Positions 1 through 59,663 of a stretch of DNA of 59,663 nt are shown piece by piece; the stretch's first letter is position 1, and each line of letters starts with the position of its first letter. The notes under the pieces are model-generated. The model saw only the letters and a program-made list of their open reading frames with translations. It made no database searches and was not told where the DNA came from. Location of the stretch: the NCBI GenBank assembly GCA_902774145.1, contig CACYHC010000034.1, forward strand, positions 1 to 59,663, in the 5' to 3' direction. The DNA comes from an uncultured Bacteroidia bacterium. Its GTDB lineage: Bacteria > Bacteroidota > Bacteroidia > Bacteroidales > UBA932. Both the position numbers and the translations under genes were made by a program.

Positions 1-161
1 TCATAACAATACCTTTTAAAAGTTAATGAGCCGCAATAATATGTGTAAAAAACGTAAATTCTGATCAGATTTATTTTTTATACACAAATTTTTACGTTTT
101 CTGCACATTTGACCGGACTGCGGCTAACTCCGAGCGGTCGGGGTAGCCGATTTTTTCGCCA

Positions 162-264
162 GGTACAGCGGATCGGTCAAAAATGGCACAAAACGTAAGA
201 TCCACTGTACCACGGGGACAGCGGATCCTTCAAAATCAGCCAAAAATGTCGTGTTCGCTGTACC
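162..264. repeat. 103-nt double-hairpin intergenic repeat, copy 1
   Basis: Two tandem inverted repeats. The first pairs GGTACAGCGGATC (162-174) with GATCCACTGTACC (199-211). The second pairs GGACAGCGGATCC (216-228) with GTTCGCTGTACC (253-264). A second copy of the same length and layout lies at 54677-54779. Arms are conserved while loops diverge, which suggests selection on pairing, as in REP or small MITE-like elements. Confidence 0.8.
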
Positions 265-538
265 TGCCAAGGGCCGGCAATGGCCGGGCGTGGAGCGGGC
301 CGCTCATTCGAGCCCGGCGAGCGCCCGCGCCGTAGCCGCCGAGCCTCGTCCCCGCGAGGCGGCGGTGCCGTTCTCCCCTTCAAGCGCGGAAGGTGTCCCG
401 AAATCCGGGACGTCAAGCGCAAAAAACGCCAAAAATGCTGGAGGTGTCCGAATAACAAGGAGACCTCCAGCAGTGGGGACTTCGTCCAGGGGCGTGCCGG
501 GGCCTGACGGCCCTGGGCGCGAATGATTGAATGACGAC

Positions 539-583
539 AGCGTGGGGGCACCGCTAAGCAGGCGCCCTACGCTGAGATTTTTT
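539..583 (+). terminator. Terminator-like hairpin on the plus strand
   Basis: AGCGTGGGGGCACC (539-552) pairs imperfectly with GGCGCCCTACGCT (561-573) and is followed by GAGA and six T. The T run lies on the plus strand, yet no plus-strand gene precedes it. It may end a non-coding transcript from 1-538, or act only as a hairpin behind the minus-strand gene ending at 585. Confidence 0.35.
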
Positions 584-584
584 A

Positions 585-3500
585 TCATTTTGAGACGGGA
601 CGGACAGATCGCCCGTATTCGCGGAGGTCGCCGCTGCTCCAATCCACAGAACTGAAGGAGAAGTACACCATGAACGCGCTGCCCGGGTTGCCCGCCTTGA
701 GGGACGAGAACCAGTAGCGGCCGCAGGAGCCCGCACTGTAGAGGCTCGTACCATCCCGGTAGCCGGCAGCAGGAAGGAATATGCTATTGCCGTTGGGACC
801 GGTAACCAATCTGCCCTTTACGCCTGTACCGTTATAGTTTGTTGTCCAAGTCAAGGTGCATTGGCTTCTCAACTCGTCCTGCTCGGCCTGTGTAGGCATG
901 CGCCAACTACCGCCCCAATTGACCGCAGCGGCGTCATCCTCCGCGTCAAGTACTGTCTTGCCGTCCGTGAACCCGTTATATCCGTAACCGGAATCAGTAC
1001 AGTACTTGGTCATTGTTGGGTATGAACCCTTGCCCCACTTGTATGTGGACCAACGATAATCCTCCTTCGGCTCCGTCTCTCCCCAGGCAAAATATTCTCC
1101 ATAGTCTTCAGGGGAAGATGAGCCAATATTCCAAGATGCCCATTTTACGCTCAACCCCAAATCAATAGCCTCTGCAACCGAATGAGAGGTCCATACTCTC
1201 ACTGGACAACTCGCGTTTTTCCCACTGCCGTCATTCGCCGTAGCCTTAATTGTCGCCGTACCTTTGGATACGGCCGTAACCTTGCCCGTTTGGTCTACCG
1301 TGGCTATTTCTTCATTAGATGAAGACCATGTAACACTCTTGTCATTAGCGTCGTCGGGCTTGACTGACGATACGGAAATCGTCGACGACTCGCCCTCGTT
1401 TAATACCAACGATGTCTTGTCGAGAGTGATGCTTGTCACATATTTCCGGACATCCACTTCACAAGTCCCTGTGACTCCGCTGCCGTCCTTTGCCGTTGCG
1501 GTTATTATGACTGTCCCCTTTGCAACGCCCTTGACAACCCCGGATGTGGAGACCGTCGCAACCGAGGTATTGGAACTTGACCAGGTATACGATGTGTTGT
1601 TTGCTGTTTCAGGGTAAACAGTTGCATGGAGGGTCTTACTCTCTCCAATGTGGATAATAAGAGATGCCGGCTCAATGGTAATCGAAGAAACTAGTCGTTT
1701 GACGGTTACGGAACAGGTCGCATATTTCCCGCTGCCGTCATTCGCCGTACCCTTAATGGTGGCAGTACCTTTGGATACGGCCGTAATTTTGCCCGTCTGG
1801 TCTACCGTGGCTATTTCTTCATCAGACGAGGACCATACAACACTCTTATCATTGGCATTATCCGGCTGGACCGAAGATGCGGAAACCGTTGACGACTCGC
1901 CCTCGTTTAATACCAACGATGTCTTGTCGAGAGTGATGCTTGTCACATATTGCCGGACCTCAACTTCACAGGTTCCTACGGCTCCGCTGCCATCCTTTGC
2001 AGTGGCCGTTATTATGACTGTGCCCCTCGCAATGCCCTTTACTACCCCGGATGTGGAGACCGTCGCAACCGAGGTATTGGAGCTTGACCAGGTGCATGAT
2101 GTATTGGTTGCTGTCTCGGGAGCGACCGTAGCCGTAAGGGTCTTACTTTCACCTGTATGGATAATAAGAGATGCAGGTTCAATGGTAATCGAAGAAACTG
2201 GCCGTTTGACGGTTACGGAACACGTCGCATATTGACCGCTACCGTCATTCGCCGTGGCCTTTATGGTTGTAGTACCTTTTTTTAGCGCCTTTATTTTACC
2301 AAACTCGTCAACTGTTGCTACGCTATCGACGGAAGAAGTCCATGTCAATGACTTCTCCGTCGCGTCTTCCGGCGAAACGGTTGCTGAAATAATATCCGTT
2401 GCCCCCTCATTTAAGGATAAATTTGTTTTATCAAACTTGATACTGTTTATAAGTATCGGTTTGACCTCAACTTCACAGGATGCCGTGTAGCCGCCGTCAT
2501 TCGTCGTCGCCTCAATCGTACAGGTGCCTTCGCTAATGGCCTCAATCACGCCTTTTGTAGAAACCATGGCAACCGAAGGGTCGGAAGAAGTCCAGATTAC
2601 AGATTTATCGGCGGCGGTGGAAGGCGTTACTGTGGCGATCAGGGTGGATGATTTACCTATATACAAGTTAATAGATGTCTTGTCCAATGTTATCCCCGTC
2701 ACCTCCGAGGGGTCAAACGACGCTTCATACAAGCGCTGGACAAAAGACTTGGCGTGAGTCTTTAGTGTGGAGAAAGAACTTGACAAAGAAGTGGAGCAGT
2801 CCAGGTTGAGCAACACGACAGCGGATTTCTGGCTCTTGGTAACCTCGACACTTGCATCCTTCTCTGCATCAAATTCAGAGTTGCGCTGCCAACTGCCGGA
2901 AGAGGCCACATAGGTCCAGTGACGAATATTTGCCTTGTTGAGCGCATCACTCTTCCCGTCCCCGATGACCATTCCCGTGAACGAGAAACGCACGTATATG
3001 CCGTCCACTTCACCCCTTACAGTCCCGCCATTCCCTGCGGTCAGACCGTGATAACTGACTTCCGTCAAGGATTTGGACGAAAGGTTAAAGACGCCCTCTA
3101 TATAGAGGTTAGAGGACGTGGCGCTGGAGACATTGTCCAGCGTGAAACGCATCCTCGTCCCGTTCGCCTGGCCGGGAATCGTCAGGCTTAGGTCATATTG
3201 GTAACTCGACAGCTTCTGGTTCACCTGATCCGCAATCGCCTGGAAGCGGCTTTTTACCGTTGACATATCCGACACCTCGAAGGCGTTGGATTCCGGCGTA
3301 GCCAGTTTTTTGAGGTTGTTGCGGAACTTCGTCACATCCGACACGTCGCTGCCCTTCAGGCCCACGGAGTAGGCCGTCAGGGGAACACCCTGCACCACGG
3401 TGGTAGTCAGCCTGTTGTTCAGTATCTGGAGATACTCGTCGTCTCCGGGATAATCCTCGATCATCATCGAAGATCCCTGGTCCAGGCCGTCGGTGAAGGT

Positions 3501-4604
3501 CAGCAGAGACACGTTGAAAAGGTTCTCCGGATATCGGGCCCGGGACAGTGCCTTGAGTGATTCCCCTACCGAATAGTAGAGCAGCGTGGCTTTCCGGGTG
3601 GTCAGCCCGTCGATAAACGCCGTAAAGTGGTTGTATGTGGCGGCATTCAGGCGCCCGATGGGCATTTGGTACAACTGGTCGTTGAAGCCGATGATACCCA
3701 GGTACAGGCCGGAGCGGGTGCCACCACCCTCGGCTTCCGTAGCGTAATCCTCCCATTCGATAATACCATTATCCACATTATCGAGCGTTCCGAAAGCGGA
3801 ACGGCGGACGGTAATGGATTGGGTAATCGTTTTGGTTGCCTTCTTGGTTGCAGTATAGAGCGTGACCGTCAGTCCCTGTTTGTGGGTTTGCGGGAGCATC
3901 GCCGCGAAGTAATTGTTTCCTGGGATGAAGCCATTGGCGGGGGCGTTAACGACCACGGAGTCCTTTGCGTCGGAAATGCCAAGGATTTGCGGCTTCCCGT
4001 CACCACCGAAGTCCACCCGGACCGTTCCGGCCATCGGGCTGCCGTCATTGGAACGAAAGACAATCTTCTGCACGCCTTCAGTGACAACGGAGAAACGGGC
4101 CCCACCGCAGACGTTATAGAAGGCGAGGTCCGGTGTGGTGCCGCTGGCGATAGCAGGGAATAACTTATCGGCGAAAGTACCGGCCCTCCCGGTCTGATCC
4201 TGTAAAAGGGACAGAGTAACGCTCTGACCATCGCAGGTGTTGTTTTCGTTATAGGGGTAGATGGCCCAATAGCGCCGCTGGCTATTCTCGGTTTCCAGGC
4301 TGCCGGTAAGGATATTCAGCCTCCCTTCGAAGGTTACGAGGGCTGAGGGCTCCGTGTTCGTCGACGTGAATACTCCTGCGTACTGGGTCCCATAGAAAGC
4401 GTTGATGCGCTCATTGACACTCCAGAGAATATTAGTGCCGTTTTCTGCAACCAAGGTGCGGGAATCTCCGTCCTTCGCCCAGGCGGCGGTAAATTCCATC
4501 TCAATGCCTGTGTTCAGGGAGTCCGGTGCTTCCGCTTCCCTGACGCAGGAAACCATCATCGCCGCCAACACCACAGCGGCGCATATCGTTTTAGTTGCCT
4601 TCAT
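585..4604 (-). CDS. Large surface lipoprotein: fimbrillin-like, vWA-like, six BIG2 repeats, Fib_succ_major domain
   Basis: A 1339-aa protein. The frame runs upstream to 4736, but I start at 4604 because this gives a lipoprotein signal (MKATKTICAAVVLAAMMVSC) and the upstream part encodes another peptide in a different frame. In order: fimbrillin-like region (about 30-280), vWA-like domain (about 299-466, with FTDG near 370 but no DxSxS in its first strand), a linker domain, a separate MIDAS-like DCSTS near 602, six Ig-like BIG2 repeats (about 633-1140), and a C-terminal Fibrobacter major-paralogous domain (about 1142-1339). BIG2 repeats 3-4 and 5-6 are recent duplicates. An outer-membrane adhesin or structural surface protein is inferred. 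It overlaps the peptide gene 4591-4740 by 14 nt, suggesting translational coupling. Confidence 0.85.
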   Translation of the reverse strand: MKATKTICAAVVLAAMMVSCVREAEAPDSLNTGIEMEFTAAWAKDGDSRTLVAENGTNILWSVNERINAFYGTQYAGVFTSTNTEPSALVTFEGRLNILTGSLETENSQRRYWAIYPYNENNTCDGQSVTLSLLQDQTGRAGTFADKLFPAIASGTTPDLAFYNVCGGARFSVVTEGVQKIVFRSNDGSPMAGTVRVDFGGDGKPQILGISDAKDSVVVNAPANGFIPGNNYFAAMLPQTHKQGLTVTLYTATKKATKTITQSITVRRSAFGTLDNVDNGIIEWEDYATEAEGGGTRSGLYLGIIGFNDQLYQMPIGRLNAATYNHFTAFIDGLTTRKATLLYYSVGESLKALSRARYPENLFNVSLLTFTDGLDQGSSMMIEDYPGDDEYLQILNNRLTTTVVQGVPLTAYSVGLKGSDVSDVTKFRNNLKKLATPESNAFEVSDMSTVKSRFQAIADQVNQKLSSYQYDLSLTIPGQANGTRMRFTLDNVSSATSSNLYIEGVFNLSSKSLTEVSYHGLTAGNGGTVRGEVDGIYVRFSFTGMVIGDGKSDALNKANIRHWTYVASSGSWQRNSEFDAEKDASVEVTKSQKSAVVLLNLDCSTSLSSSFSTLKTHAKSFVQRLYEASFDPSEVTGITLDKTSINLYIGKSSTLIATVTPSTAADKSVIWTSSDPSVAMVSTKGVIEAISEGTCTIEATTNDGGYTASCEVEVKPILINSIKFDKTNLSLNEGATDIISATVSPEDATEKSLTWTSSVDSVATVDEFGKIKALKKGTTTIKATANDGSGQYATCSVTVKRPVSSITIEPASLIIHTGESKTLTATVAPETATNTSCTWSSSNTSVATVSTSGVVKGIARGTVIITATAKDGSGAVGTCEVEVRQYVTSITLDKTSLVLNEGESSTVSASSVQPDNANDKSVVWSSSDEEIATVDQTGKITAVSKGTATIKGTANDGSGKYATCSVTVKRLVSSITIEPASLIIHIGESKTLHATVYPETANNTSYTWSSSNTSVATVSTSGVVKGVAKGTVIITATAKDGSGVTGTCEVDVRKYVTSITLDKTSLVLNEGESSTISVSSVKPDDANDKSVTWSSSNEEIATVDQTGKVTAVSKGTATIKATANDGSGKNASCPVRVWTSHSVAEAIDLGLSVKWASWNIGSSSPEDYGEYFAWGETEPKEDYRWSTYKWGKGSYPTMTKYCTDSGYGYNGFTDGKTVLDAEDDAAAVNWGGSWRMPTQAEQDELRSQCTLTWTTNYNGTGVKGRLVTGPNGNSIFLPAAGYRDGTSLYSAGSCGRYWFSSLKAGNPGSAFMVYFSFSSVDWSSGDLREYGRSVRPVSK
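1180..2245 (-). repeat. In-gene duplication of BIG2 repeat pairs
   Basis: Within the large lipoprotein gene, the segment coding BIG2 repeats 3-4 (roughly 1715-2245) and that coding repeats 5-6 (roughly 1200-1715) are near-identical at DNA level, for example the shared block TCTACCGTGGCTATTTCTTC at about 1300 and 1801. Boundaries are approximate. Such a tandem of about 0.5 kb could expand or contract by recombination and vary the stalk length. Confidence 0.7.
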
Positions 4605-4740
4605 AACCGTTAAGTTGCCATTCATCGTAAACCAAATCCTCATTCCCGCCGGGTTTGGGGCTTTCGCACAACACGGCCGCGCCGTCAACGGGCACAACTT
4701 GGGCCTCCGGCGCGGTGTAAAAGATCTGTCGTTCAATCAT
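4591..4740 (-). CDS. 49-aa peptide of a repeated cysteine-peptide family (member 1)
   Basis: This short frame starts MIERQIFYTAPEAQVV and carries LCESP around residue 25. It matches two 45-aa frames in the PUL (19167-19304, 20513-20650) at the same positions: Tyr8, Ala10-Pro11, Val15 and Cys25 with a following Ser/Thr. There is no signal peptide or membrane segment. It overlaps the start of the large lipoprotein gene by 14 nt and follows the thioredoxin-fold lipoprotein gene by 30 nt. No function is known to me. Conservation of register and the gene position argue that it is translated. Confidence 0.65.
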   Translation of the reverse strand: MIERQIFYTAPEAQVVPVDGAAVLCESPKPGGNEDLVYDEWQLNGYEGN

Positions 4741-4770
4741 ATCTGGCCCTTATAACGCCTGTACCAGAGA

Positions 4771-5865
4771 CTAGTACAAGACCGCGGAGAGGGAGCGGCG
4801 GAGGGCCGCGGCGCCGCCGATATTCTTTTGCAGAGCTTCGCCGCCACAGAGCAGGAAGGTCTCCGGGAGGGACTGCACATTATACCGGACGACGGCATTG
4901 GAGGCGGCGCCGCGCCCGTCGTTGACATTGACCCAGGGCAACTTCTGGGCGCTCACCACGGAACCCCAGCGGACTTTGTCCGTATCCACGCAGACGGAAT
5001 AAATCTCCAGGCCGCGGTCGTGGAATTCCTCGTAGAGGGGAAGCAGCGTATCCAGGTTGAACATCCGCTGGGCGGGATCTTCGCTGGTCCAGAAATGCAG
5101 CAGGACCGCCTTGGCCTTCAGGTCCGAAATCCGGCACTTGTTCCCGCGGATATCGGGCAGTTCCAGGTCCGGGTAATCCACCCGGGGAGCGGAATCCACC
5201 CGGAGGCTCATCTCCAACAGCTGGGTGCGTTTTTCGGCTTCCTTCTGCAGGGCCTTGACATACCGGGATTCGGGATACACCGCCGTCAGCGAATCGGCCG
5301 CCGCCTGGAAGAGGACGGCGTCGTTGGACCGGTGGAAGACCGGCGTCCCCTCGCTGAGGCGCTCGTACAAAATGGGAATGACCACCAGTGAATGGGAGTT
5401 GGCGACAATGCGGCGCACGCATTCCCGGTAATGCTGCACATAGAGCGCGCCCATTTCCCGGCTGTCCTTCGCCGCGGCGAACGCCGTAATGAAATCGGCA
5501 TAAGCCTTTTCGGAAACGCGGAGCGTATCACTCTGCGGAGAACCGGCCACGCTGTAAGCGCCGAGCGTATCGGCATCCAGCCGCACGCGGTCCCCCGCTT
5601 CCAGGAGCAGGGAGGCGATGCGCCGGCCGCCATAGAAAAGATAAAAGAATTCCGGCTGCCCCTTCACCACCTCCGGACGGAAAACCACGCGGCCGCGACG
5701 GTCGGTGGTCAGCGTATCCAGAATGCGGTACACGTTCATATCCAGCTGCCGGAGGGTCAGCTGCGAGGCGGCGGGCGCGTCGAGCGTCACCTCCACCCGT
5801 ACCCCTTTCCCGCAGGAAACGAGGCAGAGCAGCAAGGGCAGCAGGAAACGGCTAAAGTTTTTCAT
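4771..5865 (-). CDS. TlpA-like thioredoxin-fold lipoprotein lacking the CXXC site
   Basis: 364 aa with a lipoprotein signal (LLCLVSC). The N-terminal region resembles the DUF4369 domain that precedes thioredoxin folds in Bacteroidales, and the C-terminal part (about 225-364) resembles TlpA/AhpC-TSA thioredoxin. The active-site loop after the first strand reads HFWTSEDPAQRM, so both catalytic cysteines are absent. A cis-proline-like LPETF is kept. A redox role is therefore unlikely; it may bind or chaperone in the periplasm. It overlaps the HIT gene by 14 nt, in the row greA-HIT-this gene-peptide-lipoprotein. Confidence 0.75.
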   Translation of the reverse strand: MKNFSRFLLPLLLCLVSCGKGVRVEVTLDAPAASQLTLRQLDMNVYRILDTLTTDRRGRVVFRPEVVKGQPEFFYLFYGGRRIASLLLEAGDRVRLDADTLGAYSVAGSPQSDTLRVSEKAYADFITAFAAAKDSREMGALYVQHYRECVRRIVANSHSLVVIPILYERLSEGTPVFHRSNDAVLFQAAADSLTAVYPESRYVKALQKEAEKRTQLLEMSLRVDSAPRVDYPDLELPDIRGNKCRISDLKAKAVLLHFWTSEDPAQRMFNLDTLLPLYEEFHDRGLEIYSVCVDTDKVRWGSVVSAQKLPWVNVNDGRGAASNAVVRYNVQSLPETFLLCGGEALQKNIGGAAALRRSLSAVLY

Positions 5866-6256
5866 ATTCGGCGAGGATGGCGGCAGCCGTTTCCTTCATC
5901 TGTTCCGGGGTGAACTCCGGACGCTTTTTGCGGAAATCCATATCCCCTTCCGTCTGGAGCGGCACCAGGTGGATGTGCGTATGGGGCACTTCCATTCCCA
6001 GGACGGCCACGCCTACCCGCTGGCAGGGAACCGCCGCCTTGAGGGCCACCGCCACCTTGCGGGCAAAAGCCCAGAGACGGGCATACACGCCCTCGTCCAG
6101 GTGGAAAAGATAGTCGTCCTCCACGGAACGGGGAATGACCAGGGTATGCCCCTTGGCCAGGGGACTGATGTCCAAAAAGGCGTAAAACTCTTCGTTTTCC
6201 GCCACTTTGTACGAGGGAATCTCCCCCGCTGCAATCTTGGTAAAAATCGTTGCCAT
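5852..6256 (-). CDS. HIT family nucleotide-binding hydrolase
   Basis: 134 aa, usual length for a bacterial HINT-like protein. The histidine triad HTHIHLVPL lies near residue 91, and the fold begins with the usual FxKIxxGEIPSYKV. Family members hydrolyse nucleoside phosphoramidates or related AMP conjugates in the cytoplasm. It overlaps greA by 1 nt upstream and the thioredoxin-fold gene by 14 nt downstream, so it is probably in the same transcript. Confidence 0.92.
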   Translation of the reverse strand: MATIFTKIAAGEIPSYKVAENEEFYAFLDISPLAKGHTLVIPRSVEDDYLFHLDEGVYARLWAFARKVAVALKAAVPCQRVGVAVLGMEVPHTHIHLVPLQTEGDMDFRKKRPEFTPEQMKETAAAILAEYEKL

Positions 6257-6726
6257 CAGAGGGATATGTCAAGAATTTCAAACTTCAGGATACCGGAGGG
6301 GACGCGGGCCTCCACGGTCTCCCCTTTCGCGTGCCCGATCAGGGCCTTGGCGATGGGCGTGGTGGCGGCCAGGCGGCCCTGGGAGAAATCGGCTTCCTTC
6401 TCCCCGACGATGGTGAACTCCATCACCTGCCCGGCGGCCAGGTTCTTGACCTTGACCTTGTTGAGCATCTGCACCTTGTCCGTACCGATGGCGGAACCGT
6501 CCACCACCTTGGCATTGATGAGCGTCTCCTGCAGGCGGGCAATCTTGAGTTCCAGCAGGCCCTGCGCCTCGCGGGCGGACTCATATTCGGCATTCTCGGA
6601 GAGGTCGCCCTTCTCGCGCGCCTCGGCGATGGCGGCGGCGATGACAGGACGCTGCGCAATGGCCTCCGCAAGTTCTTTCTTCAAATTTTCGAGCCCTTCC
6701 TGGCTCAGGTAATGCACTTGAGACAT
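6256..6726 (-). CDS. greA: Transcription elongation factor GreA
   Basis: 156 aa, full family length. It has an N-terminal coiled coil with the acidic tip (about 8-75, including GDLSENAEYESAREAQ) and a C-terminal FKBP-like domain (about 80-156). GreA stimulates cleavage of the backtracked RNA 3' end in stalled RNA polymerase. It is the first gene of a minus-strand row with HIT overlapping by 1 nt. A TATCTTTG -7 box lies upstream at 6790-6797. Confidence 0.95.
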   Translation of the reverse strand: MSQVHYLSQEGLENLKKELAEAIAQRPVIAAAIAEAREKGDLSENAEYESAREAQGLLELKIARLQETLINAKVVDGSAIGTDKVQMLNKVKVKNLAAGQVMEFTIVGEKEADFSQGRLAATTPIAKALIGHAKGETVEARVPSGILKFEILDISL

Positions 6727-6789
6727 ATCGTATTATTAATAAAGTCAATGAAAAAGGAGTTCCGCCGCAAGGCAGAACCCTTTCCACTG

Positions 6790-6797
6790 CAAAGATA
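6790..6797 (-). promoter_or_regulatory. -7 box (TATCTTTG) for greA
   Basis: Matches the Bacteroidota -7 consensus TAnnTTTG on the minus strand, about 64 nt upstream of the greA start. No clear -33 TTTG is seen at the usual spacing. Confidence 0.5.
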
Positions 6798-6817
6798 GCA
6801 AACGGTTTTGAGAAATC

Positions 6818-7678
6818 CTAACGAAGCCGCTTGAATTCAGCCTTCGCCCGCGCCACCTGTTTGCGGTATTCTTCGCTGCACTGCAGGCGCGCATAGCCGA
6901 TGGCGGCGACGCTGGCGCTGACATCCACGTCGCTCTGCCAGTGCGCTCCGGCAATCACGCGGCTCTCGCCGTACATACAGGCCCGCGCATAGAGCGCCTG
7001 CGTGGCGGCAGGGTTGATTTCCGCCATAATCAGGGCGATGCTCCAGCCCCGGACGGTATGGCCGGAAGGATAGGAACCCTCCCCGGTCAGGCCCGGACGC
7101 TCGCGCTCGTCGAGCAGCGTCTCGCCCAGGCGCTCAAAGGGCCGTTTGCGGTGGAAATAGGCCTTGGGCTTGAGCCGGACGAGCCCGATGGTGGCCACAC
7201 CGCTTTCCAGCAGCTTATAGATTTCCGGCGTCTTCTCCGGGGAAAGCGCATGACCGAAGGGCTCGCTGAACAGCCGGATCAGGGTATCCAGCTGCCACTG
7301 CGCATCGCTCACGGCGATAGCAGCGCGCACCGGATCCTTCCGCTGCTCCTTCCCCCAGTAAAAACGCAGCACGTCCTGCGCAAAGGCCGGATCCAGGGTA
7401 TCGGGCGGCGCAGGCATACAAAGCGACAGGTCGGGCATCTCTTCCTGGGTAAAATAGGTCGGCACATCCTGCGCGCGCAGCGGCTGCAACGCGCCGAGGA
7501 AAAAGGCAAAACCCAGCAAGAACGCCTTAAATTTGGGATTCAGGATAGCATTGTCGATCACCAGGCGCTTCCCGTTGATTTTCCGGGCGTGCCGTTCCGG
7601 GGTGGCTTTCGCTGCAGGGGCCGGCTGCTTCGGTTTGCGCGGCAGGGCGCGCTGGCCTTCTTCAAACTGTTGAGGCAT
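6818..7678 (-). CDS. PAP2-type acid phosphatase, exported
   Basis: 286 aa. All three phosphatase motifs are present: K-AYFHR-KRP, PSGHT with the catalytic acid His, and SRVIAGAHWQSDVD with the nucleophile His. The layout resembles class A non-specific acid phosphatases (PhoN-like). A hydrophobic segment ending LRAQ (about 52-70) looks like a signal peptide, so the first 45 or so residues are odd; translation may begin at an internal GTG or TTG. The annotated ATG overlaps tcdA by 17 nt. Periplasmic phosphomonoester hydrolysis is inferred. Confidence 0.85.
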   Translation of the reverse strand: MPQQFEEGQRALPRKPKQPAPAAKATPERHARKINGKRLVIDNAILNPKFKAFLLGFAFFLGALQPLRAQDVPTYFTQEEMPDLSLCMPAPPDTLDPAFAQDVLRFYWGKEQRKDPVRAAIAVSDAQWQLDTLIRLFSEPFGHALSPEKTPEIYKLLESGVATIGLVRLKPKAYFHRKRPFERLGETLLDERERPGLTGEGSYPSGHTVRGWSIALIMAEINPAATQALYARACMYGESRVIAGAHWQSDVDVSASVAAIGYARLQCSEEYRKQVARAKAEFKRLR

Positions 7679-8381
7679 AATTCGTTAATTGATTGATAAC
7701 GGCTTGCGCACAGGCACAGCCGAAGACCGTCGGGAGATAGGAAATCGTCCCCACGTTGGATTTCTTGTTGCGGCCCTCTTCCATCACCACGGCCTCCGCG
7801 ACCGGCACCTCTTCGGAATAAACCGCCTGGAAGCCCTCGCGGATGCCCAGTTTGTGCAGGCGCTTGCGGAGCATATGCGCCAGCGGGCACTGGCGGGTCC
7901 GGGAAATATCGGCAATCCGCACGGCCGTCGCATCCCGTTTGGCGCCGCTGCCCATCGAACTGACCAGCGGAATCCCGGCCTTCAGGCAGTACTGAATCAG
8001 GGCAATCTTGGGGCTGAGCGTGTCGATGGCATCCACCACCGCATCGGGGCGCGGTTCCAGTAGCGCGGCGACATTCTCCTCGCAGAGGAATTCCCGCACT
8101 TCGCGCAGTTCCAGCGCAGGATGAATATCGCGCAGGCGCGCCGCAACCACCTCCGTTTTGGGCTTTCCTACCGTCGATACAAGGGCGCAGAGCTGCCGGT
8201 TGCGGTTGGTATCGGCGACGGTATCGCTGTCGACGAGCGTCAGCCGCCCCACGCCCGCACGGGCCAGCATTTCCGCGGCGGCACCGCCTACGCCCCCGAG
8301 TCCGACGACGGCAACGTGCGAACGCGCAAGGCGCGCCACAGCCTCATCGCCGAGCAGCAAGGCAGTCCGCTCGTTCCACAT
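7662..8381 (-). CDS. tcdA: tRNA threonylcarbamoyladenosine dehydratase (ThiF/E1-like)
   Basis: 239 aa. The Rossmann nucleotide-binding loop VVGLGGVGGAAAE lies at about 26-38. The E1-like DSDTVADTNRNRQ segment and the C-terminal GTISYLPTVFG, typical of TcdA/CsdL, follow. The enzyme uses ATP to cyclise t6A37 of tRNA to ct6A. The start overlaps the stop of the CoA-transferase gene, and the end overlaps the phosphatase gene. Confidence 0.9.
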   Translation of the reverse strand: MWNERTALLLGDEAVARLARSHVAVVGLGGVGGAAAEMLARAGVGRLTLVDSDTVADTNRNRQLCALVSTVGKPKTEVVAARLRDIHPALELREVREFLCEENVAALLEPRPDAVVDAIDTLSPKIALIQYCLKAGIPLVSSMGSGAKRDATAVRIADISRTRQCPLAHMLRKRLHKLGIREGFQAVYSEEVPVAEAVVMEEGRNKKSNVGTISYLPTVFGCACAQAVINQLTNYASTV

Positions 8382-9682
8382 CAGACGGAGAAATTGTGAT
8401 AATGGGGACCGAAGCGCTCGAAGGCGGCACGATCCAGGGCCTCGCGGTCGTCGGGATGGGCGATGCTGGTGAGCAGTTTCGCCCGTTCCTGCAAGGAGCG
8501 GCCGTAGAGGTCCACCGCACCGTACTCGGTGACGACCCAGTGGGCGTCGGCGCGCGGAGTGACCACCCCGCCACCCTGGTTGATAAAGGGAGTGATTTTG
8601 CTCTTGCCTTTGTTGGTGCGGGAAGCAAAGGCGATGATGGATTTGCCGCCTTCGGACATCGTCGCGCCGCGCACGAAATCCAGCTGTCCGCCGGTGCCGC
8701 TGAAGATGCGCGTGCCTATGGAATCCGCGACCACCTGGCCGGTCAGGTCCACCTCGACGGCGGAATTGATGGCTTTCATATGCGGGTTCCGGGCGATGAT
8801 CCAGGGGTCGTTGGTGTATTTGATGTCCTTCATCAGCACCGAAGGATTGTCGTCTATGAAGGAATATACTTCCTGTGAGCCCAGCAGGAACGATGCCACC
8901 ACCTTGCCCGTGTCGATTTTCTTGCAGGCGCCGTTGATCACGCCGGCCTTGATGAGGCGCAGCAGCCCGTCCGCGAACATTTCCGTGTGCAGTCCGAGGT
9001 TCTTGTGGCCGCCCAGCTGGGCCGCCAGGGCATTCGGCAGGGCGCCGATGCCCATCTGGATGCAGTCTCCGTCGTCCACGAGCGCCGCGCAGTTCTTGCC
9101 GATGAGCACTTCCGTCGGCGTCGGTTCGGCGAACCCGGCGGTGACCAGCGGGGTATCGTCCTCCACCAGATAATCGAACTGGTCCAGGCGCACGAGGTCC
9201 CCGTGGGAGAAAGGCACGTTGGGATTCACCACGCCGATGACCACGTCCGCGCTCTCGATGGCGGCGACGGAGCAGTCCACCGACGTACCGAGGCTCACCC
9301 GTCCGTCCTTGTCCGGCCGCGAGATGTTCACCAGCGCGGCACCGAGATGAATGACGCCGCTGCGGTAGAGCGCCTGGCTTTCCCGGAGGTGAACCGGCAG
9401 ATAATCGGCGTAACCGGCATTGACGTTGGCCCGTACGTTGGGACCCACGAAGAAGCCCTGGTCGAAGAAGATGCCTTCGTAGCGCGGCTCGCTGTAAGGG
9501 GCGGGGCCTTCGGTATGGAAGTGATGGAAGTGAAGGTCGCGTACGTCGCCCGCGTCGGCCCGGCGGCAGAGGGCCTGGATCAGGCAGTGGGGGACGCTGG
9601 CTACGCTGCTCAGGTGGATGTGGCTGCCGGATGCGATGTGGCTCACGGCCTCATCCGCGGTAACAAATTTCATTTGCTTCAT
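8381..9682 (-). CDS. Acetyl-CoA hydrolase/transferase family protein
   Basis: 433 aa, full length for the Cat1/Cat2/butyryl-CoA:acetate CoA-transferase group. It has N- and C-terminal CoA-transferase halves. GLHTEMFADG near residue 230 holds the probable catalytic glutamate, and IGIGALPNALAAQL and GTGGQLDF are CoA-binding-type glycine loops. It moves CoA between acetate and another short acid. The exact acyl partner (butyrate, succinate, 4-hydroxybutyrate) cannot be told from sequence. First gene of the row with tcdA and the phosphatase, and divergent from mazG. Confidence 0.88.
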   Translation of the reverse strand: MKQMKFVTADEAVSHIASGSHIHLSSVASVPHCLIQALCRRADAGDVRDLHFHHFHTEGPAPYSEPRYEGIFFDQGFFVGPNVRANVNAGYADYLPVHLRESQALYRSGVIHLGAALVNISRPDKDGRVSLGTSVDCSVAAIESADVVIGVVNPNVPFSHGDLVRLDQFDYLVEDDTPLVTAGFAEPTPTEVLIGKNCAALVDDGDCIQMGIGALPNALAAQLGGHKNLGLHTEMFADGLLRLIKAGVINGACKKIDTGKVVASFLLGSQEVYSFIDDNPSVLMKDIKYTNDPWIIARNPHMKAINSAVEVDLTGQVVADSIGTRIFSGTGGQLDFVRGATMSEGGKSIIAFASRTNKGKSKITPFINQGGGVVTPRADAHWVVTEYGAVDLYGRSLQERAKLLTSIAHPDDREALDRAAFERFGPHYHNFSV

Positions 9683-9708
9683 AATCCCAACAATATACTA
9701 ACGTTCTG

Positions 9709-9716
9709 CAAAAATA
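9709..9716 (-). promoter_or_regulatory. -7 box (TATTTTTG) for the CoA-transferase gene
   Basis: TAnnTTTG match on the minus strand 27 nt upstream of the ATG at 9682. It shares the intergenic space with the divergent mazG promoter. Confidence 0.5.
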
Positions 9717-9748
9717 ATCAAAAATTTCACGATTAAATTTTTTCGCTA

Positions 9749-9756
9749 TATTTTTG
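9749..9756 (+). promoter_or_regulatory. -7 box (TATTTTTG) for mazG
   Basis: TAnnTTTG match 17 nt before the first mazG ATG (9774) and 38 nt before the alternative ATG (9795). Confidence 0.5.
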
Positions 9757-9773
9757 CCGCAAATTGAGGCCGT

Positions 9774-10625
9774 ATGGCCCATAGCAATACAGTTATGCAT
9801 ACCAGAGAAGAAAAAACGGAGGCCTTCGGGCGGTTGTTGGATATTATGGATGCGCTGCGGGAGAAGTGCCCGTGGAATGCGGAGCAGACGATGGAGAGTA
9901 TCCGGCCGATGACCGAGGAGGAGGTGTATGAGTTGAGCGATGCCATCCTGAAGGGCGATGCGGGTGCCGTCTGCAAGGAAATCGGCGACCTGCTTTATCA
10001 TATGGTCTTTTACGCACGCATCGCGCAGGAGGCGGGGCGCTTCGATATCGCCGATTCGCTGGGGAAAATCTGCGACAAGATGGTGTTCCGGCATCCGCAC
10101 GTGTTCGGGGAGAACGGTGGCCGGGTGCCCAGCGCCAAGGAAATCGCCGAAACCTGGGAACTGGTGAAAGCGAAGGAGAAAGACGGCAACAAGACCGTGA
10201 TGGCGGGGATTCCCGATGCGATGCCGGCGGTGCTCAAGGCCCTCTCGATGCAGGAAAAGGCCCGCGGCTGCGGATTCGACTGGGAGAAGCCCGAAGATGT
10301 GTGGGACAAGGTGCGCGAGGAGCTCGGCGAGGTACGCGAAGCCTGCGGCGAGAAGGATGCCGCGCATATCGAGGAGGAGTTCGGCGACCTGCTCTTCGCC
10401 GTCATCAATGCTTCCCGGCTCTACGGAACCGACCCGGAAGCGGCCCTCAGCAAGGCCTGCGACAAGTTCCGCCGCCGTTTCGGCTATCTCGAAGAAAATA
10501 CCCTGAAAAAAGGCATCGGATGCCATTTGGGACGAAGGCAAGGCCAAAGGCCTATAGCTTCCAGACTATTTTACATTCTCCGAAGCATTCGTACGCGGAG
10601 ATTTCATTGTACGACTGCGCGGTAA
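9774..10625 (+). CDS. mazG: Nucleoside triphosphate pyrophosphohydrolase MazG, frameshifted at its 3' end
   Basis: Two MazG domains, each with EExxE...D helices (EEEVYELSDAI...KEIGDLLYHMV, and REELGEVREA...EEEFGDLLFAVI). The enzyme hydrolyses NTPs to NMP and pyrophosphate, acting in nucleotide-pool cleaning. ATG at 9795 (MHTREEK) is an equally good start. After an A6 run at 10506-10511 the open frame changes to unrelated residues and runs to 10625. One A fewer gives ASDAIWDEGKAKGL and a stop at 10555-10557, the expected MazG ending. So there is one extra A, either a real mutation or a homopolymer error. The true stop lies inside the 21-bp direct repeat. Confidence 0.88.
   Translation: MAHSNTVMHTREEKTEAFGRLLDIMDALREKCPWNAEQTMESIRPMTEEEVYELSDAILKGDAGAVCKEIGDLLYHMVFYARIAQEAGRFDIADSLGKICDKMVFRHPHVFGENGGRVPSAKEIAETWELVKAKEKDGNKTVMAGIPDAMPAVLKALSMQEKARGCGFDWEKPEDVWDKVREELGEVREACGEKDAAHIEEEFGDLLFAVINASRLYGTDPEAALSKACDKFRRRFGYLEENTLKKGIGCHLGRRQGQRPIASRLFYILRSIRTRRFHCTTAR
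10538..10558 (+). repeat. 21-bp direct repeat bounding the PUL (left copy)
   Basis: GCAAGGCCAAAGGCCTATAG plus one further C, identical to 30032-30052. In this copy it encodes the native end of MazG (GKAKGL-stop) and contains the small inverted repeat AGGCC-AAA-GGCCT. The flanking bases differ between copies (G versus C before; T versus A after), so the identity is exactly 21 bp. Confidence 0.85.
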
Positions 10626-13186
10626 TTGTAGCCGAGCGCCTCGAGACGGGGCAGTTCCTGTTTCGTAAGCACTGAGCGGAAGCGGTTCCAGTCCTTGTTT
10701 TCCGGCCGGCACCACATCACTTCCGAAAGCGCCAGAATCCTTGGAAGCAACATATATTCCGCGTGGGACATAGTAGCGATGAACTCTGTCCAGACATTGC
10801 CCTGAAGCCCGAGAATATGGTTCGTTGCCTCAAAAGGAATTCCTCGCAGCGGCTCATAGGAATAGCACTTCTCCAAAGGAAGGAAACGCCCGAATCCGTC
10901 CGGCTCCTCATCACGGTTGGTCGATTGACAATAATCCAGATAGCAGTAATCGAGCGGAGTCATAATGACGTCAAAGCCACGTTCAGCCGCCTGAATGCCG
11001 CCTTTGGTCCCGCGCCAGGACATTACGGTCGCCCCCGGCGCAAGGTCCCCTTCAAGAATCTCATCCCAACCTATCACATTCCTGCCTTTGTCAGCAAGAA
11101 TTTTCTGCACCCTTGCGGTAACGTAGTTCTGCAGATAAGTCTCTGCGCTGGCGTGTTCCGTATCGGAAAGCCCGAGTTCCTTTATCTTGGCCTGACAGCG
11201 GGGACATTCTTTCCAGCGCTTTTTGGGGCATTCATCCCCGCCGATATGAATATACTTGTACGGGAAAAGCTCGCAGATTTCCGCAAATACGTTTTCCAGA
11301 AACTCGAACGAGGTCTCCTTCCCGGCACACAGCACCTCCGGAGAAATATCCCATATCGTAAACACGCTGTAGGGACCGCCCGTACAGCCCAGCCAGGGGT
11401 ATGCGGCCAGTGCGGAAGCCAGATGCGCCGGCAGGTCTATCTCCGGCACGACCTCGATGCCCAGCGATGCGGCATAGGCCACGATTTCCCGGATTTCTTC
11501 CTGCGTATAGAAGCCGCCGTACCGGATTCCGTCATTGGTTTTCAAATCGTGACCGACCATCGTACCGTTCCTCCAGGCGCCGATTTCGGTCAGTTTGGGA
11601 TAACGTTTGATTTCAACGCGCCAGCCGTGGTCATCGGTCAGATGCCAGTGAAAACGGTTCAGTTTGTAGAGCGACATCACGCGAAGGAATTTCTTCACAT
11701 CCTCGGTGCTAAAAAAATGCCGGGAGCAGTCCAGATGGGCTCCACGCCAGGAAAAACGCGGGGCATCCGCAATCTCGCAGCAAGGAAGCTCCCCTTCGGC
11801 GGAGAGCAGTTGGCGGAGTGTCGCCAGCGCGTTCACGACACCTGCAAAGCCCGATGCTTTTACCGTCGCGTTCCGCCTCGACACATTGAGTTCGTAGGCC
11901 TCATCTGCAAGCGAAGCGTCGAACTTAAAGGAAATACAGCCGCTCCCTTCTGCGCTGGAAGCAAGTTCCCCGCCAAACGCCTTCACGGCCTCCGCGGCCT
12001 CTGAGGAAAATTCCGGGCTGCAGTTGACCGTCGCCGCGCCGGCGTGGAAACTTCCTCTTTTCAAAGTTACCCTATTGGGATAGGGAATCAGCGGCAACAC
12101 GGGGGCGGTCGCTGTACGGGGGCCAGTCTTTCCGTTGATTTCTCTGATTAACGCAACTTCCTCTTCGGAATACGGCGTTCCATCCTGTCTGAGGATATCG
12201 TGGAACCATACCGACGGCTCATCCACATCGAGCGGCGTATCCCAGGCGAAGATTGTGTTCGTCTTTCCGGAAACGAAACCCCAGTTGATGGCGCCAACCC
12301 CGTTTTCCTTCAGCATAGGAAGGATAGTCTGGAAAGTGCTGTTCTGCGTTCTCGCCATATACTCCGTACAGACCATCGGCTTGCCGTAGCGTTTGAGCGT
12401 ATCCACCATGGCCTTGTGGCTTTCAAGCGGCTCATAGGTGTGATAGGTGATGATATCCGAGTTTTCCAGCTGCCAGACATTCATCTCTCCCAGCCGGGAA
12501 TTCCATACGCCGGCGGTCAGGGGCTGGGAAGGATTGACCTCCCTTGCCCAGCGGAACACATCCTTCAGCAGGGGGAAACTGCGCTCCCAGTAACGGTAGG
12601 GATCCTGGCCGCCACCGGGTTCGTTGTAAAGGTCCCAGGAGTGGATGCGCCGGTCATCTTTGAATTCTTTCAGGATATCCTTGACATAGGCCTCAAGGAC
12701 CTTGAGGATCGCGGTCGTATCTTCTGCATAGCGGACGCCGGAGCCGCAAAGCCCGAAATAAAGGGCACCGGGATCCTTGCACCATCCGGAGTTGTGGACG
12801 CCGCGCAGGGGCGCGGGCTGGGGTCCTGTCTCGCAGGTCTCGTTCCAGCAGTCGTCCAGGAAGACGAACATCGTACGGATACCGTGAGAGGACGCAATGT
12901 CCAGATAACGGTTGATGCGCTTCTTGAAGCCCCGGGCATCCTGTTCCCACAGCTTGTGGTGGAGGAACACCCGCATCAAGTTGAAACCCAGGTCTTCCGC
13001 CCAGCCCAGCTCCTTGTCAATGAGGTCGGGGCTGAACGTTTCTTCCTGCCACATCTCCAACTGGTTGACGGCATTGGAGGGAATATAATCGCATCCGGAA
13101 ACCCAGTCCGGGTTATTGTTGCAATTACCTATCTGGCATCCTGTCATCAGTACCAGAGTCAACGCAAAGAATATCCATTTTTTCAT
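10604..13186 (-). CDS. Two-domain glycosidase lipoprotein: clan GH-A (GH5-like) plus GH20
   Basis: 860 aa with lipobox LMTGC. Residues about 25-350 form a GH5-like barrel with WDLYNEPG (acid/base Glu) and MVCTEYMAR (nucleophile Glu). Residues about 365-460 are the small GH20 N-terminal domain. Residues about 465-855 are the GH20 catalytic barrel with IHIGGDECPK (Asp-Glu pair) and HWHLTDDHGWR. GH20 releases terminal beta-GlcNAc or GalNAc; the substrate of the first domain is unknown. Having both on one lipoprotein suggests sequential trimming of one glycan. Last gene of the PUL, overlapping the preceding gene by 4 nt (ATGA). Confidence 0.88.
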   Translation of the reverse strand: MKKWIFFALTLVLMTGCQIGNCNNNPDWVSGCDYIPSNAVNQLEMWQEETFSPDLIDKELGWAEDLGFNLMRVFLHHKLWEQDARGFKKRINRYLDIASSHGIRTMFVFLDDCWNETCETGPQPAPLRGVHNSGWCKDPGALYFGLCGSGVRYAEDTTAILKVLEAYVKDILKEFKDDRRIHSWDLYNEPGGGQDPYRYWERSFPLLKDVFRWAREVNPSQPLTAGVWNSRLGEMNVWQLENSDIITYHTYEPLESHKAMVDTLKRYGKPMVCTEYMARTQNSTFQTILPMLKENGVGAINWGFVSGKTNTIFAWDTPLDVDEPSVWFHDILRQDGTPYSEEEVALIREINGKTGPRTATAPVLPLIPYPNRVTLKRGSFHAGAATVNCSPEFSSEAAEAVKAFGGELASSAEGSGCISFKFDASLADEAYELNVSRRNATVKASGFAGVVNALATLRQLLSAEGELPCCEIADAPRFSWRGAHLDCSRHFFSTEDVKKFLRVMSLYKLNRFHWHLTDDHGWRVEIKRYPKLTEIGAWRNGTMVGHDLKTNDGIRYGGFYTQEEIREIVAYAASLGIEVVPEIDLPAHLASALAAYPWLGCTGGPYSVFTIWDISPEVLCAGKETSFEFLENVFAEICELFPYKYIHIGGDECPKKRWKECPRCQAKIKELGLSDTEHASAETYLQNYVTARVQKILADKGRNVIGWDEILEGDLAPGATVMSWRGTKGGIQAAERGFDVIMTPLDYCYLDYCQSTNRDEEPDGFGRFLPLEKCYSYEPLRGIPFEATNHILGLQGNVWTEFIATMSHAEYMLLPRILALSEVMWCRPENKDWNRFRSVLTKQELPRLEALGYNYRAVVQ

Positions 13187-14304
13187 AATTCAAACAGAAT
13201 GATATCGCCCGGCTCGAGCACTATCGCTCCGGCACGGAAGGGAGAACGTTTGCCGTCCTTCCCGACCTGCTTTGTCTTCCGGGAAAAATTCAAGCTTATT
13301 TCCTGCGCTTCGGTGCAGTCCTTATTTACGAGTGCAAGGTACTGCCGCCTGCCCTTTTCCACCAGCGAGGCGACCAGCCCGGCTTCCCCGGTCTGAAGCG
13401 AAGCGACGGGGCCGAAGGGCTCGAAGGCACGGGTCCCGTCTGGTAGTGAAGGCCCGGCGTGCCAGACTTGCCGCACATCGGCTCCGGCAAATACCGGTGA
13501 CAAGGCGTGGATCTCCGCATTGACCTGTTTCAACAAATCAAAAACAGGAGTACGCACACCTTCCTTGTCCACGGCTCCGCGGAACGTATAGTACTGGATA
13601 ACCTGGGCCCCGTAGGCAAGGTCACTGAAGGCCTGGAGGCGCAGGTGCCCCAGCGTGGGGACGGGATAAAAAGCCGGAGGCGACGGGGGGCCGAGATAAT
13701 GGGACAACAAAAGCGCAAAGGCCCAGAAAGGCTTTCCGCGCTCCAGGGAAAGATTCCTCATTTCTTCCAGGTTCCGGTACCACAGGGGGCGGACGGAAAT
13801 TTTTCCGTCCGCTTCGGTGATGGAATACTGATCGAAGGAGAAGAACGGCACGTTCACCGAATCCGCAAAGAGTTGCAGGTTCGAGGCGTAAGCTTCCTTG
13901 CCGCCCCAAGCCCAGTTCGGGTACAGGTTTACATAGCAGGGATGGCCCCCGTCCAGGGCGGAAATCCGTGAAACCAGTTTCCCCAGGTCGGGAAGATCCC
14001 AGGTCTCCGGCTCATCCTTGATATAATAGCCTGCCAGGGCGGGATGGTTCTTCAATAACGGGACGATCGAATCCGGATTCTCCAGCATAGCCGGACAGGA
14101 CACGAAGACCTTGATTCCCTCTTTCTGCGCGGCATCCAGCACTTCCATGGCGAGCGGAAGCGTCCGGCTCCGCGTCAGATAATAATCCGTCCCGCTCTCC
14201 CTGAGGTAGGGGAAGAACTCAGCATGCCTCCCCTCAGAAATGCCGTGCCAGGCAAGTGTTTGTATCACTGCCTGGCACAGGCAAAATAGAAGACGGATGG
14301 ACAT
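13183..14304 (-). CDS. PUL TIM-barrel protein A, glycosidase-like, unassigned family
   Basis: 373 aa from ATG 14304, which forms TGATG with the upstream stop. It is homologous along its whole length to the C-terminal half of the protein at 14304-17288 and to the protein at 19311-20507. Shared motifs are [YF]xxxDE (here YYIKDEP), YPNWAWG, FSFDxY, PFWAFAL and PTLGHLRLQ. DE is the best candidate acid/base site. A hydrophobic N-terminus (MSIRLLFCLCQAVIQ) runs almost straight into the first barrel strand and has no good lipobox, unlike its paralogues. Glycan hydrolysis is inferred from barrel features and PUL context only. Confidence 0.75.
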   Translation of the reverse strand: MSIRLLFCLCQAVIQTLAWHGISEGRHAEFFPYLRESGTDYYLTRSRTLPLAMEVLDAAQKEGIKVFVSCPAMLENPDSIVPLLKNHPALAGYYIKDEPETWDLPDLGKLVSRISALDGGHPCYVNLYPNWAWGGKEAYASNLQLFADSVNVPFFSFDQYSITEADGKISVRPLWYRNLEEMRNLSLERGKPFWAFALLLSHYLGPPSPPAFYPVPTLGHLRLQAFSDLAYGAQVIQYYTFRGAVDKEGVRTPVFDLLKQVNAEIHALSPVFAGADVRQVWHAGPSLPDGTRAFEPFGPVASLQTGEAGLVASLVEKGRRQYLALVNKDCTEAQEISLNFSRKTKQVGKDGKRSPFRAGAIVLEPGDIILFEL

Positions 14305-17288
14305 CACGGCAGACGATATACCTTGATGTCACCGGCGGTCAGCGAGCCACTGAACGACGTGACGGGAACATCCCGTCCGTCTTTGCAGATTTCAGTCGCA
14401 GTTCCGCTGAAAGAGATGTTCAGATTCATGTTCTGATCAATGCTGCGGTTCACTATCGCCACATAGCGGCTTCCGCTTTTGGTGAAATAGGAAACCACAG
14501 CTCCCGAAGTGGAAGTGGTGAGCGAACTTACACCGGAAGGCAGGGAAGATCCGAGCGCCGTCGTACCGGTGGGGATGGAAGAACCGGTATGCTTTACCCA
14601 CTGGATGGTAGCATCCTTGAAGACGCGGCCGAGGCTCTGGAGCTCCCTGTTGACGGTTTTTGCCCTCTGATAGACAGGCGTCCTGGAATTCTGGAAAAGT
14701 CCCCAGTAGGTGAAATACTCGAATCCCTGTGCGCCATAGACCAGGTTGCTGAACTGCTGCAACCGCAGATGTCCAAGCGTAGGCACCGGATACACATAGT
14801 AGGGAGAAGCTCCCTGATTATGCGCCAAGGCCAGGGCGAAGGCCCAGAAGGGCACGCCGGCATTCCTGGAAACCGTAAGTGCGGATTCCAGGTTCTGGTA
14901 CCAGATAGGGTTCAGGGTGGCAGGGAACGAAGAGCCCTCTTTTCCGGTATAGATGGGATAGTGATCGAACGAGAACAGCTTCACGCCCGTGTACTGGACA
15001 TAATTCGTACAGGTTCCCGTGTAATCACTTACATTCCACGCCCAGTTGGGAGGGAAGTTCAGGTAGAACATATGCTTATTGTCCAGTTTACTGATATCGG
15101 TCACGAACGACTTGGCCCCGGCATACTCCTGCGCAGACCACAGCTCGTCCGCTACGAAGTAGCCGTAAAAGGCGGTATTCGTAAGGAGCTGGTTCACGAC
15201 GGAGGCAGCGGTACTGGAATTCGCAAGTTCCGGTGTGGTGGTGATCATCTGGACACCGGCTGTCTTCGCCATATTCAGCGCCTTGAACATATCCGTCTGG
15301 TTGCCGTAACCGCTCAGGTAGAGGGTGAAACCGGCATCGCGCATCGAGTTGAAGGCATTCTGTCCCGCGGAGGAATTGATATCGATTCCTGCCCAGCCCA
15401 AGATGGGGAAAACTTCTTCCACGTCCCATTGCGGATCGGCCTCGGGGTCGTCCGAATGGTAGGTGAGGCTCACGACACCGGTCGCCTTGTTGTACTCCAG
15501 CATATACAGGCCGGGATAGAAGGTGACATTGGTATTCTGTGTAAGGAAGCAGATATTCTCGTTGTGTACGGTAACAAGGTCAGGGGTGTTGGTCGTAAGG
15601 GACTTCACGTTCGCAGCCCATGCCCTGTTGGTGTAGAGCTGCACGGCCCAGTCGTCTCCCAGATAGAGCAGCGCCTGATAGACATTGGTGCTCTTCCTGT
15701 ACATACTCAACTGTCCGTAGGCCTCCGTGTGCCCCCACAATTCATTGAGGAAGGTATCGTCACGCAACGAATAGGTAAGGTACGGTGAAAGCGGATAGCT
15801 GGCGTTGCGGCCTATGAGGAAAATGCTTTCGCTTGTACCTGCGATATCCTGAAGCACAATCCATCCGGCATCCGGGGCGTAATAGGTCTCGTAGTTGCGG
15901 TCGATTCCGTCATAGGTGGCGATACCCTTGGTATCGTCAAAGTTGGAGAACGGCCATATGGCAAGGGCCTTCGAGGCCTTTTCGCTGAAATTGAGCAACT
16001 GGATCTCACCACCCTGTACCAGAGGCATTATCCACTTCACCTTGGTCGTGGAAGAACCGTAGGCGGGCATGGTATTCTTGTCCAGTACCTGACGGAAATT
16101 GGCCCGGCACTTGTCCATATCGAAGGTGATATAGTCCGGAGCTACGTTGTACGTGGAGTACACGGATGGTTTGTTCGTCTTTGTGCCGGAACTGGTTGTC
16201 CGTACCATGGCCCTGAAATCCGAGCCGCCCGCCACGTAACCGCTGTTGTCGATGGTCGTACCGTTGACCTTCTCCGCGATGAGGAATGCACTTCCGAGCG
16301 TGTTCGCCTGGGCGATGCTGGTGGATTCATAATGATACCTGCTGGTACGGGTAAGCGGAATCACGTGTGAGGCATTGTCCACAACATAAAGCGTCGCGGG
16401 AGGCAGAGGCAGATTATAGTCGAAGCGCAGGGACTTGATTTTTCCGGGAGCAAAAGTCTCGGCGGTAGAGAGCGTCACGCTTTTCTCATAATCGTTGATG
16501 CGGAGGCTGAGGGTCTTGCCCGCCGCCACGCTGCAGGGAGCGATGCCCAAATAGAAGGTCGCCGACTCGTTGTTGGCGATGGCCTGGCCGCCGCTGACGG
16601 TCAGTACGGCCGTGTTGCTTCCGTCCCTTACATAAGTGACTTCGGGTGCGCTGTCAGGAACGCTGATGCTGAATTTGCCGCTGATCATCGTACCCTCCGG
16701 CACGGTCAGGGCAATCTCGTTGACAGAGAAGCTACTGCCGGAGTGGTTGGTCACGGTAAATTCAACGATGGAGGCGACGTGCGACATCGTAACTACCGGT
16801 ACATCAGAACCCTTGGCGGTGGTCTTCCCGTACAGCGGGAAGGCCTTGCCTGCCAGATGGGCCTTGCTTCCGTTGCCGCTCTGGGTCTGCGTGCCGCCTA
16901 CTGCAAGCACCGCATCGGACACATGCTGTTTCATGGCGGCGTCATAGGGGTAGAAGGCAAACCATTTGTAGTTAACCGAAGGAGTCAGGGTGCCGGAAAC
17001 GGTGCCCAGGAAGCTCCCCGTCTCGCTGTTGCTGAGCGTAAACGCTCCGTCCATTCCGTACTCGGAAGCGCTTGACGCGCAGTGCATCACGGCAATTTGG
17101 TCACCGGTCGCCCAGCGGGTATAAAGGCCGTCGTTGACGGTTTTGCTCTCATCCGGTACGGCCTGGATTTCAAAAGCATTCTCACCTGCAATCGATGCAT
17201 CGGGTAACAGTTCCTTTTGGCAGGCAGAGAACGCACTCAGGGCCACTGCGGCCAGTACCAGAAACTTATTGATGATTTCCTTTTTCAT
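14304..17288 (-). CDS. Fimbrillin-like / SusE-like / TIM-barrel fusion lipoprotein (PUL barrel B)
   Basis: 994 aa. Lipoprotein signal (AFSAC), fimbrillin-like domain (about 30-300), a SusE-like module (about 310-640, starting LYVVDN and containing IAEKVNG, IGRNASYPL and a final YMLEYNKATG), then the barrel (about 655-994) with ADELW in place of the DEP of its paralogues, FSFDHYPI and PVPTLGHLRLQQFSN. The N-terminal two thirds match the neighbouring 17295-19151 protein. It appears to join surface anchoring, glycan binding and catalysis in one chain. The loss of Pro after DE may alter activity. Confidence 0.8.
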   Translation of the reverse strand: MKKEIINKFLVLAAVALSAFSACQKELLPDASIAGENAFEIQAVPDESKTVNDGLYTRWATGDQIAVMHCASSASEYGMDGAFTLSNSETGSFLGTVSGTLTPSVNYKWFAFYPYDAAMKQHVSDAVLAVGGTQTQSGNGSKAHLAGKAFPLYGKTTAKGSDVPVVTMSHVASIVEFTVTNHSGSSFSVNEIALTVPEGTMISGKFSISVPDSAPEVTYVRDGSNTAVLTVSGGQAIANNESATFYLGIAPCSVAAGKTLSLRINDYEKSVTLSTAETFAPGKIKSLRFDYNLPLPPATLYVVDNASHVIPLTRTSRYHYESTSIAQANTLGSAFLIAEKVNGTTIDNSGYVAGGSDFRAMVRTTSSGTKTNKPSVYSTYNVAPDYITFDMDKCRANFRQVLDKNTMPAYGSSTTKVKWIMPLVQGGEIQLLNFSEKASKALAIWPFSNFDDTKGIATYDGIDRNYETYYAPDAGWIVLQDIAGTSESIFLIGRNASYPLSPYLTYSLRDDTFLNELWGHTEAYGQLSMYRKSTNVYQALLYLGDDWAVQLYTNRAWAANVKSLTTNTPDLVTVHNENICFLTQNTNVTFYPGLYMLEYNKATGVVSLTYHSDDPEADPQWDVEEVFPILGWAGIDINSSAGQNAFNSMRDAGFTLYLSGYGNQTDMFKALNMAKTAGVQMITTTPELANSSTAASVVNQLLTNTAFYGYFVADELWSAQEYAGAKSFVTDISKLDNKHMFYLNFPPNWAWNVSDYTGTCTNYVQYTGVKLFSFDHYPIYTGKEGSSFPATLNPIWYQNLESALTVSRNAGVPFWAFALALAHNQGASPYYVYPVPTLGHLRLQQFSNLVYGAQGFEYFTYWGLFQNSRTPVYQRAKTVNRELQSLGRVFKDATIQWVKHTGSSIPTGTTALGSSLPSGVSSLTTSTSGAVVSYFTKSGSRYVAIVNRSIDQNMNLNISFSGTATEICKDGRDVPVTSFSGSLTAGDIKVYRLP

Positions 17289-17294
17289 TCTTTT

Positions 17295-19151
17295 CTATTT
17301 TTTGACCAGGGTGGCCTGCTTTGTGGAAGAGTTGTAGGTGAGGGTGTATAATCCGGCCGTAAACGATGTGCCGGCAGCACCATATATTCCATCATCGATT
17401 CGGAGCGTAGCCGGCGTGGTGGAAGTCACTCCCTTCTGCTGCTGGGCCCACGCGGCAGCGGTATAGAACTGGAAACCAAAGCCTGTATTCAGATAGACCG
17501 TGGTCTTGAAAACGTTGCTGGTGGTGGTTTCCATCATATACAACCTCTTCCAGCAACCGTTGTCCTGCGCGTAGAAGTTATCATCGGCCAAAGTATAACT
17601 TGCGTTATACGTAGGAGGACAGCTGGCATTGCGTCCTATGAGGAACACCTGCGAACCGCCAAGCTGCCAGAAAGTCAGATATTTCGGTGTCTTGACATAG
17701 TGGGCCTCATAATTATGCTGCTTGCCCGTATAGGTTGCCGTCAAGGTAGTATTGTTGATGGACGTGAACCAGTCGGCATTGAGCATCGCTGTGGGGCTCG
17801 CCGGGAAATTCATGAACTCCACGCGGCAGTTGTTGGGCATCGGGCATACCCAGCGGACCTTGTCATCGGTACGGTTACCGAGAGAGTTATAATCCAGAAT
17901 CAGTCTGAACTGCATCTTCGGGCTGGACGGATTGCTCATGTCCACGAAGATTCCGTCCGGTTTGCTGTCGGAGTACTCATAATAAACATCGGGTTTGTAA
18001 ATACCCGTATCGTCGGTGGACCAGCTGGCGATTTTGCTGACGTTGTTGTAGTCGTTCCCGCCGATTACCCAGCCAGAACCGTCGATGGCGCCGTTGGTAA
18101 TCTTCTCCGCAATCCAGAAGACGGGAGCAATGGTACGGCAGGCCGTGACATCATTTGTAGCGTAGGTTTCGGTAGTTCCTATCCTGTTCAGCGTCAATAC
18201 CAGACCGGCATTGTCTCTTACATAAATCTGGTTCGGCGTGGCTTTGTAGGTCACATTCAGTTTCTTCATCTTCCCGCCGGCGAAGCTCTTGGCTAAGGGC
18301 ATCGTGGCCGTGCTGCGGACTCCGTTGATTTCCACATGGATCTGCTGGCCGCTGGAGAGGTCGAATGGAGCCGCCGCCAGATAGAATTTTGCATTTCCCC
18401 CGGCCGCGATGGTCTTGGCGCCGCTGCCGAGGGTAAGGGTGGCGCTTTCTGAACCGCTGACCCTGTTAAGGGCGGGGGAGCTACCGGTAAGGTTTACATT
18501 GTACGTGCCACTGATATACTTACCTGAAGGCAGGATAACCTTGACGGTGTTTACGGTCAGCGTGGAAGACGTTCCGTTGGTGACGATGATCTCCAGGAAG
18601 GTGCTCAGGTGCGTCATATTGAAGGTAGGGGTACTGTTCCAAGCAACGGAAGTGGCCTTGCCCCAGAGCGGCGCATAGGTCCCTGCCAAATGAGCCCTGC
18701 TGTCTACGGCGGACTGCGTCATATTACCACCTATGGCGACGGCCGCATCGGCAATCTTTGTCGTCATTGTGGCCATGTAGGGATATATGGCCAGCCAGTT
18801 GTAACTCTGGTTTTCAACCAGTGCGGAACTGAGCGTCCCCTCGAATTTGCCGGTAGCGGCATCCTCGAGCGTAAAGGCTCCGTCCATTGTATAGCTGCTC
18901 CCCTGGCCGTGCATGATACCAAGCTGGTCGCCCGCCGCCCAAAGCGTAGACATACCGGAGTTGGTGGTCTTGGAAGCGCTTGCCTGATTTTCGGACTCGT
19001 CATCAGGATCGTTCGGAACGGCGAAAAGCTGGAAAGTCTGCGTTGCCTCGCCGGGGACGGGCTCCGGTTCCTGATCCGTTATTTTTTCGCAGGAAAAGGC
19101 CAATAGCGCCAGAGGCAACCCTATGGATAAGAAATAATGTCTGTTTTTCAT
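17295..19151 (-). CDS. Fimbrillin-like / SusE-like surface lipoprotein
   Basis: 618 aa. Lipoprotein signal ending LLAFSC, then CEKITDQEPEP, an acidic stretch like those used for surface export in Bacteroidota. Fimbrillin-like domain (about 35-285, with NWLAIYPY) and a SusE-like module (about 295-618, with IYVRDN, IAEKI, LIGRNASCPP and YTLTYNSSTK at the end). It lacks a catalytic domain. Together with the next gene it looks like a duplication in which one copy gained a barrel. Role inferred: glycan-binding surface protein. A 45-aa peptide gene lies 15 nt upstream. Confidence 0.78.
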   Translation of the reverse strand: MKNRHYFLSIGLPLALLAFSCEKITDQEPEPVPGEATQTFQLFAVPNDPDDESENQASASKTTNSGMSTLWAAGDQLGIMHGQGSSYTMDGAFTLEDAATGKFEGTLSSALVENQSYNWLAIYPYMATMTTKIADAAVAIGGNMTQSAVDSRAHLAGTYAPLWGKATSVAWNSTPTFNMTHLSTFLEIIVTNGTSSTLTVNTVKVILPSGKYISGTYNVNLTGSSPALNRVSGSESATLTLGSGAKTIAAGGNAKFYLAAAPFDLSSGQQIHVEINGVRSTATMPLAKSFAGGKMKKLNVTYKATPNQIYVRDNAGLVLTLNRIGTTETYATNDVTACRTIAPVFWIAEKITNGAIDGSGWVIGGNDYNNVSKIASWSTDDTGIYKPDVYYEYSDSKPDGIFVDMSNPSSPKMQFRLILDYNSLGNRTDDKVRWVCPMPNNCRVEFMNFPASPTAMLNADWFTSINNTTLTATYTGKQHNYEAHYVKTPKYLTFWQLGGSQVFLIGRNASCPPTYNASYTLADDNFYAQDNGCWKRLYMMETTTSNVFKTTVYLNTGFGFQFYTAAAWAQQQKGVTSTTPATLRIDDGIYGAAGTSFTAGLYTLTYNSSTKQATLVKK

Positions 19152-19166
19152 CGCGCTGTCGTTTTA

Positions 19167-19304
19167 CTAATAGAAATCCAGTTCATCGGCATCATATTGG
19201 ATGTCGTTAATGTTATTATGTGTCGAGGCACACATGAGTCCCGCATGCAAAATATCTTTAACGCTAGCTTCCGGGGCTTCGTACGAAATTTTTTTTATCA
19301 GCAT
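19167..19304 (-). CDS. 45-aa peptide of the repeated cysteine-peptide family (member 2)
   Basis: Frame beginning MLIKKISYEAPEASV with LMCAST around Cys25 and ending in acidic and aromatic residues (DADELDFY). Tyr8-Glu9-Ala10-Pro11, Val15 and Cys25 coincide with the other 45-aa peptide at 20513-20650. It sits in a 6-nt/15-nt sandwich between the barrel C gene and the fimbrillin-like gene, on the same strand. No signal peptide. Function unknown; translation is inferred from conservation. Confidence 0.68.
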   Translation of the reverse strand: MLIKKISYEAPEASVKDILHAGLMCASTHNNINDIQYDADELDFY

Positions 19305-19310
19305 ATCTGT

Positions 19311-20507
19311 CTATTTTAGATTGTATACAATAATATCTCCGGCCGGCATTTCGACTTCACCGGAGACAGCCGGGACCATGGTGCCGTCTTTGAGAACCTG
19401 TTTTACATTCGGTCCCAGTTTGACTGTGATTTTTCTCGGTAAAGCAAAATCCTTGTTAACGATGGCAAAATAACATTTACCATTCTTCTCTATATAGGAA
19501 ACCACGGTGCCGATATCCTCGGTAACGAGTGATTCCACTCCGTCCGGCAAATGAGAGACGGGAGAGGTCCCGAATGGCAGGGAGGAACCTGTATGCCAGA
19601 CAGCTTTTACCTCCGCACCATAAAATACGGGAGCGAGCCCCTGCAGTTCTTCATTCACCTGTTTCACACGGTCATATACCGCGGTCTTGGTGCCCTGGAA
19701 GGCGCCCCACCAGGTAAAATACTGGAATGCCTGGGCGCCGTAAACGAGGTTGCTGAACTGTTGCAGGCGGAGGTGTCCGATGGACGGGACGGGGTACAGG
19801 AATCCGTTCAGCTTGTGCGAGAGCGCAAGCGCGAATGCCCAGAAAGGCATCTTTCGGGCCCTGCTGGCCGTCCTGATATCCTCCAGGTTTTTATACCAAT
19901 CGTCCCTCAGGGAGGTGACGCCGTTGATTTCCCGGATCGGATAATTGTCGAAGGACAGGAACGTCACCGGAACCTGGTTGAGGAAATTGTTCACATTGCC
20001 CAGGTAGCCGGTGTTGCCGCCCCACGCCCAGTTGGGATACAGGTTGATGTAACAGGGATGATCAGAATCATAGCGCTGAATGCTCTTGACGATTTGCGAC
20101 AGCAACGCAAAATCAGATACGGAGGGCTCATCTGAAATATGATAACCGAACAGCGCCGGACATTCCCTCATCCGCTTTACGGTGCCGGAGACGTCGGAAA
20201 ACAGTTCGTCACTCTTGATAATGAGCTTTACCCCGGCTTTTTCGGCATCCTCGAGGGCCTGCATCACCTCTGCCAGCGTGTCATACCAGCCAAGGTACAC
20301 ATTGACACCGGCCTCTTTCATCGGCGTGAATTTCCAGGAAGTCTCGTTTGACTTGATCCCGGTCCAGGCAATGATGGGGAAAACCTCTTCCTCCGGATCC
20401 ACAGGGGGATCGGGAGGAGAGGGGTCCACGGGGGTCTCCTTTCCTTGACAGGCTACCATCAGGAAAGCTGTCACGGTAAGTAAGATAGGAATAATTCTTT
20501 TACGCAT
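19311..20507 (-). CDS. PUL TIM-barrel lipoprotein C, glycosidase-like, unassigned family
   Basis: 398 aa. Lipobox LMVAC, then a Pro/Asp/Glu-rich linker (residues 22-42) and a complete barrel starting EVFPIIAWTGI. Motifs shared with barrels A and B: FGYHISDEP, CYINLYPNWAWGG, LSFDNYPI, PFWAFALALSH, PSIGHLRLQQFSN, and a C-terminal beta domain (about 300-398) with IVNKD. This is the cleanest single-domain version and the best query for a family search. It is expected at the cell surface, acting on the PUL glycan. Confidence 0.78.
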   Translation of the reverse strand: MRKRIIPILLTVTAFLMVACQGKETPVDPSPPDPPVDPEEEVFPIIAWTGIKSNETSWKFTPMKEAGVNVYLGWYDTLAEVMQALEDAEKAGVKLIIKSDELFSDVSGTVKRMRECPALFGYHISDEPSVSDFALLSQIVKSIQRYDSDHPCYINLYPNWAWGGNTGYLGNVNNFLNQVPVTFLSFDNYPIREINGVTSLRDDWYKNLEDIRTASRARKMPFWAFALALSHKLNGFLYPVPSIGHLRLQQFSNLVYGAQAFQYFTWWGAFQGTKTAVYDRVKQVNEELQGLAPVFYGAEVKAVWHTGSSLPFGTSPVSHLPDGVESLVTEDIGTVVSYIEKNGKCYFAIVNKDFALPRKITVKLGPNVKQVLKDGTMVPAVSGEVEMPAGDIIVYNLK

Positions 20508-20512
20508 GTGAC

Positions 20513-20650
20513 TTAGAAATAAATCACATCCCCATCATATTCATAGGGGTCGATTGTCGACCTTGCGGAGGTGGTACAAATCTCCGGTCCGTCCTGGAGG
20601 GGGAAAACTTCCAGGACGGGCGCTTCGTAAAATTGCTTCTCTTTATTCAT
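20513..20650 (-). CDS. 45-aa peptide of the repeated cysteine-peptide family (member 3)
   Basis: Frame beginning MNKEKQFYEAPVLEV with EICTTS around Cys25 and ending YDGDVIYF. It has exactly the length of member 2 and the same Y8-E-A-P11, V15 and C25 register. Its ATG lies inside the last codons of the SusE-like gene (8-nt overlap) and its stop is 5 nt before the barrel C start, so it is probably translationally coupled on both sides. No export signal. Function unknown. Confidence 0.7.
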   Translation of the reverse strand: MNKEKQFYEAPVLEVFPLQDGPEICTTSARSTIDPYEYDGDVIYF

Positions 20651-21989
20651 AACTGTACAGACCGGCTTCGTTGGTATCGGAATTGAATTTAAGCGTATAG
20701 TATCCCTCTACGAAATCGGGACCGGCAACACCGTAATTACCATCCACCTTTCCGGTTTCCGGATCTGCCTCCATAGGAGTGATCGTAAACAGGTTGGGCG
20801 TAATGGTAGTCCACTGCTGTTCGTTTGCCCAGGCCCTCTTGTCGTAAACCTTGATTTCAAAATTCGCCTTCATATACATGAGGACTTCCCAGATGACACC
20901 ATCCTTAGTTACGCAGGATAGGCTGGAAGTCGGAAGTTCACCCGCTTCGGCAAACCAGTTGAGAGGCCGTACGCCAATCGGAAGCATCGGCAGAGAGGCG
21001 TTTGCGCCGGTAACCCAGAGGCATTTCTTGATGCCGAAGGTGTACCAGTGATCCCTGAGTACGAGCCATTTTTCAGACTTGATGAAATAGACTTCCCATT
21101 TGGTCGTCTGGCCGGTATAGCGTGCCGTGTTCCCGTCAAAGCAGTCGAAACGGTCTTTCTGGACCATCTCCTCGGCGTTTGCGCCATAGCCTTCGAATAC
21201 CACCTTGCAGTCTTTGTGGAATTCCATATCCCAGAAAACGCCGTGGCCATAGTCCTCAGCCATCTTGGTGATATCGGCCACCACGGTAAAGTTGATCATT
21301 TTCTCCACCTTCTGCGTGGCGATGTTGAAGCCCAGCCACAGAAGACCGAAGGACTCGGAATCAGGGACAGGGAAACTTCCCCATACCTTGCCGGATTCAT
21401 CGATGCTGCTTCCGTTGACTTTTTCCGCTACCTTGAAAGAGGTTCCGATGGCAGCGAGGTCAGCGTCCGTCTTGTAGAAACCGGGAGAGAAAAGCGCCAT
21501 TTCATAGACACTGGAATTGTTGTCCACCAGGTAGAGCTTTTCGGGAGCCGGTTCAGGCTTGATCAGCACGTTTTCGGCTTCGGAGAGAGTCTTGGATGCC
21601 GACAGATTGTTGGAATTGACCACAACAAGCTGTACGTCGGCATAAAAAGCCTCGGTAATAGCACCGGGATCCAACACCAGATCCACATCGAGGTTTGCGG
21701 TATTCCCGGCCAGTGCACCTTCGCTCTGCGCGATGGTCCAGCCCTGATGCGTAACCTTCAGGGAATAAGAAGCAAGGGTCCCCGTGTTGTCATTTTCAAG
21801 GCTGGCGGTGAATTTCGCCGACTCGCCGGCGATGATTTCCGTCGCTCCACCGGCTCCGCGCAGGGATGCCGACAGAATCTTGGGAGCCGTCTTCTCGGGT
21901 TCCGGTCCGGGATCGGGGGTGACAGGTTTGTTACAGGAAATTGCAGTAACAGCAAGGGCTGCAAGCGCCCAGATCAGATGTTTTTTCAT
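20643..21989 (-). CDS. SusE-like outer-membrane lipoprotein 1
   Basis: 448 aa. Lipobox VTAISC followed by a Pro/Glu-rich linker; Ig-like SusE N-terminal region (about 35-145), then the module LYLVDN...FKVAEKVNGSSIDESG...VTGANASLP...YYTLKFNSDTN shared by four proteins of this PUL. SusE/F-type proteins hold glycan at the surface next to SusCD. It forms a pair with the gene just upstream (22004-23368), 14 nt away, and both follow susD. Confidence 0.82.
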   Translation of the reverse strand: MKKHLIWALAALAVTAISCNKPVTPDPGPEPEKTAPKILSASLRGAGGATEIIAGESAKFTASLENDNTGTLASYSLKVTHQGWTIAQSEGALAGNTANLDVDLVLDPGAITEAFYADVQLVVVNSNNLSASKTLSEAENVLIKPEPAPEKLYLVDNNSSVYEMALFSPGFYKTDADLAAIGTSFKVAEKVNGSSIDESGKVWGSFPVPDSESFGLLWLGFNIATQKVEKMINFTVVADITKMAEDYGHGVFWDMEFHKDCKVVFEGYGANAEEMVQKDRFDCFDGNTARYTGQTTKWEVYFIKSEKWLVLRDHWYTFGIKKCLWVTGANASLPMLPIGVRPLNWFAEAGELPTSSLSCVTKDGVIWEVLMYMKANFEIKVYDKRAWANEQQWTTITPNLFTITPMEADPETGKVDGNYGVAGPDFVEGYYTLKFNSDTNEAGLYSYE

Positions 21990-22003
21990 AATACTATGTG
22001 TTT

Positions 22004-23368
22004 TTAATTCTGTTTCTCAAGAGAAGCCTCCTGCGTGTATTTGTTATAAGTCAGCATATAGACTCCCGGCTTGAAGGTGGAGCCGGCAAGCCCGTAATTC
22101 TCGTCATTGACGGTAAGGGTCTGGGGAGTAACGGAATGCCAGGTCAGTTCCGTGGCCCAGGCGACCCAGCTGTATAACTTCAACTCAAAGTTGCTCTCCA
22201 GATACAGCTGAAGCCGGAAGATATATTCATCGTCCGTTACCTTGACGGCTGACAGGTAGCCGTGCGGCTCGGTACCGAACCAGTCGAACTGGCAGTCGGT
22301 ATGCGGCTCCAGCGGGTATCCGGCATTCTTACCGGTAACCCAGACCAGATCATCCTCATTATTGTACGTATTGACGATAAGCCATTTGTTGTCTTCGTTA
22401 TAGAAGAAGCGCCAGGGGCGGGAAGGGCCGGTAAAACGCGCGGATCCCGCTTCGATGTCGGCAAAACGGTCTGTCTGAAGGCAGTTCTTTACATCCGGGA
22501 AACCCTTGAACACGACCTGGCAGTCCCGTACAAGCGCCACGTTGTTCATAATCCGATAATGGGCTCCGCCCTTGATGTCCGGCTCCATTTTATCCCAGTC
22601 AATCTCGACAGTGTGATTCACCAGTTTGGAGATTTCAAAGGAATACATACTGAAACGCATATCCTTGATGCCATAGCCCTGGGATGAGGGGGTCGGGATT
22701 TCCGTACCTTCGCCGCTCTTGACGACCATGTAGTTGCCATCCCGTTTTCCCCATACCAGTGAAGAAAAGTCCGGCTTGCCGGAAACCACCTTCTCGGCAA
22801 TCCAGAAGGACCTTCCGATGGGAGCGAGGGACGCGCTGGTCTTGAAGTCATAACTTTTCCCCTGGCGCTCCATGACAAAGGTTTGCCCCAGATTATCCAC
22901 GATGTAGAGGCGGTCCGGCGTCGCCGGCCTGACGACAGAGACATTATGGTCATTGTCAAGCCGCTTCTCCGTCTTGCCCTTCACTACATTGGTGACACAG
23001 AGGGAAACTTCGGGGTAAAAGGCTCCTTCGGCATAATAGGCGCCGAAGGGCATTTCCGTCTCAAGGTAAATGTCTGCGGACGAACCGGAAAGGGTTCCGG
23101 CAACTGAAGCAATGACCGCATTGTTGGCCTTGAACTCGAGCGTGTACGAGGCAAGATCGCTGTAATCATCGTAAACATGTGCGAAGAATTTGACGATGTC
23201 TCCGGCGTTAACGCTCTTCCCTCCGGTCAGGGAGGTAAGGCTGGCATCTTCCACCAAAGGCCTGGAAGCCCACTGAGGCCAGACAAGGTCTTTGTTGACC
23301 TTCGCTTCGCAGGACGCCAGGACGACAAGCCCCAGTAAAAAAGACTGTATTCTGATAAAAGTTTTCAT
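22004..23368 (-). CDS. SusE-like outer-membrane lipoprotein 2
   Basis: 454 aa. Lipobox VVLASC, then CEAKVNKD. Same plan as the following gene: Ig-like N-terminal region and the shared module (LYIVDN, FWIAEKV, VTGKNAGYPL, YMLTYNKYTQ). The gene follows susD by 12 nt. Surface glycan binding is inferred from position and module; sequence divergence between the two SusE-like proteins suggests different sugar preferences. Confidence 0.82.
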   Translation of the reverse strand: MKTFIRIQSFLLGLVVLASCEAKVNKDLVWPQWASRPLVEDASLTSLTGGKSVNAGDIVKFFAHVYDDYSDLASYTLEFKANNAVIASVAGTLSGSSADIYLETEMPFGAYYAEGAFYPEVSLCVTNVVKGKTEKRLDNDHNVSVVRPATPDRLYIVDNLGQTFVMERQGKSYDFKTSASLAPIGRSFWIAEKVVSGKPDFSSLVWGKRDGNYMVVKSGEGTEIPTPSSQGYGIKDMRFSMYSFEISKLVNHTVEIDWDKMEPDIKGGAHYRIMNNVALVRDCQVVFKGFPDVKNCLQTDRFADIEAGSARFTGPSRPWRFFYNEDNKWLIVNTYNNEDDLVWVTGKNAGYPLEPHTDCQFDWFGTEPHGYLSAVKVTDDEYIFRLQLYLESNFELKLYSWVAWATELTWHSVTPQTLTVNDENYGLAGSTFKPGVYMLTYNKYTQEASLEKQN

Positions 23369-23380
23369 CGTGCTGGTGAA

Positions 23381-25033
23381 TTAAAGTTTCTTTGCAGCAG
23401 CATAGTCTTCCGACCATCCTTCCCTGGACCAGGTCTGGTCCAGTTCTTTTCCGAGCGCTTCCGCCTCATCTACGGCATAATTGGGAATGGGCAGGTACTG
23501 GTGCGTAGGAATCGTCCCTTTGCATTTCTTGCAGCGCTGCGCATACTGGTTGAAGCGGATCAAGTCAATCTTTCGGATTCCCTCATAGAACAGCTCGTGA
23601 CCGCGTTCGGTAAGCAACGCATCCAGGAATTTCTCGGCATTGCCTGTCGCTGCTGCGGGCAACCCGGACAAGCCTGCGCGTGCCCTTACTGCATTGACTG
23701 CATCTATAGCGGTCTGCGAAGGCGCCGACTTGGTCATACGGACTTCGGCTTCGGCGGACATCAGCAGCACGTCGGCCCAGCGTGCAAGGGGAATATCATT
23801 CCCCCAACAGGGAGCCGTAGGGGTTTCAGCAGGGAACTTGTTGACGATGTACCCGTCCCACTTGGTCCCGATATCCTGCGGACGGATCCAAACTCCGCCA
23901 GTCGTGTAATAACTGGTGACGATGGTCTCGGCGCGCTTGTCTCCGGGCTCGAAAGTGTCAAAAAACTTAGGGGAAAGATTATAGGTCTGTCCCCAGCCGG
24001 CACCCATGATTGAGAAGGGGGTCGGGTTGCCGAGATCATCCTTTTTTGCCGCATTTTCCGGTACCGCAAGCATCATGAAGGGGTTCATGTTGCCCTCTCG
24101 GCTATTTCCGGTGGAGGAGGGGTCACAGCTCACAGCCATGATGATTTCGCAGTTGAAGTCGTTGGCTTCCCGGAACATTTCGGCGTAAGGATTCGTCCCC
24201 TGCATGAACAAGGAATACCTGCCGTTGTCCAGTTCGGTGAACAACTCGGTCGCTTTCTTGTACCAACCGTCCATATGATAGCCTTCGTTGAGGCAGTGCC
24301 GCATGAGGCAGACGCGCGCGTAATCTGCTGTGTAACGTCCCCTCTCCGTTTGTACCTCGGCAACATTTTTGACGGCAAAGTCAAAGTCGTCATAAATCCA
24401 CCGCGAAATCTCATCCAGCGGCGGACGGACGGCATTCGTGAGCTTTTCCGTATTGGATACATCCGCCGGGTTGGTGATGAGGGGAACGGGACCGTAGGTG
24501 TTCAGAAGGTTGTACATATGCAGGCCCCTGCACAGGCGGGCTTCCCCAAGCAATTCATTCTTGGTGGCTTCCGGCAGTACGGATTCCGGCGCATCCTGCA
24601 GGATGCCGATAATTTCCGTAAAGCGTGTTACCTCACGCGTCTTCGGGTAATGGTTGGGGTTATCCGCATGCAGATAATCCCGCACATAATAGACGGTCAG
24701 GTTGAAATTGGCCTGGGACAGGTAACGGTAATTCTGGCTCCATACGCCGATTTCCCAGGGAGCCATCGTATCGGAGGTGTACTCAAAATGTTTAAGGACA
24801 CCGCCCTCGGGAATGTACCAGGGGTGCTGGTTCGCCCTTGACGCCCCCAGGTAATATGTCCAAGGGGTAGTGAACGGCGTATAGCAGGTCATCATAAGGG
24901 TTTGATAATCAGACGCCGAACCGGGATAGTTCGCGCTGGTGAAAACCCCGTATATCTTCGGATCGAAATCCTTTTCGCAGGCAGCAGTGACGAAGGCTGC
25001 GACAATCAGTAAATAAAGGAGAGGCTTTCTCAT
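23381..25033 (-). CDS. SusD/RagB family glycan-binding lipoprotein
   Basis: 550 aa, usual length. Lipoprotein signal (FVTAAC) followed by CEKDFDPK, fitting the Bacteroidota surface-export signal. It has the TPR-like N-terminal half with LLGEARLCRGLHMYNLLNTYGPVPLI and the typical C-terminal NAVRARAGL, LLTERGHELFYEGIRKIDLIRF and YLPIPNYAVD motifs. SusD forms the lid on the SusC transporter and captures oligosaccharide. It is 8 nt downstream of susC. Confidence 0.95.
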   Translation of the reverse strand: MRKPLLYLLIVAAFVTAACEKDFDPKIYGVFTSANYPGSASDYQTLMMTCYTPFTTPWTYYLGASRANQHPWYIPEGGVLKHFEYTSDTMAPWEIGVWSQNYRYLSQANFNLTVYYVRDYLHADNPNHYPKTREVTRFTEIIGILQDAPESVLPEATKNELLGEARLCRGLHMYNLLNTYGPVPLITNPADVSNTEKLTNAVRPPLDEISRWIYDDFDFAVKNVAEVQTERGRYTADYARVCLMRHCLNEGYHMDGWYKKATELFTELDNGRYSLFMQGTNPYAEMFREANDFNCEIIMAVSCDPSSTGNSREGNMNPFMMLAVPENAAKKDDLGNPTPFSIMGAGWGQTYNLSPKFFDTFEPGDKRAETIVTSYYTTGGVWIRPQDIGTKWDGYIVNKFPAETPTAPCWGNDIPLARWADVLLMSAEAEVRMTKSAPSQTAIDAVNAVRARAGLSGLPAAATGNAEKFLDALLTERGHELFYEGIRKIDLIRFNQYAQRCKKCKGTIPTHQYLPIPNYAVDEAEALGKELDQTWSREGWSEDYAAAKKL

Positions 25034-25041
25034 TTCAAATC

Positions 25042-28000
25042 CTATTTAAAATTGAATTTTAAACCAAGTGAAAAGGTCCGGGACATAGGATAACCGGCCG
25101 GGGATGAGGAATTACCCGTATAGATTTCCGGATCCACGCCGGCAAAGGTCGTGAACGTGAGCGGGTTCTGGGTGTCGAAATAGACCCTGATGTTTTCAAC
25201 CCGCTTGGAGAGCACCTTGCCCAGGATAGCCCCGTTGATGTTGTATCCAAGCGTGATGTTCCTGACACGGACGAAAGAGGCATCCTGACGCCTCAAGTCC
25301 GTGCCTGCATTGCCGGGAAGCGATACTCCTTTGACCGATGCGATTCCGGGCAGGTCCCCCGAGGTGTTGTTCTGCGAATTCCATATACGGTATGCATACT
25401 GGTTGGAGTTTTGCGGAGTCGTATAGGAGAACTGTGCGGCACTGGCCCACTGTAACGCATAGTTGTATTTGGTGGCGCCGAACTGTCCGTAGAAGAAGAT
25501 ATCCAGGTCGAAGTTTTTGTATCGGAAGGTATTCCCGAAGCCGATGGAAATCTTCGGCAGGACATCTTCCATATAAATATCGTCCATCGTAATCATGCCA
25601 TCCTTGTTCTTATCTTCGATAATGGCATAACCGGGCATTTGCGCGTCTTCAGAAAGGGATTTTTGCGATTCCGGCATATTTGAACGGTCGGCATTGATGA
25701 TGCCGGCCACCTTGTAGTAGTAGTTGGCGTTCATCGGCTCGTTTACCTTGATCTGATATTCCGCGTAATCGTAATTCTCCGCACGCTTCACCCAAAACAT
25801 CCCATAGCGCGTAAGGGTTAACTGGGAGGTCCACTTGAATCCGTCCGCCGTCTTGATGTTCAAGGAATTGATGATGGCATCCCAACCCTGCCTGTAATAA
25901 TGGCCGTAGTTGACGGGGCGGCTTCCAACCATATTCAGCGGTTCTCCGGGAGCTACACCCAGCAGATCCGTTACGTCGTTACGGAAGACATCGATGCTTC
26001 CCCATATCCGGTCTCCCAAGAGATGGAAATCCAAACCAATATTTTTCATAATGGTCTTTTCCCAGGTGACATCCGGATAGTCTGCACCAGACTTCATATA
26101 AGGAATGTAAACGGTATTGTTGTTGTCAAAATACACATAGTTGGTGGCCAACTCATAAAGCCCGTACAATGAAGTCCCAAGGTTATCGCGTCCCGTGACA
26201 CCGTAACTGCAGCGCAGTTTCAGCAGGTTGATCCACGAAACATTCTTCATGAAGTTCTCGTTGGAAATCTTCCATGCAAGCGAGACAGAGGGGAACCAGG
26301 CATATTTCTTCCCGGGGAAGAATTTGTCGGTTCCGTCCCGGCGTACGGTGGCGGCAATCACATAGCGGTCCAGGAAGTCGGCGGATACCCGGCCGAACTG
26401 GGAACGTTTTTCGTTCTCATACTTTGAAGAGGTCGGGTAGAACGGCCCTGCAGCCCCACCGACACTATCCGGGCCGATGAGGTCGTTTGCGTTCTTATAG
26501 TCCAGTTCCAGCGTATTGCCTGAGGTCTTGTACCAACCAAAGCCCAGCACCGCATCCAAATCGACGATGTTCCCGAATTTCTGTTTATAGGTCAGCATCA
26601 CCTCAACGGTCTGGTCGTTCCGCTGCGCATCACCCAGATGTCCTCTGGAAACCCCGACAATCTCATAATACATCATGTCCGTAGGAATGTAGAGGGAGCG
26701 CTTGGCGGTTTCGCGGTTGTAGCCGTAGACGGCGCGCATTTTCAGAATGTCCTTCCAGATATTGAGATCGGCGGAGAAGTTGACATACCAGCCGGTGGAG
26801 TTCGTCATGTCTTTGAAATTGGCCATTTCGGAAGGATTGGCGATGGAATTACGGTATCGCATAATCTTCCCTTCCGCATCCAGGACCGTGTAAGTAGGAG
26901 GGAACATCAACGCGGTCTGGAGGGCATCCTTGCCGATACCGCCGGCCCCGCCGCCATCGGCGTTCGAGTTCGTGTACTCATTGGAGTTGATGTTCAGAAT
27001 GGAACTGAGTTTCAAGAACGGAAACACCTGCGCAGACAGATTGGAGCGCAGGGTATAGCGCTTCATCCTGGAATTGATTACCGTACCCGTCTGGTCAAAG
27101 AAATTACCTCCCAGATAATATTTGACATACTTGCTGCCTCCGCTGATCGTGACAGAATGGTTCTGAATGCTTCCGGTACGGAATACATAATCCAGCCAGT
27201 TGGTGGTTTTGGCGTTCGCAATATCGTACGGCGTATATTCGGGAGACCAGTTCCCATCATATGCTGCATCCCCGTAGGGAGCCATACGGTGATTGTACAG
27301 ATAGATTTCCTTGCTGAATACATTTGCGAAGTTCATATACTCCTGCGAATTCAGCGGCTCCATATACTTGTAGTTGGTCACCAGGGAGAAATTGGTTTCC
27401 AAAGAGACTCGCGGCGATGTCTCACTGCCTTTCTTCGTCGTGATCAAGATAACGCCGTTCGCCGCATTGATACCGTAGATAGACGCTGATGCATCCTTGA
27501 GCACTTCGATGGATTCGATGTCTCCGGGGTTGAGGCCGGCAAGCCCCGACCGGTTGATGGAGTTCGGCGTTTCAATCGTACCACGGCCTACCTCAAGAGA
27601 GCCGGAAGGCATCATGATTCCGTCTACTATATATATAGGTGTTCCACCGCCACGGATCGAGATATCCACATTACCACCGGGCTGTGCGCTGCTGATCGTG
27701 GCCCTCAGTCCAGCCGCCTTACCCAGCAGCAATTGGGAAACATTGCTATTGGAGACCCTGTTGATGTCCGCCGCCTTAACGGTTGCAACGGAAGTCGTCA
27801 GGTTCTTCCTGAGCGTGGTACCGTATCCGATGGCGACGGCCTCGTTGATCATCTCGGTGTCTTCCTCCAGGACAATATCCATCGTTGCACGGGTGACCTT
27901 TAAATCCTGGGAAGTATAGCCCAGACAGGCAATGTTCAGGACTTGTCCTTTCGCCGCCTCGATGGAATATTTGCCATCCATATCCGTGATGACGCCCTTG

Positions 28001-28404
28001 TTGGTGCCTTTGATCATTACGGAGGCGCCAATCACAGCCTCTTCCTTTGTATCAGTAATCCGTCCCGACACCGTAAACTGCTCCGCGTCGGCCCGCGCCT
28101 GGCGCTGTGGCGCCGGTGTAATGACAATTTTGTTCCCCACGAGCGTGTAAACAAGGTTGAAACGGGACAATTCGGTTGTGAGCAACTCTTTGATGGATAA
28201 ACCCTTGCCGCTTACGCTTACCGTGGGGGTATCAGGCAGCTGTACATCCCGGTAGGACACGGAATAAGAAGACTGCGTTTCAATGATTGAAAGCAGTTCC
28301 TTAAGGGGTGCATCCTTGATGTCGATGTCAATCTTCCCGGTCTGCGCCGACACCGGCACGGAAAGAATGACGAACGTCAGGAAACTAAATAATTTCGCCT
28401 TCAT
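25042..28404 (-). CDS. SusC/RagA TonB-dependent transporter with STN signalling domain
   Basis: 1120 aa. Signal peptide, then an STN domain (about 23-95: IDIKDAPLKELLSIIE...), a carboxypeptidase-like regulatory domain (about 107-185), the plug (about 195-320, with LLLGKAAGL and the SusC-type YIVDGIMM), and the barrel ending RTFSLGLKFNFK. It imports oligosaccharides across the outer membrane using TonB. The STN domain normally contacts the FecR anti-sigma protein, here encoded 7 nt upstream, so this transporter should also sense the glycan. Confidence 0.95.
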   Translation of the reverse strand: MKAKLFSFLTFVILSVPVSAQTGKIDIDIKDAPLKELLSIIETQSSYSVSYRDVQLPDTPTVSVSGKGLSIKELLTTELSRFNLVYTLVGNKIVITPAPQRQARADAEQFTVSGRITDTKEEAVIGASVMIKGTNKGVITDMDGKYSIEAAKGQVLNIACLGYTSQDLKVTRATMDIVLEEDTEMINEAVAIGYGTTLRKNLTTSVATVKAADINRVSNSNVSQLLLGKAAGLRATISSAQPGGNVDISIRGGGTPIYIVDGIMMPSGSLEVGRGTIETPNSINRSGLAGLNPGDIESIEVLKDASASIYGINAANGVILITTKKGSETSPRVSLETNFSLVTNYKYMEPLNSQEYMNFANVFSKEIYLYNHRMAPYGDAAYDGNWSPEYTPYDIANAKTTNWLDYVFRTGSIQNHSVTISGGSKYVKYYLGGNFFDQTGTVINSRMKRYTLRSNLSAQVFPFLKLSSILNINSNEYTNSNADGGGAGGIGKDALQTALMFPPTYTVLDAEGKIMRYRNSIANPSEMANFKDMTNSTGWYVNFSADLNIWKDILKMRAVYGYNRETAKRSLYIPTDMMYYEIVGVSRGHLGDAQRNDQTVEVMLTYKQKFGNIVDLDAVLGFGWYKTSGNTLELDYKNANDLIGPDSVGGAAGPFYPTSSKYENEKRSQFGRVSADFLDRYVIAATVRRDGTDKFFPGKKYAWFPSVSLAWKISNENFMKNVSWINLLKLRCSYGVTGRDNLGTSLYGLYELATNYVYFDNNNTVYIPYMKSGADYPDVTWEKTIMKNIGLDFHLLGDRIWGSIDVFRNDVTDLLGVAPGEPLNMVGSRPVNYGHYYRQGWDAIINSLNIKTADGFKWTSQLTLTRYGMFWVKRAENYDYAEYQIKVNEPMNANYYYKVAGIINADRSNMPESQKSLSEDAQMPGYAIIEDKNKDGMITMDDIYMEDVLPKISIGFGNTFRYKNFDLDIFFYGQFGATKYNYALQWASAAQFSYTTPQNSNQYAYRIWNSQNNTSGDLPGIASVKGVSLPGNAGTDLRRQDASFVRVRNITLGYNINGAILGKVLSKRVENIRVYFDTQNPLTFTTFAGVDPEIYTGNSSSPAGYPMSRTFSLGLKFNFK

Positions 28405-28411
28405 GGTTAAA

Positions 28412-29389
28412 CTATTGTTGAATGATGATTAGATGGTCGTCTATGACGGAATATTTAAATCCATAGTGCATCCTCAAGATATTGAGGATGTCTTCAACGC
28501 GCTTGTCCGCAAAGGCTCCGGTATAAAGATCCGAGGTATTCAGGCTTTCAGGATATTGTATCTGAACGCCGAAACGATGCTCGAGAATCTCGAACACCTT
28601 GCAGAGCGGGTCATGTGAGAAGATAACATTCGAGCCCATCCAGGCAGTTTCTATCCTCATATCAGTATGCACCAACTCAATGGTTCCGCTTCCCTTGTCG
28701 TAAACCGCCTTGTCTCCGGGCGACACGACCACTTCTCCCCTTCCACCGTCAACGCCGACGCTTCCCTCCAGGACGGAAGTCTCGATAATGTCACGGAAAG
28801 GATAAGCGTTTACATTGAACTTGGTCCCAAGGTCACGTATACGAAGATTAGGCGCAACGACAATGAATGGGGAATCCGGACGATGTTTGACCTCAAAGAA
28901 AGCTTCCCCGTTCAATTCGACCACACGGGAGGTCAGACCATACGAGGGGCTGTATTTCAATGTGGAACATGCATTGAGGCAAACCAGCGACCCGTCTGGC
29001 AAATAAACCAGCGACGGGCTCTCCTTTCCGGATTTTACAGTCAGTCTGGATGACGATATCTGCTCAAGTGCGGCATTCCTTGAGAACAGGCTGACGCCCA
29101 GTACACCGCAGACGGCCAGAAGGCATACGGCGAGAGCCCAGTATAAAAATCTACGGACGGGCGAGACGGCCGGACGGAAAGTATCCGGAAACATCCTTGT
29201 CGGATATCTCTTGGGGCTGTTCGCGGAAAAACCCGCCCACTCTTCAGCCATATCGGCTTTGAGCGCGACGTCCTGGACAGACTCCAACTCTTCGAGGAAG
29301 AGGTCGAAGTCTTCAGGAGCAAGTTTCTCCGTCTTGAATTTTGTTATCAACGGGGTCTTATCCACGTTACTACTATCCATAATACCCAT
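28412..29389 (-). CDS. FecR family anti-sigma factor
   Basis: 325 aa when started at ATG 29389, two bases after the sigma-factor stop; ATG 29380 is also possible. A longer frame to 29437 overlaps the sigma gene and is less likely. The cytoplasmic N-terminal part is followed by one membrane helix (WALAVCLLAVCGVLGVSL), a periplasmic FecR domain (FEVKHRPDSPFIVVAPNLRIRDLGTKFNV is the hallmark region), and a C-terminal STN-like part. It holds the ECF sigma factor until SusC signals substrate. Confidence 0.9.
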   Translation of the reverse strand: MGIMDSSNVDKTPLITKFKTEKLAPEDFDLFLEELESVQDVALKADMAEEWAGFSANSPKRYPTRMFPDTFRPAVSPVRRFLYWALAVCLLAVCGVLGVSLFSRNAALEQISSSRLTVKSGKESPSLVYLPDGSLVCLNACSTLKYSPSYGLTSRVVELNGEAFFEVKHRPDSPFIVVAPNLRIRDLGTKFNVNAYPFRDIIETSVLEGSVGVDGGRGEVVVSPGDKAVYDKGSGTIELVHTDMRIETAWMGSNVIFSHDPLCKVFEILEHRFGVQIQYPESLNTSDLYTGAFADKRVEDILNILRMHYGFKYSVIDDHLIIIQQ

Positions 29390-29391
29390 AA

Positions 29392-29925
29392 TTATAACAT
29401 CGGAAACTTTGATTTTATGATTTTCATGGCCGCGCACAACTGATTGCTTACTACCTGCGCCTGGATGCCGAGCCGTTGGGCGATTTCACTTACGCTCAGT
29501 TCCAGTTCCTTGTTCATAATGAAGATTTCCTTCTGCCTGGGAGTAAGACATTTTTTTCCCTCTTCCACCGCCCGCATAAACACGTCAAAGTCGTAGCTGG
29601 TAGAGTCTGCTTTGGAATCATACATACATTCCAAATAGTCCCGCAGAAGAGGATTCTTGGCCAGACGGCGCAATTCTTTCAGTATCTGATGATACGAAAT
29701 GGTAAAAAGATACGATTTGACAGGCTGTTTTTCATCAAGATACTCCCTTCGCATCCATAGTTTCGCAAAGGTATCCTGAACAATATCTTCTGAAACAGTC
29801 TTTGACTTGCAGTACTGAAAGGCGAATGCAAAGAGTGAGGGACTATAGCGGTCGTAAAGCAGTTCGAAACTTTTAACGTCCGCTAAATCCCTTATTCTTT
29901 TGATAAGTACACTGTCCTCCTGCAT
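29392..29925 (-). CDS. ECF-type RNA polymerase sigma factor of the PUL
   Basis: 177 aa from ATG 29925 (MQEDSVLIKRIR). The open frame reaches 29985, but its first 20 residues look non-coding. Region 2 (about 20-85: FELLYDRYSPSLFAFAFQYC, EDIVQDTFAKLW) and region 4 (about 115-175: LTPRQKEIFIMNKELELSVSEIAQRLGI). It directs RNA polymerase to the PUL promoter once released by FecR. It is the first PUL gene and lies about 107 nt from the right 21-bp repeat. Confidence 0.92.
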   Translation of the reverse strand: MQEDSVLIKRIRDLADVKSFELLYDRYSPSLFAFAFQYCKSKTVSEDIVQDTFAKLWMRREYLDEKQPVKSYLFTISYHQILKELRRLAKNPLLRDYLECMYDSKADSTSYDFDVFMRAVEEGKKCLTPRQKEIFIMNKELELSVSEIAQRLGIQAQVVSNQLCAAMKIIKSKFPML

Positions 29926-30031
29926 ACGGCAAGGCGCATAAATGCATATATATATTATCCGCAAAACGGAAAATATAACATGCAATTATGTAGGTCGCCG
30001 ATGCGAGGGCCTTATTCGATATTGCTGGTTC

Positions 30032-30052
30032 GCAAGGCCAAAGGCCTATAGC
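30032..30052 (+). repeat. 21-bp direct repeat bounding the PUL (right copy)
   Basis: Identical to 10538-10558. Here it covers the stop codon (30046-30048) and the last leucine codon of the kinase-like gene on the minus strand, and extends into the space before the PUL sigma factor. Confidence 0.85.
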
Positions 30053-30669
30053 AGTCCCCGCTGCCGCAGATAGGCGATGATCAGTTCCGTCGTCCCGTCG
30101 ATGCCGAGGCGCGAGGAATTGAGGCAGAGGCGCGAGGAATTGAGGCAGAGGTCGTACTGCGTCGCGTCCCCCCAGTGACCGAAAGTATAGAATTCGTACC
30201 AGTTCCGGCGCGCTTTGTCGCTTTTGCGGACGGAGGCTTCCGCGTCTTTTTCGCTGAGACGGTCGCGCCCCGCGATGGCCGCAATCCGGTCCGGGAGGGG
30301 CGCCGTCAGGAAGATGCTGACGAGGTCGTCGCGGTCGCGCAGGATGTAGTCCGCCGCCCGTCCGACGAAGAGGCAGGGACCTTTGTCCGCGATGCGGCGG
30401 ATGGTTTCGCTCTGGATCTTGAACAGTTCCGCTTCGCTGATGGCGTTGCCGTTGAAACTGCCGTAGCGATTGGAGCCGAAGATGCTTCCAATCAGCGTGA
30501 AGTGGCGTTTTTCGTCGCTTTTGCGGAAAAGAGAGGGGCTGAAGCCGCTTTCCCGCGCCGCTTCGGTGACGAGTTCGCTGTCATAGGCCGGGATGCCCAG
30601 GCGCGACGCGAGTTGCGCCGCCACCCTGCGGCCTCCGGCACCCGTTTGTCTTCCTATACAAATTACCAT
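30046..30669 (-). CDS. Cytidylate kinase-like family protein
   Basis: 207 aa. It has a P-loop variant at the start (ICIGRQTGAGGRRVA) and the FVGRAADYIL, DR...GRDRLSEKDAE and NWYEFYTFGHWGD segments of the Cytidylate_kin2 family. A nucleotide or small-molecule kinase is likely; the substrate is unproven. Near residue 175 the motif LCLNSSR occurs twice in a row because of a 21-bp tandem duplication. Its last codons lie in the right direct repeat, and it is followed upstream by the MATE gene. Confidence 0.85.
   Translation of the reverse strand: MVICIGRQTGAGGRRVAAQLASRLGIPAYDSELVTEAARESGFSPSLFRKSDEKRHFTLIGSIFGSNRYGSFNGNAISEAELFKIQSETIRRIADKGPCLFVGRAADYILRDRDDLVSIFLTAPLPDRIAAIAGRDRLSEKDAEASVRKSDKARRNWYEFYTFGHWGDATQYDLCLNSSRLCLNSSRLGIDGTTELIIAYLRQRGLL
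30106..30147 (-). repeat. 21-bp in-frame tandem duplication in the kinase-like gene
   Basis: Unit GAGGCGCGAGGAATTGAGGC plus A occurs at 30106-30126 and again, identical, at 30127-30147. It adds seven residues (LCLNSSR) without breaking the frame. Exact identity indicates a recent slippage event or an assembly artefact. Confidence 0.9.
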
Positions 30670-30671
30670 AT

Positions 30672-32072
30672 CTATTCTATATTGCTGCCAAGGACAGAGG
30701 GGTCGTCGCCGTCGGCAAGGCGGTTGAATTTTCTAAAGAGGGCGGCGATGAAGAATGCCGAGACGATCACGGAGAGTGCGTCCGACACCGGGAAGCCCCA
30801 CCATACGCCGTCCACCTGCAGCCAGAAGGGCAGGACGTAAATCAGCGGCAGGAGAAAAATCAGCTGCCGGCTGAGCGAGAGAAACACCGAGATCTTGACC
30901 ATTCCGAGGCACTGGAACAGGTTGGAGGTCACCATGCCGAAGCCCACCAGGGCAAAGCCGCAGTTCATGATGCGCATCGCGCGGGCGGCGAGTTCGATGA
31001 GCACCGGGTCGGCGGTGAACATCCCCACGGCCAGGCGCGGACAGCCCATCGAAAGCAGGAAGCACAGGAAGGTGACCAGGACCGCCCACTTGGCCGTCAG
31101 GATGAAGACTTCCTTGACGCGGCTGTAGAGACGCGCACCGTAGTTGTAGCCCGCGATGGGCTGCAGGCCCTGGTTGAGCCCCATACAGATCATAATGAAG
31201 AGCATCGTGAAGCGGTTCACGATACCGAAGGCGCCGATGGCGAGGTCGCCCCCGTAGCGGCCCAGTTGCTGGTTGATGAAGAGGGTGACCAGGCAGGCGG
31301 CCACGTTCATCAGGAAGGGGCCCAGGCCGATGGCCATCGACTGCCGGGCAATCCGGACATCCAGTTGGAAGAGCGGCCGCGGGAAGTGCAGGAAGCGGTT
31401 TTTGTCGGCCAGGAAACGGAGGGTATAAATCAGGGACAGGATTTGGCAAAGGACCGTCGCGATGGCCGCCCCCTGGATGCCCAGCCCCAGAGCGAAGATG
31501 AAAATCGGGTCCAGAATCGCGTTGGAGATGACGGTGAAAAGCGTCAGTCCCATCGCCGTTTTGGGATGGCCGGAAACGCGGATGATGCCGTTGAACCCGT
31601 GCATCAGGTGCGTGACGGCATTGCCCGCGAGGATGATCAGCATATAGTCCCGCGCATAGGGCAACGTCACGTCACTGGCGCCGAAGAAGCGCAGGATCGG
31701 GTCCAGCCAGGCAATGGAGACGATGGTGAACAATACGCCAATGATCAGGTTGAGGCTCAGCGTGTTGGAGAGCACCTTGCGGGCCGTTTCGTAGTTTTTC
31801 TGCCCGAGCAGGACCGAAATCAGCGTCATCGCGCCCACGCCCACCAGCGTACCGAGGGCGATGGACAGGTTCATCAGCGGGAAGGTGACGGCCAGGCCGC
31901 TGATGGCGGAGGAGCCTACGCCGGGAATGTGCCCGATGTAGATGCTGTCCACCATGTTGTAGAGCGACGCGGCGGTCTGGGCGATGATGCCCGGAACGGC
32001 ATAATCACGCAGCAGACGGCTGATTTTTTTCGTCCCCAGTTCCAGCGGGGCGGAAGAAGCGGCCGCAGGCAT
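30672..32072 (-). CDS. MATE family multidrug efflux transporter
   Basis: 466 aa with about 12 membrane helices in two related halves. The start LLRDYAVPGIIAQTAASLYNMVDSIYIGH and the central GLNQGLQPIAGYNYGA are MATE hallmarks. The protein exports drugs or cationic compounds using a sodium or proton gradient. The start overlaps the stop of the FKBP gene by 1 nt (TAATG), and the end is 2 nt from the kinase-like gene. Confidence 0.93.
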   Translation of the reverse strand: MPAAASSAPLELGTKKISRLLRDYAVPGIIAQTAASLYNMVDSIYIGHIPGVGSSAISGLAVTFPLMNLSIALGTLVGVGAMTLISVLLGQKNYETARKVLSNTLSLNLIIGVLFTIVSIAWLDPILRFFGASDVTLPYARDYMLIILAGNAVTHLMHGFNGIIRVSGHPKTAMGLTLFTVISNAILDPIFIFALGLGIQGAAIATVLCQILSLIYTLRFLADKNRFLHFPRPLFQLDVRIARQSMAIGLGPFLMNVAACLVTLFINQQLGRYGGDLAIGAFGIVNRFTMLFIMICMGLNQGLQPIAGYNYGARLYSRVKEVFILTAKWAVLVTFLCFLLSMGCPRLAVGMFTADPVLIELAARAMRIMNCGFALVGFGMVTSNLFQCLGMVKISVFLSLSRQLIFLLPLIYVLPFWLQVDGVWWGFPVSDALSVIVSAFFIAALFRKFNRLADGDDPSVLGSNIE

Positions 32073-33079
32073 TATTTGTCGCAGAACTCGACGTCGAACC
32101 GAAGCGGGGAGAAAGGCGGAATGGTGTTGCCGCTGCCCGTCCCCGAGTACCCCATAGAAGAAACGAAAATGCCGGTACCCGCCTCGTAGCGGCCCATCTG
32201 CAACAGGGTTTTGGCGAAGCCGGTGATGACCGAACTCGAGCCCATCGTAATTTTATCGGCGGTCGTGGCCCACTTGATGGCGGTAGGCCCGTAGGTCCGG
32301 GAACTGTTCCAAATGCCGTAGAACACCGCCGTATCGCGGATATTGGTGTCGAATACGCGTCCGTCCAGACAGCGGCCGATGTAATTGATATAATAGGTGG
32401 AGTCCGCCGTGAACGGCAGGTCGTTGCTCCGCGGATGGCGGCAGACGTAGTAGAGGCCCTCCTCGACGGGCTTGTCCCCCGCGCTCGGGAAATTGCGTTT
32501 GTAGTAACTGCGCAGGGAATCCGTTTCCCAGGCCACCAGGTCCGGGATGACCTTCACCAGACGGACACTGTAGATGCCGGCGGTGCCGGTGGCCTTGCTC
32601 AGGTATTGCGCTTCGTCGGCATAGCGGGAATAGGTCCCCAGCCAGCCGGGCATCACGAAACTGCGGCTGCCGCCTTCCTTCATCCCGATAACGGCGTCCT
32701 CTACCCCGGCATAGAGGGTGTTCTCCCCCCGCTGCCAGATCCTGGGGCCGAAGTAGTAACTCTCGTGGAACGCTTTCATCTGGCGGGCGGAAAGGGCGTC
32801 GGTGTAGGTGGACAGGCTGCCCTCGAGGGTCGTCGCCGTGTATTCCACCCACAGATAGCGGTTGCCGGTGGTGTCGGTGACCACCTCGGTGCCCGTTCCC
32901 GGCTCGTCGGCGGTGATATAGCAACCCAGGGGGGTCTTGACCCAGTCGTTTGCCTTGTTGATTTCCAGCCAGGCGGCGAAGTAAACCTTGGCGGCGTCGT
33001 TGGTTCCGCTCGCCGGTGTCTTGGCACAGCCGGAAAGCAACAGCAGCGCCGCAGCGCAATATATCGTCAATTTCTTCAT
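32072..33079 (-). CDS. FKBP-type peptidyl-prolyl isomerase lipoprotein
   Basis: 335 aa from ATG 33079 (MKKLTIYCAAALLLLSGC, lipobox). A frame reading further upstream is antisense to other genes and is not used. Two FKBP-like segments: a diverged one (about 45-170, VEDAVIGMKEGGSRSFVMPGWLG) and a C-terminal one (about 200-335, YINYIGRCLDGRVFDTN, VITGFAKTLLQMGRYEAGTGIF). It assists folding at proline bonds in the periplasm. The ATG overlaps the DHH gene stop (ATGA). Confidence 0.85.
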   Translation of the reverse strand: MKKLTIYCAAALLLLSGCAKTPASGTNDAAKVYFAAWLEINKANDWVKTPLGCYITADEPGTGTEVVTDTTGNRYLWVEYTATTLEGSLSTYTDALSARQMKAFHESYYFGPRIWQRGENTLYAGVEDAVIGMKEGGSRSFVMPGWLGTYSRYADEAQYLSKATGTAGIYSVRLVKVIPDLVAWETDSLRSYYKRNFPSAGDKPVEEGLYYVCRHPRSNDLPFTADSTYYINYIGRCLDGRVFDTNIRDTAVFYGIWNSSRTYGPTAIKWATTADKITMGSSSVITGFAKTLLQMGRYEAGTGIFVSSMGYSGTGSGNTIPPFSPLRFDVEFCDK

Positions 33080-34104
33080 AGCGTAGATAAAGCTTTGCGG
33101 ACATAGGCGGGGACCTCCTCCCGTGAGGAGACGTCCTCTCCGATGACCAGTTTTCCGCCGGAAGCCTGCTCGTGACCTCCGCCGTGGAACCACTCCCGGG
33201 CGATGCGGTTCGCCGATACGCCTTTTTTCGAGCGGAGGGACACGCGCCACACCCCGTCCGGGGTTTCCTTCAGCGATGCGCTCAGGCGCACCTTCCCGAT
33301 GCTGAGCGGAATGTTCACCAGACCCTCCAGTTCGCCTTCCCGGAGTCCGTAACGCTGCCAGAGTTCCTCGCTGATGATAAAAAAGGCCGCCCCGTCCGGC
33401 GTAATCTCCAGCGCCTGCAGGAGAATTTCGCTCATCGCGCGCACCCGCTCTTCCCGGAAATCGCGGTAGAGCCGGTCCAGCACGAAATCCCGGTCCACGC
33501 CGGAGGCAATCAGTTCGGAGGCCATCGCGAAGGTGGAGGGGAAGACGGAATTGGCAAAATTGTTCGTATCGGTGGTCATCCCCGTCAACAGCGCGGTCCG
33601 GCAGGCGGCGGACAGTTTTCCCGCATCGCCGCTTACGCCGGGAAGCGCCTTCAGCAGCCAGAAAAGCAACTCGCTCGCCGACGAGACCTGCGTCTCGCTG
33701 AACACCAGCGAAAAACTTTCCCGCTCCGGCGCGAGGTGATGATCGATGAGCACGCGCGGCGCCGGGCAGGCACGCACCGGCTGCTCCAGCGTCTCCAGCC
33801 GCGCCAGGCAGTTGAAATCGACGCATAGCAGCAAGTCGCTTTCCTCCAACGCTTTGCGCGCAGCTTCCGGCGTTTTCGCGGCGACGATGATACGGTCCGC
33901 GCCTTCGAGGAAACGCAGGTTTTCGGGCAGCGGATCGGGCAACAGCACCTTCGCCGCCTTGCCGCGGGACGCCAGGTAGGACGCCAGGGCCAGGGCGGAA
34001 CCCGCCGCATCTCCGTCGGGACGGGGATGGGAGAGGATGCAGGGCCTTTCGGAGGCTTCCAGAAAGGCCTCCAGCCGGAGGATATCTTCGCGTGCGAACT
34101 CCAT
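33076..34104 (-). CDS. nrnA: DHH/DHHA1 phosphoesterase, NrnA-like
   Basis: 342 aa from ATG 34104; a TTG at 34113 in the same frame lies inside the promoter and is unlikely. DHH domain with SHPRPDGDAAGSALAL, VDFNCLAR, VLIDHHLAP and TGMTTDTNNF; DHHA1 domain with GGGHEQASGG. The family degrades nano-RNA and cyclic-dinucleotide products and/or dephosphorylates pAp. It is first in the row with the FKBP and MATE genes. The TAATTTTG box at 34111-34118 is only 6 nt from the ATG, implying an almost leaderless mRNA. Confidence 0.88.
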   Translation of the reverse strand: MEFAREDILRLEAFLEASERPCILSHPRPDGDAAGSALALASYLASRGKAAKVLLPDPLPENLRFLEGADRIIVAAKTPEAARKALEESDLLLCVDFNCLARLETLEQPVRACPAPRVLIDHHLAPERESFSLVFSETQVSSASELLFWLLKALPGVSGDAGKLSAACRTALLTGMTTDTNNFANSVFPSTFAMASELIASGVDRDFVLDRLYRDFREERVRAMSEILLQALEITPDGAAFFIISEELWQRYGLREGELEGLVNIPLSIGKVRLSASLKETPDGVWRVSLRSKKGVSANRIAREWFHGGGHEQASGGKLVIGEDVSSREEVPAYVRKALSTL

Positions 34105-34110
34105 ACGTTG

Positions 34111-34118
34111 CAAAATTA
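34111..34118 (-). promoter_or_regulatory. -7 box (TAATTTTG) for the DHH gene
   Basis: TAnnTTTG match 6 nt before ATG 34104, so transcription should begin at or next to the start codon. Confidence 0.6.
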
Positions 34119-34127
34119 CTGAATTGT

Positions 34128-34158
34128 TTTGGAATCCGAAAACAATTTCCTATTTTTG
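34128..34158 (+). promoter_or_regulatory. -33/-7 promoter for 34190 and rsmD
   Basis: TTTG at 34128-34131 and TATTTTTG at 34151-34158 with a 19-bp spacer, an ideal Bacteroidota promoter. The leader is about 28 nt. Confidence 0.75.
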
Positions 34159-34189
34159 CAAGGATTGTGTAATCGACAACAAACAAGAT

Positions 34190-34882
34190 ATGAAAGGACT
34201 GAAAATCTGCCTGAGCATTCTGCTTTTCTGCGTTGCGGTGTTCCTCGTATGGCGCATTTATTCCTCCATTATGGAGCCCGTGAACTTCAATAAGGAAAAG
34301 GCGTTCCGTGAGAGCGTGGCCATTTCCCGCCTCAAGGACATCCGTACCCTGCAGGTGGCGTTCAAAGGCACGTACAACCGCTTTGTCTCCACGCTGGACT
34401 CCCTGCAGAACTTCTACCGGAACGGGCAGATGTCCGTCATTATGCAGATCGGCTCCAACGACGACTCCCTGGCCGTCGCGCACACCGCCGCCATCAAGAA
34501 GAAGAATCCCAAGATCAAGGCTTCCGAGCTGTATCAGATGTACCTCGCCGGGGACAAGAACCTGGTGTTCGCCATCGAGAGCAAAGTGCCCGTGAAGGAA
34601 GCCGTGAAGGAAGACCTGACCGCCTCCTTCAACGTGGATTCCATCGCTTTCATCCCCTTCTCCGGTGGACAGGAAGTGGAAATGGAGGCCGTTACCCGTC
34701 AGGTTTCCGGCGTGCAGGTGCCCCTTTTCGAGGCCCGTATGCCCTACAAGAAACTCCTCATGGGGATGAACAACCAGCTCCGCATCAACCTGGACGCCGA
34801 GCGTCGCGACCAGAACAAGTATGAGGGGTTGCAGGTCGGCTCCGTGTCCCAACCTAACAATAACGCCGGTAACTGGGAATAA
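34190..34882 (+). CDS. Conserved membrane-anchored hypothetical protein
   Basis: 230 aa from ATG 34190; earlier in-frame codons fall within the divergent gene and promoter. An N-terminal membrane anchor (LKICLSILLFCVAVFLVWRIY) precedes a polar domain probably outside the cytoplasm with several KKK/charged stretches and a Asn-rich end. I recognise no enzyme motif. It ends in TAATG shared with the rsmD start, so the two are co-translated; conserved pairing with rsmD in Bacteroidales is my recollection rather than shown here. Confidence 0.75.
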   Translation: MKGLKICLSILLFCVAVFLVWRIYSSIMEPVNFNKEKAFRESVAISRLKDIRTLQVAFKGTYNRFVSTLDSLQNFYRNGQMSVIMQIGSNDDSLAVAHTAAIKKKNPKIKASELYQMYLAGDKNLVFAIESKVPVKEAVKEDLTASFNVDSIAFIPFSGGQEVEMEAVTRQVSGVQVPLFEARMPYKKLLMGMNNQLRINLDAERRDQNKYEGLQVGSVSQPNNNAGNWE

Positions 34883-35412
34883 TGAGGATTATCGGAGGGA
34901 AACTGAAGGGCAAGACCATCGTCCCGCCGAAATACTATCAAGCCCGTCCCACGACAGATTATGCCCGGGAGGGGCTTTTTAATGTCCTGGACAACACTTA
35001 CGAATTCGACGGCCTGAAGGTGCTGGACCTCTTTGGCGGCACCGGCGCGATTTCCTTCGAGTTCGCCTCCCGGGGCGTCGGGCACGTGTGGAGCGTGGAA
35101 ATGAAGCGCGAACACGCCGCCTTTATCCGCAGCGAAGCCGCCCGCCTGGGCCTAAACAATATTACGGCCGTCCACGCGAACGTCTTTGATTTCCTGCCGC
35201 TCTGCAAGGAGAAATTCGACCTGGTCTTCGCCGATCCGCCCTATGCCCTGGAAGGGTTGGAGACCATTCCCGACAAGGTCTTCGAGGCCGGGATCCTGCA
35301 TCCGGAGGCCTGGCTGATCCTGGAGCACGGCGCAGAGCACTCCTTCAAAGAACACCCGCACTTCCTCAGAGAAAAGGAGTACGGGCGTGTCCATTTTAGT
35401 TTCTTTGAATAA
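34882..35412 (+). CDS. rsmD: 16S rRNA (guanine966-N2)-methyltransferase
   Basis: 176 aa. It starts MRIIGGKLKGK, has RPTTDYAREGLFNVL, the SAM loop LDLFGGTGAISFE and the catalytic FADPPY. It methylates G966 of 16S rRNA in the 30S subunit using SAM. Its stop directly abuts that of the convergent pta gene, with no intergenic space and no hairpin. Confidence 0.95.
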   Translation: MRIIGGKLKGKTIVPPKYYQARPTTDYAREGLFNVLDNTYEFDGLKVLDLFGGTGAISFEFASRGVGHVWSVEMKREHAAFIRSEAARLGLNNITAVHANVFDFLPLCKEKFDLVFADPPYALEGLETIPDKVFEAGILHPEAWLILEHGAEHSFKEHPHFLREKEYGRVHFSFFE

Positions 35413-36420
<1,008 letters not shown>

Positions 36421-36421
36421 A

Positions 36422-37633
36422 TTACTTGTTTTTTACGATTTGCATGGTTTCCAGGGCAATCATCATCTCCTCTTCGGTAGGGATGAGCGCCACCTTGACG
36501 CGGGAGCCGGGGGCGGAAATCATTGCTTCCTCGCCGAAGGCCTTTTTGTTCGCGGCCTTGTCCAGTTCCACACCGGCGTAAGTCAGGTTCTCGCAGACCT
36601 GCTCGCGCACGACGCTGTTGTGCTCGCCGATGCCGGCGGTAAAGACGATGAGGTCCACACCATTCATCACGGCGATGTAGGAGCCCACCAGTTTGGTGAT
36701 GTCGTAACTGAGTTTCTTGAGGGCGAGGGCGGCGCGCTTGTCGCCCGCGGCAGCCGCTTCCTCGAGGTCCCGGCAGTCCGAACTGCGCCCGGAAATGCCC
36801 AGGAATCCGCTCTTCTTGTTCATCACGGCGGTCATCTCGTCCGGCGTCAGGTTCTCCTTCTTCATCACATAGGGGACGATGCTCGCGTCGATGGTGCCGC
36901 AGCGCGTACCCATAATCATGCCTTCCAGCGGGGTGAAGCCCATCGAGGTATCGACGCACTTGCCGTCCTGCACCGCGGTCACGGAACTGCCGTTTCCGAT
37001 GTGGCAGGTGATGATTTTCGAATGGGCGAGGTCCAGGCCCGCGAATTCGGCGCCCCGGCGGGACACATACTGGTGGCTGGTCCCGTGCGCGCCGTAGCGG
37101 CGGATGTGATATTTCGTGTAATATTCATAAGGAAGCGCGTACATATACGCGTAATCCGGCATCGTCTGGTGGAAAGCCGTGTCGAAGACGACGACCTGGG
37201 GCACCTTGGGAAGCACTTCGCTCACCGCGGCGATACCCAGCAGGTGGGCCGGGTTGTGGAGCGGGGCAAAGTCGCAGCAGATGCCGATTTTCTCGAGCAC
37301 GTCCTCATCCACGAGCACGCTGCCGGAGAAGAAGTCCGCACCCTGGACGATACGGTGGCCGACCGCGTCCACGTCGTCGAAACTCTGGAGCACGCCGTGC
37401 TTCGCGTCCACGAGGGCGTCCATCACCATCTTCATACCGATTTTGTGGTCCGGAATGGCGCACTCGGCGACATATTTGTCTTTCCCTTCCGGCTTGTGGG
37501 TGAGGCAGCCGTCGGGCAGGCCGATCTTTTCAACGAGGCCCTTGGCCTTGACACAGTAGGTTTTGGCGTCCTTCATATCCAGAAGCTGGTACTTGATGGA
37601 AGAGCTGCCGCAGTTGATAACAAGAATGATCAT
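36422..37633 (-). CDS. ackA: Acetate kinase
   Basis: 403 aa, full length. N-terminal VINCGSSSIKYQL, HRIVQGADFF, VFDTAFHQTMP, GAHGTSHQYVS, HIGNGSS, GTRCGTIDAS and VFTAGIGEHN are the acetokinase signatures. It makes ATP and acetate from acetyl phosphate. First gene of ackA-pta. A TATATTTG -7 box at 37660-37667 lies 26 nt upstream. Confidence 0.97.
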   Translation of the reverse strand: MIILVINCGSSSIKYQLLDMKDAKTYCVKAKGLVEKIGLPDGCLTHKPEGKDKYVAECAIPDHKIGMKMVMDALVDAKHGVLQSFDDVDAVGHRIVQGADFFSGSVLVDEDVLEKIGICCDFAPLHNPAHLLGIAAVSEVLPKVPQVVVFDTAFHQTMPDYAYMYALPYEYYTKYHIRRYGAHGTSHQYVSRRGAEFAGLDLAHSKIITCHIGNGSSVTAVQDGKCVDTSMGFTPLEGMIMGTRCGTIDASIVPYVMKKENLTPDEMTAVMNKKSGFLGISGRSSDCRDLEEAAAAGDKRAALALKKLSYDITKLVGSYIAVMNGVDLIVFTAGIGEHNSVVREQVCENLTYAGVELDKAANKKAFGEEAMISAPGSRVKVALIPTEEEMMIALETMQIVKNK

Positions 37634-37659
37634 TGTTCGCTTGGATTGGTTACAGACTA

Positions 37660-37667
37660 CAAATATA
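37660..37667 (-). promoter_or_regulatory. -7 box (TATATTTG) for ackA-pta
   Basis: TAnnTTTG match on the minus strand 26 nt before the ackA ATG. The -33 element is not clear. Confidence 0.55.
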
Positions 37668-37776
37668 CAAAATTTTTCGGCGGCGAAGTCTTTCAGACAA
37701 GCGGCCGGAAATTATTTTTCCGACAGGTTTGCGGAAAAATCAATTTCCGCGCCGCCTTTTCGCCGCCAACAACAAA

Positions 37777-38847
37777 TCACATGGTAGAAATAATCTCCAA
37801 CAAGCGGACAAGCAGGGAGGCGAGGCGATCGGTGAGGGCCGGGAGAAAGGTGGAAGGGCCGAGGAGGAGGGTGGCGAGGGCGCTCAGGATGAGCAGTTCC
37901 GTCAGCGGAAGGGCCAGCAGGTTGGTGAGCAGGAAATAGGGGGCGAAGGTGCCGAAACGCAGGGCCACCAGCGGCGCGGTGAAGACCTGGCAGGAAACGG
38001 AGAGCGCCGCGCTGTTCCACACCCAGCGGAAAGGGTTTTTACCGCCCTGCGGGGCCGGGTACCAGTCCTTCAGCAGCGGATAGACCAGGGCGATGCCCGC
38101 CATCGCGAGGTACGAGAGCTGAAACCCCACGGAACGGATGCTCAGCGGGGAGAAAAGCAGTTGCAGCGTCAGCGCGGCGAGCAGCACCGTCGTGAGGCTG
38201 CGCCGCCGTCCCGGGAAATGCCGGACCGTCTCCCCGATCAGGACGAAGAGACAGGCGCGGACCAGGGATGGGCTTCCCCCGGTCATCCAGGTGTAGAAAA
38301 CGCAGAGCAGCACCAGGACGACACTGCGGACGATACAGACGCCGGGGCGGTTGCCCAAAACGGAAAACAGGCGCGAGAACACCAGGTACAGGATGCCCAG
38401 GTGCAGGCCGGAAAGGGCGAGCAGATGGGAGGCGCCGGCGGCGCGGAAGGCGGCGGTGACCCCGGGGGTCAGCGCCGCCCGGTCGCCCGCGAGAAGGGCG
38501 CGGAGCAGGGGCGCGGTATGCGCCCCGGCGAAGGGCAGGGCTTCGATGCGGGCGACGAGCGCCCGGAGGGCGCCCCGCGCCGCCCTCCCCCAGCCGGGAC
38601 TCACGGCCATCGGCGCCGTCAGGGCCGACGTGGAGTACACCATAACGCCCAGCGCAAAGAAGAGCAGGAAGCCGATAAGGCCTTCCCGGGATGCGGGGCA
38701 GACCAGCAGGAACAGCAGCGCCAGCGCGGCCAGCGCAGCGGCGGTCAGCGCCGGAACGGCATACGCACCCCCCTGCAGCGGTGCACCCGCCGCTCCCGCC
38801 ACTCCCAGGGCAAAGGCCAGTGAGAGCAGCGCAAAGCCCCGTTTCAT
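37777..38847 (-). CDS. ComEC/Rec2 family membrane protein, channel domain only
   Basis: 356 aa. The competence domain is clear: GASHLLALSGLHLGILY, GGSPSLVRACLFVLIGE and the final helix pairs. About 10 membrane helices are visible. It lacks the C-terminal metallo-beta-lactamase domain of full ComEC and ends soon after the competence domain, so it may be a short natural form or truncated. The full-length protein imports single-stranded DNA. It is followed upstream by the PspC gene, 9 nt away. Confidence 0.85.
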   Translation of the reverse strand: MKRGFALLSLAFALGVAGAAGAPLQGGAYAVPALTAAALAALALLFLLVCPASREGLIGFLLFFALGVMVYSTSALTAPMAVSPGWGRAARGALRALVARIEALPFAGAHTAPLLRALLAGDRAALTPGVTAAFRAAGASHLLALSGLHLGILYLVFSRLFSVLGNRPGVCIVRSVVLVLLCVFYTWMTGGSPSLVRACLFVLIGETVRHFPGRRRSLTTVLLAALTLQLLFSPLSIRSVGFQLSYLAMAGIALVYPLLKDWYPAPQGGKNPFRWVWNSAALSVSCQVFTAPLVALRFGTFAPYFLLTNLLALPLTELLILSALATLLLGPSTFLPALTDRLASLLVRLLEIISTM

Positions 38848-38856
38848 AAAGGATTT

Positions 38857-39075
38857 CTACTGTTCCTCGGGCGCACCCGGGCTCAACGGCTCACCGGGAA
38901 TCACCAGCCAGCAGATGAGGTACACCCAGAAGCTCAGGCCGCCGGCCAGCAGCAACAAGGCCCAGATCAGGCGGATCCAGGTGGTATCGTACAGCCCGAA
39001 ATACCGTGCGAATCCGCCGCACACCCCGCCGATCCACCGGTCACTCACCGTAGTTCTAAACAACTTCTTTTCCAT
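38857..39075 (-). CDS. PspC domain protein
   Basis: 72 aa from ATG 39075. PspC core: LFRTTVSDRWIGGVCGGFARYFGLYDTTWIR, then two hydrophobic stretches (LIWALLLLAGGLSFWVYLICWLVIP). Small PspC proteins sit in the inner membrane and are linked to envelope stress. The TATCTTTG box (39080-39087) ends 4 nt before the ATG, so the message is probably leaderless. Confidence 0.88.
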   Translation of the reverse strand: MEKKLFRTTVSDRWIGGVCGGFARYFGLYDTTWIRLIWALLLLAGGLSFWVYLICWLVIPGEPLSPGAPEEQ

Positions 39076-39079
39076 GGAA

Positions 39080-39087
39080 CAAAGATA
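39080..39087 (-). promoter_or_regulatory. -7 box (TATCTTTG) for the PspC gene
   Basis: TAnnTTTG match 4 nt before the start codon at 39075. Confidence 0.6.
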
Positions 39088-39160
39088 GCAAACAATCTCC
39101 ACGAAACACCTTTGAGACCACAGATTTTTACAATTTATCCACATTTTTTACGATTTTTAA

Positions 39161-39168
39161 TATCTTTG
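39161..39168 (+). promoter_or_regulatory. -7 box (TATCTTTG) for the DUF362 gene
   Basis: TAnnTTTG match 7 nt before the ATG at 39176, divergent from the PspC promoter. A leader of at most a few bases is expected. Confidence 0.6.
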
Positions 39169-39175
39169 TAACAAT

Positions 39176-40318
39176 ATGGAAAAAGCAAAAGTATACTTTA
39201 CCGACCTGCGGACCAAGGAGTACGGGGACGGGCTGCCCAAAAAACTGCAGACGCTCATCCAGGCGGCGGGCATCGGGAACATCGATATGGACGGCAAGTT
39301 CGTCGCCATCAAAACCCACTTCGGGGAGTTGGGGAACGTCGCCTTCCTGCGCCCCAACTTCTCCAAGGCCGTGGCGGACGTGGTCAAGGAACTCGGCGGC
39401 AAGCCCTTCCTGACGGACTGCAACACGATGTATCCGGGCTTCCGCAAGAACGCCATCGAACACCTGTTCTGCGCCTGGGAGAACGGCTTTTCGCCGCTGA
39501 GCACCGGCTGTCCCATCCTCATCGCCGACGGCCTGAAGGGCACGGACGAAGTGGCCGTTCCGGTCGCGGGCGGCGAGTATGTCAAGGAAGCGAAAATCGG
39601 CCGCGCGGTGATGGACGCCGACGTCTTCATCAGCCTCAACCACTTCAAGGGGCACAATTTCGCCTCGCTGGGCGGCGCGCTCAAGAACATCGGCATGGGC
39701 TGCGGCTCGCGGGCCGGCAAGAAGGAGATGCACAGCAGCGGACAGGCGGAAATCAATCCGGACCTGTGCCGCGGCTGCCGCCAGTGCCTCAAGCAATGCG
39801 CCAACGGCGGCCTCCGCTTCGACGAAAAGACGAAAAAGATGCAGGTGGACCTGGCGCACTGCGTGGGCTGCGGACAGTGCCTCGGCGCGTGCAACTTCGA
39901 CGCCATCGGCTTCACCAATGACGAAGCGAACGAGCTCCTGAGCCGCAAAATCGCCGAATATGCGAAGGCGGTGGTGGACGGGCGCCCCAGCTTCCACATC
40001 ACGCTCGTGATGGACATTTCCCCGAGCTGCGACTGCCATTGCGAGAATGATACGCCGATGCTGCCGGATATCGGCATGTTCGCATCGACGGACCCGCTGG
40101 CGCTCGACCAGGCCTGCGTGGACGCTTGCGCGAAGGCGGAACCGCTGCCGGGGAGCCAGCTCTGGGAAGCCCTGCACGACGAACATTTCCACGAGCACGG
40201 AAACCTCTTCAACAACCTCCACCCGGAAAGCGACTGGAAGTCCTGCTTCGAACAGGCCGAAAAACTCGGCATCGGCACCCGGGAATATGAACTGATTACC
40301 ATAAATACCAAGAAATGA
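39176..40318 (+). CDS. DUF362 domain 4Fe-4S protein
   Basis: 380 aa. DUF362 domain (about 1-190, with KTHFGELGNVAFLRP, ISLNHFKGHNFASLGGALKNIGMGCGS) followed by two 4Fe-4S ferredoxin clusters (CRGCRQCLKQC near 200 and CVGCGQCLGAC near 228). The C-terminal part has a third cysteine group (CDCHC). An electron-transfer or cluster-handling role is likely; the exact reaction is unknown. It overlaps the downstream peptidase gene by 4 nt (ATGA). Confidence 0.88.
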   Translation: MEKAKVYFTDLRTKEYGDGLPKKLQTLIQAAGIGNIDMDGKFVAIKTHFGELGNVAFLRPNFSKAVADVVKELGGKPFLTDCNTMYPGFRKNAIEHLFCAWENGFSPLSTGCPILIADGLKGTDEVAVPVAGGEYVKEAKIGRAVMDADVFISLNHFKGHNFASLGGALKNIGMGCGSRAGKKEMHSSGQAEINPDLCRGCRQCLKQCANGGLRFDEKTKKMQVDLAHCVGCGQCLGACNFDAIGFTNDEANELLSRKIAEYAKAVVDGRPSFHITLVMDISPSCDCHCENDTPMLPDIGMFASTDPLALDQACVDACAKAEPLPGSQLWEALHDEHFHEHGNLFNNLHPESDWKSCFEQAEKLGIGTREYELITINTKK

Positions 40319-40989
40319 GCACTTCTGCGATTTGGATTCTTATGATTGCGGTGATGATCTTGAGTTTCATCATCCAACAGCGCCTGCAAAGCAAATTCGC
40401 CAAATATTCCAAGGTTCCCGCCGCCTATACGGGCGCCGAGATAGCCGAACTGATGCTCCGCCAAAACGGCATCACCGACGTCAAGGTCATCTCGACGAAG
40501 GGACAGCTGACGGACCACTACAATCCCGCCGACAAGACCATCAACCTCAGCGAGGGGGTGTTCGCGAGCCGGAGCGTGGCCGCCATCGCCGTGGCCGCCC
40601 ACGAAACGGGGCACGCCCTCCAGCACGCACAGGGCTATGCGCCGGTCAAACTCCGCTCCGCCCTGGTGCCCTTCGTCTCGTTTGCCAGCAGCATCGTGCA
40701 GTGGGTCCTGCTCGCCGGGGTCATCTTCGTGACCGCCTTCCCCGCCCTGCTCTGGGCCGGCATCGCACTCTTCGCCGTCACCACCCTCTTCAGTTTCGTC
40801 ACCCTTCCCGTCGAGGTGGACGCCAGCCGGCGGGCCGTGGATTGGCTTGAAGCACAAGGCGTTACAAATATCGAAACCCGCCCGATGGTGGAAGACGCCC
40901 TGCACTGGGCTGCCTATACCTATGTAGTGGCGGCCATCGGCTCCCTGGCTACTCTCCTTTACTATATCGGTATCGCGAGAAACCGCTAA
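40315..40989 (+). CDS. Zinc membrane metallopeptidase (Zn_peptidase_2, YugP-like)
   Basis: 224 aa. An N-terminal membrane helix, the zinc motif HETGHALQH near residue 99, two central hydrophobic hairpins (SIVQWVLLAGVIFVTAFPALL), PVEVDASRRAVDWL, and a terminal helix. The family are integral-membrane proteases of unknown substrate. It is co-translated with the DUF362 protein through an ATGA overlap. Confidence 0.9.
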   Translation: MSTSAIWILMIAVMILSFIIQQRLQSKFAKYSKVPAAYTGAEIAELMLRQNGITDVKVISTKGQLTDHYNPADKTINLSEGVFASRSVAAIAVAAHETGHALQHAQGYAPVKLRSALVPFVSFASSIVQWVLLAGVIFVTAFPALLWAGIALFAVTTLFSFVTLPVEVDASRRAVDWLEAQGVTNIETRPMVEDALHWAAYTYVVAAIGSLATLLYYIGIARNR

Positions 40990-40996
40990 TTAAAAT

Positions 40997-41027
40997 TTTG
41001 ATTATTGAAAATTTAGCCGTAATTTTG
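40997..41027 (+). promoter_or_regulatory. -33/-7 promoter for the HU gene
   Basis: TTTG at 40997-41000 and TAATTTTG at 41020-41027 with a 19-bp spacer, about 49 nt upstream of the ATG at 41077. Confidence 0.75.
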
Positions 41028-41076
41028 CATCCCGTTGCCTCAGAACAACCATATTTTACACAAAAAATAAACGAAA

Positions 41077-41355
41077 ATGACTAAAGCAGACATCGTTAAC
41101 GAAATCGCCAAGGAGAAGGGCCTCGAGAAGGTGGAAGTCCAGGCAGTTGTTGAAGCTTTCATGGAAAGCGTGAAGGGATCGTTGATCAGCGGTGAGCCCG
41201 TATATCTCAGGGGTTTCGGCAGCTTTATCATCAAGCACCGCGCCCAGAAGGCCGCACGCAATATCACCCGTAAAACCACCATCACCATCCCCGCGCACGA
41301 CATCCCCGCGTTCAAACCCGCCAAGAGCTTCGTCGCGCAGGTGAAGGTGAAATAA
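41077..41355 (+). CDS. HU/IHF family DNA-binding protein
   Basis: 92 aa. Canonical start MTKADIVNEIAKEKGLEKVEV, the LRGFGSFIIKHR turn before the DNA-binding arm, and the KPAKSFVAQV ending. It bends DNA as a nucleoid protein. A strong promoter lies upstream; the COX24-like small gene follows 13 nt downstream. Confidence 0.95.
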   Translation: MTKADIVNEIAKEKGLEKVEVQAVVEAFMESVKGSLISGEPVYLRGFGSFIIKHRAQKAARNITRKTTITIPAHDIPAFKPAKSFVAQVKVK

Positions 41356-41368
41356 AAACCCCAACATT

Positions 41369-41458
41369 ATGCCTAACGGAAAGAAGCATAAGAGGCACAA
41401 GATGGCGACCCATAAGCGTAAAAAGCGCTTGCGCCTCAACCGACACAAGAAGAAATAG
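41369..41458 (+). CDS. AURKAIP1/COX24-domain mini-protein
   Basis: 29 aa, starting MPNGKKHKRHKMATHKRKKR and ending RHKKK. More than half the residues are Lys, Arg or His. This matches the short Bacteroidota proteins annotated with the COX24_C domain, related to the mitochondrial small-subunit protein mS38, so a ribosome-associated role is likely. It sits between HU and RNase G. Confidence 0.85.
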   Translation: MPNGKKHKRHKMATHKRKKRLRLNRHKKK

Positions 41459-41530
41459 TCGAACGGAGGCCTGACGGTGGAACCGCCGGGCCTCAATTTT
41501 TATCACACAAAGTCCAACCCGAATTTTCCG

Positions 41531-43090
41531 ATGGAAACCGACAAAATCAAAGACCTGGTGGTGGATATTTCCCCATCAGAGGTTCGTATTGCGCTGATGG
41601 AGAACCATCGGCTCATCGAACTGGGCAGAGAGTCGGTCGGCGGGCAGAAGTTCTCCGTCGGGGACGTGTATCTGGGCAAAGTCCGGAAACTCCTCCCCGC
41701 CCTGAACGCCGCCTTCGTGGATATCGGTGACAAGAAGGACGCCTTCATTCATTATCTGGACCTGGGCCTTTATTTCAGCGCCTTCGACACCTTCGTCAAA
41801 GAGTGCCGCCCGGGGAAGGACTGGGGAAAACTCTATGCCGGCATCCCCCTGGGCGAACCCCTGGGCAAGGAAGGCAGGATAGAGGACATCCTCAAGCCAG
41901 GCCAGATGATCATGGGACAAATTGTCAAGGAACCGATTTCCACCAAGGGCTCCCGGCTGAGCGCGGAAATTTCACTGGCAGGACGCAACATTGTACTGCT
42001 CCCCTTCGGCGAGAAGGTGAGCATCTCCCAAAAAATCTCCTCGAAGGAGGAGAAAATCCGGCTGGAGACTCTCGTAAAGAACATTCTTCCCAAAAATTAC
42101 GGCGCCATCATCCGCACGGCTGCGGAAGGCAAGAACGCGGCCGTCCTGGTCGCGGAGCTCCGTTCCCTCATCGAAAAATGGGAAGGTTCGTGGAAGAAAG
42201 TCGCCGCCGGGAAAGGGGTGGGACTCCTGTTTACCGAGTATTCGAAAACCACCGCCACGCTGCGCGACCTGCTCAACGAGAGCTTCTCGAACGTTTACGT
42301 GAACGACGAGAAAGTCTATGAAGAGACGCGCCGCTATGTGTCGCTGATTTCCCCAGAACAGGAAAAAATCGTCAAACTCTACGAAGGCCGCAAGAACATC
42401 TTCGATTACTTCGAGGTCACACGCCAGATCAAGAGTTCCTTCGGACGGGTCGTGCCGATGAAGCAGGGCACCTACCTGGTCATCGAGACCACCGAGGCCC
42501 TGAACGTCATCGACGTCAATAGCGGCATCCGCACCAAGACCACGGACCACGAAGAGAACGCGTTCGAAGTCAACAAGTTCGCTGCGGAAGAAATCGCCCG
42601 GCAGCTGCGGCTGCGCGATATGGGCGGTATCGTCATCGTAGACTTCATCGACCTGGACAGCGCCGAACACCGGAACGAACTCTACAAGTACATGGTGTCG
42701 CTGATGGCGGAAGACCGTGCCAAGCACAACGTCCTTCCGCTGACGAAATTCGGCCTGATGCAGATTACCCGGCAGCGCATCCGCCCCGTAACGGAAATTA
42801 ACACCACCGAGCAGTGCCCCCTGTGCCACGGCACGGGCAAGATTGCATCGACGGTGGTGATCGACGAGCAAATCGAGCGCGAGCTCTCCGACCTCATCTC
42901 CGAAAAGGAACTGAAAAAGGTCGAAATCCGGGTCAGCCCCATTCTGGGCGCCTACCTCACGCGCGGCTGGAGCTCGTTCCTCTCGAAGTGGAAGAGAAAG
43001 TACAAATGCAAACTCCGCCTCAGCGAGGTCACGGAGTTCAGCGTCCTGCAGTATGAATTCCGAAACGAAAAAGGAGAGGTTCTGTCTTGA
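41531..43090 (+). CDS. rng: Ribonuclease G/E family endoribonuclease
   Basis: 519 aa from ATG 41531; the frame opens at 41477 but the N-terminus METDKIKDLVVDISPSEVRIALMENHRL is the expected one. S1-like domain (about 40-130, GDVYLGKVRKLLPALNAAFVDIG), the catalytic domain with DVNSGIRTK and VIVDFIDLDSAEHR (metal-binding aspartates), and the zinc-link CPLCHGTG near 430. It processes rRNA and decays mRNA. A strong terminator overlaps the stop codon. Confidence 0.94.
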   Translation: METDKIKDLVVDISPSEVRIALMENHRLIELGRESVGGQKFSVGDVYLGKVRKLLPALNAAFVDIGDKKDAFIHYLDLGLYFSAFDTFVKECRPGKDWGKLYAGIPLGEPLGKEGRIEDILKPGQMIMGQIVKEPISTKGSRLSAEISLAGRNIVLLPFGEKVSISQKISSKEEKIRLETLVKNILPKNYGAIIRTAAEGKNAAVLVAELRSLIEKWEGSWKKVAAGKGVGLLFTEYSKTTATLRDLLNESFSNVYVNDEKVYEETRRYVSLISPEQEKIVKLYEGRKNIFDYFEVTRQIKSSFGRVVPMKQGTYLVIETTEALNVIDVNSGIRTKTTDHEENAFEVNKFAAEEIARQLRLRDMGGIVIVDFIDLDSAEHRNELYKYMVSLMAEDRAKHNVLPLTKFGLMQITRQRIRPVTEINTTEQCPLCHGTGKIASTVVIDEQIERELSDLISEKELKKVEIRVSPILGAYLTRGWSSFLSKWKRKYKCKLRLSEVTEFSVLQYEFRNEKGEVLS

Positions 43091-43103
43091 ACCTCTTTTT
43101 TTT
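43075..43103 (+). terminator. Rho-independent terminator after rng
   Basis: Perfect 8-bp stem AGAGGTTC/GAACCTCT (43075-43082, 43089-43096) with a TGTCTT loop and an eight-T tail. It includes the rng stop codon at 43088-43090. Confidence 0.9.
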
Positions 43104-43178
43104 GACTTGGCACGGAGATTGACTATATTCGCAGACGGTATAAAAAACAGAATTTACTGACAAATTGACAGCAAACAG

Positions 43179-45578
43179 ATGAGAGACAAATACGACTACG
43201 CCCTTCCCGCCGTTGCCGAGGTGAACGTGATTCCGATGATGCAGGACGACGGGAGTATGAAAATCGACGAGGCGCAGCTCCCTGACATTCTGCCGGTTCT
43301 GGCGCTGCGCAACGTGGCGCTCTTCCCCGGCTCCATTTTTCCCATCACCATCGGACGGGACAAGTCCGTCAAACTGGTCAAGGAGGCCGAGAAGAACGAA
43401 TTCTTCATCGGCGCGATTCCGCAATATGACGCTGCCGTCGAGGACCCTGCGGAGGCGGACCTTTACCGCTTCGGCACGGTCGCGCGGGTGCTCAAGACCC
43501 TTGAGATGCCCGACGGCAACCTGACCGCCATCGTCCAGTCCCTGCGCCGCATCGAGATGGTGGCGCTGCTCGGCGAGGACCCTTATCTCACCGCGCGCGT
43601 ACGCTATCGGCCCGAGATTGTACCAGAAGCGGGCGGAAACGACATCGTCGCGCTGATGGAGTCCATCAAGGAAAAGGCGGTGACGGTGATGAAAAACGCC
43701 AACGTGGGCTGGCGCGAGGGCATCAACGCCCTGCGCTCCATCGACAACCTGCCCTTCCTGGTGAACTTCGTCGCGACCACTATCGAGGCGGAGGATTTCA
43801 AGCAGAAAATGGAACTGCTGCAGTACGACGACGTCCGCGTCCGCGCGATGAAACTGCTCGCCATCCTGGAAACGCAGGTGCAGCTCGGGAAAATCAAGCA
43901 GGAAATCAACCAGAAGGTCAAGAGCGAAATCGACCAGCAGCAGCGGGAATACTACCTCAACAACCAGCTGCGCACCATCCAGGAGGAACTGGGCATGGAC
44001 GATACCGGCGATGCCGAAAAGCTCCGCGCCCGCGCCAAGGAAAAGGACTGGCCCAAGGCCATCGCCGAAGCCTTCGAGCGCGAAGTGACGAAACTCACGA
44101 AGCACAACCCCAATTCGCCCGACTACAGCATCCAGTACGCCTACCTGGAGTTCATGCTGGACCTGCCCTGGAACAAGGTCAGCGAAGACAACCTGGACCT
44201 CGCGAACGCGAAGAAGGTGCTCGACGCGGACCACTTCGGGCTCGACGACGTGAAGGACCGCATCATCGAATACCTCGCGGTACTCAAGCTGAAGGGGAAT
44301 ATGAAATCCCCGATTCTCTGCCTCTACGGCCCTCCGGGCGTGGGCAAGACCAGCCTGGGCAAATCCGTCGCCCGTGCGCTCGGACGCAAGTACATCCGCA
44401 TTGCGCTGGGCGGTATGCACGACGAGGCGGAAATCCGCGGCCATCGCAAGACCTATGTCGGCGCCCTGCCGGGCCGGATCCTCAACGGCATCTGCCGGGC
44501 CGGGACCTCGAACCCCGTCATCGTGCTCGACGAAATCGATAAACTCGGCTCCGACTTCAAGGGCGACCCGGCGTCGGCCCTGCTCGAAGCGCTGGACCCG
44601 GAGCAGAACACCACCTTCCACGACAACTACCTCGACCTGGACTACGACCTCTCGAACGTCCTGTTCATCACCACGGCGAACAGCATTTCCCCGGTGCAGC
44701 CGGCGCTGCTCGACCGTATGGAGGTGATCAACGTGACGGGCTACCTCGCCGAGGAGAAAATGGAAATCGCGCAAAAGTTCCTGGTGCCCAAGCAGCTCAG
44801 GGAGCACGGGCTGAAGGCAAAATCCCTGCGCATCGACAAGGCCTGCCTGCGCGAAATCATCGACCAGTACACCCACGAATCGGGCGTCCGCGGCCTGGAG
44901 AAGCAGATTGCCAAGATCGCCCGCGTGACCGCAAAGAAAATCGCGCTGGGAGAAGAGGCGCCCGCCGTCATCAAGAAGGAAATGCTCAAGGAATACCTGG
45001 GACTGCCCACCGCCTTCCACGACCTGCAGAAGGGCAACGAGGGCCCCGGCGTGGTGACCGGACTCGCCTGGACGTCGATGGGCGGAGAAATCCTCTTCGT
45101 GGAGAGCTCCATCAGCGGCGGCAAGGGCGTGATGACGATGACCGGAAACTTGGGCGACGTGATGAAGGAATCCGCCACCATCGCCTACCAGTACATCAAG
45201 GCCCATCCCGAGATGGCGAACCTGACCTCCAAGCAGTTCAGCCAGAAGGACATCCACGTACACGTTCCGGAAGGCGCCACGCCCAAGGACGGCCCGTCGG
45301 CGGGCATCACGATGGTGACCTCGATGGTGAGCGCCCTTCGCGGGAAAGGCATCCGGAAAGGCATTGCGATGACCGGTGAGATGACCCTGCGCGGCCGCGT
45401 CCTGCCCGTGGGCGGCATCAAGGAGAAGATTCTGGCCGCCAAGCGCGCCGGGGTGAAGACCATCGTCATCAGCGAGGAAAACCGCAAGGATGTGGAAGAC
45501 ATCAAGCCCGTCTACATCGAGGGTCTGACCTTCCATTACGTAAAGACCATCCAGGACGTCATCGATTTCGTATTTTGA
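43179..45578 (+). CDS. lon: ATP-dependent protease Lon
   Basis: 799 aa, full length. N-terminal substrate domain (about 25-215, [18 protein letters not shown]), coiled coil (215-330), AAA+ domain with [15 protein letters not shown] and [14 protein letters not shown], and the Ser-Lys protease domain with [11 protein letters not shown] (Ser) and [14 protein letters not shown] (Lys). It degrades misfolded and regulatory proteins in the cytoplasm. Its stop TGA overlaps the TTG start of ung. Confidence 0.97.
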
Positions 45579-46243
45579 ACGTACAGATAGAAAACAGCTG
45601 GAAGGAAGTCCTCCAGGGAGAATTCGACAAGCCGTACTTTGAGCGGCTTGTCGCTTTCCTTCACGCCGAGAAAGCCGCCGGGAAGGTGATTTACCCGCCG
45701 GGCGGCCGCATTTTCAAGGCCTTCGAGCTGACCCCCTTCGAGGCCGTCAAGGTCGTCATCCTGGGACAGGACCCCTATCACAATCCCGGACAGGCGATGG
45801 GCCTTTCCTTCAGCGTGCCGGACGGCGTCCCCGCGCCCCCATCGCTCAAAAACATTTTCAAGGAGATTGAAAACGACCTGGGGGTCCGGATGTCCGGACG
45901 CCCGAACCTCGAGCCCTGGGCCCGGCAGGGCGTGCTGATGCTCAACGCGGTCCTCACCGTCCAGGCGGGCATCGCCGCATCGCACGGCCGCATCGGCTGG
46001 CAGGAATTCACGGACGCCGTCATCCGCAGCCTGTCTGAACGGCGCGACGGCCTGGTCTTCCTGCTCTGGGGCAACTTCGCCCGGTCCAAGCGTGCGCTGA
46101 TCGATACCTCCCGTCATTTTGTACTGGAAGCCGCCCACCCTTCTCCGCTCGCCGGAGGGGCCTTTTTCGGCTGCCGGCATTTCTCCAAAACCAACGAAAT
46201 CCTTCTCCGTGAAGGCAAAACTCCGATAGAATGGAAACTGTAG
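45575..46243 (+). CDS. ung: Uracil-DNA glycosylase
   Basis: 222 aa starting at TTG 45575, which overlaps the lon stop as TTGA. The start gives the usual [13 protein letters not shown]; no ATG is available. Motifs GQDPYHNPGQA (catalytic Asp and water-activating loop) and HPSPLAGG (His) are intact. It removes uracil from DNA for base-excision repair. It overlaps coaD by 13 nt. Confidence 0.96.
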   Translation: MNVQIENSWKEVLQGEFDKPYFERLVAFLHAEKAAGKVIYPPGGRIFKAFELTPFEAVKVVILGQDPYHNPGQAMGLSFSVPDGVPAPPSLKNIFKEIENDLGVRMSGRPNLEPWARQGVLMLNAVLTVQAGIAASHGRIGWQEFTDAVIRSLSERRDGLVFLLWGNFARSKRALIDTSRHFVLEAAHPSPLAGGAFFGCRHFSKTNEILLREGKTPIEWKL

Positions 46244-46707
46244 CCCTTTTCCCCGGATCCTTCGATCCCTTTACCGCCGGGCACCTCAATATCCTCAAGC
46301 GCGCCCTGACGATGTTCGACCGCATCGTCATCGCCATCGGCGTCAACCAGGACAAGCGCGGGTACTTTTCGACGGAACAGAAAATAGAAATCATCCGCCA
46401 GGTGGTGGCCGGCCTGAACGGCGTCGAGGTCATCAATTACGACGGACTGACAGTGGATATCTGCCGCGAGATGGGCATCCGGCACATTGTCCGCGGCGTG
46501 CGGAACATGCTCGATTTCGAAGCGGAACGCAGCATCGCCGACGCCAACCGGCGGCTCGCCCCCGAAATCGAGACCATCATCATTCCGACGGCGCAGGAAT
46601 TCGCGCACATTTCCTCCTCGGCGGTACGCGACCTGCTCAAGCACCGCGGCGACACCTCTCTCTTTATGCCCGAAGGGGTGGTGCTGCCCGAACCGGAAGC
46701 GGCCTGA
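46231..46707 (+). CDS. coaD: Phosphopantetheine adenylyltransferase
   Basis: 158 aa. FPGSFDPFTAGHLNI (T/HxGH nucleotidyltransferase motif), RGVRNMLDFEAERSIADANRRL and the ISSSAVRDLL loop. It makes dephospho-CoA from 4'-phosphopantetheine and ATP. It is in a tight row after ung and shares its last base with the next gene's start. Confidence 0.96.
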   Translation: METVALFPGSFDPFTAGHLNILKRALTMFDRIVIAIGVNQDKRGYFSTEQKIEIIRQVVAGLNGVEVINYDGLTVDICREMGIRHIVRGVRNMLDFEAERSIADANRRLAPEIETIIIPTAQEFAHISSSAVRDLLKHRGDTSLFMPEGVVLPEPEAA

Positions 46708-47531
46708 TGCGCACAGCGCGCAAACGCCTGCTGACGGTCCTCGCCGCCTTGGCGCTGGGCCTGAGCGCAATGGCCGGGAATGCGGATTCCCTGCGCTTCG
46801 CCGCGCTGGATTCGCTGCTGCTGCGTTATTGCGAGGCGATGCTGCCGCTCGAAAACGCCGACAAAGTCAAGGAATGCGATTTCCTGATTGAAAGCTGTAA
46901 GGACAGCGCCACCCGCCAGCACGTCGCACTGACCCTTTTCGACCATTACCGGACTTCGAAACTGATGGGCGAAGAAGAAGTGGCCATCCGCATCTACGAC
47001 AACTGGATGGCGACGAAACGGGTGGCGATGCGCAGCGAATTCGACCAGCTCGACGCCGACCTTTTCGTGCGCTTCAACCGCAGTTCCCTCATCGGAATGG
47101 ACGCGCCGTCGCTGCGGCTCCGCAAACCCTGCGGGGGCACGGCAGAGATGCCCGTCAAAGGCAAAACGACCCTGCTGTTTTTCTACGAACCCGGCTGCTC
47201 CAAATGCCGGGCGGAGGTCAAACTGCTGCCCCAGGCACTCTCTACGGTAGATTTTCCCCTGGAACTGGCGGCCATCTACACCGGGACGGACCGCAAGGCC
47301 TGGCGGCGCTTCCGGCGGGAAATCCAAAGTGGCAACCCGCGGGTAAAGGTCCGGCATTTCTGGGATCCGGAGATTGCCTCCGACTACCAGATGAAGTATG
47401 CCGTCATCGGTACGCCGCGGCTTTTTGCCGTCGAACCCGGCGGCACGATTATCGGCCGCCGCCTCGAACTTGACAGCCTGCCGCAACTCCTTCCTGTCGC
47501 AAAAGCATTACAAGAATTGTATATCAAATAA
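46707..47531 (+). CDS. Periplasmic thioredoxin-fold protein (DUF5106-like)
   Basis: 274 aa. An N-terminal signal peptide (LLTVLAALALGLSAMAG) then a helical domain (about 25-125) and a thioredoxin fold (about 130-270) with the intact site FYEPGCSKCRAE and the cis-Pro IGTPRLF. It is probably a disulfide oxidoreductase outside the cytoplasm. It overlaps coaD by one base. It contrasts with the cysteine-free thioredoxin-like protein at 4771-5865. Confidence 0.85.
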   Translation: MRTARKRLLTVLAALALGLSAMAGNADSLRFAALDSLLLRYCEAMLPLENADKVKECDFLIESCKDSATRQHVALTLFDHYRTSKLMGEEEVAIRIYDNWMATKRVAMRSEFDQLDADLFVRFNRSSLIGMDAPSLRLRKPCGGTAEMPVKGKTTLLFFYEPGCSKCRAEVKLLPQALSTVDFPLELAAIYTGTDRKAWRRFRREIQSGNPRVKVRHFWDPEIASDYQMKYAVIGTPRLFAVEPGGTIIGRRLELDSLPQLLPVAKALQELYIK

Positions 47532-47538
47532 TTAGTGC

Positions 47539-47546
47539 TATCTTTG
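47539..47546 (+). promoter_or_regulatory. -7 box (TATCTTTG) for the 77-aa gene
   Basis: TAnnTTTG match ending 4 nt before the ATG at 47551, implying a leaderless mRNA. Confidence 0.65.
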
Positions 47547-47550
47547 CGAT

Positions 47551-47784
47551 ATGGCACGGAAAAAGAAAAAATATGCCGGCGTAGACCCCGCGTATCTGGA
47601 CCGGCAGCGCAACGCCCTCAAGCGCAAATACCGCAAGAGCGTATTCTTCAACGAGATGGAAATCTCCGCCATCGACGAATTCTGCAAGCGCTTCAAGGTC
47701 ACTTCCCGTTCCGCGCTCATCCGCAGCGCCGTGATGGACCGCATCCTTTCAGAGCTGGACAAGAGCCACCCTACGCTTTTCTGA
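47551..47784 (+). CDS. Small basic conserved protein, ribbon-helix-helix-like
   Basis: 77 aa. A basic N-terminus (MARKKKK...KRKYRK) and a short strand-helix-helix segment (VFFNEMEISAIDEFCKRFKVTSRSALIRSAVMDRIL) that resembles a ribbon-helix-helix DNA-binding fold. No partner toxin is visible. The gene overlaps the end of the convergent CNNM pseudogene by 14 nt. Function unknown; a small regulator is plausible. Confidence 0.7.
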   Translation: MARKKKKYAGVDPAYLDRQRNALKRKYRKSVFFNEMEISAIDEFCKRFKVTSRSALIRSAVMDRILSELDKSHPTLF

Positions 47785-48678
47785 TCTGCTTCTTCCATCG
47801 GTCGCGGGCGAGCTGCTGCATATCGCGGACGACATCCTGCTCGTCCACGATTTCGTCTCCGAGAATCGTTTCGATGACATCTTCCAGCGTCAGAATGCCC
47901 TGGAAGCAGCCGTAATCGTCAATCACCACGCCGATCTGCTCGTCGCGCGTCAGCATCTCGTCCCAGATGGCCGACAGGGGCGTGTCGTACTTGTCCTCCG
48001 CCATAAGCTGGAGCGCCTCGATGCGGAGAATATAGCCGGTAATGTATTCGTCGTTGTCCTTGTAGACGGGAATGCGCGAATGGTGGAGGAAGCGTTTGTC
48101 CTTGTAAAAACTCTTGATGGTCATCTTCTCCTGCGCGATGGCCGCCACCACGCGGGGGGTCATCACGTCGGAGGCCTTGATCTCATCGATGTTGATGATA
48201 TTCTGGATGACCTCGTTCTCGTCCTCGTCCAGTTCCCCGGACATCTCGGCCACATCGGCCATCGCGCCCACCTCCTCGCGGGAGACGGAAGTATCCTTCT
48301 CCGCCGGGGTAATGAGCTTCTGCAAGCGCTGGACGCAGACCACGATGGGATAGAGGCAGAAAATCAGCAGTAGACCAGCACCATCACCGTCATCAGCGCG
48401 GAGGCAAGGCCGAACCACTGGCTGCCGAAGACCTCCGTCACCTGCCGTCCGACACCCGCAGCGCCCACCGTATTCGCAATCGTATTGAGGCTGAGGATGG
48501 CCGCGATGGCGCGCGAGGAATCCAACTTGTACTGCTTCATCAGGGAGGCGGGACGATAGCCCTCCTCCTCCCGCATCGTGATATAGGAAAGAGGCGTGGA
48601 CATCAGCACCGATTCCAGGATCGAGCAGAGGAAAGACACCGCCAGGGCGACGAATAAGTACAAGAATAATTCCGTCAT
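47771..48678 (-). pseudogene. CNNM/CorC-type transporter, disrupted by internal deletion and frameshift
   Basis: The N-terminal part from ATG 48678 (LFLYLFVALAVSFLCSILESVLMSTP... TVMVLVY) is the start of the CNNM membrane domain. It hits a stop at about 48364. The continuation lies in another frame (LYPIVVCVQRLQKLITP, then paired CBS domains with VMTPRVVAAIA and DEQIGVVIDDYG). About 30-40 residues of the usual CNNM core, including the SEIIPK segment and a helix, are missing at the junction. Two overlapping frames (to 48364 and from 48418) thus represent one broken gene. Loss of function is likely. Confidence 0.8.
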
Positions 48679-48685
48679 CAGACTA

Positions 48686-48693
48686 CAAAGATA
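48686..48693 (-). promoter_or_regulatory. -7 box (TATCTTTG) for the CNNM gene
   Basis: TAnnTTTG match 7 nt before ATG 48678; intact promoter in front of the broken gene. Confidence 0.55.
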
Positions 48694-48718
48694 AGGAGTT
48701 TTTATCAAATAAATTGAG

Positions 48719-48726
48719 TATCTTTG
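48719..48726 (+). promoter_or_regulatory. -7 box (TATCTTTG) for the SDR gene
   Basis: TAnnTTTG match 27 nt before the ATG at 48754. Confidence 0.6.
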
Positions 48727-48753
48727 CGCCCGCTAATCACAAGCACTTAAAAT

Positions 48754-49524
48754 ATGACCAATTTATTCGATCTTACAGGCCGCGTTGCGGTGGTTACCGG
48801 TGCCTCCACCGGTTTGGGACTCCAGATGGCAAAAGCCTTCGCCAGCCAGGGCGCAAAGCTCGTGCTACTTGCCAGGAGAATGAATTTACTTGAGGAGAAC
48901 GCAAAGGCCCTCACCGCCGAATACGGCGTCGAAGTACTGCCTTTTGCCTGTGACATCACCAACACCGAGCGTGTCAAGGAAGCCGTCAAGGCGACGATGG
49001 AGCGTTTCGGCCGCGTCGATATCCTCGTCAACAATGCCGGTACCGGCGCCGTCGCTCCCGCGGAGGAGATTACCGACGAGCAGTTCATGCACGAAATGAA
49101 CATCGACCTCTTCGGCACCTTCATCTGCGCGCGCGAATTCGGCAAGGAGATGATCAAGGCGAAGTTCGGCCGGATCATCAACATCGCGTCGATGTACGGC
49201 CTGGTGGGCAACCTGATTGTCGGTAGTTCCCCCTACCATTCCGCCAAGGGCGGCGTCGTGAACATGACCCGCGCACTGGCCGCCGAATGGGGCAAGTACG
49301 GCATCACCGTCAACTGCATCTGCCCGGGCTATTTCTACACCGACCTGACGACCGCTACCCTGGATTCCGATTTCTTCCAGTCGATCGCCAAGCAGAACAT
49401 CCCGCTCGGCCGCTACGGCAAAGAGGGCGAGTTGAACAGTTGCGCCCTCTTCCTTGCCTCCCCTGCCAGCACCTATGTCACCGGCCAGAATATCGCCGTT
49501 GACGGTGGCTACACCTGTGTGTAG
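48754..49524 (+). CDS. SDR family oxidoreductase (gluconate 5-dehydrogenase-like)
   Basis: 256 aa. Rossmann motif TGASTGLG, NNAG at about 91, catalytic Ser (IASMYG), YHSAKGG (Tyr-Lys) and the C-terminal GQNIAVDGGYT. It is closest in style to gluconate 5-dehydrogenase/KduD enzymes; the true substrate is uncertain. It is a single gene with its own promoter and a strong terminator. Confidence 0.88.
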   Translation: MTNLFDLTGRVAVVTGASTGLGLQMAKAFASQGAKLVLLARRMNLLEENAKALTAEYGVEVLPFACDITNTERVKEAVKATMERFGRVDILVNNAGTGAVAPAEEITDEQFMHEMNIDLFGTFICAREFGKEMIKAKFGRIINIASMYGLVGNLIVGSSPYHSAKGGVVNMTRALAAEWGKYGITVNCICPGYFYTDLTTATLDSDFFQSIAKQNIPLGRYGKEGELNSCALFLASPASTYVTGQNIAVDGGYTCV

Positions 49525-49541
49525 CAGATAGAGCAGGCTAC

Positions 49542-49569
49542 AAAAATCCCCGCAGCTGCGGGGATTTTT
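49542..49569. terminator. Bidirectional terminator between SDR and tdk
   Basis: A 28-bp perfect palindrome, AAAAATCCCCGCAG facing CTGCGGGGATTTTT. It has A/T runs on both sides, so it can end both the SDR gene and the convergent tdk gene. Confidence 0.9.
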
Positions 49570-49572
49570 ATA

Positions 49573-50142
49573 CTATTTCTCAGCTATAGCTTTATTGTAG
49601 CACTCGCGACACAGCGGCTCGTAGATATCCTTTTCACCGAGGACGACCAGGTCGCTGCTCTTGGAGAGCCGGTGCGAGTGGTTCGCGAGGTTGCCGCAGC
49701 GCACGCAGATGGCGTGCACCTTCTGCACGTCTTCGGCAATGGCCATCAACTGCGGCATCGGCCCGAAAGGCTTCCCCTGAAAGTCCGTATCCAGCCCGGC
49801 GATGATGACGCGCACCCCGCGGTTCGCCAGCTCCTGACAGACCTCCACGAGGTTGTCGCCGAAGAACTGCGCTTCGTCGATGCCGACGACCTCCACCTCC
49901 GGCGGAATCTCCAGCATGCTCGCCGCATCCGAGATGGGCGTGGACTTGATGCTGTGCAGATCGTGCGACACGACCTCGACCTCGGAATAGCGCACATCGA
50001 TGATGGGCTTGAAAATGGCGATTTTCTGGTTGGCAAACTGCGCGCGCTTAAGGCGGCGGATCAGTTCTTCGGTCTTGCCGGAAAACATCGAGCCGCAGAT
50101 GACCTCGACGCAGCCGGATTTTCGGTAATTTTCAGAGAACAT
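49573..50142 (-). CDS. tdk: Thymidine kinase
   Basis: 189 aa from ATG 50142 ([27 protein letters not shown]). A longer start at 50181 would sit within folE. P-loop GSMFSGKT, the DEAQFF catalytic motif and the zinc cysteines C-VRC...C-REC near the C-terminus are intact. It phosphorylates thymidine for salvage. It overlaps folE by 11 nt. Confidence 0.95.
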
Positions 50143-50719
50143 TTCGCGTATAGGATAAAAATTCGTTTCTTGTCTGGGCATCGGTGCGGAAAATGCCCGT
50201 CAGGTAGGTGGAGACCATCGCCCCTTCCTTGCGCACCCCGCGGCTTTCCTTGCACATGTGGCGGCCGCGCATCATCAGCGCCATCCCGAGCGGCGGATAT
50301 TCGTCGTCGAGCGCTTCGGAAAGCATCTGCACGACATCGTGCACCAGCCGTTCCTGCACCTGCGCCCGCGCCGAGCAGTAGTCCACCACGCGCGCGATTT
50401 TCGAAAGGCCGAGGATTTTGCCGCGGCGGTTGGGGATGTAGGCGAACCAGTAGTCGCCGAAGAAAGTGCGGAAATGGTGCTCGCAGACGGAGTAGAAGCT
50501 GCCGGTATCGACGACCATATTGTCATAGACGATGCCGTCCGCACCGTTGCGGAAAGTGGTTATCGCGGGCTTCTGCGCGGGGTCGTAGCCCCGGAACATC
50601 TCGTCGAACATCCGCAGGATGCGCTCCGGCGTTTCGCGGAGGCCGTCGCGGTCCGGGTCCTCGCCGATGTACTCGAGCAGTTCCCGGATATGCTGTTTTG
50701 CCTGTTCCCTGTCAATCAT
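50132..50719 (-). CDS. folE: GTP cyclohydrolase I
   Basis: 195 aa from ATG 50719. Zinc ligands in [12 protein letters not shown] and [14 protein letters not shown], and [26 protein letters not shown] are hallmarks. It makes 7,8-dihydroneopterin triphosphate, the first step to folate or queuosine. Its start overlaps the Wzi gene stop by 4 nt (ATGA), and its end overlaps tdk. Confidence 0.96.
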
Positions 50720-52176
50720 CGTGCAGCTCTTTTGAAAACATAACGCAGGCCGAGCGTGGCGGCGAAGTTGCTGGGCAGGATTTCTCCCCAGTCGTAATAG
50801 ATGCCCGGCAGCAGGAGCAGCGAACCCTTCAGGAAGGGCACCTGCGCCGTCAGGGACAGGCTGAGCTGGTGCATCGGGATTTCGTGCCCGCCGGTATTCT
50901 TCGCATAGGGAGTGCCGTAGGTCCCGTAGCAGCGCGCCCAGGTGAACATCAGGCGGTATGGCGCGTAATGGGCGATGGAACCGCCCAAGCCCACATGGGC
51001 CGAGAGCAGCCGGTTGTTCTCCACCCCCAGCACCGTCTTTTTGTGGTCCAGGGTGCCGGCGCGCGTGCCCATGGGGTAGAAGAGCGCGTTGCCCTTGGTA
51101 CGCCCCCAGGCCGTCCAGCCGGACTTGTATTCCCCGTTGTTCCAGTAATTGTCCCCGCCGCCGAGGATAATCCAGGTGCGGCCCCAGGGGTCCGTGTAGA
51201 GGCGCGGGTCCGTGCCGGCGGCGATTTCCTCGTCGGTGGCGAGCCGCTGGTGGTCCCGTCCGGACTGCCACATCGTGTACTGGGCTTCCAGGAGGATGTC
51301 GGAGACCCAGCGTTTCTTGTCGTCGAAGGAGAAGCAGAAGGTATTCACCCCGTCCGGGAAATTCTGCCATTTCATGCCGGAACGGTCGTCATAGGGCACT
51401 TCGTGCTGGAAGGTGATGCGCCAGCCGTCGCCGCGGTAATCCAGTTTTACGAGCTCCGACCCCAACTGGTTGCCGATGACGTTGATGCGGTCGCTCTCGC
51501 TGCTCGCCGAACCCCCGCTGTGGCCGGTCACGACCCGCAGGTAATCCACGAAGGAGGTAGGCATCTGCCCCAGTTCCGGATGCACCCCGGACCATTGCGC
51601 CCAGTGGTCGAGGCCGAGCGTCAGGCTGAAGCGGCCGATGTGGCCGATGATGCCGAAGCGGGAAGAGTGGACCAGGTGGTGCTGCACATAACTGTAGGGG
51701 TCGATGCAGACATAGTCCCCCCAGGAGCCATAAACCTGCACATGACCTTTGGTATAGGGAATGTTCGCCGGCGCGAGCCGCAAGGTATATCCCGGCATCG
51801 AGCGGGTATTGCCGCTCCAGGCCATACGCCCCGCGGTGGCCGAAAGCGAGCCCAGATACTCACTGGCCCCCATAAAATATTGTTCTTCGTGCTTGATGCC
51901 CAGGTCCAGCGACAGGTTGCGCCAGCCGCCGCTCAGGTAGGCCTCGTCGGGAATGAAGGTAAAGCCGTCGTGCATTTCCTCCCGCGCGGCGATCGAGACG
52001 CCCCAGCACCATTTCCAGTCCTTGCTGTCGTCGAATCGCGTATGGGCGCCCGCCTGGATGAGGCCACCGCTGTACTCGGGCATCAGCCCGTACTGGTTCG
52101 CCGTCGCCCAGAAAGGCATTTTGCCGCCGGTGGAAACCGCGCCGAGCAGCATCATCGTTACCACGAAATCGTTCAT
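50716..52176 (-). CDS. Capsule assembly Wzi family outer-membrane protein
   Basis: 486 aa from ATG 52176; a longer frame upstream is antisense to the glycosyltransferase. It begins with a short hydrophobic stretch and KMPFWATANQYGLMPE, typical of Caps_assemb_Wzi proteins, followed by many alternating beta strands and a final aromatic strand (ATLGLRYVFKRAA). It is expected to form an outer-membrane barrel that retains surface polysaccharide. It is divergent from the glycosyltransferase gene, which fits a shared polysaccharide role. Confidence 0.8.
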   Translation of the reverse strand: MNDFVVTMMLLGAVSTGGKMPFWATANQYGLMPEYSGGLIQAGAHTRFDDSKDWKWCWGVSIAAREEMHDGFTFIPDEAYLSGGWRNLSLDLGIKHEEQYFMGASEYLGSLSATAGRMAWSGNTRSMPGYTLRLAPANIPYTKGHVQVYGSWGDYVCIDPYSYVQHHLVHSSRFGIIGHIGRFSLTLGLDHWAQWSGVHPELGQMPTSFVDYLRVVTGHSGGSASSESDRINVIGNQLGSELVKLDYRGDGWRITFQHEVPYDDRSGMKWQNFPDGVNTFCFSFDDKKRWVSDILLEAQYTMWQSGRDHQRLATDEEIAAGTDPRLYTDPWGRTWIILGGGDNYWNNGEYKSGWTAWGRTKGNALFYPMGTRAGTLDHKKTVLGVENNRLLSAHVGLGGSIAHYAPYRLMFTWARCYGTYGTPYAKNTGGHEIPMHQLSLSLTAQVPFLKGSLLLLPGIYYDWGEILPSNFAATLGLRYVFKRAAR

Positions 52177-52221
52177 ATCCGGTAAAATTAGCAAAACTTT
52201 TGCTAACTTGCGCCCTCGTTT

Positions 52222-53295
52222 ATGAAAATCGCCTGTCTGATTGGATCCCTTACCCTCGGCGGCGCTGAACGGCAGCTCATCGGACTGGCTTCGGCGCTCC
52301 TGCGGGAAGGCCATGAGGTAGAGCTGATTACCTATCATCCCGACGCGTTTTACGCTGAGGAAGTGCAGCGCCGCGGCATCCGCCATACGCTGCTGAAAAA
52401 GTACACCCGGGGGCAATGGATCTGGTCGCTGGCCCGCCACCTGAAGCGCACCCGCTGCGACCTGCTGATTTCCTTCCTGGTGAGCGCCAACCGCAAGGCC
52501 TGCCTCGCGCATATGCTCTATCCGGGCTTCCGGCTCATCGTTTCGGAGCGCGACTTCAGCGGCCGGGTGCACCTGCACGACCGCATCCACTTCACCCTGT
52601 ACCGGCAGGCCGAGCGTGTGGTCTGCAACAATTATTCGCAGGAAGCGTTCCTGCGCAGCCATTTCCCGAAGCTGTCGGCGCGCCTGGAGACCATTCCGAA
52701 CTTCGTGGACACCAATCGCTTTCATCCCGCCGATACGCCCCTCTCCCCCGCTCCGCTGGTGCGGGTAGTGACCACGGCACGCGTCTGTCGGCGGAAAAAC
52801 ACCCTCGGGCTGATTGAAGCGGCGGCCTTGCTGCGGGACGCCCCCGTCCGCTTCGACTGGTACGGCCTGGTGCGCGAGAATGGCTATTACTGCCGCTGCC
52901 TGCGCCGCATCGCCCAGCTGGGGCTGGAGGACCGCTTCCAGATTCACAACGCCGAGCACGACGTCGCGCCGCTCTACCGGGGCGCCGACCTATTCTGCCT
53001 CCCGAGCTTTCACGAAGGCACGTCGAATTCCCTCGCCGAAGCCCTGGCCAGCGGCCTTCCCGCCGCAGTGAGCGCCGTCAGCGACAATCCCCGCTACGTA
53101 CACGAAGGGGTGAACGGCACGCTCTTCCATCCGGAGCTGAGCGCCTCCATCGCCGAAGCGGTGATGCGCATCGCGTCCCTCCCGGCGGAAGAACGCGCCG
53201 CCTATGGCCTGCGCGGCCGGGCATCCGTCTGCACGGCCCTTTCGCTGGCCGCCTTCGAGCGCCGCTGGGCGGAACTGGTGAAGGGGAAGAATTAA
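52222..53295 (+). CDS. Glycosyltransferase family 4 protein
   Basis: 357 aa. N-terminal GT-B start IGSLTLGGAERQLIGLASAL, nucleotide-sugar domain with VTTARVCRRKN, and the EX7E motif FHEGTSNSLAEALASG. It transfers a sugar in surface polysaccharide or LPS synthesis; donor and acceptor are unknown. It is divergent from the Wzi gene, 45 nt apart. Confidence 0.92.
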   Translation: MKIACLIGSLTLGGAERQLIGLASALLREGHEVELITYHPDAFYAEEVQRRGIRHTLLKKYTRGQWIWSLARHLKRTRCDLLISFLVSANRKACLAHMLYPGFRLIVSERDFSGRVHLHDRIHFTLYRQAERVVCNNYSQEAFLRSHFPKLSARLETIPNFVDTNRFHPADTPLSPAPLVRVVTTARVCRRKNTLGLIEAAALLRDAPVRFDWYGLVRENGYYCRCLRRIAQLGLEDRFQIHNAEHDVAPLYRGADLFCLPSFHEGTSNSLAEALASGLPAAVSAVSDNPRYVHEGVNGTLFHPELSASIAEAVMRIASLPAEERAAYGLRGRASVCTALSLAAFERRWAELVKGKN

Positions 53296-53361
53296 CGGCC
53301 GGAAGGTTGTCGGGGTAGTTGTCGGGGCGGATAGAATGGGCTGATGGCGCCGGAGCCGCAA

Positions 53362-53390
53362 GGGGCGCACTTTTGCCCGTTTTCCTTGAT
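53362..53390 (+). repeat. 29-nt imperfect direct repeat, left copy
   Basis: GGGGCGCACTTTTGCCCGTT followed by TTCCTTGAT. It matches 59635-59663 with three mismatches. It lies 67 nt after the glycosyltransferase stop, at the edge of the accessory tract. Right after it the DNA has A/T runs and a GTGCCCCC arm that partly pairs with the first bases of the repeat. Confidence 0.65.
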
Positions 53391-53487
53391 TTTTTCAAAA
53401 AAATGTGCCCCCGAGGGCAGATTTTTCCCCGAAAACCAGTGTTTTTGAGGAAAAATACGCCCCTTCATTGCGATGTTTATCTAACCG

Positions 53488-53901
53488 TCATAAAAACCGG
53501 ACGGCGCTCAGTTGTTCGCTGAAGGCGTGAATCCCCGATTCAATCTTGCGGATGGTCTTGTCCGAAGGCTTGCGGTATCCACTGATATAATGCCCCAACT
53601 GCTTCTGATTGACGCCGGTAATCCTTTCAAGCCCGGCCAGGCTGAATGCAAAGGCATACTCCTGCAGAAATGAGGGGATGTCGTATTTAAAGATAAATTC
53701 GGCTCCCACAAAAGTCTCCCCAGTGCTTTCAACGCACTCCTTCATCTCCTCATACCCGGCCAGAAAGTCAGCCATAGCCGCCTTCACCGTCGCCCCCGTC
53801 CCTATGATGCCATACGGATAATTCTTATTCTCGATATAAACGGAATACCGTCCGTCCTCCCCTCGCTCGATAATGGCCACCTGCTTATTGTCTTTTTTCA
53901 T
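53488..53901 (-). CDS. hicB: HicB family antitoxin
   Basis: 137 aa. Partial RNase H-like HicB fold (about 8-65, AIIERGEDGRYSVYIENKNYPYGIIGTGATVKAAM) then a helix-turn-helix (about 85-130, ITGVNQKQLGHYISGYRKPSDKTIRKIE) that should bind the operon promoter. It neutralises HicA. Its start overlaps the hicA stop by 4 nt, with toxin gene first. Confidence 0.88.
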   Translation of the reverse strand: MKKDNKQVAIIERGEDGRYSVYIENKNYPYGIIGTGATVKAAMADFLAGYEEMKECVESTGETFVGAEFIFKYDIPSFLQEYAFAFSLAGLERITGVNQKQLGHYISGYRKPSDKTIRKIESGIHAFSEQLSAVRFL

Positions 53902-54089
53902 AATTTTACTCCTGAACGTTTTTCAATATCATTCTTTGTCCCAGGCTTTGCTTCCTCGGCTTCGTGATAACTGGTTTCAAATAGTTGTCCTGTAATCGGA
54001 CTTTTCCAAATGGGATGACGATTCCCGTTTCTGAAAACATAACATCCGGCTCGTCTCAATTTTCGGTGAATCTCTGAATACTTTGTCAT
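53898..54089 (-). CDS. hicA: HicA family toxin
   Basis: 63 aa from ATG 54089. Double-stranded-RNA-binding-like fold with KLRRAGCYVFRNGNRHPIWKSP (catalytic-type His) and SYHEAEEAKPGT. HicA cleaves mRNA when free of HicB. The -7 box TATCTTTG (54092-54099) is just 2 nt before the ATG, so the transcript must be leaderless. Confidence 0.88.
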   Translation of the reverse strand: MTKYSEIHRKLRRAGCYVFRNGNRHPIWKSPITGQLFETSYHEAEEAKPGTKNDIEKRSGVKL

Positions 54090-54091
54090 GG

Positions 54092-54099
54092 CAAAGATA
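54092..54099 (-). promoter_or_regulatory. -7 box (TATCTTTG) for hicAB
   Basis: TAnnTTTG match 2 nt from the hicA ATG; the likely target region for HicB autorepression. Confidence 0.55.
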
Positions 54100-54268
54100 G
54101 TAAAAGTTCTAACAATCTCAACGATTCTTTGCCACAAATCTACACTCCTAAAAGAACAACTGAAAGGCGATAGCACTTCCAGGATACAGATTTTTACGTT
54201 TTATGGACGTTTTTTACGTTTTATACACAAAGTGACCGCCCCCTTTATGTCGCATCAAAATTATTCAC

Positions 54269-54276
54269 TAACTTTG
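54269..54276 (+). promoter_or_regulatory. -7 box (TAACTTTG) for the small secreted repeat protein
   Basis: TAnnTTTG match 7 nt before ATG 54284. Confidence 0.55.
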
Positions 54277-54283
54277 GGTGCAT

Positions 54284-54649
54284 ATGATGAAGTATTTACT
54301 TATGGCTCTGTTAAGTCTCTCGCTGGCCGCCGGGGCGCACCGCATCTCCAGCATCGAACAAAAAGGCGGTTGGATTTATCTTTACGACGACTCCGGAAGG
54401 AAGTACAAAACCCTGAGCACCAGCACGGTCGGCGATGTCGTAGGCTACAGCTCCACCTTCTTCGTCTCCGGCAAAGGCGGTTGGGTTTACCTTTGGGACG
54501 CCGAAGGCAAGAAATACAAGACCCTCAGCGAGAGCACGGTAGGGACGGTCATCGGCGTCGCCGGCGACACCTTCACATCCCGCAAGAACGGCTGGATTTA
54601 CACCTGGGACCGCAACGGAAAGAAAATCAATACAAGATCGGCGAAATAG
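54284..54649 (+). CDS. Small secreted protein with three WG-like repeats
   Basis: 121 aa from ATG 54284 (ATG 54287 also possible). Signal peptide (MMKYLLMALLSLSLAAGAH) followed by three repeats of about 37 residues of the form GGW[IV]YL[YW]D..G[KR]KYKTLS.STVG.V[IV]G. A small beta structure is expected, exported to the periplasm or beyond. Function unknown. It lies between hicAB and the second 103-nt repeat and is GC-richer than the genes after it. Confidence 0.7.
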   Translation: MMKYLLMALLSLSLAAGAHRISSIEQKGGWIYLYDDSGRKYKTLSTSTVGDVVGYSSTFFVSGKGGWVYLWDAEGKKYKTLSESTVGTVIGVAGDTFTSRKNGWIYTWDRNGKKINTRSAK

Positions 54650-54676
54650 CCAGCCCGCCTGCGCCCGCGAACGCGA

Positions 54677-54779
54677 GGTACAGCGGACTTGACGTTTTTA
54701 GGCGTTTTTGGAGAATCCACTGTACCCTAGGTACAGCGAATCCTCCATTTTGCCCCATTTTCTCTCCCTCCGCTGTACC
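54677..54779. repeat. 103-nt double-hairpin intergenic repeat, copy 2
   Basis: Same length and plan as 162-264. GGTACAGCGGA (54677) pairs with TCCACTGTACC (ending 54726). GGTACAGCGAATCC (54730) pairs with CGCTGTACC (ending 54779). Loops differ from copy 1. It falls between two unrelated genes. Confidence 0.8.
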
Positions 54780-54813
54780 TGCCTACGCCTAAATCAGAGT
54801 ACTGTTACGAAGC

Positions 54814-55530
54814 CTATTTCTTATAAAACGAATTAATTGCCTCAATGATGGAGTTCACATACACCTCTCTGCAAATCGTTCGGTTATTGGGGTGATAGAC
54901 ATCAAGTAATAGTTTGCCTTCCCATTTGTAAGACTCACCTGCTTTGGTGTTTTCAAAAGAGATGTCTCCCTTTCCGGCAAGGTCAGGGAGAAGGTCTTTC
55001 TTGAAATGTTTAAAAGTGCCGGCAAAGATTATCACATCTGGATTATATACACTAATCTGCTCGAATAAGATTGACTTCCATCTTTCATAACACTCGCTGA
55101 TGTAACCATCATTTGAGTGGGGCATGTTTGGAATCTTGCTCACATTGATGTAGGCAATTTCTTGCAGGATGTTCGCCATGGATTTATCGTCCCGAATCCA
55201 GTCCATATCATCCCATAACTTGCCATACTTCAAACCATACATCGAATATATGATAGGCTGCCAGGATCGATTAGACCAGGCGTCATCTTTAGCAAAACAA
55301 TCACGCGCAAGGTTCCACCCGCCACCGTAAGGTTTTTCGGCCTCTACTTTATCATAAGGCTCCTTCATTACCCACAATATATGCTTCTCAGAATCAAGAT
55401 ACTTAGCCGCATCGTAAAATCCGTCAGTTATTGGATCCACATCATCATTTACCAACCCGTTTGCCTTAGCGATGTCATAGATTTTTTTCTCAATGGCCTC
55501 CTGGGCTGTTTCGAGTTCTTTAGTATTCAT
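54814..55530 (-). CDS. Hypothetical protein, possibly uracil-DNA-glycosylase-like fold
   Basis: 238 aa. The strand pattern HILWVMKEPYD near residue 50, DVIIFAGTFKHF near 166 and DVYHPNNR near 212 resembles the UDG superfamily, in which the second and third would form the substrate pocket. The canonical catalytic residues are not convincing. The gene is AT-rich compared with the core. It may be a defence or mobile-element accessory gene; I do not recognise a family with certainty. Confidence 0.55.
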   Translation of the reverse strand: MNTKELETAQEAIEKKIYDIAKANGLVNDDVDPITDGFYDAAKYLDSEKHILWVMKEPYDKVEAEKPYGGGWNLARDCFAKDDAWSNRSWQPIIYSMYGLKYGKLWDDMDWIRDDKSMANILQEIAYINVSKIPNMPHSNDGYISECYERWKSILFEQISVYNPDVIIFAGTFKHFKKDLLPDLAGKGDISFENTKAGESYKWEGKLLLDVYHPNNRTICREVYVNSIIEAINSFYKK

Positions 55531-55574
55531 AAAATTATTTCTAGGACTGCTTGTATTTGTGTGATCCCCATTGT

Positions 55575-56417
55575 CTAATTCAGACTTGTCCTACTAGCTG
55601 AAAACGCTACATCCGGAGGATTGCAGTGGCCAAAATTAGTCATCAAACACACAGTTCTTGGCTGATTACAATAATTAACTATTTGAGTTTTTTCGGCTGA
55701 ACGTTTATTCCAAGATTTACGATGACCTAATGATTCAGCTACATGAGGAAGGTAACATCCCATAAGGAACGAACACATCAATGCAACAAACATCCCGTTT
55801 TTGAATCTAGAGGAGAAAATGTCTAAATTATTTTTCATCAACTCCAGATCCGCTTTAGCGGTGTGGTATTTTTTTCGTCTAGAAACGAATTCATCAAATG
55901 CTTCTGTCCCCGTTCCGCTCTTCCATAGGGCATAACGCAGAGCTAGACTCTGATTCTTGGGAATCTTTCCCCAAGTCAACAATCCAAAAACGACACACCA
56001 AAGAATGTAGAGCAACTTAACTTCAGGAGCAAAATCTGTGATCCACCATTGTTTTTTAGGAATAATGTCGCAAACCGCCAAAATGGGTCCGATGTAGATA
56101 AGGAGACGGAACACCCAACCTGCAACAGTAGCAATAATTGTCGTCTTCATATCTTCAATGATGAGAAGTTTACAAGGAAGAAGCGCAACAAAAGTCATAA
56201 TACCACAGCAAGCAGGCGCAAACCAAAATATTCGAGCATCAAGAACCCAGCCCCACAATAAGACATATGCATAAAACAACGCTGTAATCAATTCTACAAT
56301 AACAGCATTATAGAGCACGAGGGCAGGGACCTCAAAATAACGGGATAATTCTATCAAATCGACATCATCCAACCCCAACGTTGTAGCTTTTTCTCGAATC
56401 CAATCAATGATAAACAT
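55575..56417 (-). CDS. Multi-pass membrane protein of the graspetide-like operon
   Basis: 280 aa. About four helices lie in residues 28-150 and one at about 208-228. A charged helical stretch (about 175-200) lies between. The last 55 residues are polar and end CLMTNFGHCNPPDVAFSAS, recalling the precursor peptide N-terminus CRMTKSGHSMPFLMA. Its ATG is 1 nt after the ATP-grasp stop, so it is in the same operon. It may export, anchor or itself be a modification target. AT-rich. Confidence 0.6.
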   Translation of the reverse strand: MFIIDWIREKATTLGLDDVDLIELSRYFEVPALVLYNAVIVELITALFYAYVLLWGWVLDARIFWFAPACCGIMTFVALLPCKLLIIEDMKTTIIATVAGWVFRLLIYIGPILAVCDIIPKKQWWITDFAPEVKLLYILWCVVFGLLTWGKIPKNQSLALRYALWKSGTGTEAFDEFVSRRKKYHTAKADLELMKNNLDIFSSRFKNGMFVALMCSFLMGCYLPHVAESLGHRKSWNKRSAEKTQIVNYCNQPRTVCLMTNFGHCNPPDVAFSASRTSLN

Positions 56418-56418
56418 C

Positions 56419-57411
56419 TTATTTCCTATTTTGATTAGCTAACCATTTCGCGATAGTGCTGGATATTTCCAGCCCGGTCTGCTGTTCAAGCCATAGCCAT
56501 TGACCATTAGGATTACACTCCAGAAACACGTATTCCCCTTCAAGTGTGAGTATAAAATCAAAACATCCAAAATTTAGCCCCATTCTTCTTAAAAAAGAAA
56601 GGCACCTCAATTTCTGAATATTAGGAAAATCATAAAAGACAGACCATTTCAATTGTCCGCTATCATCTCTCCTCCAATCAGTTTTCGCTGCAATATTGCT
56701 ATGATTCTGCGAATCTACCATAGCAACAAAACAGCGTTCTCCAACCACGGTCACCCGCAACTCACACGCTTTTGGGATATAAGTTTGAATGAATGATACC
56801 GTTTGAGAGAAGGCATCTTCTGGAAAGGATTGCGGTAATGCTGAAGAAACTCTCGAGGTATAAAAAATGTACTGTAAATCCTTCTCGGTATCCACTATAC
56901 CTTCAGTTCCCATTTGTTTTAGCGCCAAAAATTCTTTTCCTAGGGCGAAGGATAATACCGCGTCTTTTTGGTTTGTGAATAGTGTTTCCGGGATAGTGAA
57001 TCCAACTTCACGGGCAATTCTGTATTGCAATATTTTACTGGCAGCCGGACGGTCCATTATAATACTCCCAAGTGATGGGACATCTCTAAGCGAGTAGCGA
57101 AACCAAGCGAGGAATGTTAAGGCCTCCGCACGATTATGCCTATCTATTTCCGGAGTATTTTCAAAAAATTCCAACGGGGCTTCTGGCCTACGGTCCCAAA
57201 CGGCAGAAATATTTTTTTTGCGCACTTCTAAACCTGTATCCCTACAGCGAATGATAAAATCTTCTCCGTCTTGGCCGTTATAATATGAAAAAGTATAATC
57301 CCGAAGAAGGCATTCAGTATTCAATCGAAAAACAGGACACCCCATCTCTCGCAACTTTTCTATTACAGGAGTTGGGTGACAATCTTCCTTATTGGTAAAC
57401 AGGAGTATCAT
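56419..57411 (-). CDS. ATP-grasp RiPP ligase, MvdD/graspetide type
   Basis: 330 aa from ATG 57411, forming TGATG with the precursor stop; a TTG at 57414 is not needed. N-terminal pre-ATP-grasp domain (LLFTNKEDCHPTPVIEKLREMG), central ATP-grasp lid (GKEFLALKQMGTEGIV), and the C-terminal metal-binding end FLECNPNGQWLWLEQQTGLEIS, which is the signature of MvdC/MvdD-type peptide ligases. These enzymes close ester or amide bonds between Ser/Thr/Lys and Asp/Glu side chains of a precursor peptide. The precursor is probably the upstream 86-aa gene. Confidence 0.82.
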   Translation of the reverse strand: MILLFTNKEDCHPTPVIEKLREMGCPVFRLNTECLLRDYTFSYYNGQDGEDFIIRCRDTGLEVRKKNISAVWDRRPEAPLEFFENTPEIDRHNRAEALTFLAWFRYSLRDVPSLGSIIMDRPAASKILQYRIAREVGFTIPETLFTNQKDAVLSFALGKEFLALKQMGTEGIVDTEKDLQYIFYTSRVSSALPQSFPEDAFSQTVSFIQTYIPKACELRVTVVGERCFVAMVDSQNHSNIAAKTDWRRDDSGQLKWSVFYDFPNIQKLRCLSFLRRMGLNFGCFDFILTLEGEYVFLECNPNGQWLWLEQQTGLEISSTIAKWLANQNRK

Positions 57412-57671
57412 CAAACATTTTTCTGGTCATCGATTTCGTTCTTTTTGTCTTGACTAGAGCAACGAGGCCCATGTATTGTTCGCTTGACCGTAGTCGAAAC
57501 TTTTAAGCTTCGCGTACCTACTACCCGAGCATCTATCACACTTGTTTGCGAATGAGGATTATATAACGTATAAGGTGAGGCGGTTTCTTCATAAATAGGT
57601 TCAGCGCTCGTGCAGGCCATCAAAAAAGGCATACTGTGACCACTTTTGGTCATTCTACAACTTGTATTCAT
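57411..57671 (-). CDS. Probable graspetide precursor peptide
   Basis: 86 aa. It is the first gene of the operon and shares a base with the ATP-grasp start (TGATG). The N-terminal part has MTKSGHSMPFLMACTS, with PFLMA at the place where microviridin leaders carry PFFAxFL. The C-terminal part is rich in the linkable residues: VSTTVKRTI, then CSSQDKKNEIDDQ, that is hydroxyls followed by acids. It has no signal peptide. The role is inferred from position and composition, not from a known family. Confidence 0.5.
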   Translation of the reverse strand: MNTSCRMTKSGHSMPFLMACTSAEPIYEETASPYTLYNPHSQTSVIDARVVGTRSLKVSTTVKRTIHGPRCSSQDKKNEIDDQKNV

Positions 57672-57831
57672 AATGGTAATTTAGATTAAACAATCTTGAA
57701 TATTAATGCATTGAGTGAAATAGTTAAATTCGGTTTTAGAGTAGCAATGAACAATTAAAATTACACTTTTATTGTTATTATAAAGCATATCACAAAGGTA
57801 GCCCAACAGAATGCCAAAGCTTGGCAGGATA

Positions 57832-58968
57832 TTAGTTCTTTTTAAATATGCATCCTAAACACTCAAGTTTCAGCCATGTGTTGGAAAAGCACCGATAAAC
57901 ACCTTCAATGTCATTGAAGTTATAATATTCCCATGCTTGAAATTCATTAACTTTAGGTAGGGAATCTTTTATTTTTTTCAAAAGCTGATCTTGTTCAAGA
58001 GGAACCCTTTCTTGCGGGCTTCTTCTTTCAAGTTGGCAGTATAGCCTACTGTAATCGATGCCAATGCTGAGGACATACTCAATATCTTGAAACAATAATA
58101 CTCTATTCACTAATGGAAACCCTTCGGCTTTGCAAATCCCCGGATGATCTTGCTCGCACTGGAATTCCCAATATTTAGTTTTTGCCTCTTCAATAAGAAG
58201 ATCGATTTTATTGGTAAGCTGCTTCATTTGATTAGCACAAAGAAGCAATTGTTCAAACCTCTCTTTTGAGCCGCAAGGCAAAAGATTGAGCCTGTCTTCA
58301 ATAATTTTTGTTAACTCCATATCATATAAATAATCACGCTCTCGTTTTCCGCTAAATCCTTCAAGATAATCCTCATATTGAACAAGGCCACTGTATAAAA
58401 GTGAGACTGGAGATATCAACTTCTTTAGCCATAGAAGGATATCCTCGCTATACGAAAGGGAGCAATAACGATGTTTAAAGGATTCTTTATAATCACCCCA
58501 CGATTGAATATCAGGATTACTTGGACACGACGGTAAATAAACAACAAAAATATCTTCTTCACGATATCCCGCTTTTTTCGTATAGTCAATATACCTCTTG
58601 ATTTGAGCTGATTGATCTTTGGCATTATAAATTTTATTCTCAAGGATTATGGCATAATTCTTATCACAAATCCAAATATCTATGTTAGCCTTTTCTTGCG
58701 AGATTATCGGATGCTCTATCTTAATATTTCCAAATTTAGTGTCGGGATGCTCCAGGGCTATATAATCCAAAAATGACTGAAGGACGACGTATTCTCCGGA
58801 AAACTGAAACTGGAGCAACTGAGACAAGATTCGGCTGTTTGCTATCTCGTTGATTGGCAGATTGTCAATCAAATTAAAACCCAGTTCACCCGTTAGCTTT
58901 TCCTTCTTGTCATTATATGACTTAGAAAAGTCAAATAAATCACGAATCTGTTGTTCTTCTATATTCAT
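57832..58968 (-). CDS. PD-(D/E)XK nuclease family protein
   Basis: 378 aa from ATG 58968; a TTG at 58995 extends the frame but adds no recognisable sequence. The nuclease core is near residues 105-135: ANIDIWICDKNYAIILENKI, with the Asp and ExK metal residues, followed by QIKRYIDYT. The rest is helical. This matches the PDDEXK_4 type found near phage-defence and mobile genes. AT-rich like its neighbours. The target is unknown. Confidence 0.75.
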   Translation of the reverse strand: MNIEEQQIRDLFDFSKSYNDKKEKLTGELGFNLIDNLPINEIANSRILSQLLQFQFSGEYVVLQSFLDYIALEHPDTKFGNIKIEHPIISQEKANIDIWICDKNYAIILENKIYNAKDQSAQIKRYIDYTKKAGYREEDIFVVYLPSCPSNPDIQSWGDYKESFKHRYCSLSYSEDILLWLKKLISPVSLLYSGLVQYEDYLEGFSGKRERDYLYDMELTKIIEDRLNLLPCGSKERFEQLLLCANQMKQLTNKIDLLIEEAKTKYWEFQCEQDHPGICKAEGFPLVNRVLLFQDIEYVLSIGIDYSRLYCQLERRSPQERVPLEQDQLLKKIKDSLPKVNEFQAWEYYNFNDIEGVYRCFSNTWLKLECLGCIFKKN

Positions 58969-59147
58969 CTGCAGATACAGTTCATTAGGCAACAATACGC
59001 GTCATTGCATCATAATATATTTTACGCATACAAAGGTTATCATATTTCGACTGAATTCCAAATATATTCATCTTGCGTAGCGAACGCGGCATTGTTGATA
59101 ACTGCCTCATTTTGATATATCTACCTGATTTTGGCAGTATCGCACTT

Positions 59148-59155
59148 TATTTTTG
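59148..59155 (+). promoter_or_regulatory. -7 box (TATTTTTG) for the FtsK remnant
   Basis: TAnnTTTG match, with the inverted repeat GTGTCA/TGACAC directly downstream. Confidence 0.45.
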
Positions 59156-59157
59156 CC

Positions 59158-59175
59158 GTGTCAAAATAATGACAC
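59158..59175. promoter_or_regulatory. Operator-like inverted repeat
   Basis: GTGTCA-AAATAA-TGACAC, perfect 6-bp arms with a 6-bp spacer, placed across the expected transcription start of the downstream gene. It could bind a dimeric repressor; no regulator gene is adjacent in this window. Confidence 0.4.
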
Positions 59176-59202
59176 CTGTGGAACAATTAAACTGATGAAC
59201 GA

Positions 59203-59610
59203 ATGAAAAACAACCCATTTCTTGGTCTGGCTATCGAGGACGCTCCGCATATCTTGATAGCGGGAGGTACGGCGCAGGAGCGAAAAGGCAGGGAGCGACT
59301 CCCCCGCCGAAGCTGTTTTATCGATGAATTCGCCGATGCTCCGCTGCAGCCCATCCTCGAACTGGCGGCAAAAGGGCGGGTGGCGCGCATTCACCTGATC
59401 GTTGCGACGCAAAGGCTCACGACCGACGTAATTACCGGTCTAGTCAAAGCTCATTTCCCCACGCGAATCGTCTTCAAGACCAACACGAAGGAGGAATCCA
59501 TCCTTTTGCTCGATTTGCCCGGCGCCGAGAAATTATCCGGTGACGGCGACCTCATCCTGTCCTCCGGCCTGGAAGTGCAACGCATTCCTGGATTACCGAC
59601 AGAGCGATAA
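59203..59610 (+). pseudogene. Shrunken FtsK/SpoIIIE motor remnant
   Basis: 135 aa. It starts with the segment that precedes the Walker A loop in FtsK (DAPHILIAGGT), but GTTGSGKS and roughly 90-100 following residues are missing. It resumes at Walker B (CFIDEFAD) and continues through LAAKGRVARIHLIVATQR, DVITGLVKAHFPTRIVFKTN and GAEKLSGDGDLIL. The gamma (DNA-orienting) domain is also absent. The frame is open, yet ATP binding should be impossible. It may be a decayed copy from a mobile element or a small dominant-negative form. Confidence 0.7.
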
Positions 59611-59634
59611 ACTGTATTCGCACCAGTGGCGGCA

Positions 59635-59663
59635 GGGGCATACTTTTGCCCGTTTCCCTTGAT
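59635..59663 (+). repeat. 29-nt imperfect direct repeat, right copy (reaches window end)
   Basis: GGGGCATACTTTTGCCCGTT followed by TCCCTTGAT, 26/29 identical to 53362-53390. It may continue past the window, so its true length is unknown. Confidence 0.6.

Follow-up and report, generated by a model that had tools for sequence, protein, structure and literature searches.

A PUL between two copies of a 21-bp sequence at the convergent ends of mazG and a kinase-like gene in a Bacteroidales genome

The window, as the whole stretch of DNA analysed here is called (59,663 nucleotides), belongs to a 2.23-Mb genome in 76 contigs, and in it a 19.5-kb block of carbohydrate-use genes, a PUL, separates mazG from a cytidylate-kinase-like gene (Table 1). 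As originally predicted, two identical 21-bp sequences, GCAAGGCCAAAGGCCTATAGC on the + strand, lie at the outer edges of the PUL, and they enclose all of it: ECF sigma, FecR, SusC, SusD, GH20 and six more genes. Exact identity between the copies ends at 21 bp on either side. No other exact direct repeat of at least 17 bp in the window has copies separated by more than 3 kb, the next longest being 16 bp, and with up to three mismatches allowed the window still yields just the two copies, and 100 shuffles yield none. Could it be one of many dispersed repeats? The count for the whole genome is 2 forward and 0 reverse, with 0 for a control pattern, and that reading is thus ruled out.

Table 1. Features of the mazG/kinase locus (positions in the window)
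Feature	Position	Strand	Basis or remark
mazG (MazG nucleotide pyrophosphohydrolase)	9774..10625	+	PF03819 2.2e-37; comparison with G233/G276
Left 21-bp copy	10538..10558	+	by homology final 20 nt of mazG and one further C
CBM9-like gene remnant, probable	10559..10607	-	alignment to gene whole at PUL end in G233
GH20-family gene	10604..13186	-	PF00728 1.9e-111
Four PUL genes: 374 aa, 994 aa, 618 aa, weak GH42-like 398 aa	13183..20507	-	last: PF02449 6.7e-05
Two mutually related PUL genes, 448 and 454 aa	20643..23368	-	cross-matches
SusD	23381-25033	-	PF07980, PF07715, PF13715 (jointly with SusC)
SusC	25042-28404	-	PF07980, PF07715, PF13715 (jointly with SusD)
FecR	28412-29437	-	PF04773, PF16344, PF04542, PF08281 (jointly with ECF sigma)
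ECF sigma factor, from first TTG	29392-29985	-	PF04773, PF16344, PF04542, PF08281 (jointly with FecR)
Linker, 41 bp	29991..30031		between PUL end kept in G233 and right 21-bp copy
Right 21-bp copy	30032..30052	+	duplicated mazG end; kinase stop supplied by its CTATAG
Cytidylate-kinase-like gene	30046..30669	-	PF13189 3.5e-53
Right flank: MatE, FKBP-type protein, methyltransferase, pta, ack	30672..37634		Pfam and comparison

When the 11 PUL genes, five of which match no family, were scanned against Pfam, no recombinase or transposase family was detected, in keeping with the expectation that the PUL carries no recombinase of its own. The 374-, 994- and 618-aa proteins are without a Pfam match and the 448- and 454-aa proteins without either a Pfam or an NCBIfam match; NCBIfam likewise gave nothing for the four genes of 13183..20507, nor did the 994-aa protein match a solved structure. 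Cross-matches show those four genes to be related in segments to one another or to the next two. Among 25 of 31 pairs listed, no inverted repeat pair of at least 18 nt was found at the PUL ends. That the PUL is plasmid or phage cargo was rejected on a megablast search of 72,556 plasmid and 50,697 phage records, which returned no match and is silent on distant relatives.

The two flanking genes had been thought both to end in the repeats, and for the kinase-like gene this holds, since it terminates within the CTATAG of the right copy, but the mazG frame overshoots the left one. Compared with the closest relatives found, G233 and G276, mazG lacks 29 bp at about 10517/10518, a deletion 20 bp upstream of the left copy that shifts the frame so that the C-terminal end is lost and the ORF passes the repeat to run to 10625. 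In the relatives the frame ends ..AIWDEGKAKGL* (G233) and ..AIWDEAKAKGL* (G276), at the TAG corresponding to the left copy, which is accordingly the end of mazG by homology and not in the window's own reading frame. Immediately beyond it lies a probable gene remnant whose start-codon region is ATGAAATCT and whose C-terminus, ECFGECKIVWKL, would end in the left copy's CTATAG; its alignment score was reached by 0/2000 shuffles, in a frame picked after inspection, and the name CBM9-like is tentative. On the other side the 41-bp linker has no other match in its own genome, G233 or G276, and the kinase gene carries, at about 30106-30151 and ~54 bp from the right repeat, a 21-bp tandem duplication that alignment finds missing in G233, G276 and G008. 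The right flank beyond is collinear with that of G276, and in G233 pta-ack is inverted.

What does the locus look like where there is no PUL? In G276 and G233 mazG and the kinase gene converge, and a single CTATAG serves both stops without an intervening PUL, which is the uninterrupted ancestral layout foreseen in the original prediction, complete with its single repeat copy. Beyond these two, mazG adjoins the kinase gene without a PUL in five other, more distant relatives (G008, G143, G388, G332 and G308), making seven of 73 relatives by a hand count of distinct genomes in a survey of best-match loci and, in most cases, flanks of 1.5 kb. The others of the 73 have different arrangements, or the stretch falls short of both genes, and no PUL genes were seen beside mazG in the stretches surveyed. 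In G015, G229, G275 and G283 the AcCoA-hydrolase/mazG pair is turned relative to the kinase. A contig scan with the kinase gene gave one close match; the other 76 loci, at most 45% identical, were left out. Given the empty site in relatives the PUL is, on this comparison, a derived insertion that duplicated 21 bp of its target. The insertion had been expected to be clean, and the PUL-free site and the duplication agree with that, but the mazG deletion and the kinase tandem duplication, both absent from the relatives compared, do not. At positions 8 and 14 of the repeat both window copies read C and G276 and G233 read G, so that the duplication is probably younger than the split from them.

The PUL itself has a longer history. 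In G233 it lies next to the inverted ack-pta pair, about 7.6 kb away from the PUL-free mazG site of that genome, with a SusC 95% identical to that of the window. With at most two candidates scored per genome, SusC of at least 90% identity occurs in just this one of 399 other genomes of the genus, the next being at 70%, and a mobile island common to many relatives was set aside on that count. The gene order is mazG-kinase block-[ack-pta inverted]-PUL-D in G233 and mazG-PUL-kinase block-pta-ack-D in the window; G276 has the block without a PUL. The left limit of the PUL is nearly the same gene end in the window and G233, and its middle (window 17882-23970) is missing from the G233 assembly except for two short matches on contig C46. 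The PUL edges are 77-83% identical between the two genomes, inside the backbone range, and as judged from this identity the PUL is older than its insertion at mazG and not new to the lineage. Elsewhere in the comparison identity is ordinary (67-88%) in the mazG and kinase flanks, 95-99% in tracts within the PUL and 99-100% from 38.8 kb onwards. The PUL ends of G233 lack the 21-mer, and no exact repeat of at least 11 bp links the two junctions there in the 170- and 250-bp slices compared. A 15-bp match between the G233 kinase end and the PUL/D junction is probably due to chance, as that junction is GC-rich and self-repetitive. Since in G233 the PUL already lies nearby, at a different gene pair, the window arrangement may reflect relocation rather than the arrival of a mobile element.

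Do other PULs of the same genome share the feature? Eleven contig stretches (330,995 bases), which contain the 12 other SusD matches, one of them below cut-off, were searched for exact direct repeats of at least 15 bp separated by more than 3 kb. Several stretches were short or ended by a contig edge, and among the eight longest pairs per contig none had the signature of the mazG site. Among those same pairs, ones of at least 20 bp bracket SusD in three stretches, on C15, C8 and C4. The C15 and C8 pairs resemble longer diverged repeats in constant register, and on C4 a PUL island is flanked on one side by a tRNA-Glu gene with its terminator and on the other by a partial, decayed copy. The C4 island is like the mazG site in that a PUL lies inside direct repeats, those on C4 more than 20 kb apart, on a contig with no PF00589 match, and unlike it in that the repeat there is a tRNA-Glu gene, a usual integrase target, whereas at mazG it is the end of a protein gene; moreover, the G233 version of the mazG-site PUL has no repeat.

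How, then, did the PUL come to be there? The most likely reading, and one to which we give moderate confidence, is that non-site-specific repair or template switching inserted it at a break in the mazG/kinase junction. PUL DNA, from the lineage's own copy shifted a few kilobases or from the same PUL of a related cell, would have entered the broken or stalled junction, and staggered ends, or a short re-copying step, would account for the doubled 21 bp as well as for the small deletion and the tandem duplication. At convergent gene ends the insert would be tolerated because neither promoter nor coding core is cut. The private lesions of both flanking genes fall within about 100 bp of the repeats, which counts for repair. 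Counting against it, a perfect 21-bp direct repeat is also a product of site-specific integration, and the tRNA-Glu and its partial copy around the C4 island are a classical att signature in the same genome; the near-identical left PUL limit in the window and G233 could mean a defined unit, and the five genes without a Pfam match could hide an unrecognised recombinase.

In a possible, if rather unlikely, alternative the PUL is an island lacking an integrase, served by a tyrosine recombinase encoded elsewhere that took the final 20 nt of mazG for its attB, with the 21-mer as att core and the mazG end restored on integration. The perfect repeats, the empty attB in relatives and the position at a gene 3′ end would suit it, as would the four PF00589 matches on other contigs of the genome (C14, C8, C64 and C47) and the att-like duplication on C4, where no integrase of that family is matched. 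Yet the insert has no recombinase match, the 21-mer is nowhere else in the genome and not at the G233 PUL ends, mazG is frameshifted just upstream with its frame not restored, and the plasmid and phage records gave no megablast match.

Unlikely too is a local rearrangement in several steps. In this the PUL would at first have lain beyond the kinase-MatE-FKBP-methyltransferase block, by pta-ack as in G233, with nested inversions having one staggered break, or tandem duplication and reciprocal loss, then moving it to mazG and leaving 21 bp twice. The differing orders of PUL and block in G233 and the window, with the PUL-less block of G276, are in its favour, and the AcCoA-hydrolase/mazG pair, turned in four genomes, indicates that the region rearranges. 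However, two or more events are required, the ancestral arrangement is not observed, and when the block/pta and ack/D junctions of the window were set against G276, neither showed a recognisable trace of an earlier PUL. Very improbable is a false contig join of the PUL to mazG and the kinase gene via the repeat as a common smallest k-mer, for though the exact match is precisely 21 bp, a usual assembler k, and the genome is in 76 contigs, such a join needs the 21-mer with the lineage's own bases next to the PUL in real DNA, the linkers differ on the two sides, and the G233 PUL is in the same chromosomal neighbourhood.

Returning to repair into a broken junction as the preferred reading, where does the locus stand among known systems? 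A 21-bp target-site duplication is present, as for a transposon or IS, yet it exceeds the usual length for transposases, and neither a transposase (Pfam, 11 genes) nor the terminal inverted repeats already mentioned were found. A 2019 study of PULs on ICEs and IMEs is reportedly by Jiang et al., and one of 2022 on 'genomic nodes' in Bacteroides ovatus/xylanisolvens is said to be by Pudlo et al. The former (PMC6907783) describes PULs borne on recognised mobile elements, ICEs and IMEs among them. The likeness is a SusC/SusD locus acquired as a block, and perfect direct repeats at both ends with an empty site in G276 and G233 would go with an integrase-type island; the difference is that the classification of those elements rests on integrase, relaxase or transposase genes, of which none was found in the mazG-site insert (for integrase, by Pfam on the 11 genes), and the G233 PUL ends have neither the 21-mer nor a shared repeat of at least 11 bp. 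Comparable too are the PUL and capsule islands that, according to PMC8845570, lie precisely between core-gene 'genomic nodes': there as here a PUL fits exactly between a pair of core genes and brings no mobility genes, and related genomes are free of it. Mosaic identity, which for those islands points to exchange by homologous recombination, may be a further likeness. Exchange is there explained between genomes that share the flanking nodes, whereas here there is the footprint of a non-homologous insertion (21-bp duplication, small lesions) at the node, and 'direct repeat' as a term is absent from that paper's main text. The mazG case thereby adds a footprint to the known pattern of PULs precisely between core genes without mobility genes.

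It is conceivable, though quite improbable, that PULs of this Bacteroidales genus can in general move without a recombinase as discrete self-contained blocks with near-fixed ends, from the last gene's stop to the sigma gene's upstream region, landing in stop-stop overlaps of convergent core genes and leaving target duplications of about 20 bp. For Bacteroidales genomics it is still a puzzle how whole PULs come to be placed neatly between core genes in the absence of a mobility gene. Towards an answer the mazG locus offers a before/after pair at base resolution, a target duplication, repair-like flanking lesions and the same PUL at a neighbouring junction in a relative, whereby competing mechanisms of PUL insertion become testable; in it one can read the traces that such a block of genes may leave on changing its position in a gut bacterium.

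Between mazG and a convergent cytidylate-kinase-like gene, the PUL, a carbohydrate-use gene block, is a real, derived insertion. As the original prediction had it, an identical pair, GCAAGGCCAAAGGCCTATAGC, lies at its two edges, the exact identity ending at 21 bp; none was found in shuffled versions of the window. Could it be a dispersed repeat? Beyond this pair, the organism's own genome (2,230,285 bases, 76 contigs) contains no copy, which rules that out. A PUL-free locus with one shared CTATAG had also been foreseen, and exists in G276 and G233, the closest relatives found: there the acetyl-CoA hydrolase gene is followed by mazG, kinase and MatE, no PUL intervenes, and a single CTATAG is common to the stops of mazG and the kinase (final bases of the junction ..GAAGCCAAGGCGAAAGGGCTATAGCAGCCCCCGC in G276 and ..GAAGGGAAGGCGAAAGGGCTATAGCAGCCCCCGC in G233). 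In G008, G143, G388, G332 and G308 the convergent kinase directly adjoins mazG, again with no PUL and with longer spacers. Adjacency without the PUL was thus seen in 7 of 73 relatives (distinct handles) and a PUL beside mazG in none of the 73 in the stretches seen, most being loci with 1.5-kb flanks that often stop short of both genes, so that the remaining relatives say little. Among 221 genus genomes searched (at least 86% complete, own included), the nearest mazG DNA is that of G233 (86%), the next being 79%; that of G276, a less complete genome found in a separate search, is 83%.

The neighbourhood is rearrangement-prone, the acetyl-CoA-hydrolase/mazG pair being inverted relative to the kinase-MatE block at loci L042, L043, L049, L161 and L162 (G275, G283, G015, G229). 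About 1.3 kb of other sequence separates kinase from mazG in G009 (L028), and in G011 (L021) MatE adjoins mazG (a split match), the kinase being absent from there; changes may have struck repeatedly at the end of mazG.

The repeat-bounded interval has 11 genes: ECF sigma, FecR, SusC, SusD, GH20 and six further, one of them weakly GH42-like. Family searches agree with the expectation of no recombinase inside, giving no recombinase or transposase match among the 11, five of which are without any Pfam match. GC is 53.0%, versus 57.6% and 56.3% in the flanks. Some PUL proteins comprise two repeated families, 370-aa GH42-like and 450-aa segments, united in a 994-aa protein; these proteins had no match in NCBIfam, nor the 994-aa one among solved structures.

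Coordinates of features (window, unless a contig is named)
Feature	Position	Remark
mazG	9774-10625	plus strand
21-bp repeat, left copy	10538-10558	plus strand
21-bp repeat, right copy	30032-30052	plus strand
Kinase	30046-30669	minus strand
Tandem duplication in kinase	30106-30151	21 bp, in frame
PUL proteins with repeated segments	13183-23368
PUL middle	17882-23970
High-identity tract versus G233 C46/C70	11600-17880	mostly 95-99%; neighbouring genes ~82%
High-identity tract versus G233 C46/C70	38773-40452	99-100%; neighbouring genes ~82%
Large protein, six scored Big_2 Ig-like domains	585-4736	507-bp repeat unit at ~1.2-2.5 kb
Second PUL, tRNA-att island (L208, L209)	own genome, contig C4, 29448-55803	SusD at 42191

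Is the insertion clean, as first proposed? Its derived nature and the empty site in relatives stand, but it is not perfectly clean. The window mazG is without 29 bp present in G233 and G276, the gap lying 20 bp before the left copy, and due to this loss its frame passes TAG and ends at 10625. The kinase's tandem duplication, ~54 bp from the right copy, is absent from G233, G276 and G008. A CBM9-like gene that is complete in G233 appears, at the PUL's left edge, cut down to its start and C-terminus ECFGECKIVWKL, stopping in the left copy's CTATAG; the remnant's alignment score was reached by 0 of 2000 shuffles, the frame having been chosen after looking. All three lesions are co-located with the insertion, though co-location gives no order in time.

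G233 has the PUL elsewhere. Its contig C46 runs mazG, kinase block (window 30034-35405), inverted ack-pta (window 37634-35420), the PUL's left 7.3 kb, contig end; C70 has the PUL's right 6 kb, then window 37773-40452. Since the PUL middle was not found in that assembly except for two short C46 matches, we infer continuity across the C46/C70 gap. The middle has no match in G276, G008, G143, G388, G332 or G308. The 21-mer is absent from the G233 PUL ends, whose two junctions have no exact repeat of at least 11 bp in common in the slices compared. Against G233, identity is 77-83% at the left PUL edge, 77-82% at the right, mostly 95-99% over 11.6-17.9 kb (dipping to 87% near 16.6-17.1 kb), 83-94% in SusD/SusC, 99-100% from 38.8 kb on and 67-88% in the backbone, which points to edges about as diverged as the backbone and recent exchange inside the PUL. 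The high-identity tracts indicate recent homologous exchange between species. For concatenated neighbours the values are 82.1% (window-G233), 82.0% (window-G276) and 79.8% (G233-G276), and so the three form nearly a trichotomy.

The mechanism was probably non-site-specific: a single insertion by repair-type joining, through staggered ends or template switching, would have duplicated the 21 bp. Multi-step relocation of the PUL from the pta side is possible, as other members of the genus show rearrangement here, the hydrolase-mazG pair being turned in G015, G229, G275 and G283. Site-specific integration by an integrase is less likely, repair-type joining fitting better because of the 21-bp duplication, no recognised recombinase, the different surroundings of the G233 copy and private lesions on both sides; it is retained in part because of the second PUL island in the organism's own genome, bracketed by tRNA-Glu(CTC) plus terminator and, 26.25 kb apart, a partial, decayed tRNA 3′ half plus terminator, on a contig with no PF00589 match. 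In G276 and G233 the sequence after tRNA-Glu(CTC) had no match to that island in the stretches compared; in G276 a 789-bp match there is to C4 62211-62999, outside it.

Recognised mobile elements carry 47 SusC/SusD loci according to PMC6907783 (2019), and PMC8845570 (2022) describes PULs set precisely between core ‘genomic nodes’, mobile-DNA functions being absent, and proposes chromosome conjugation and homologous recombination between nodes. No report of a target duplication of this kind at a genomic node was found in the literature searched. The mazG/kinase insertion is a variation on the known pattern of PULs between core genes, and to the node PULs described there it adds a 21-bp duplication at the junction.
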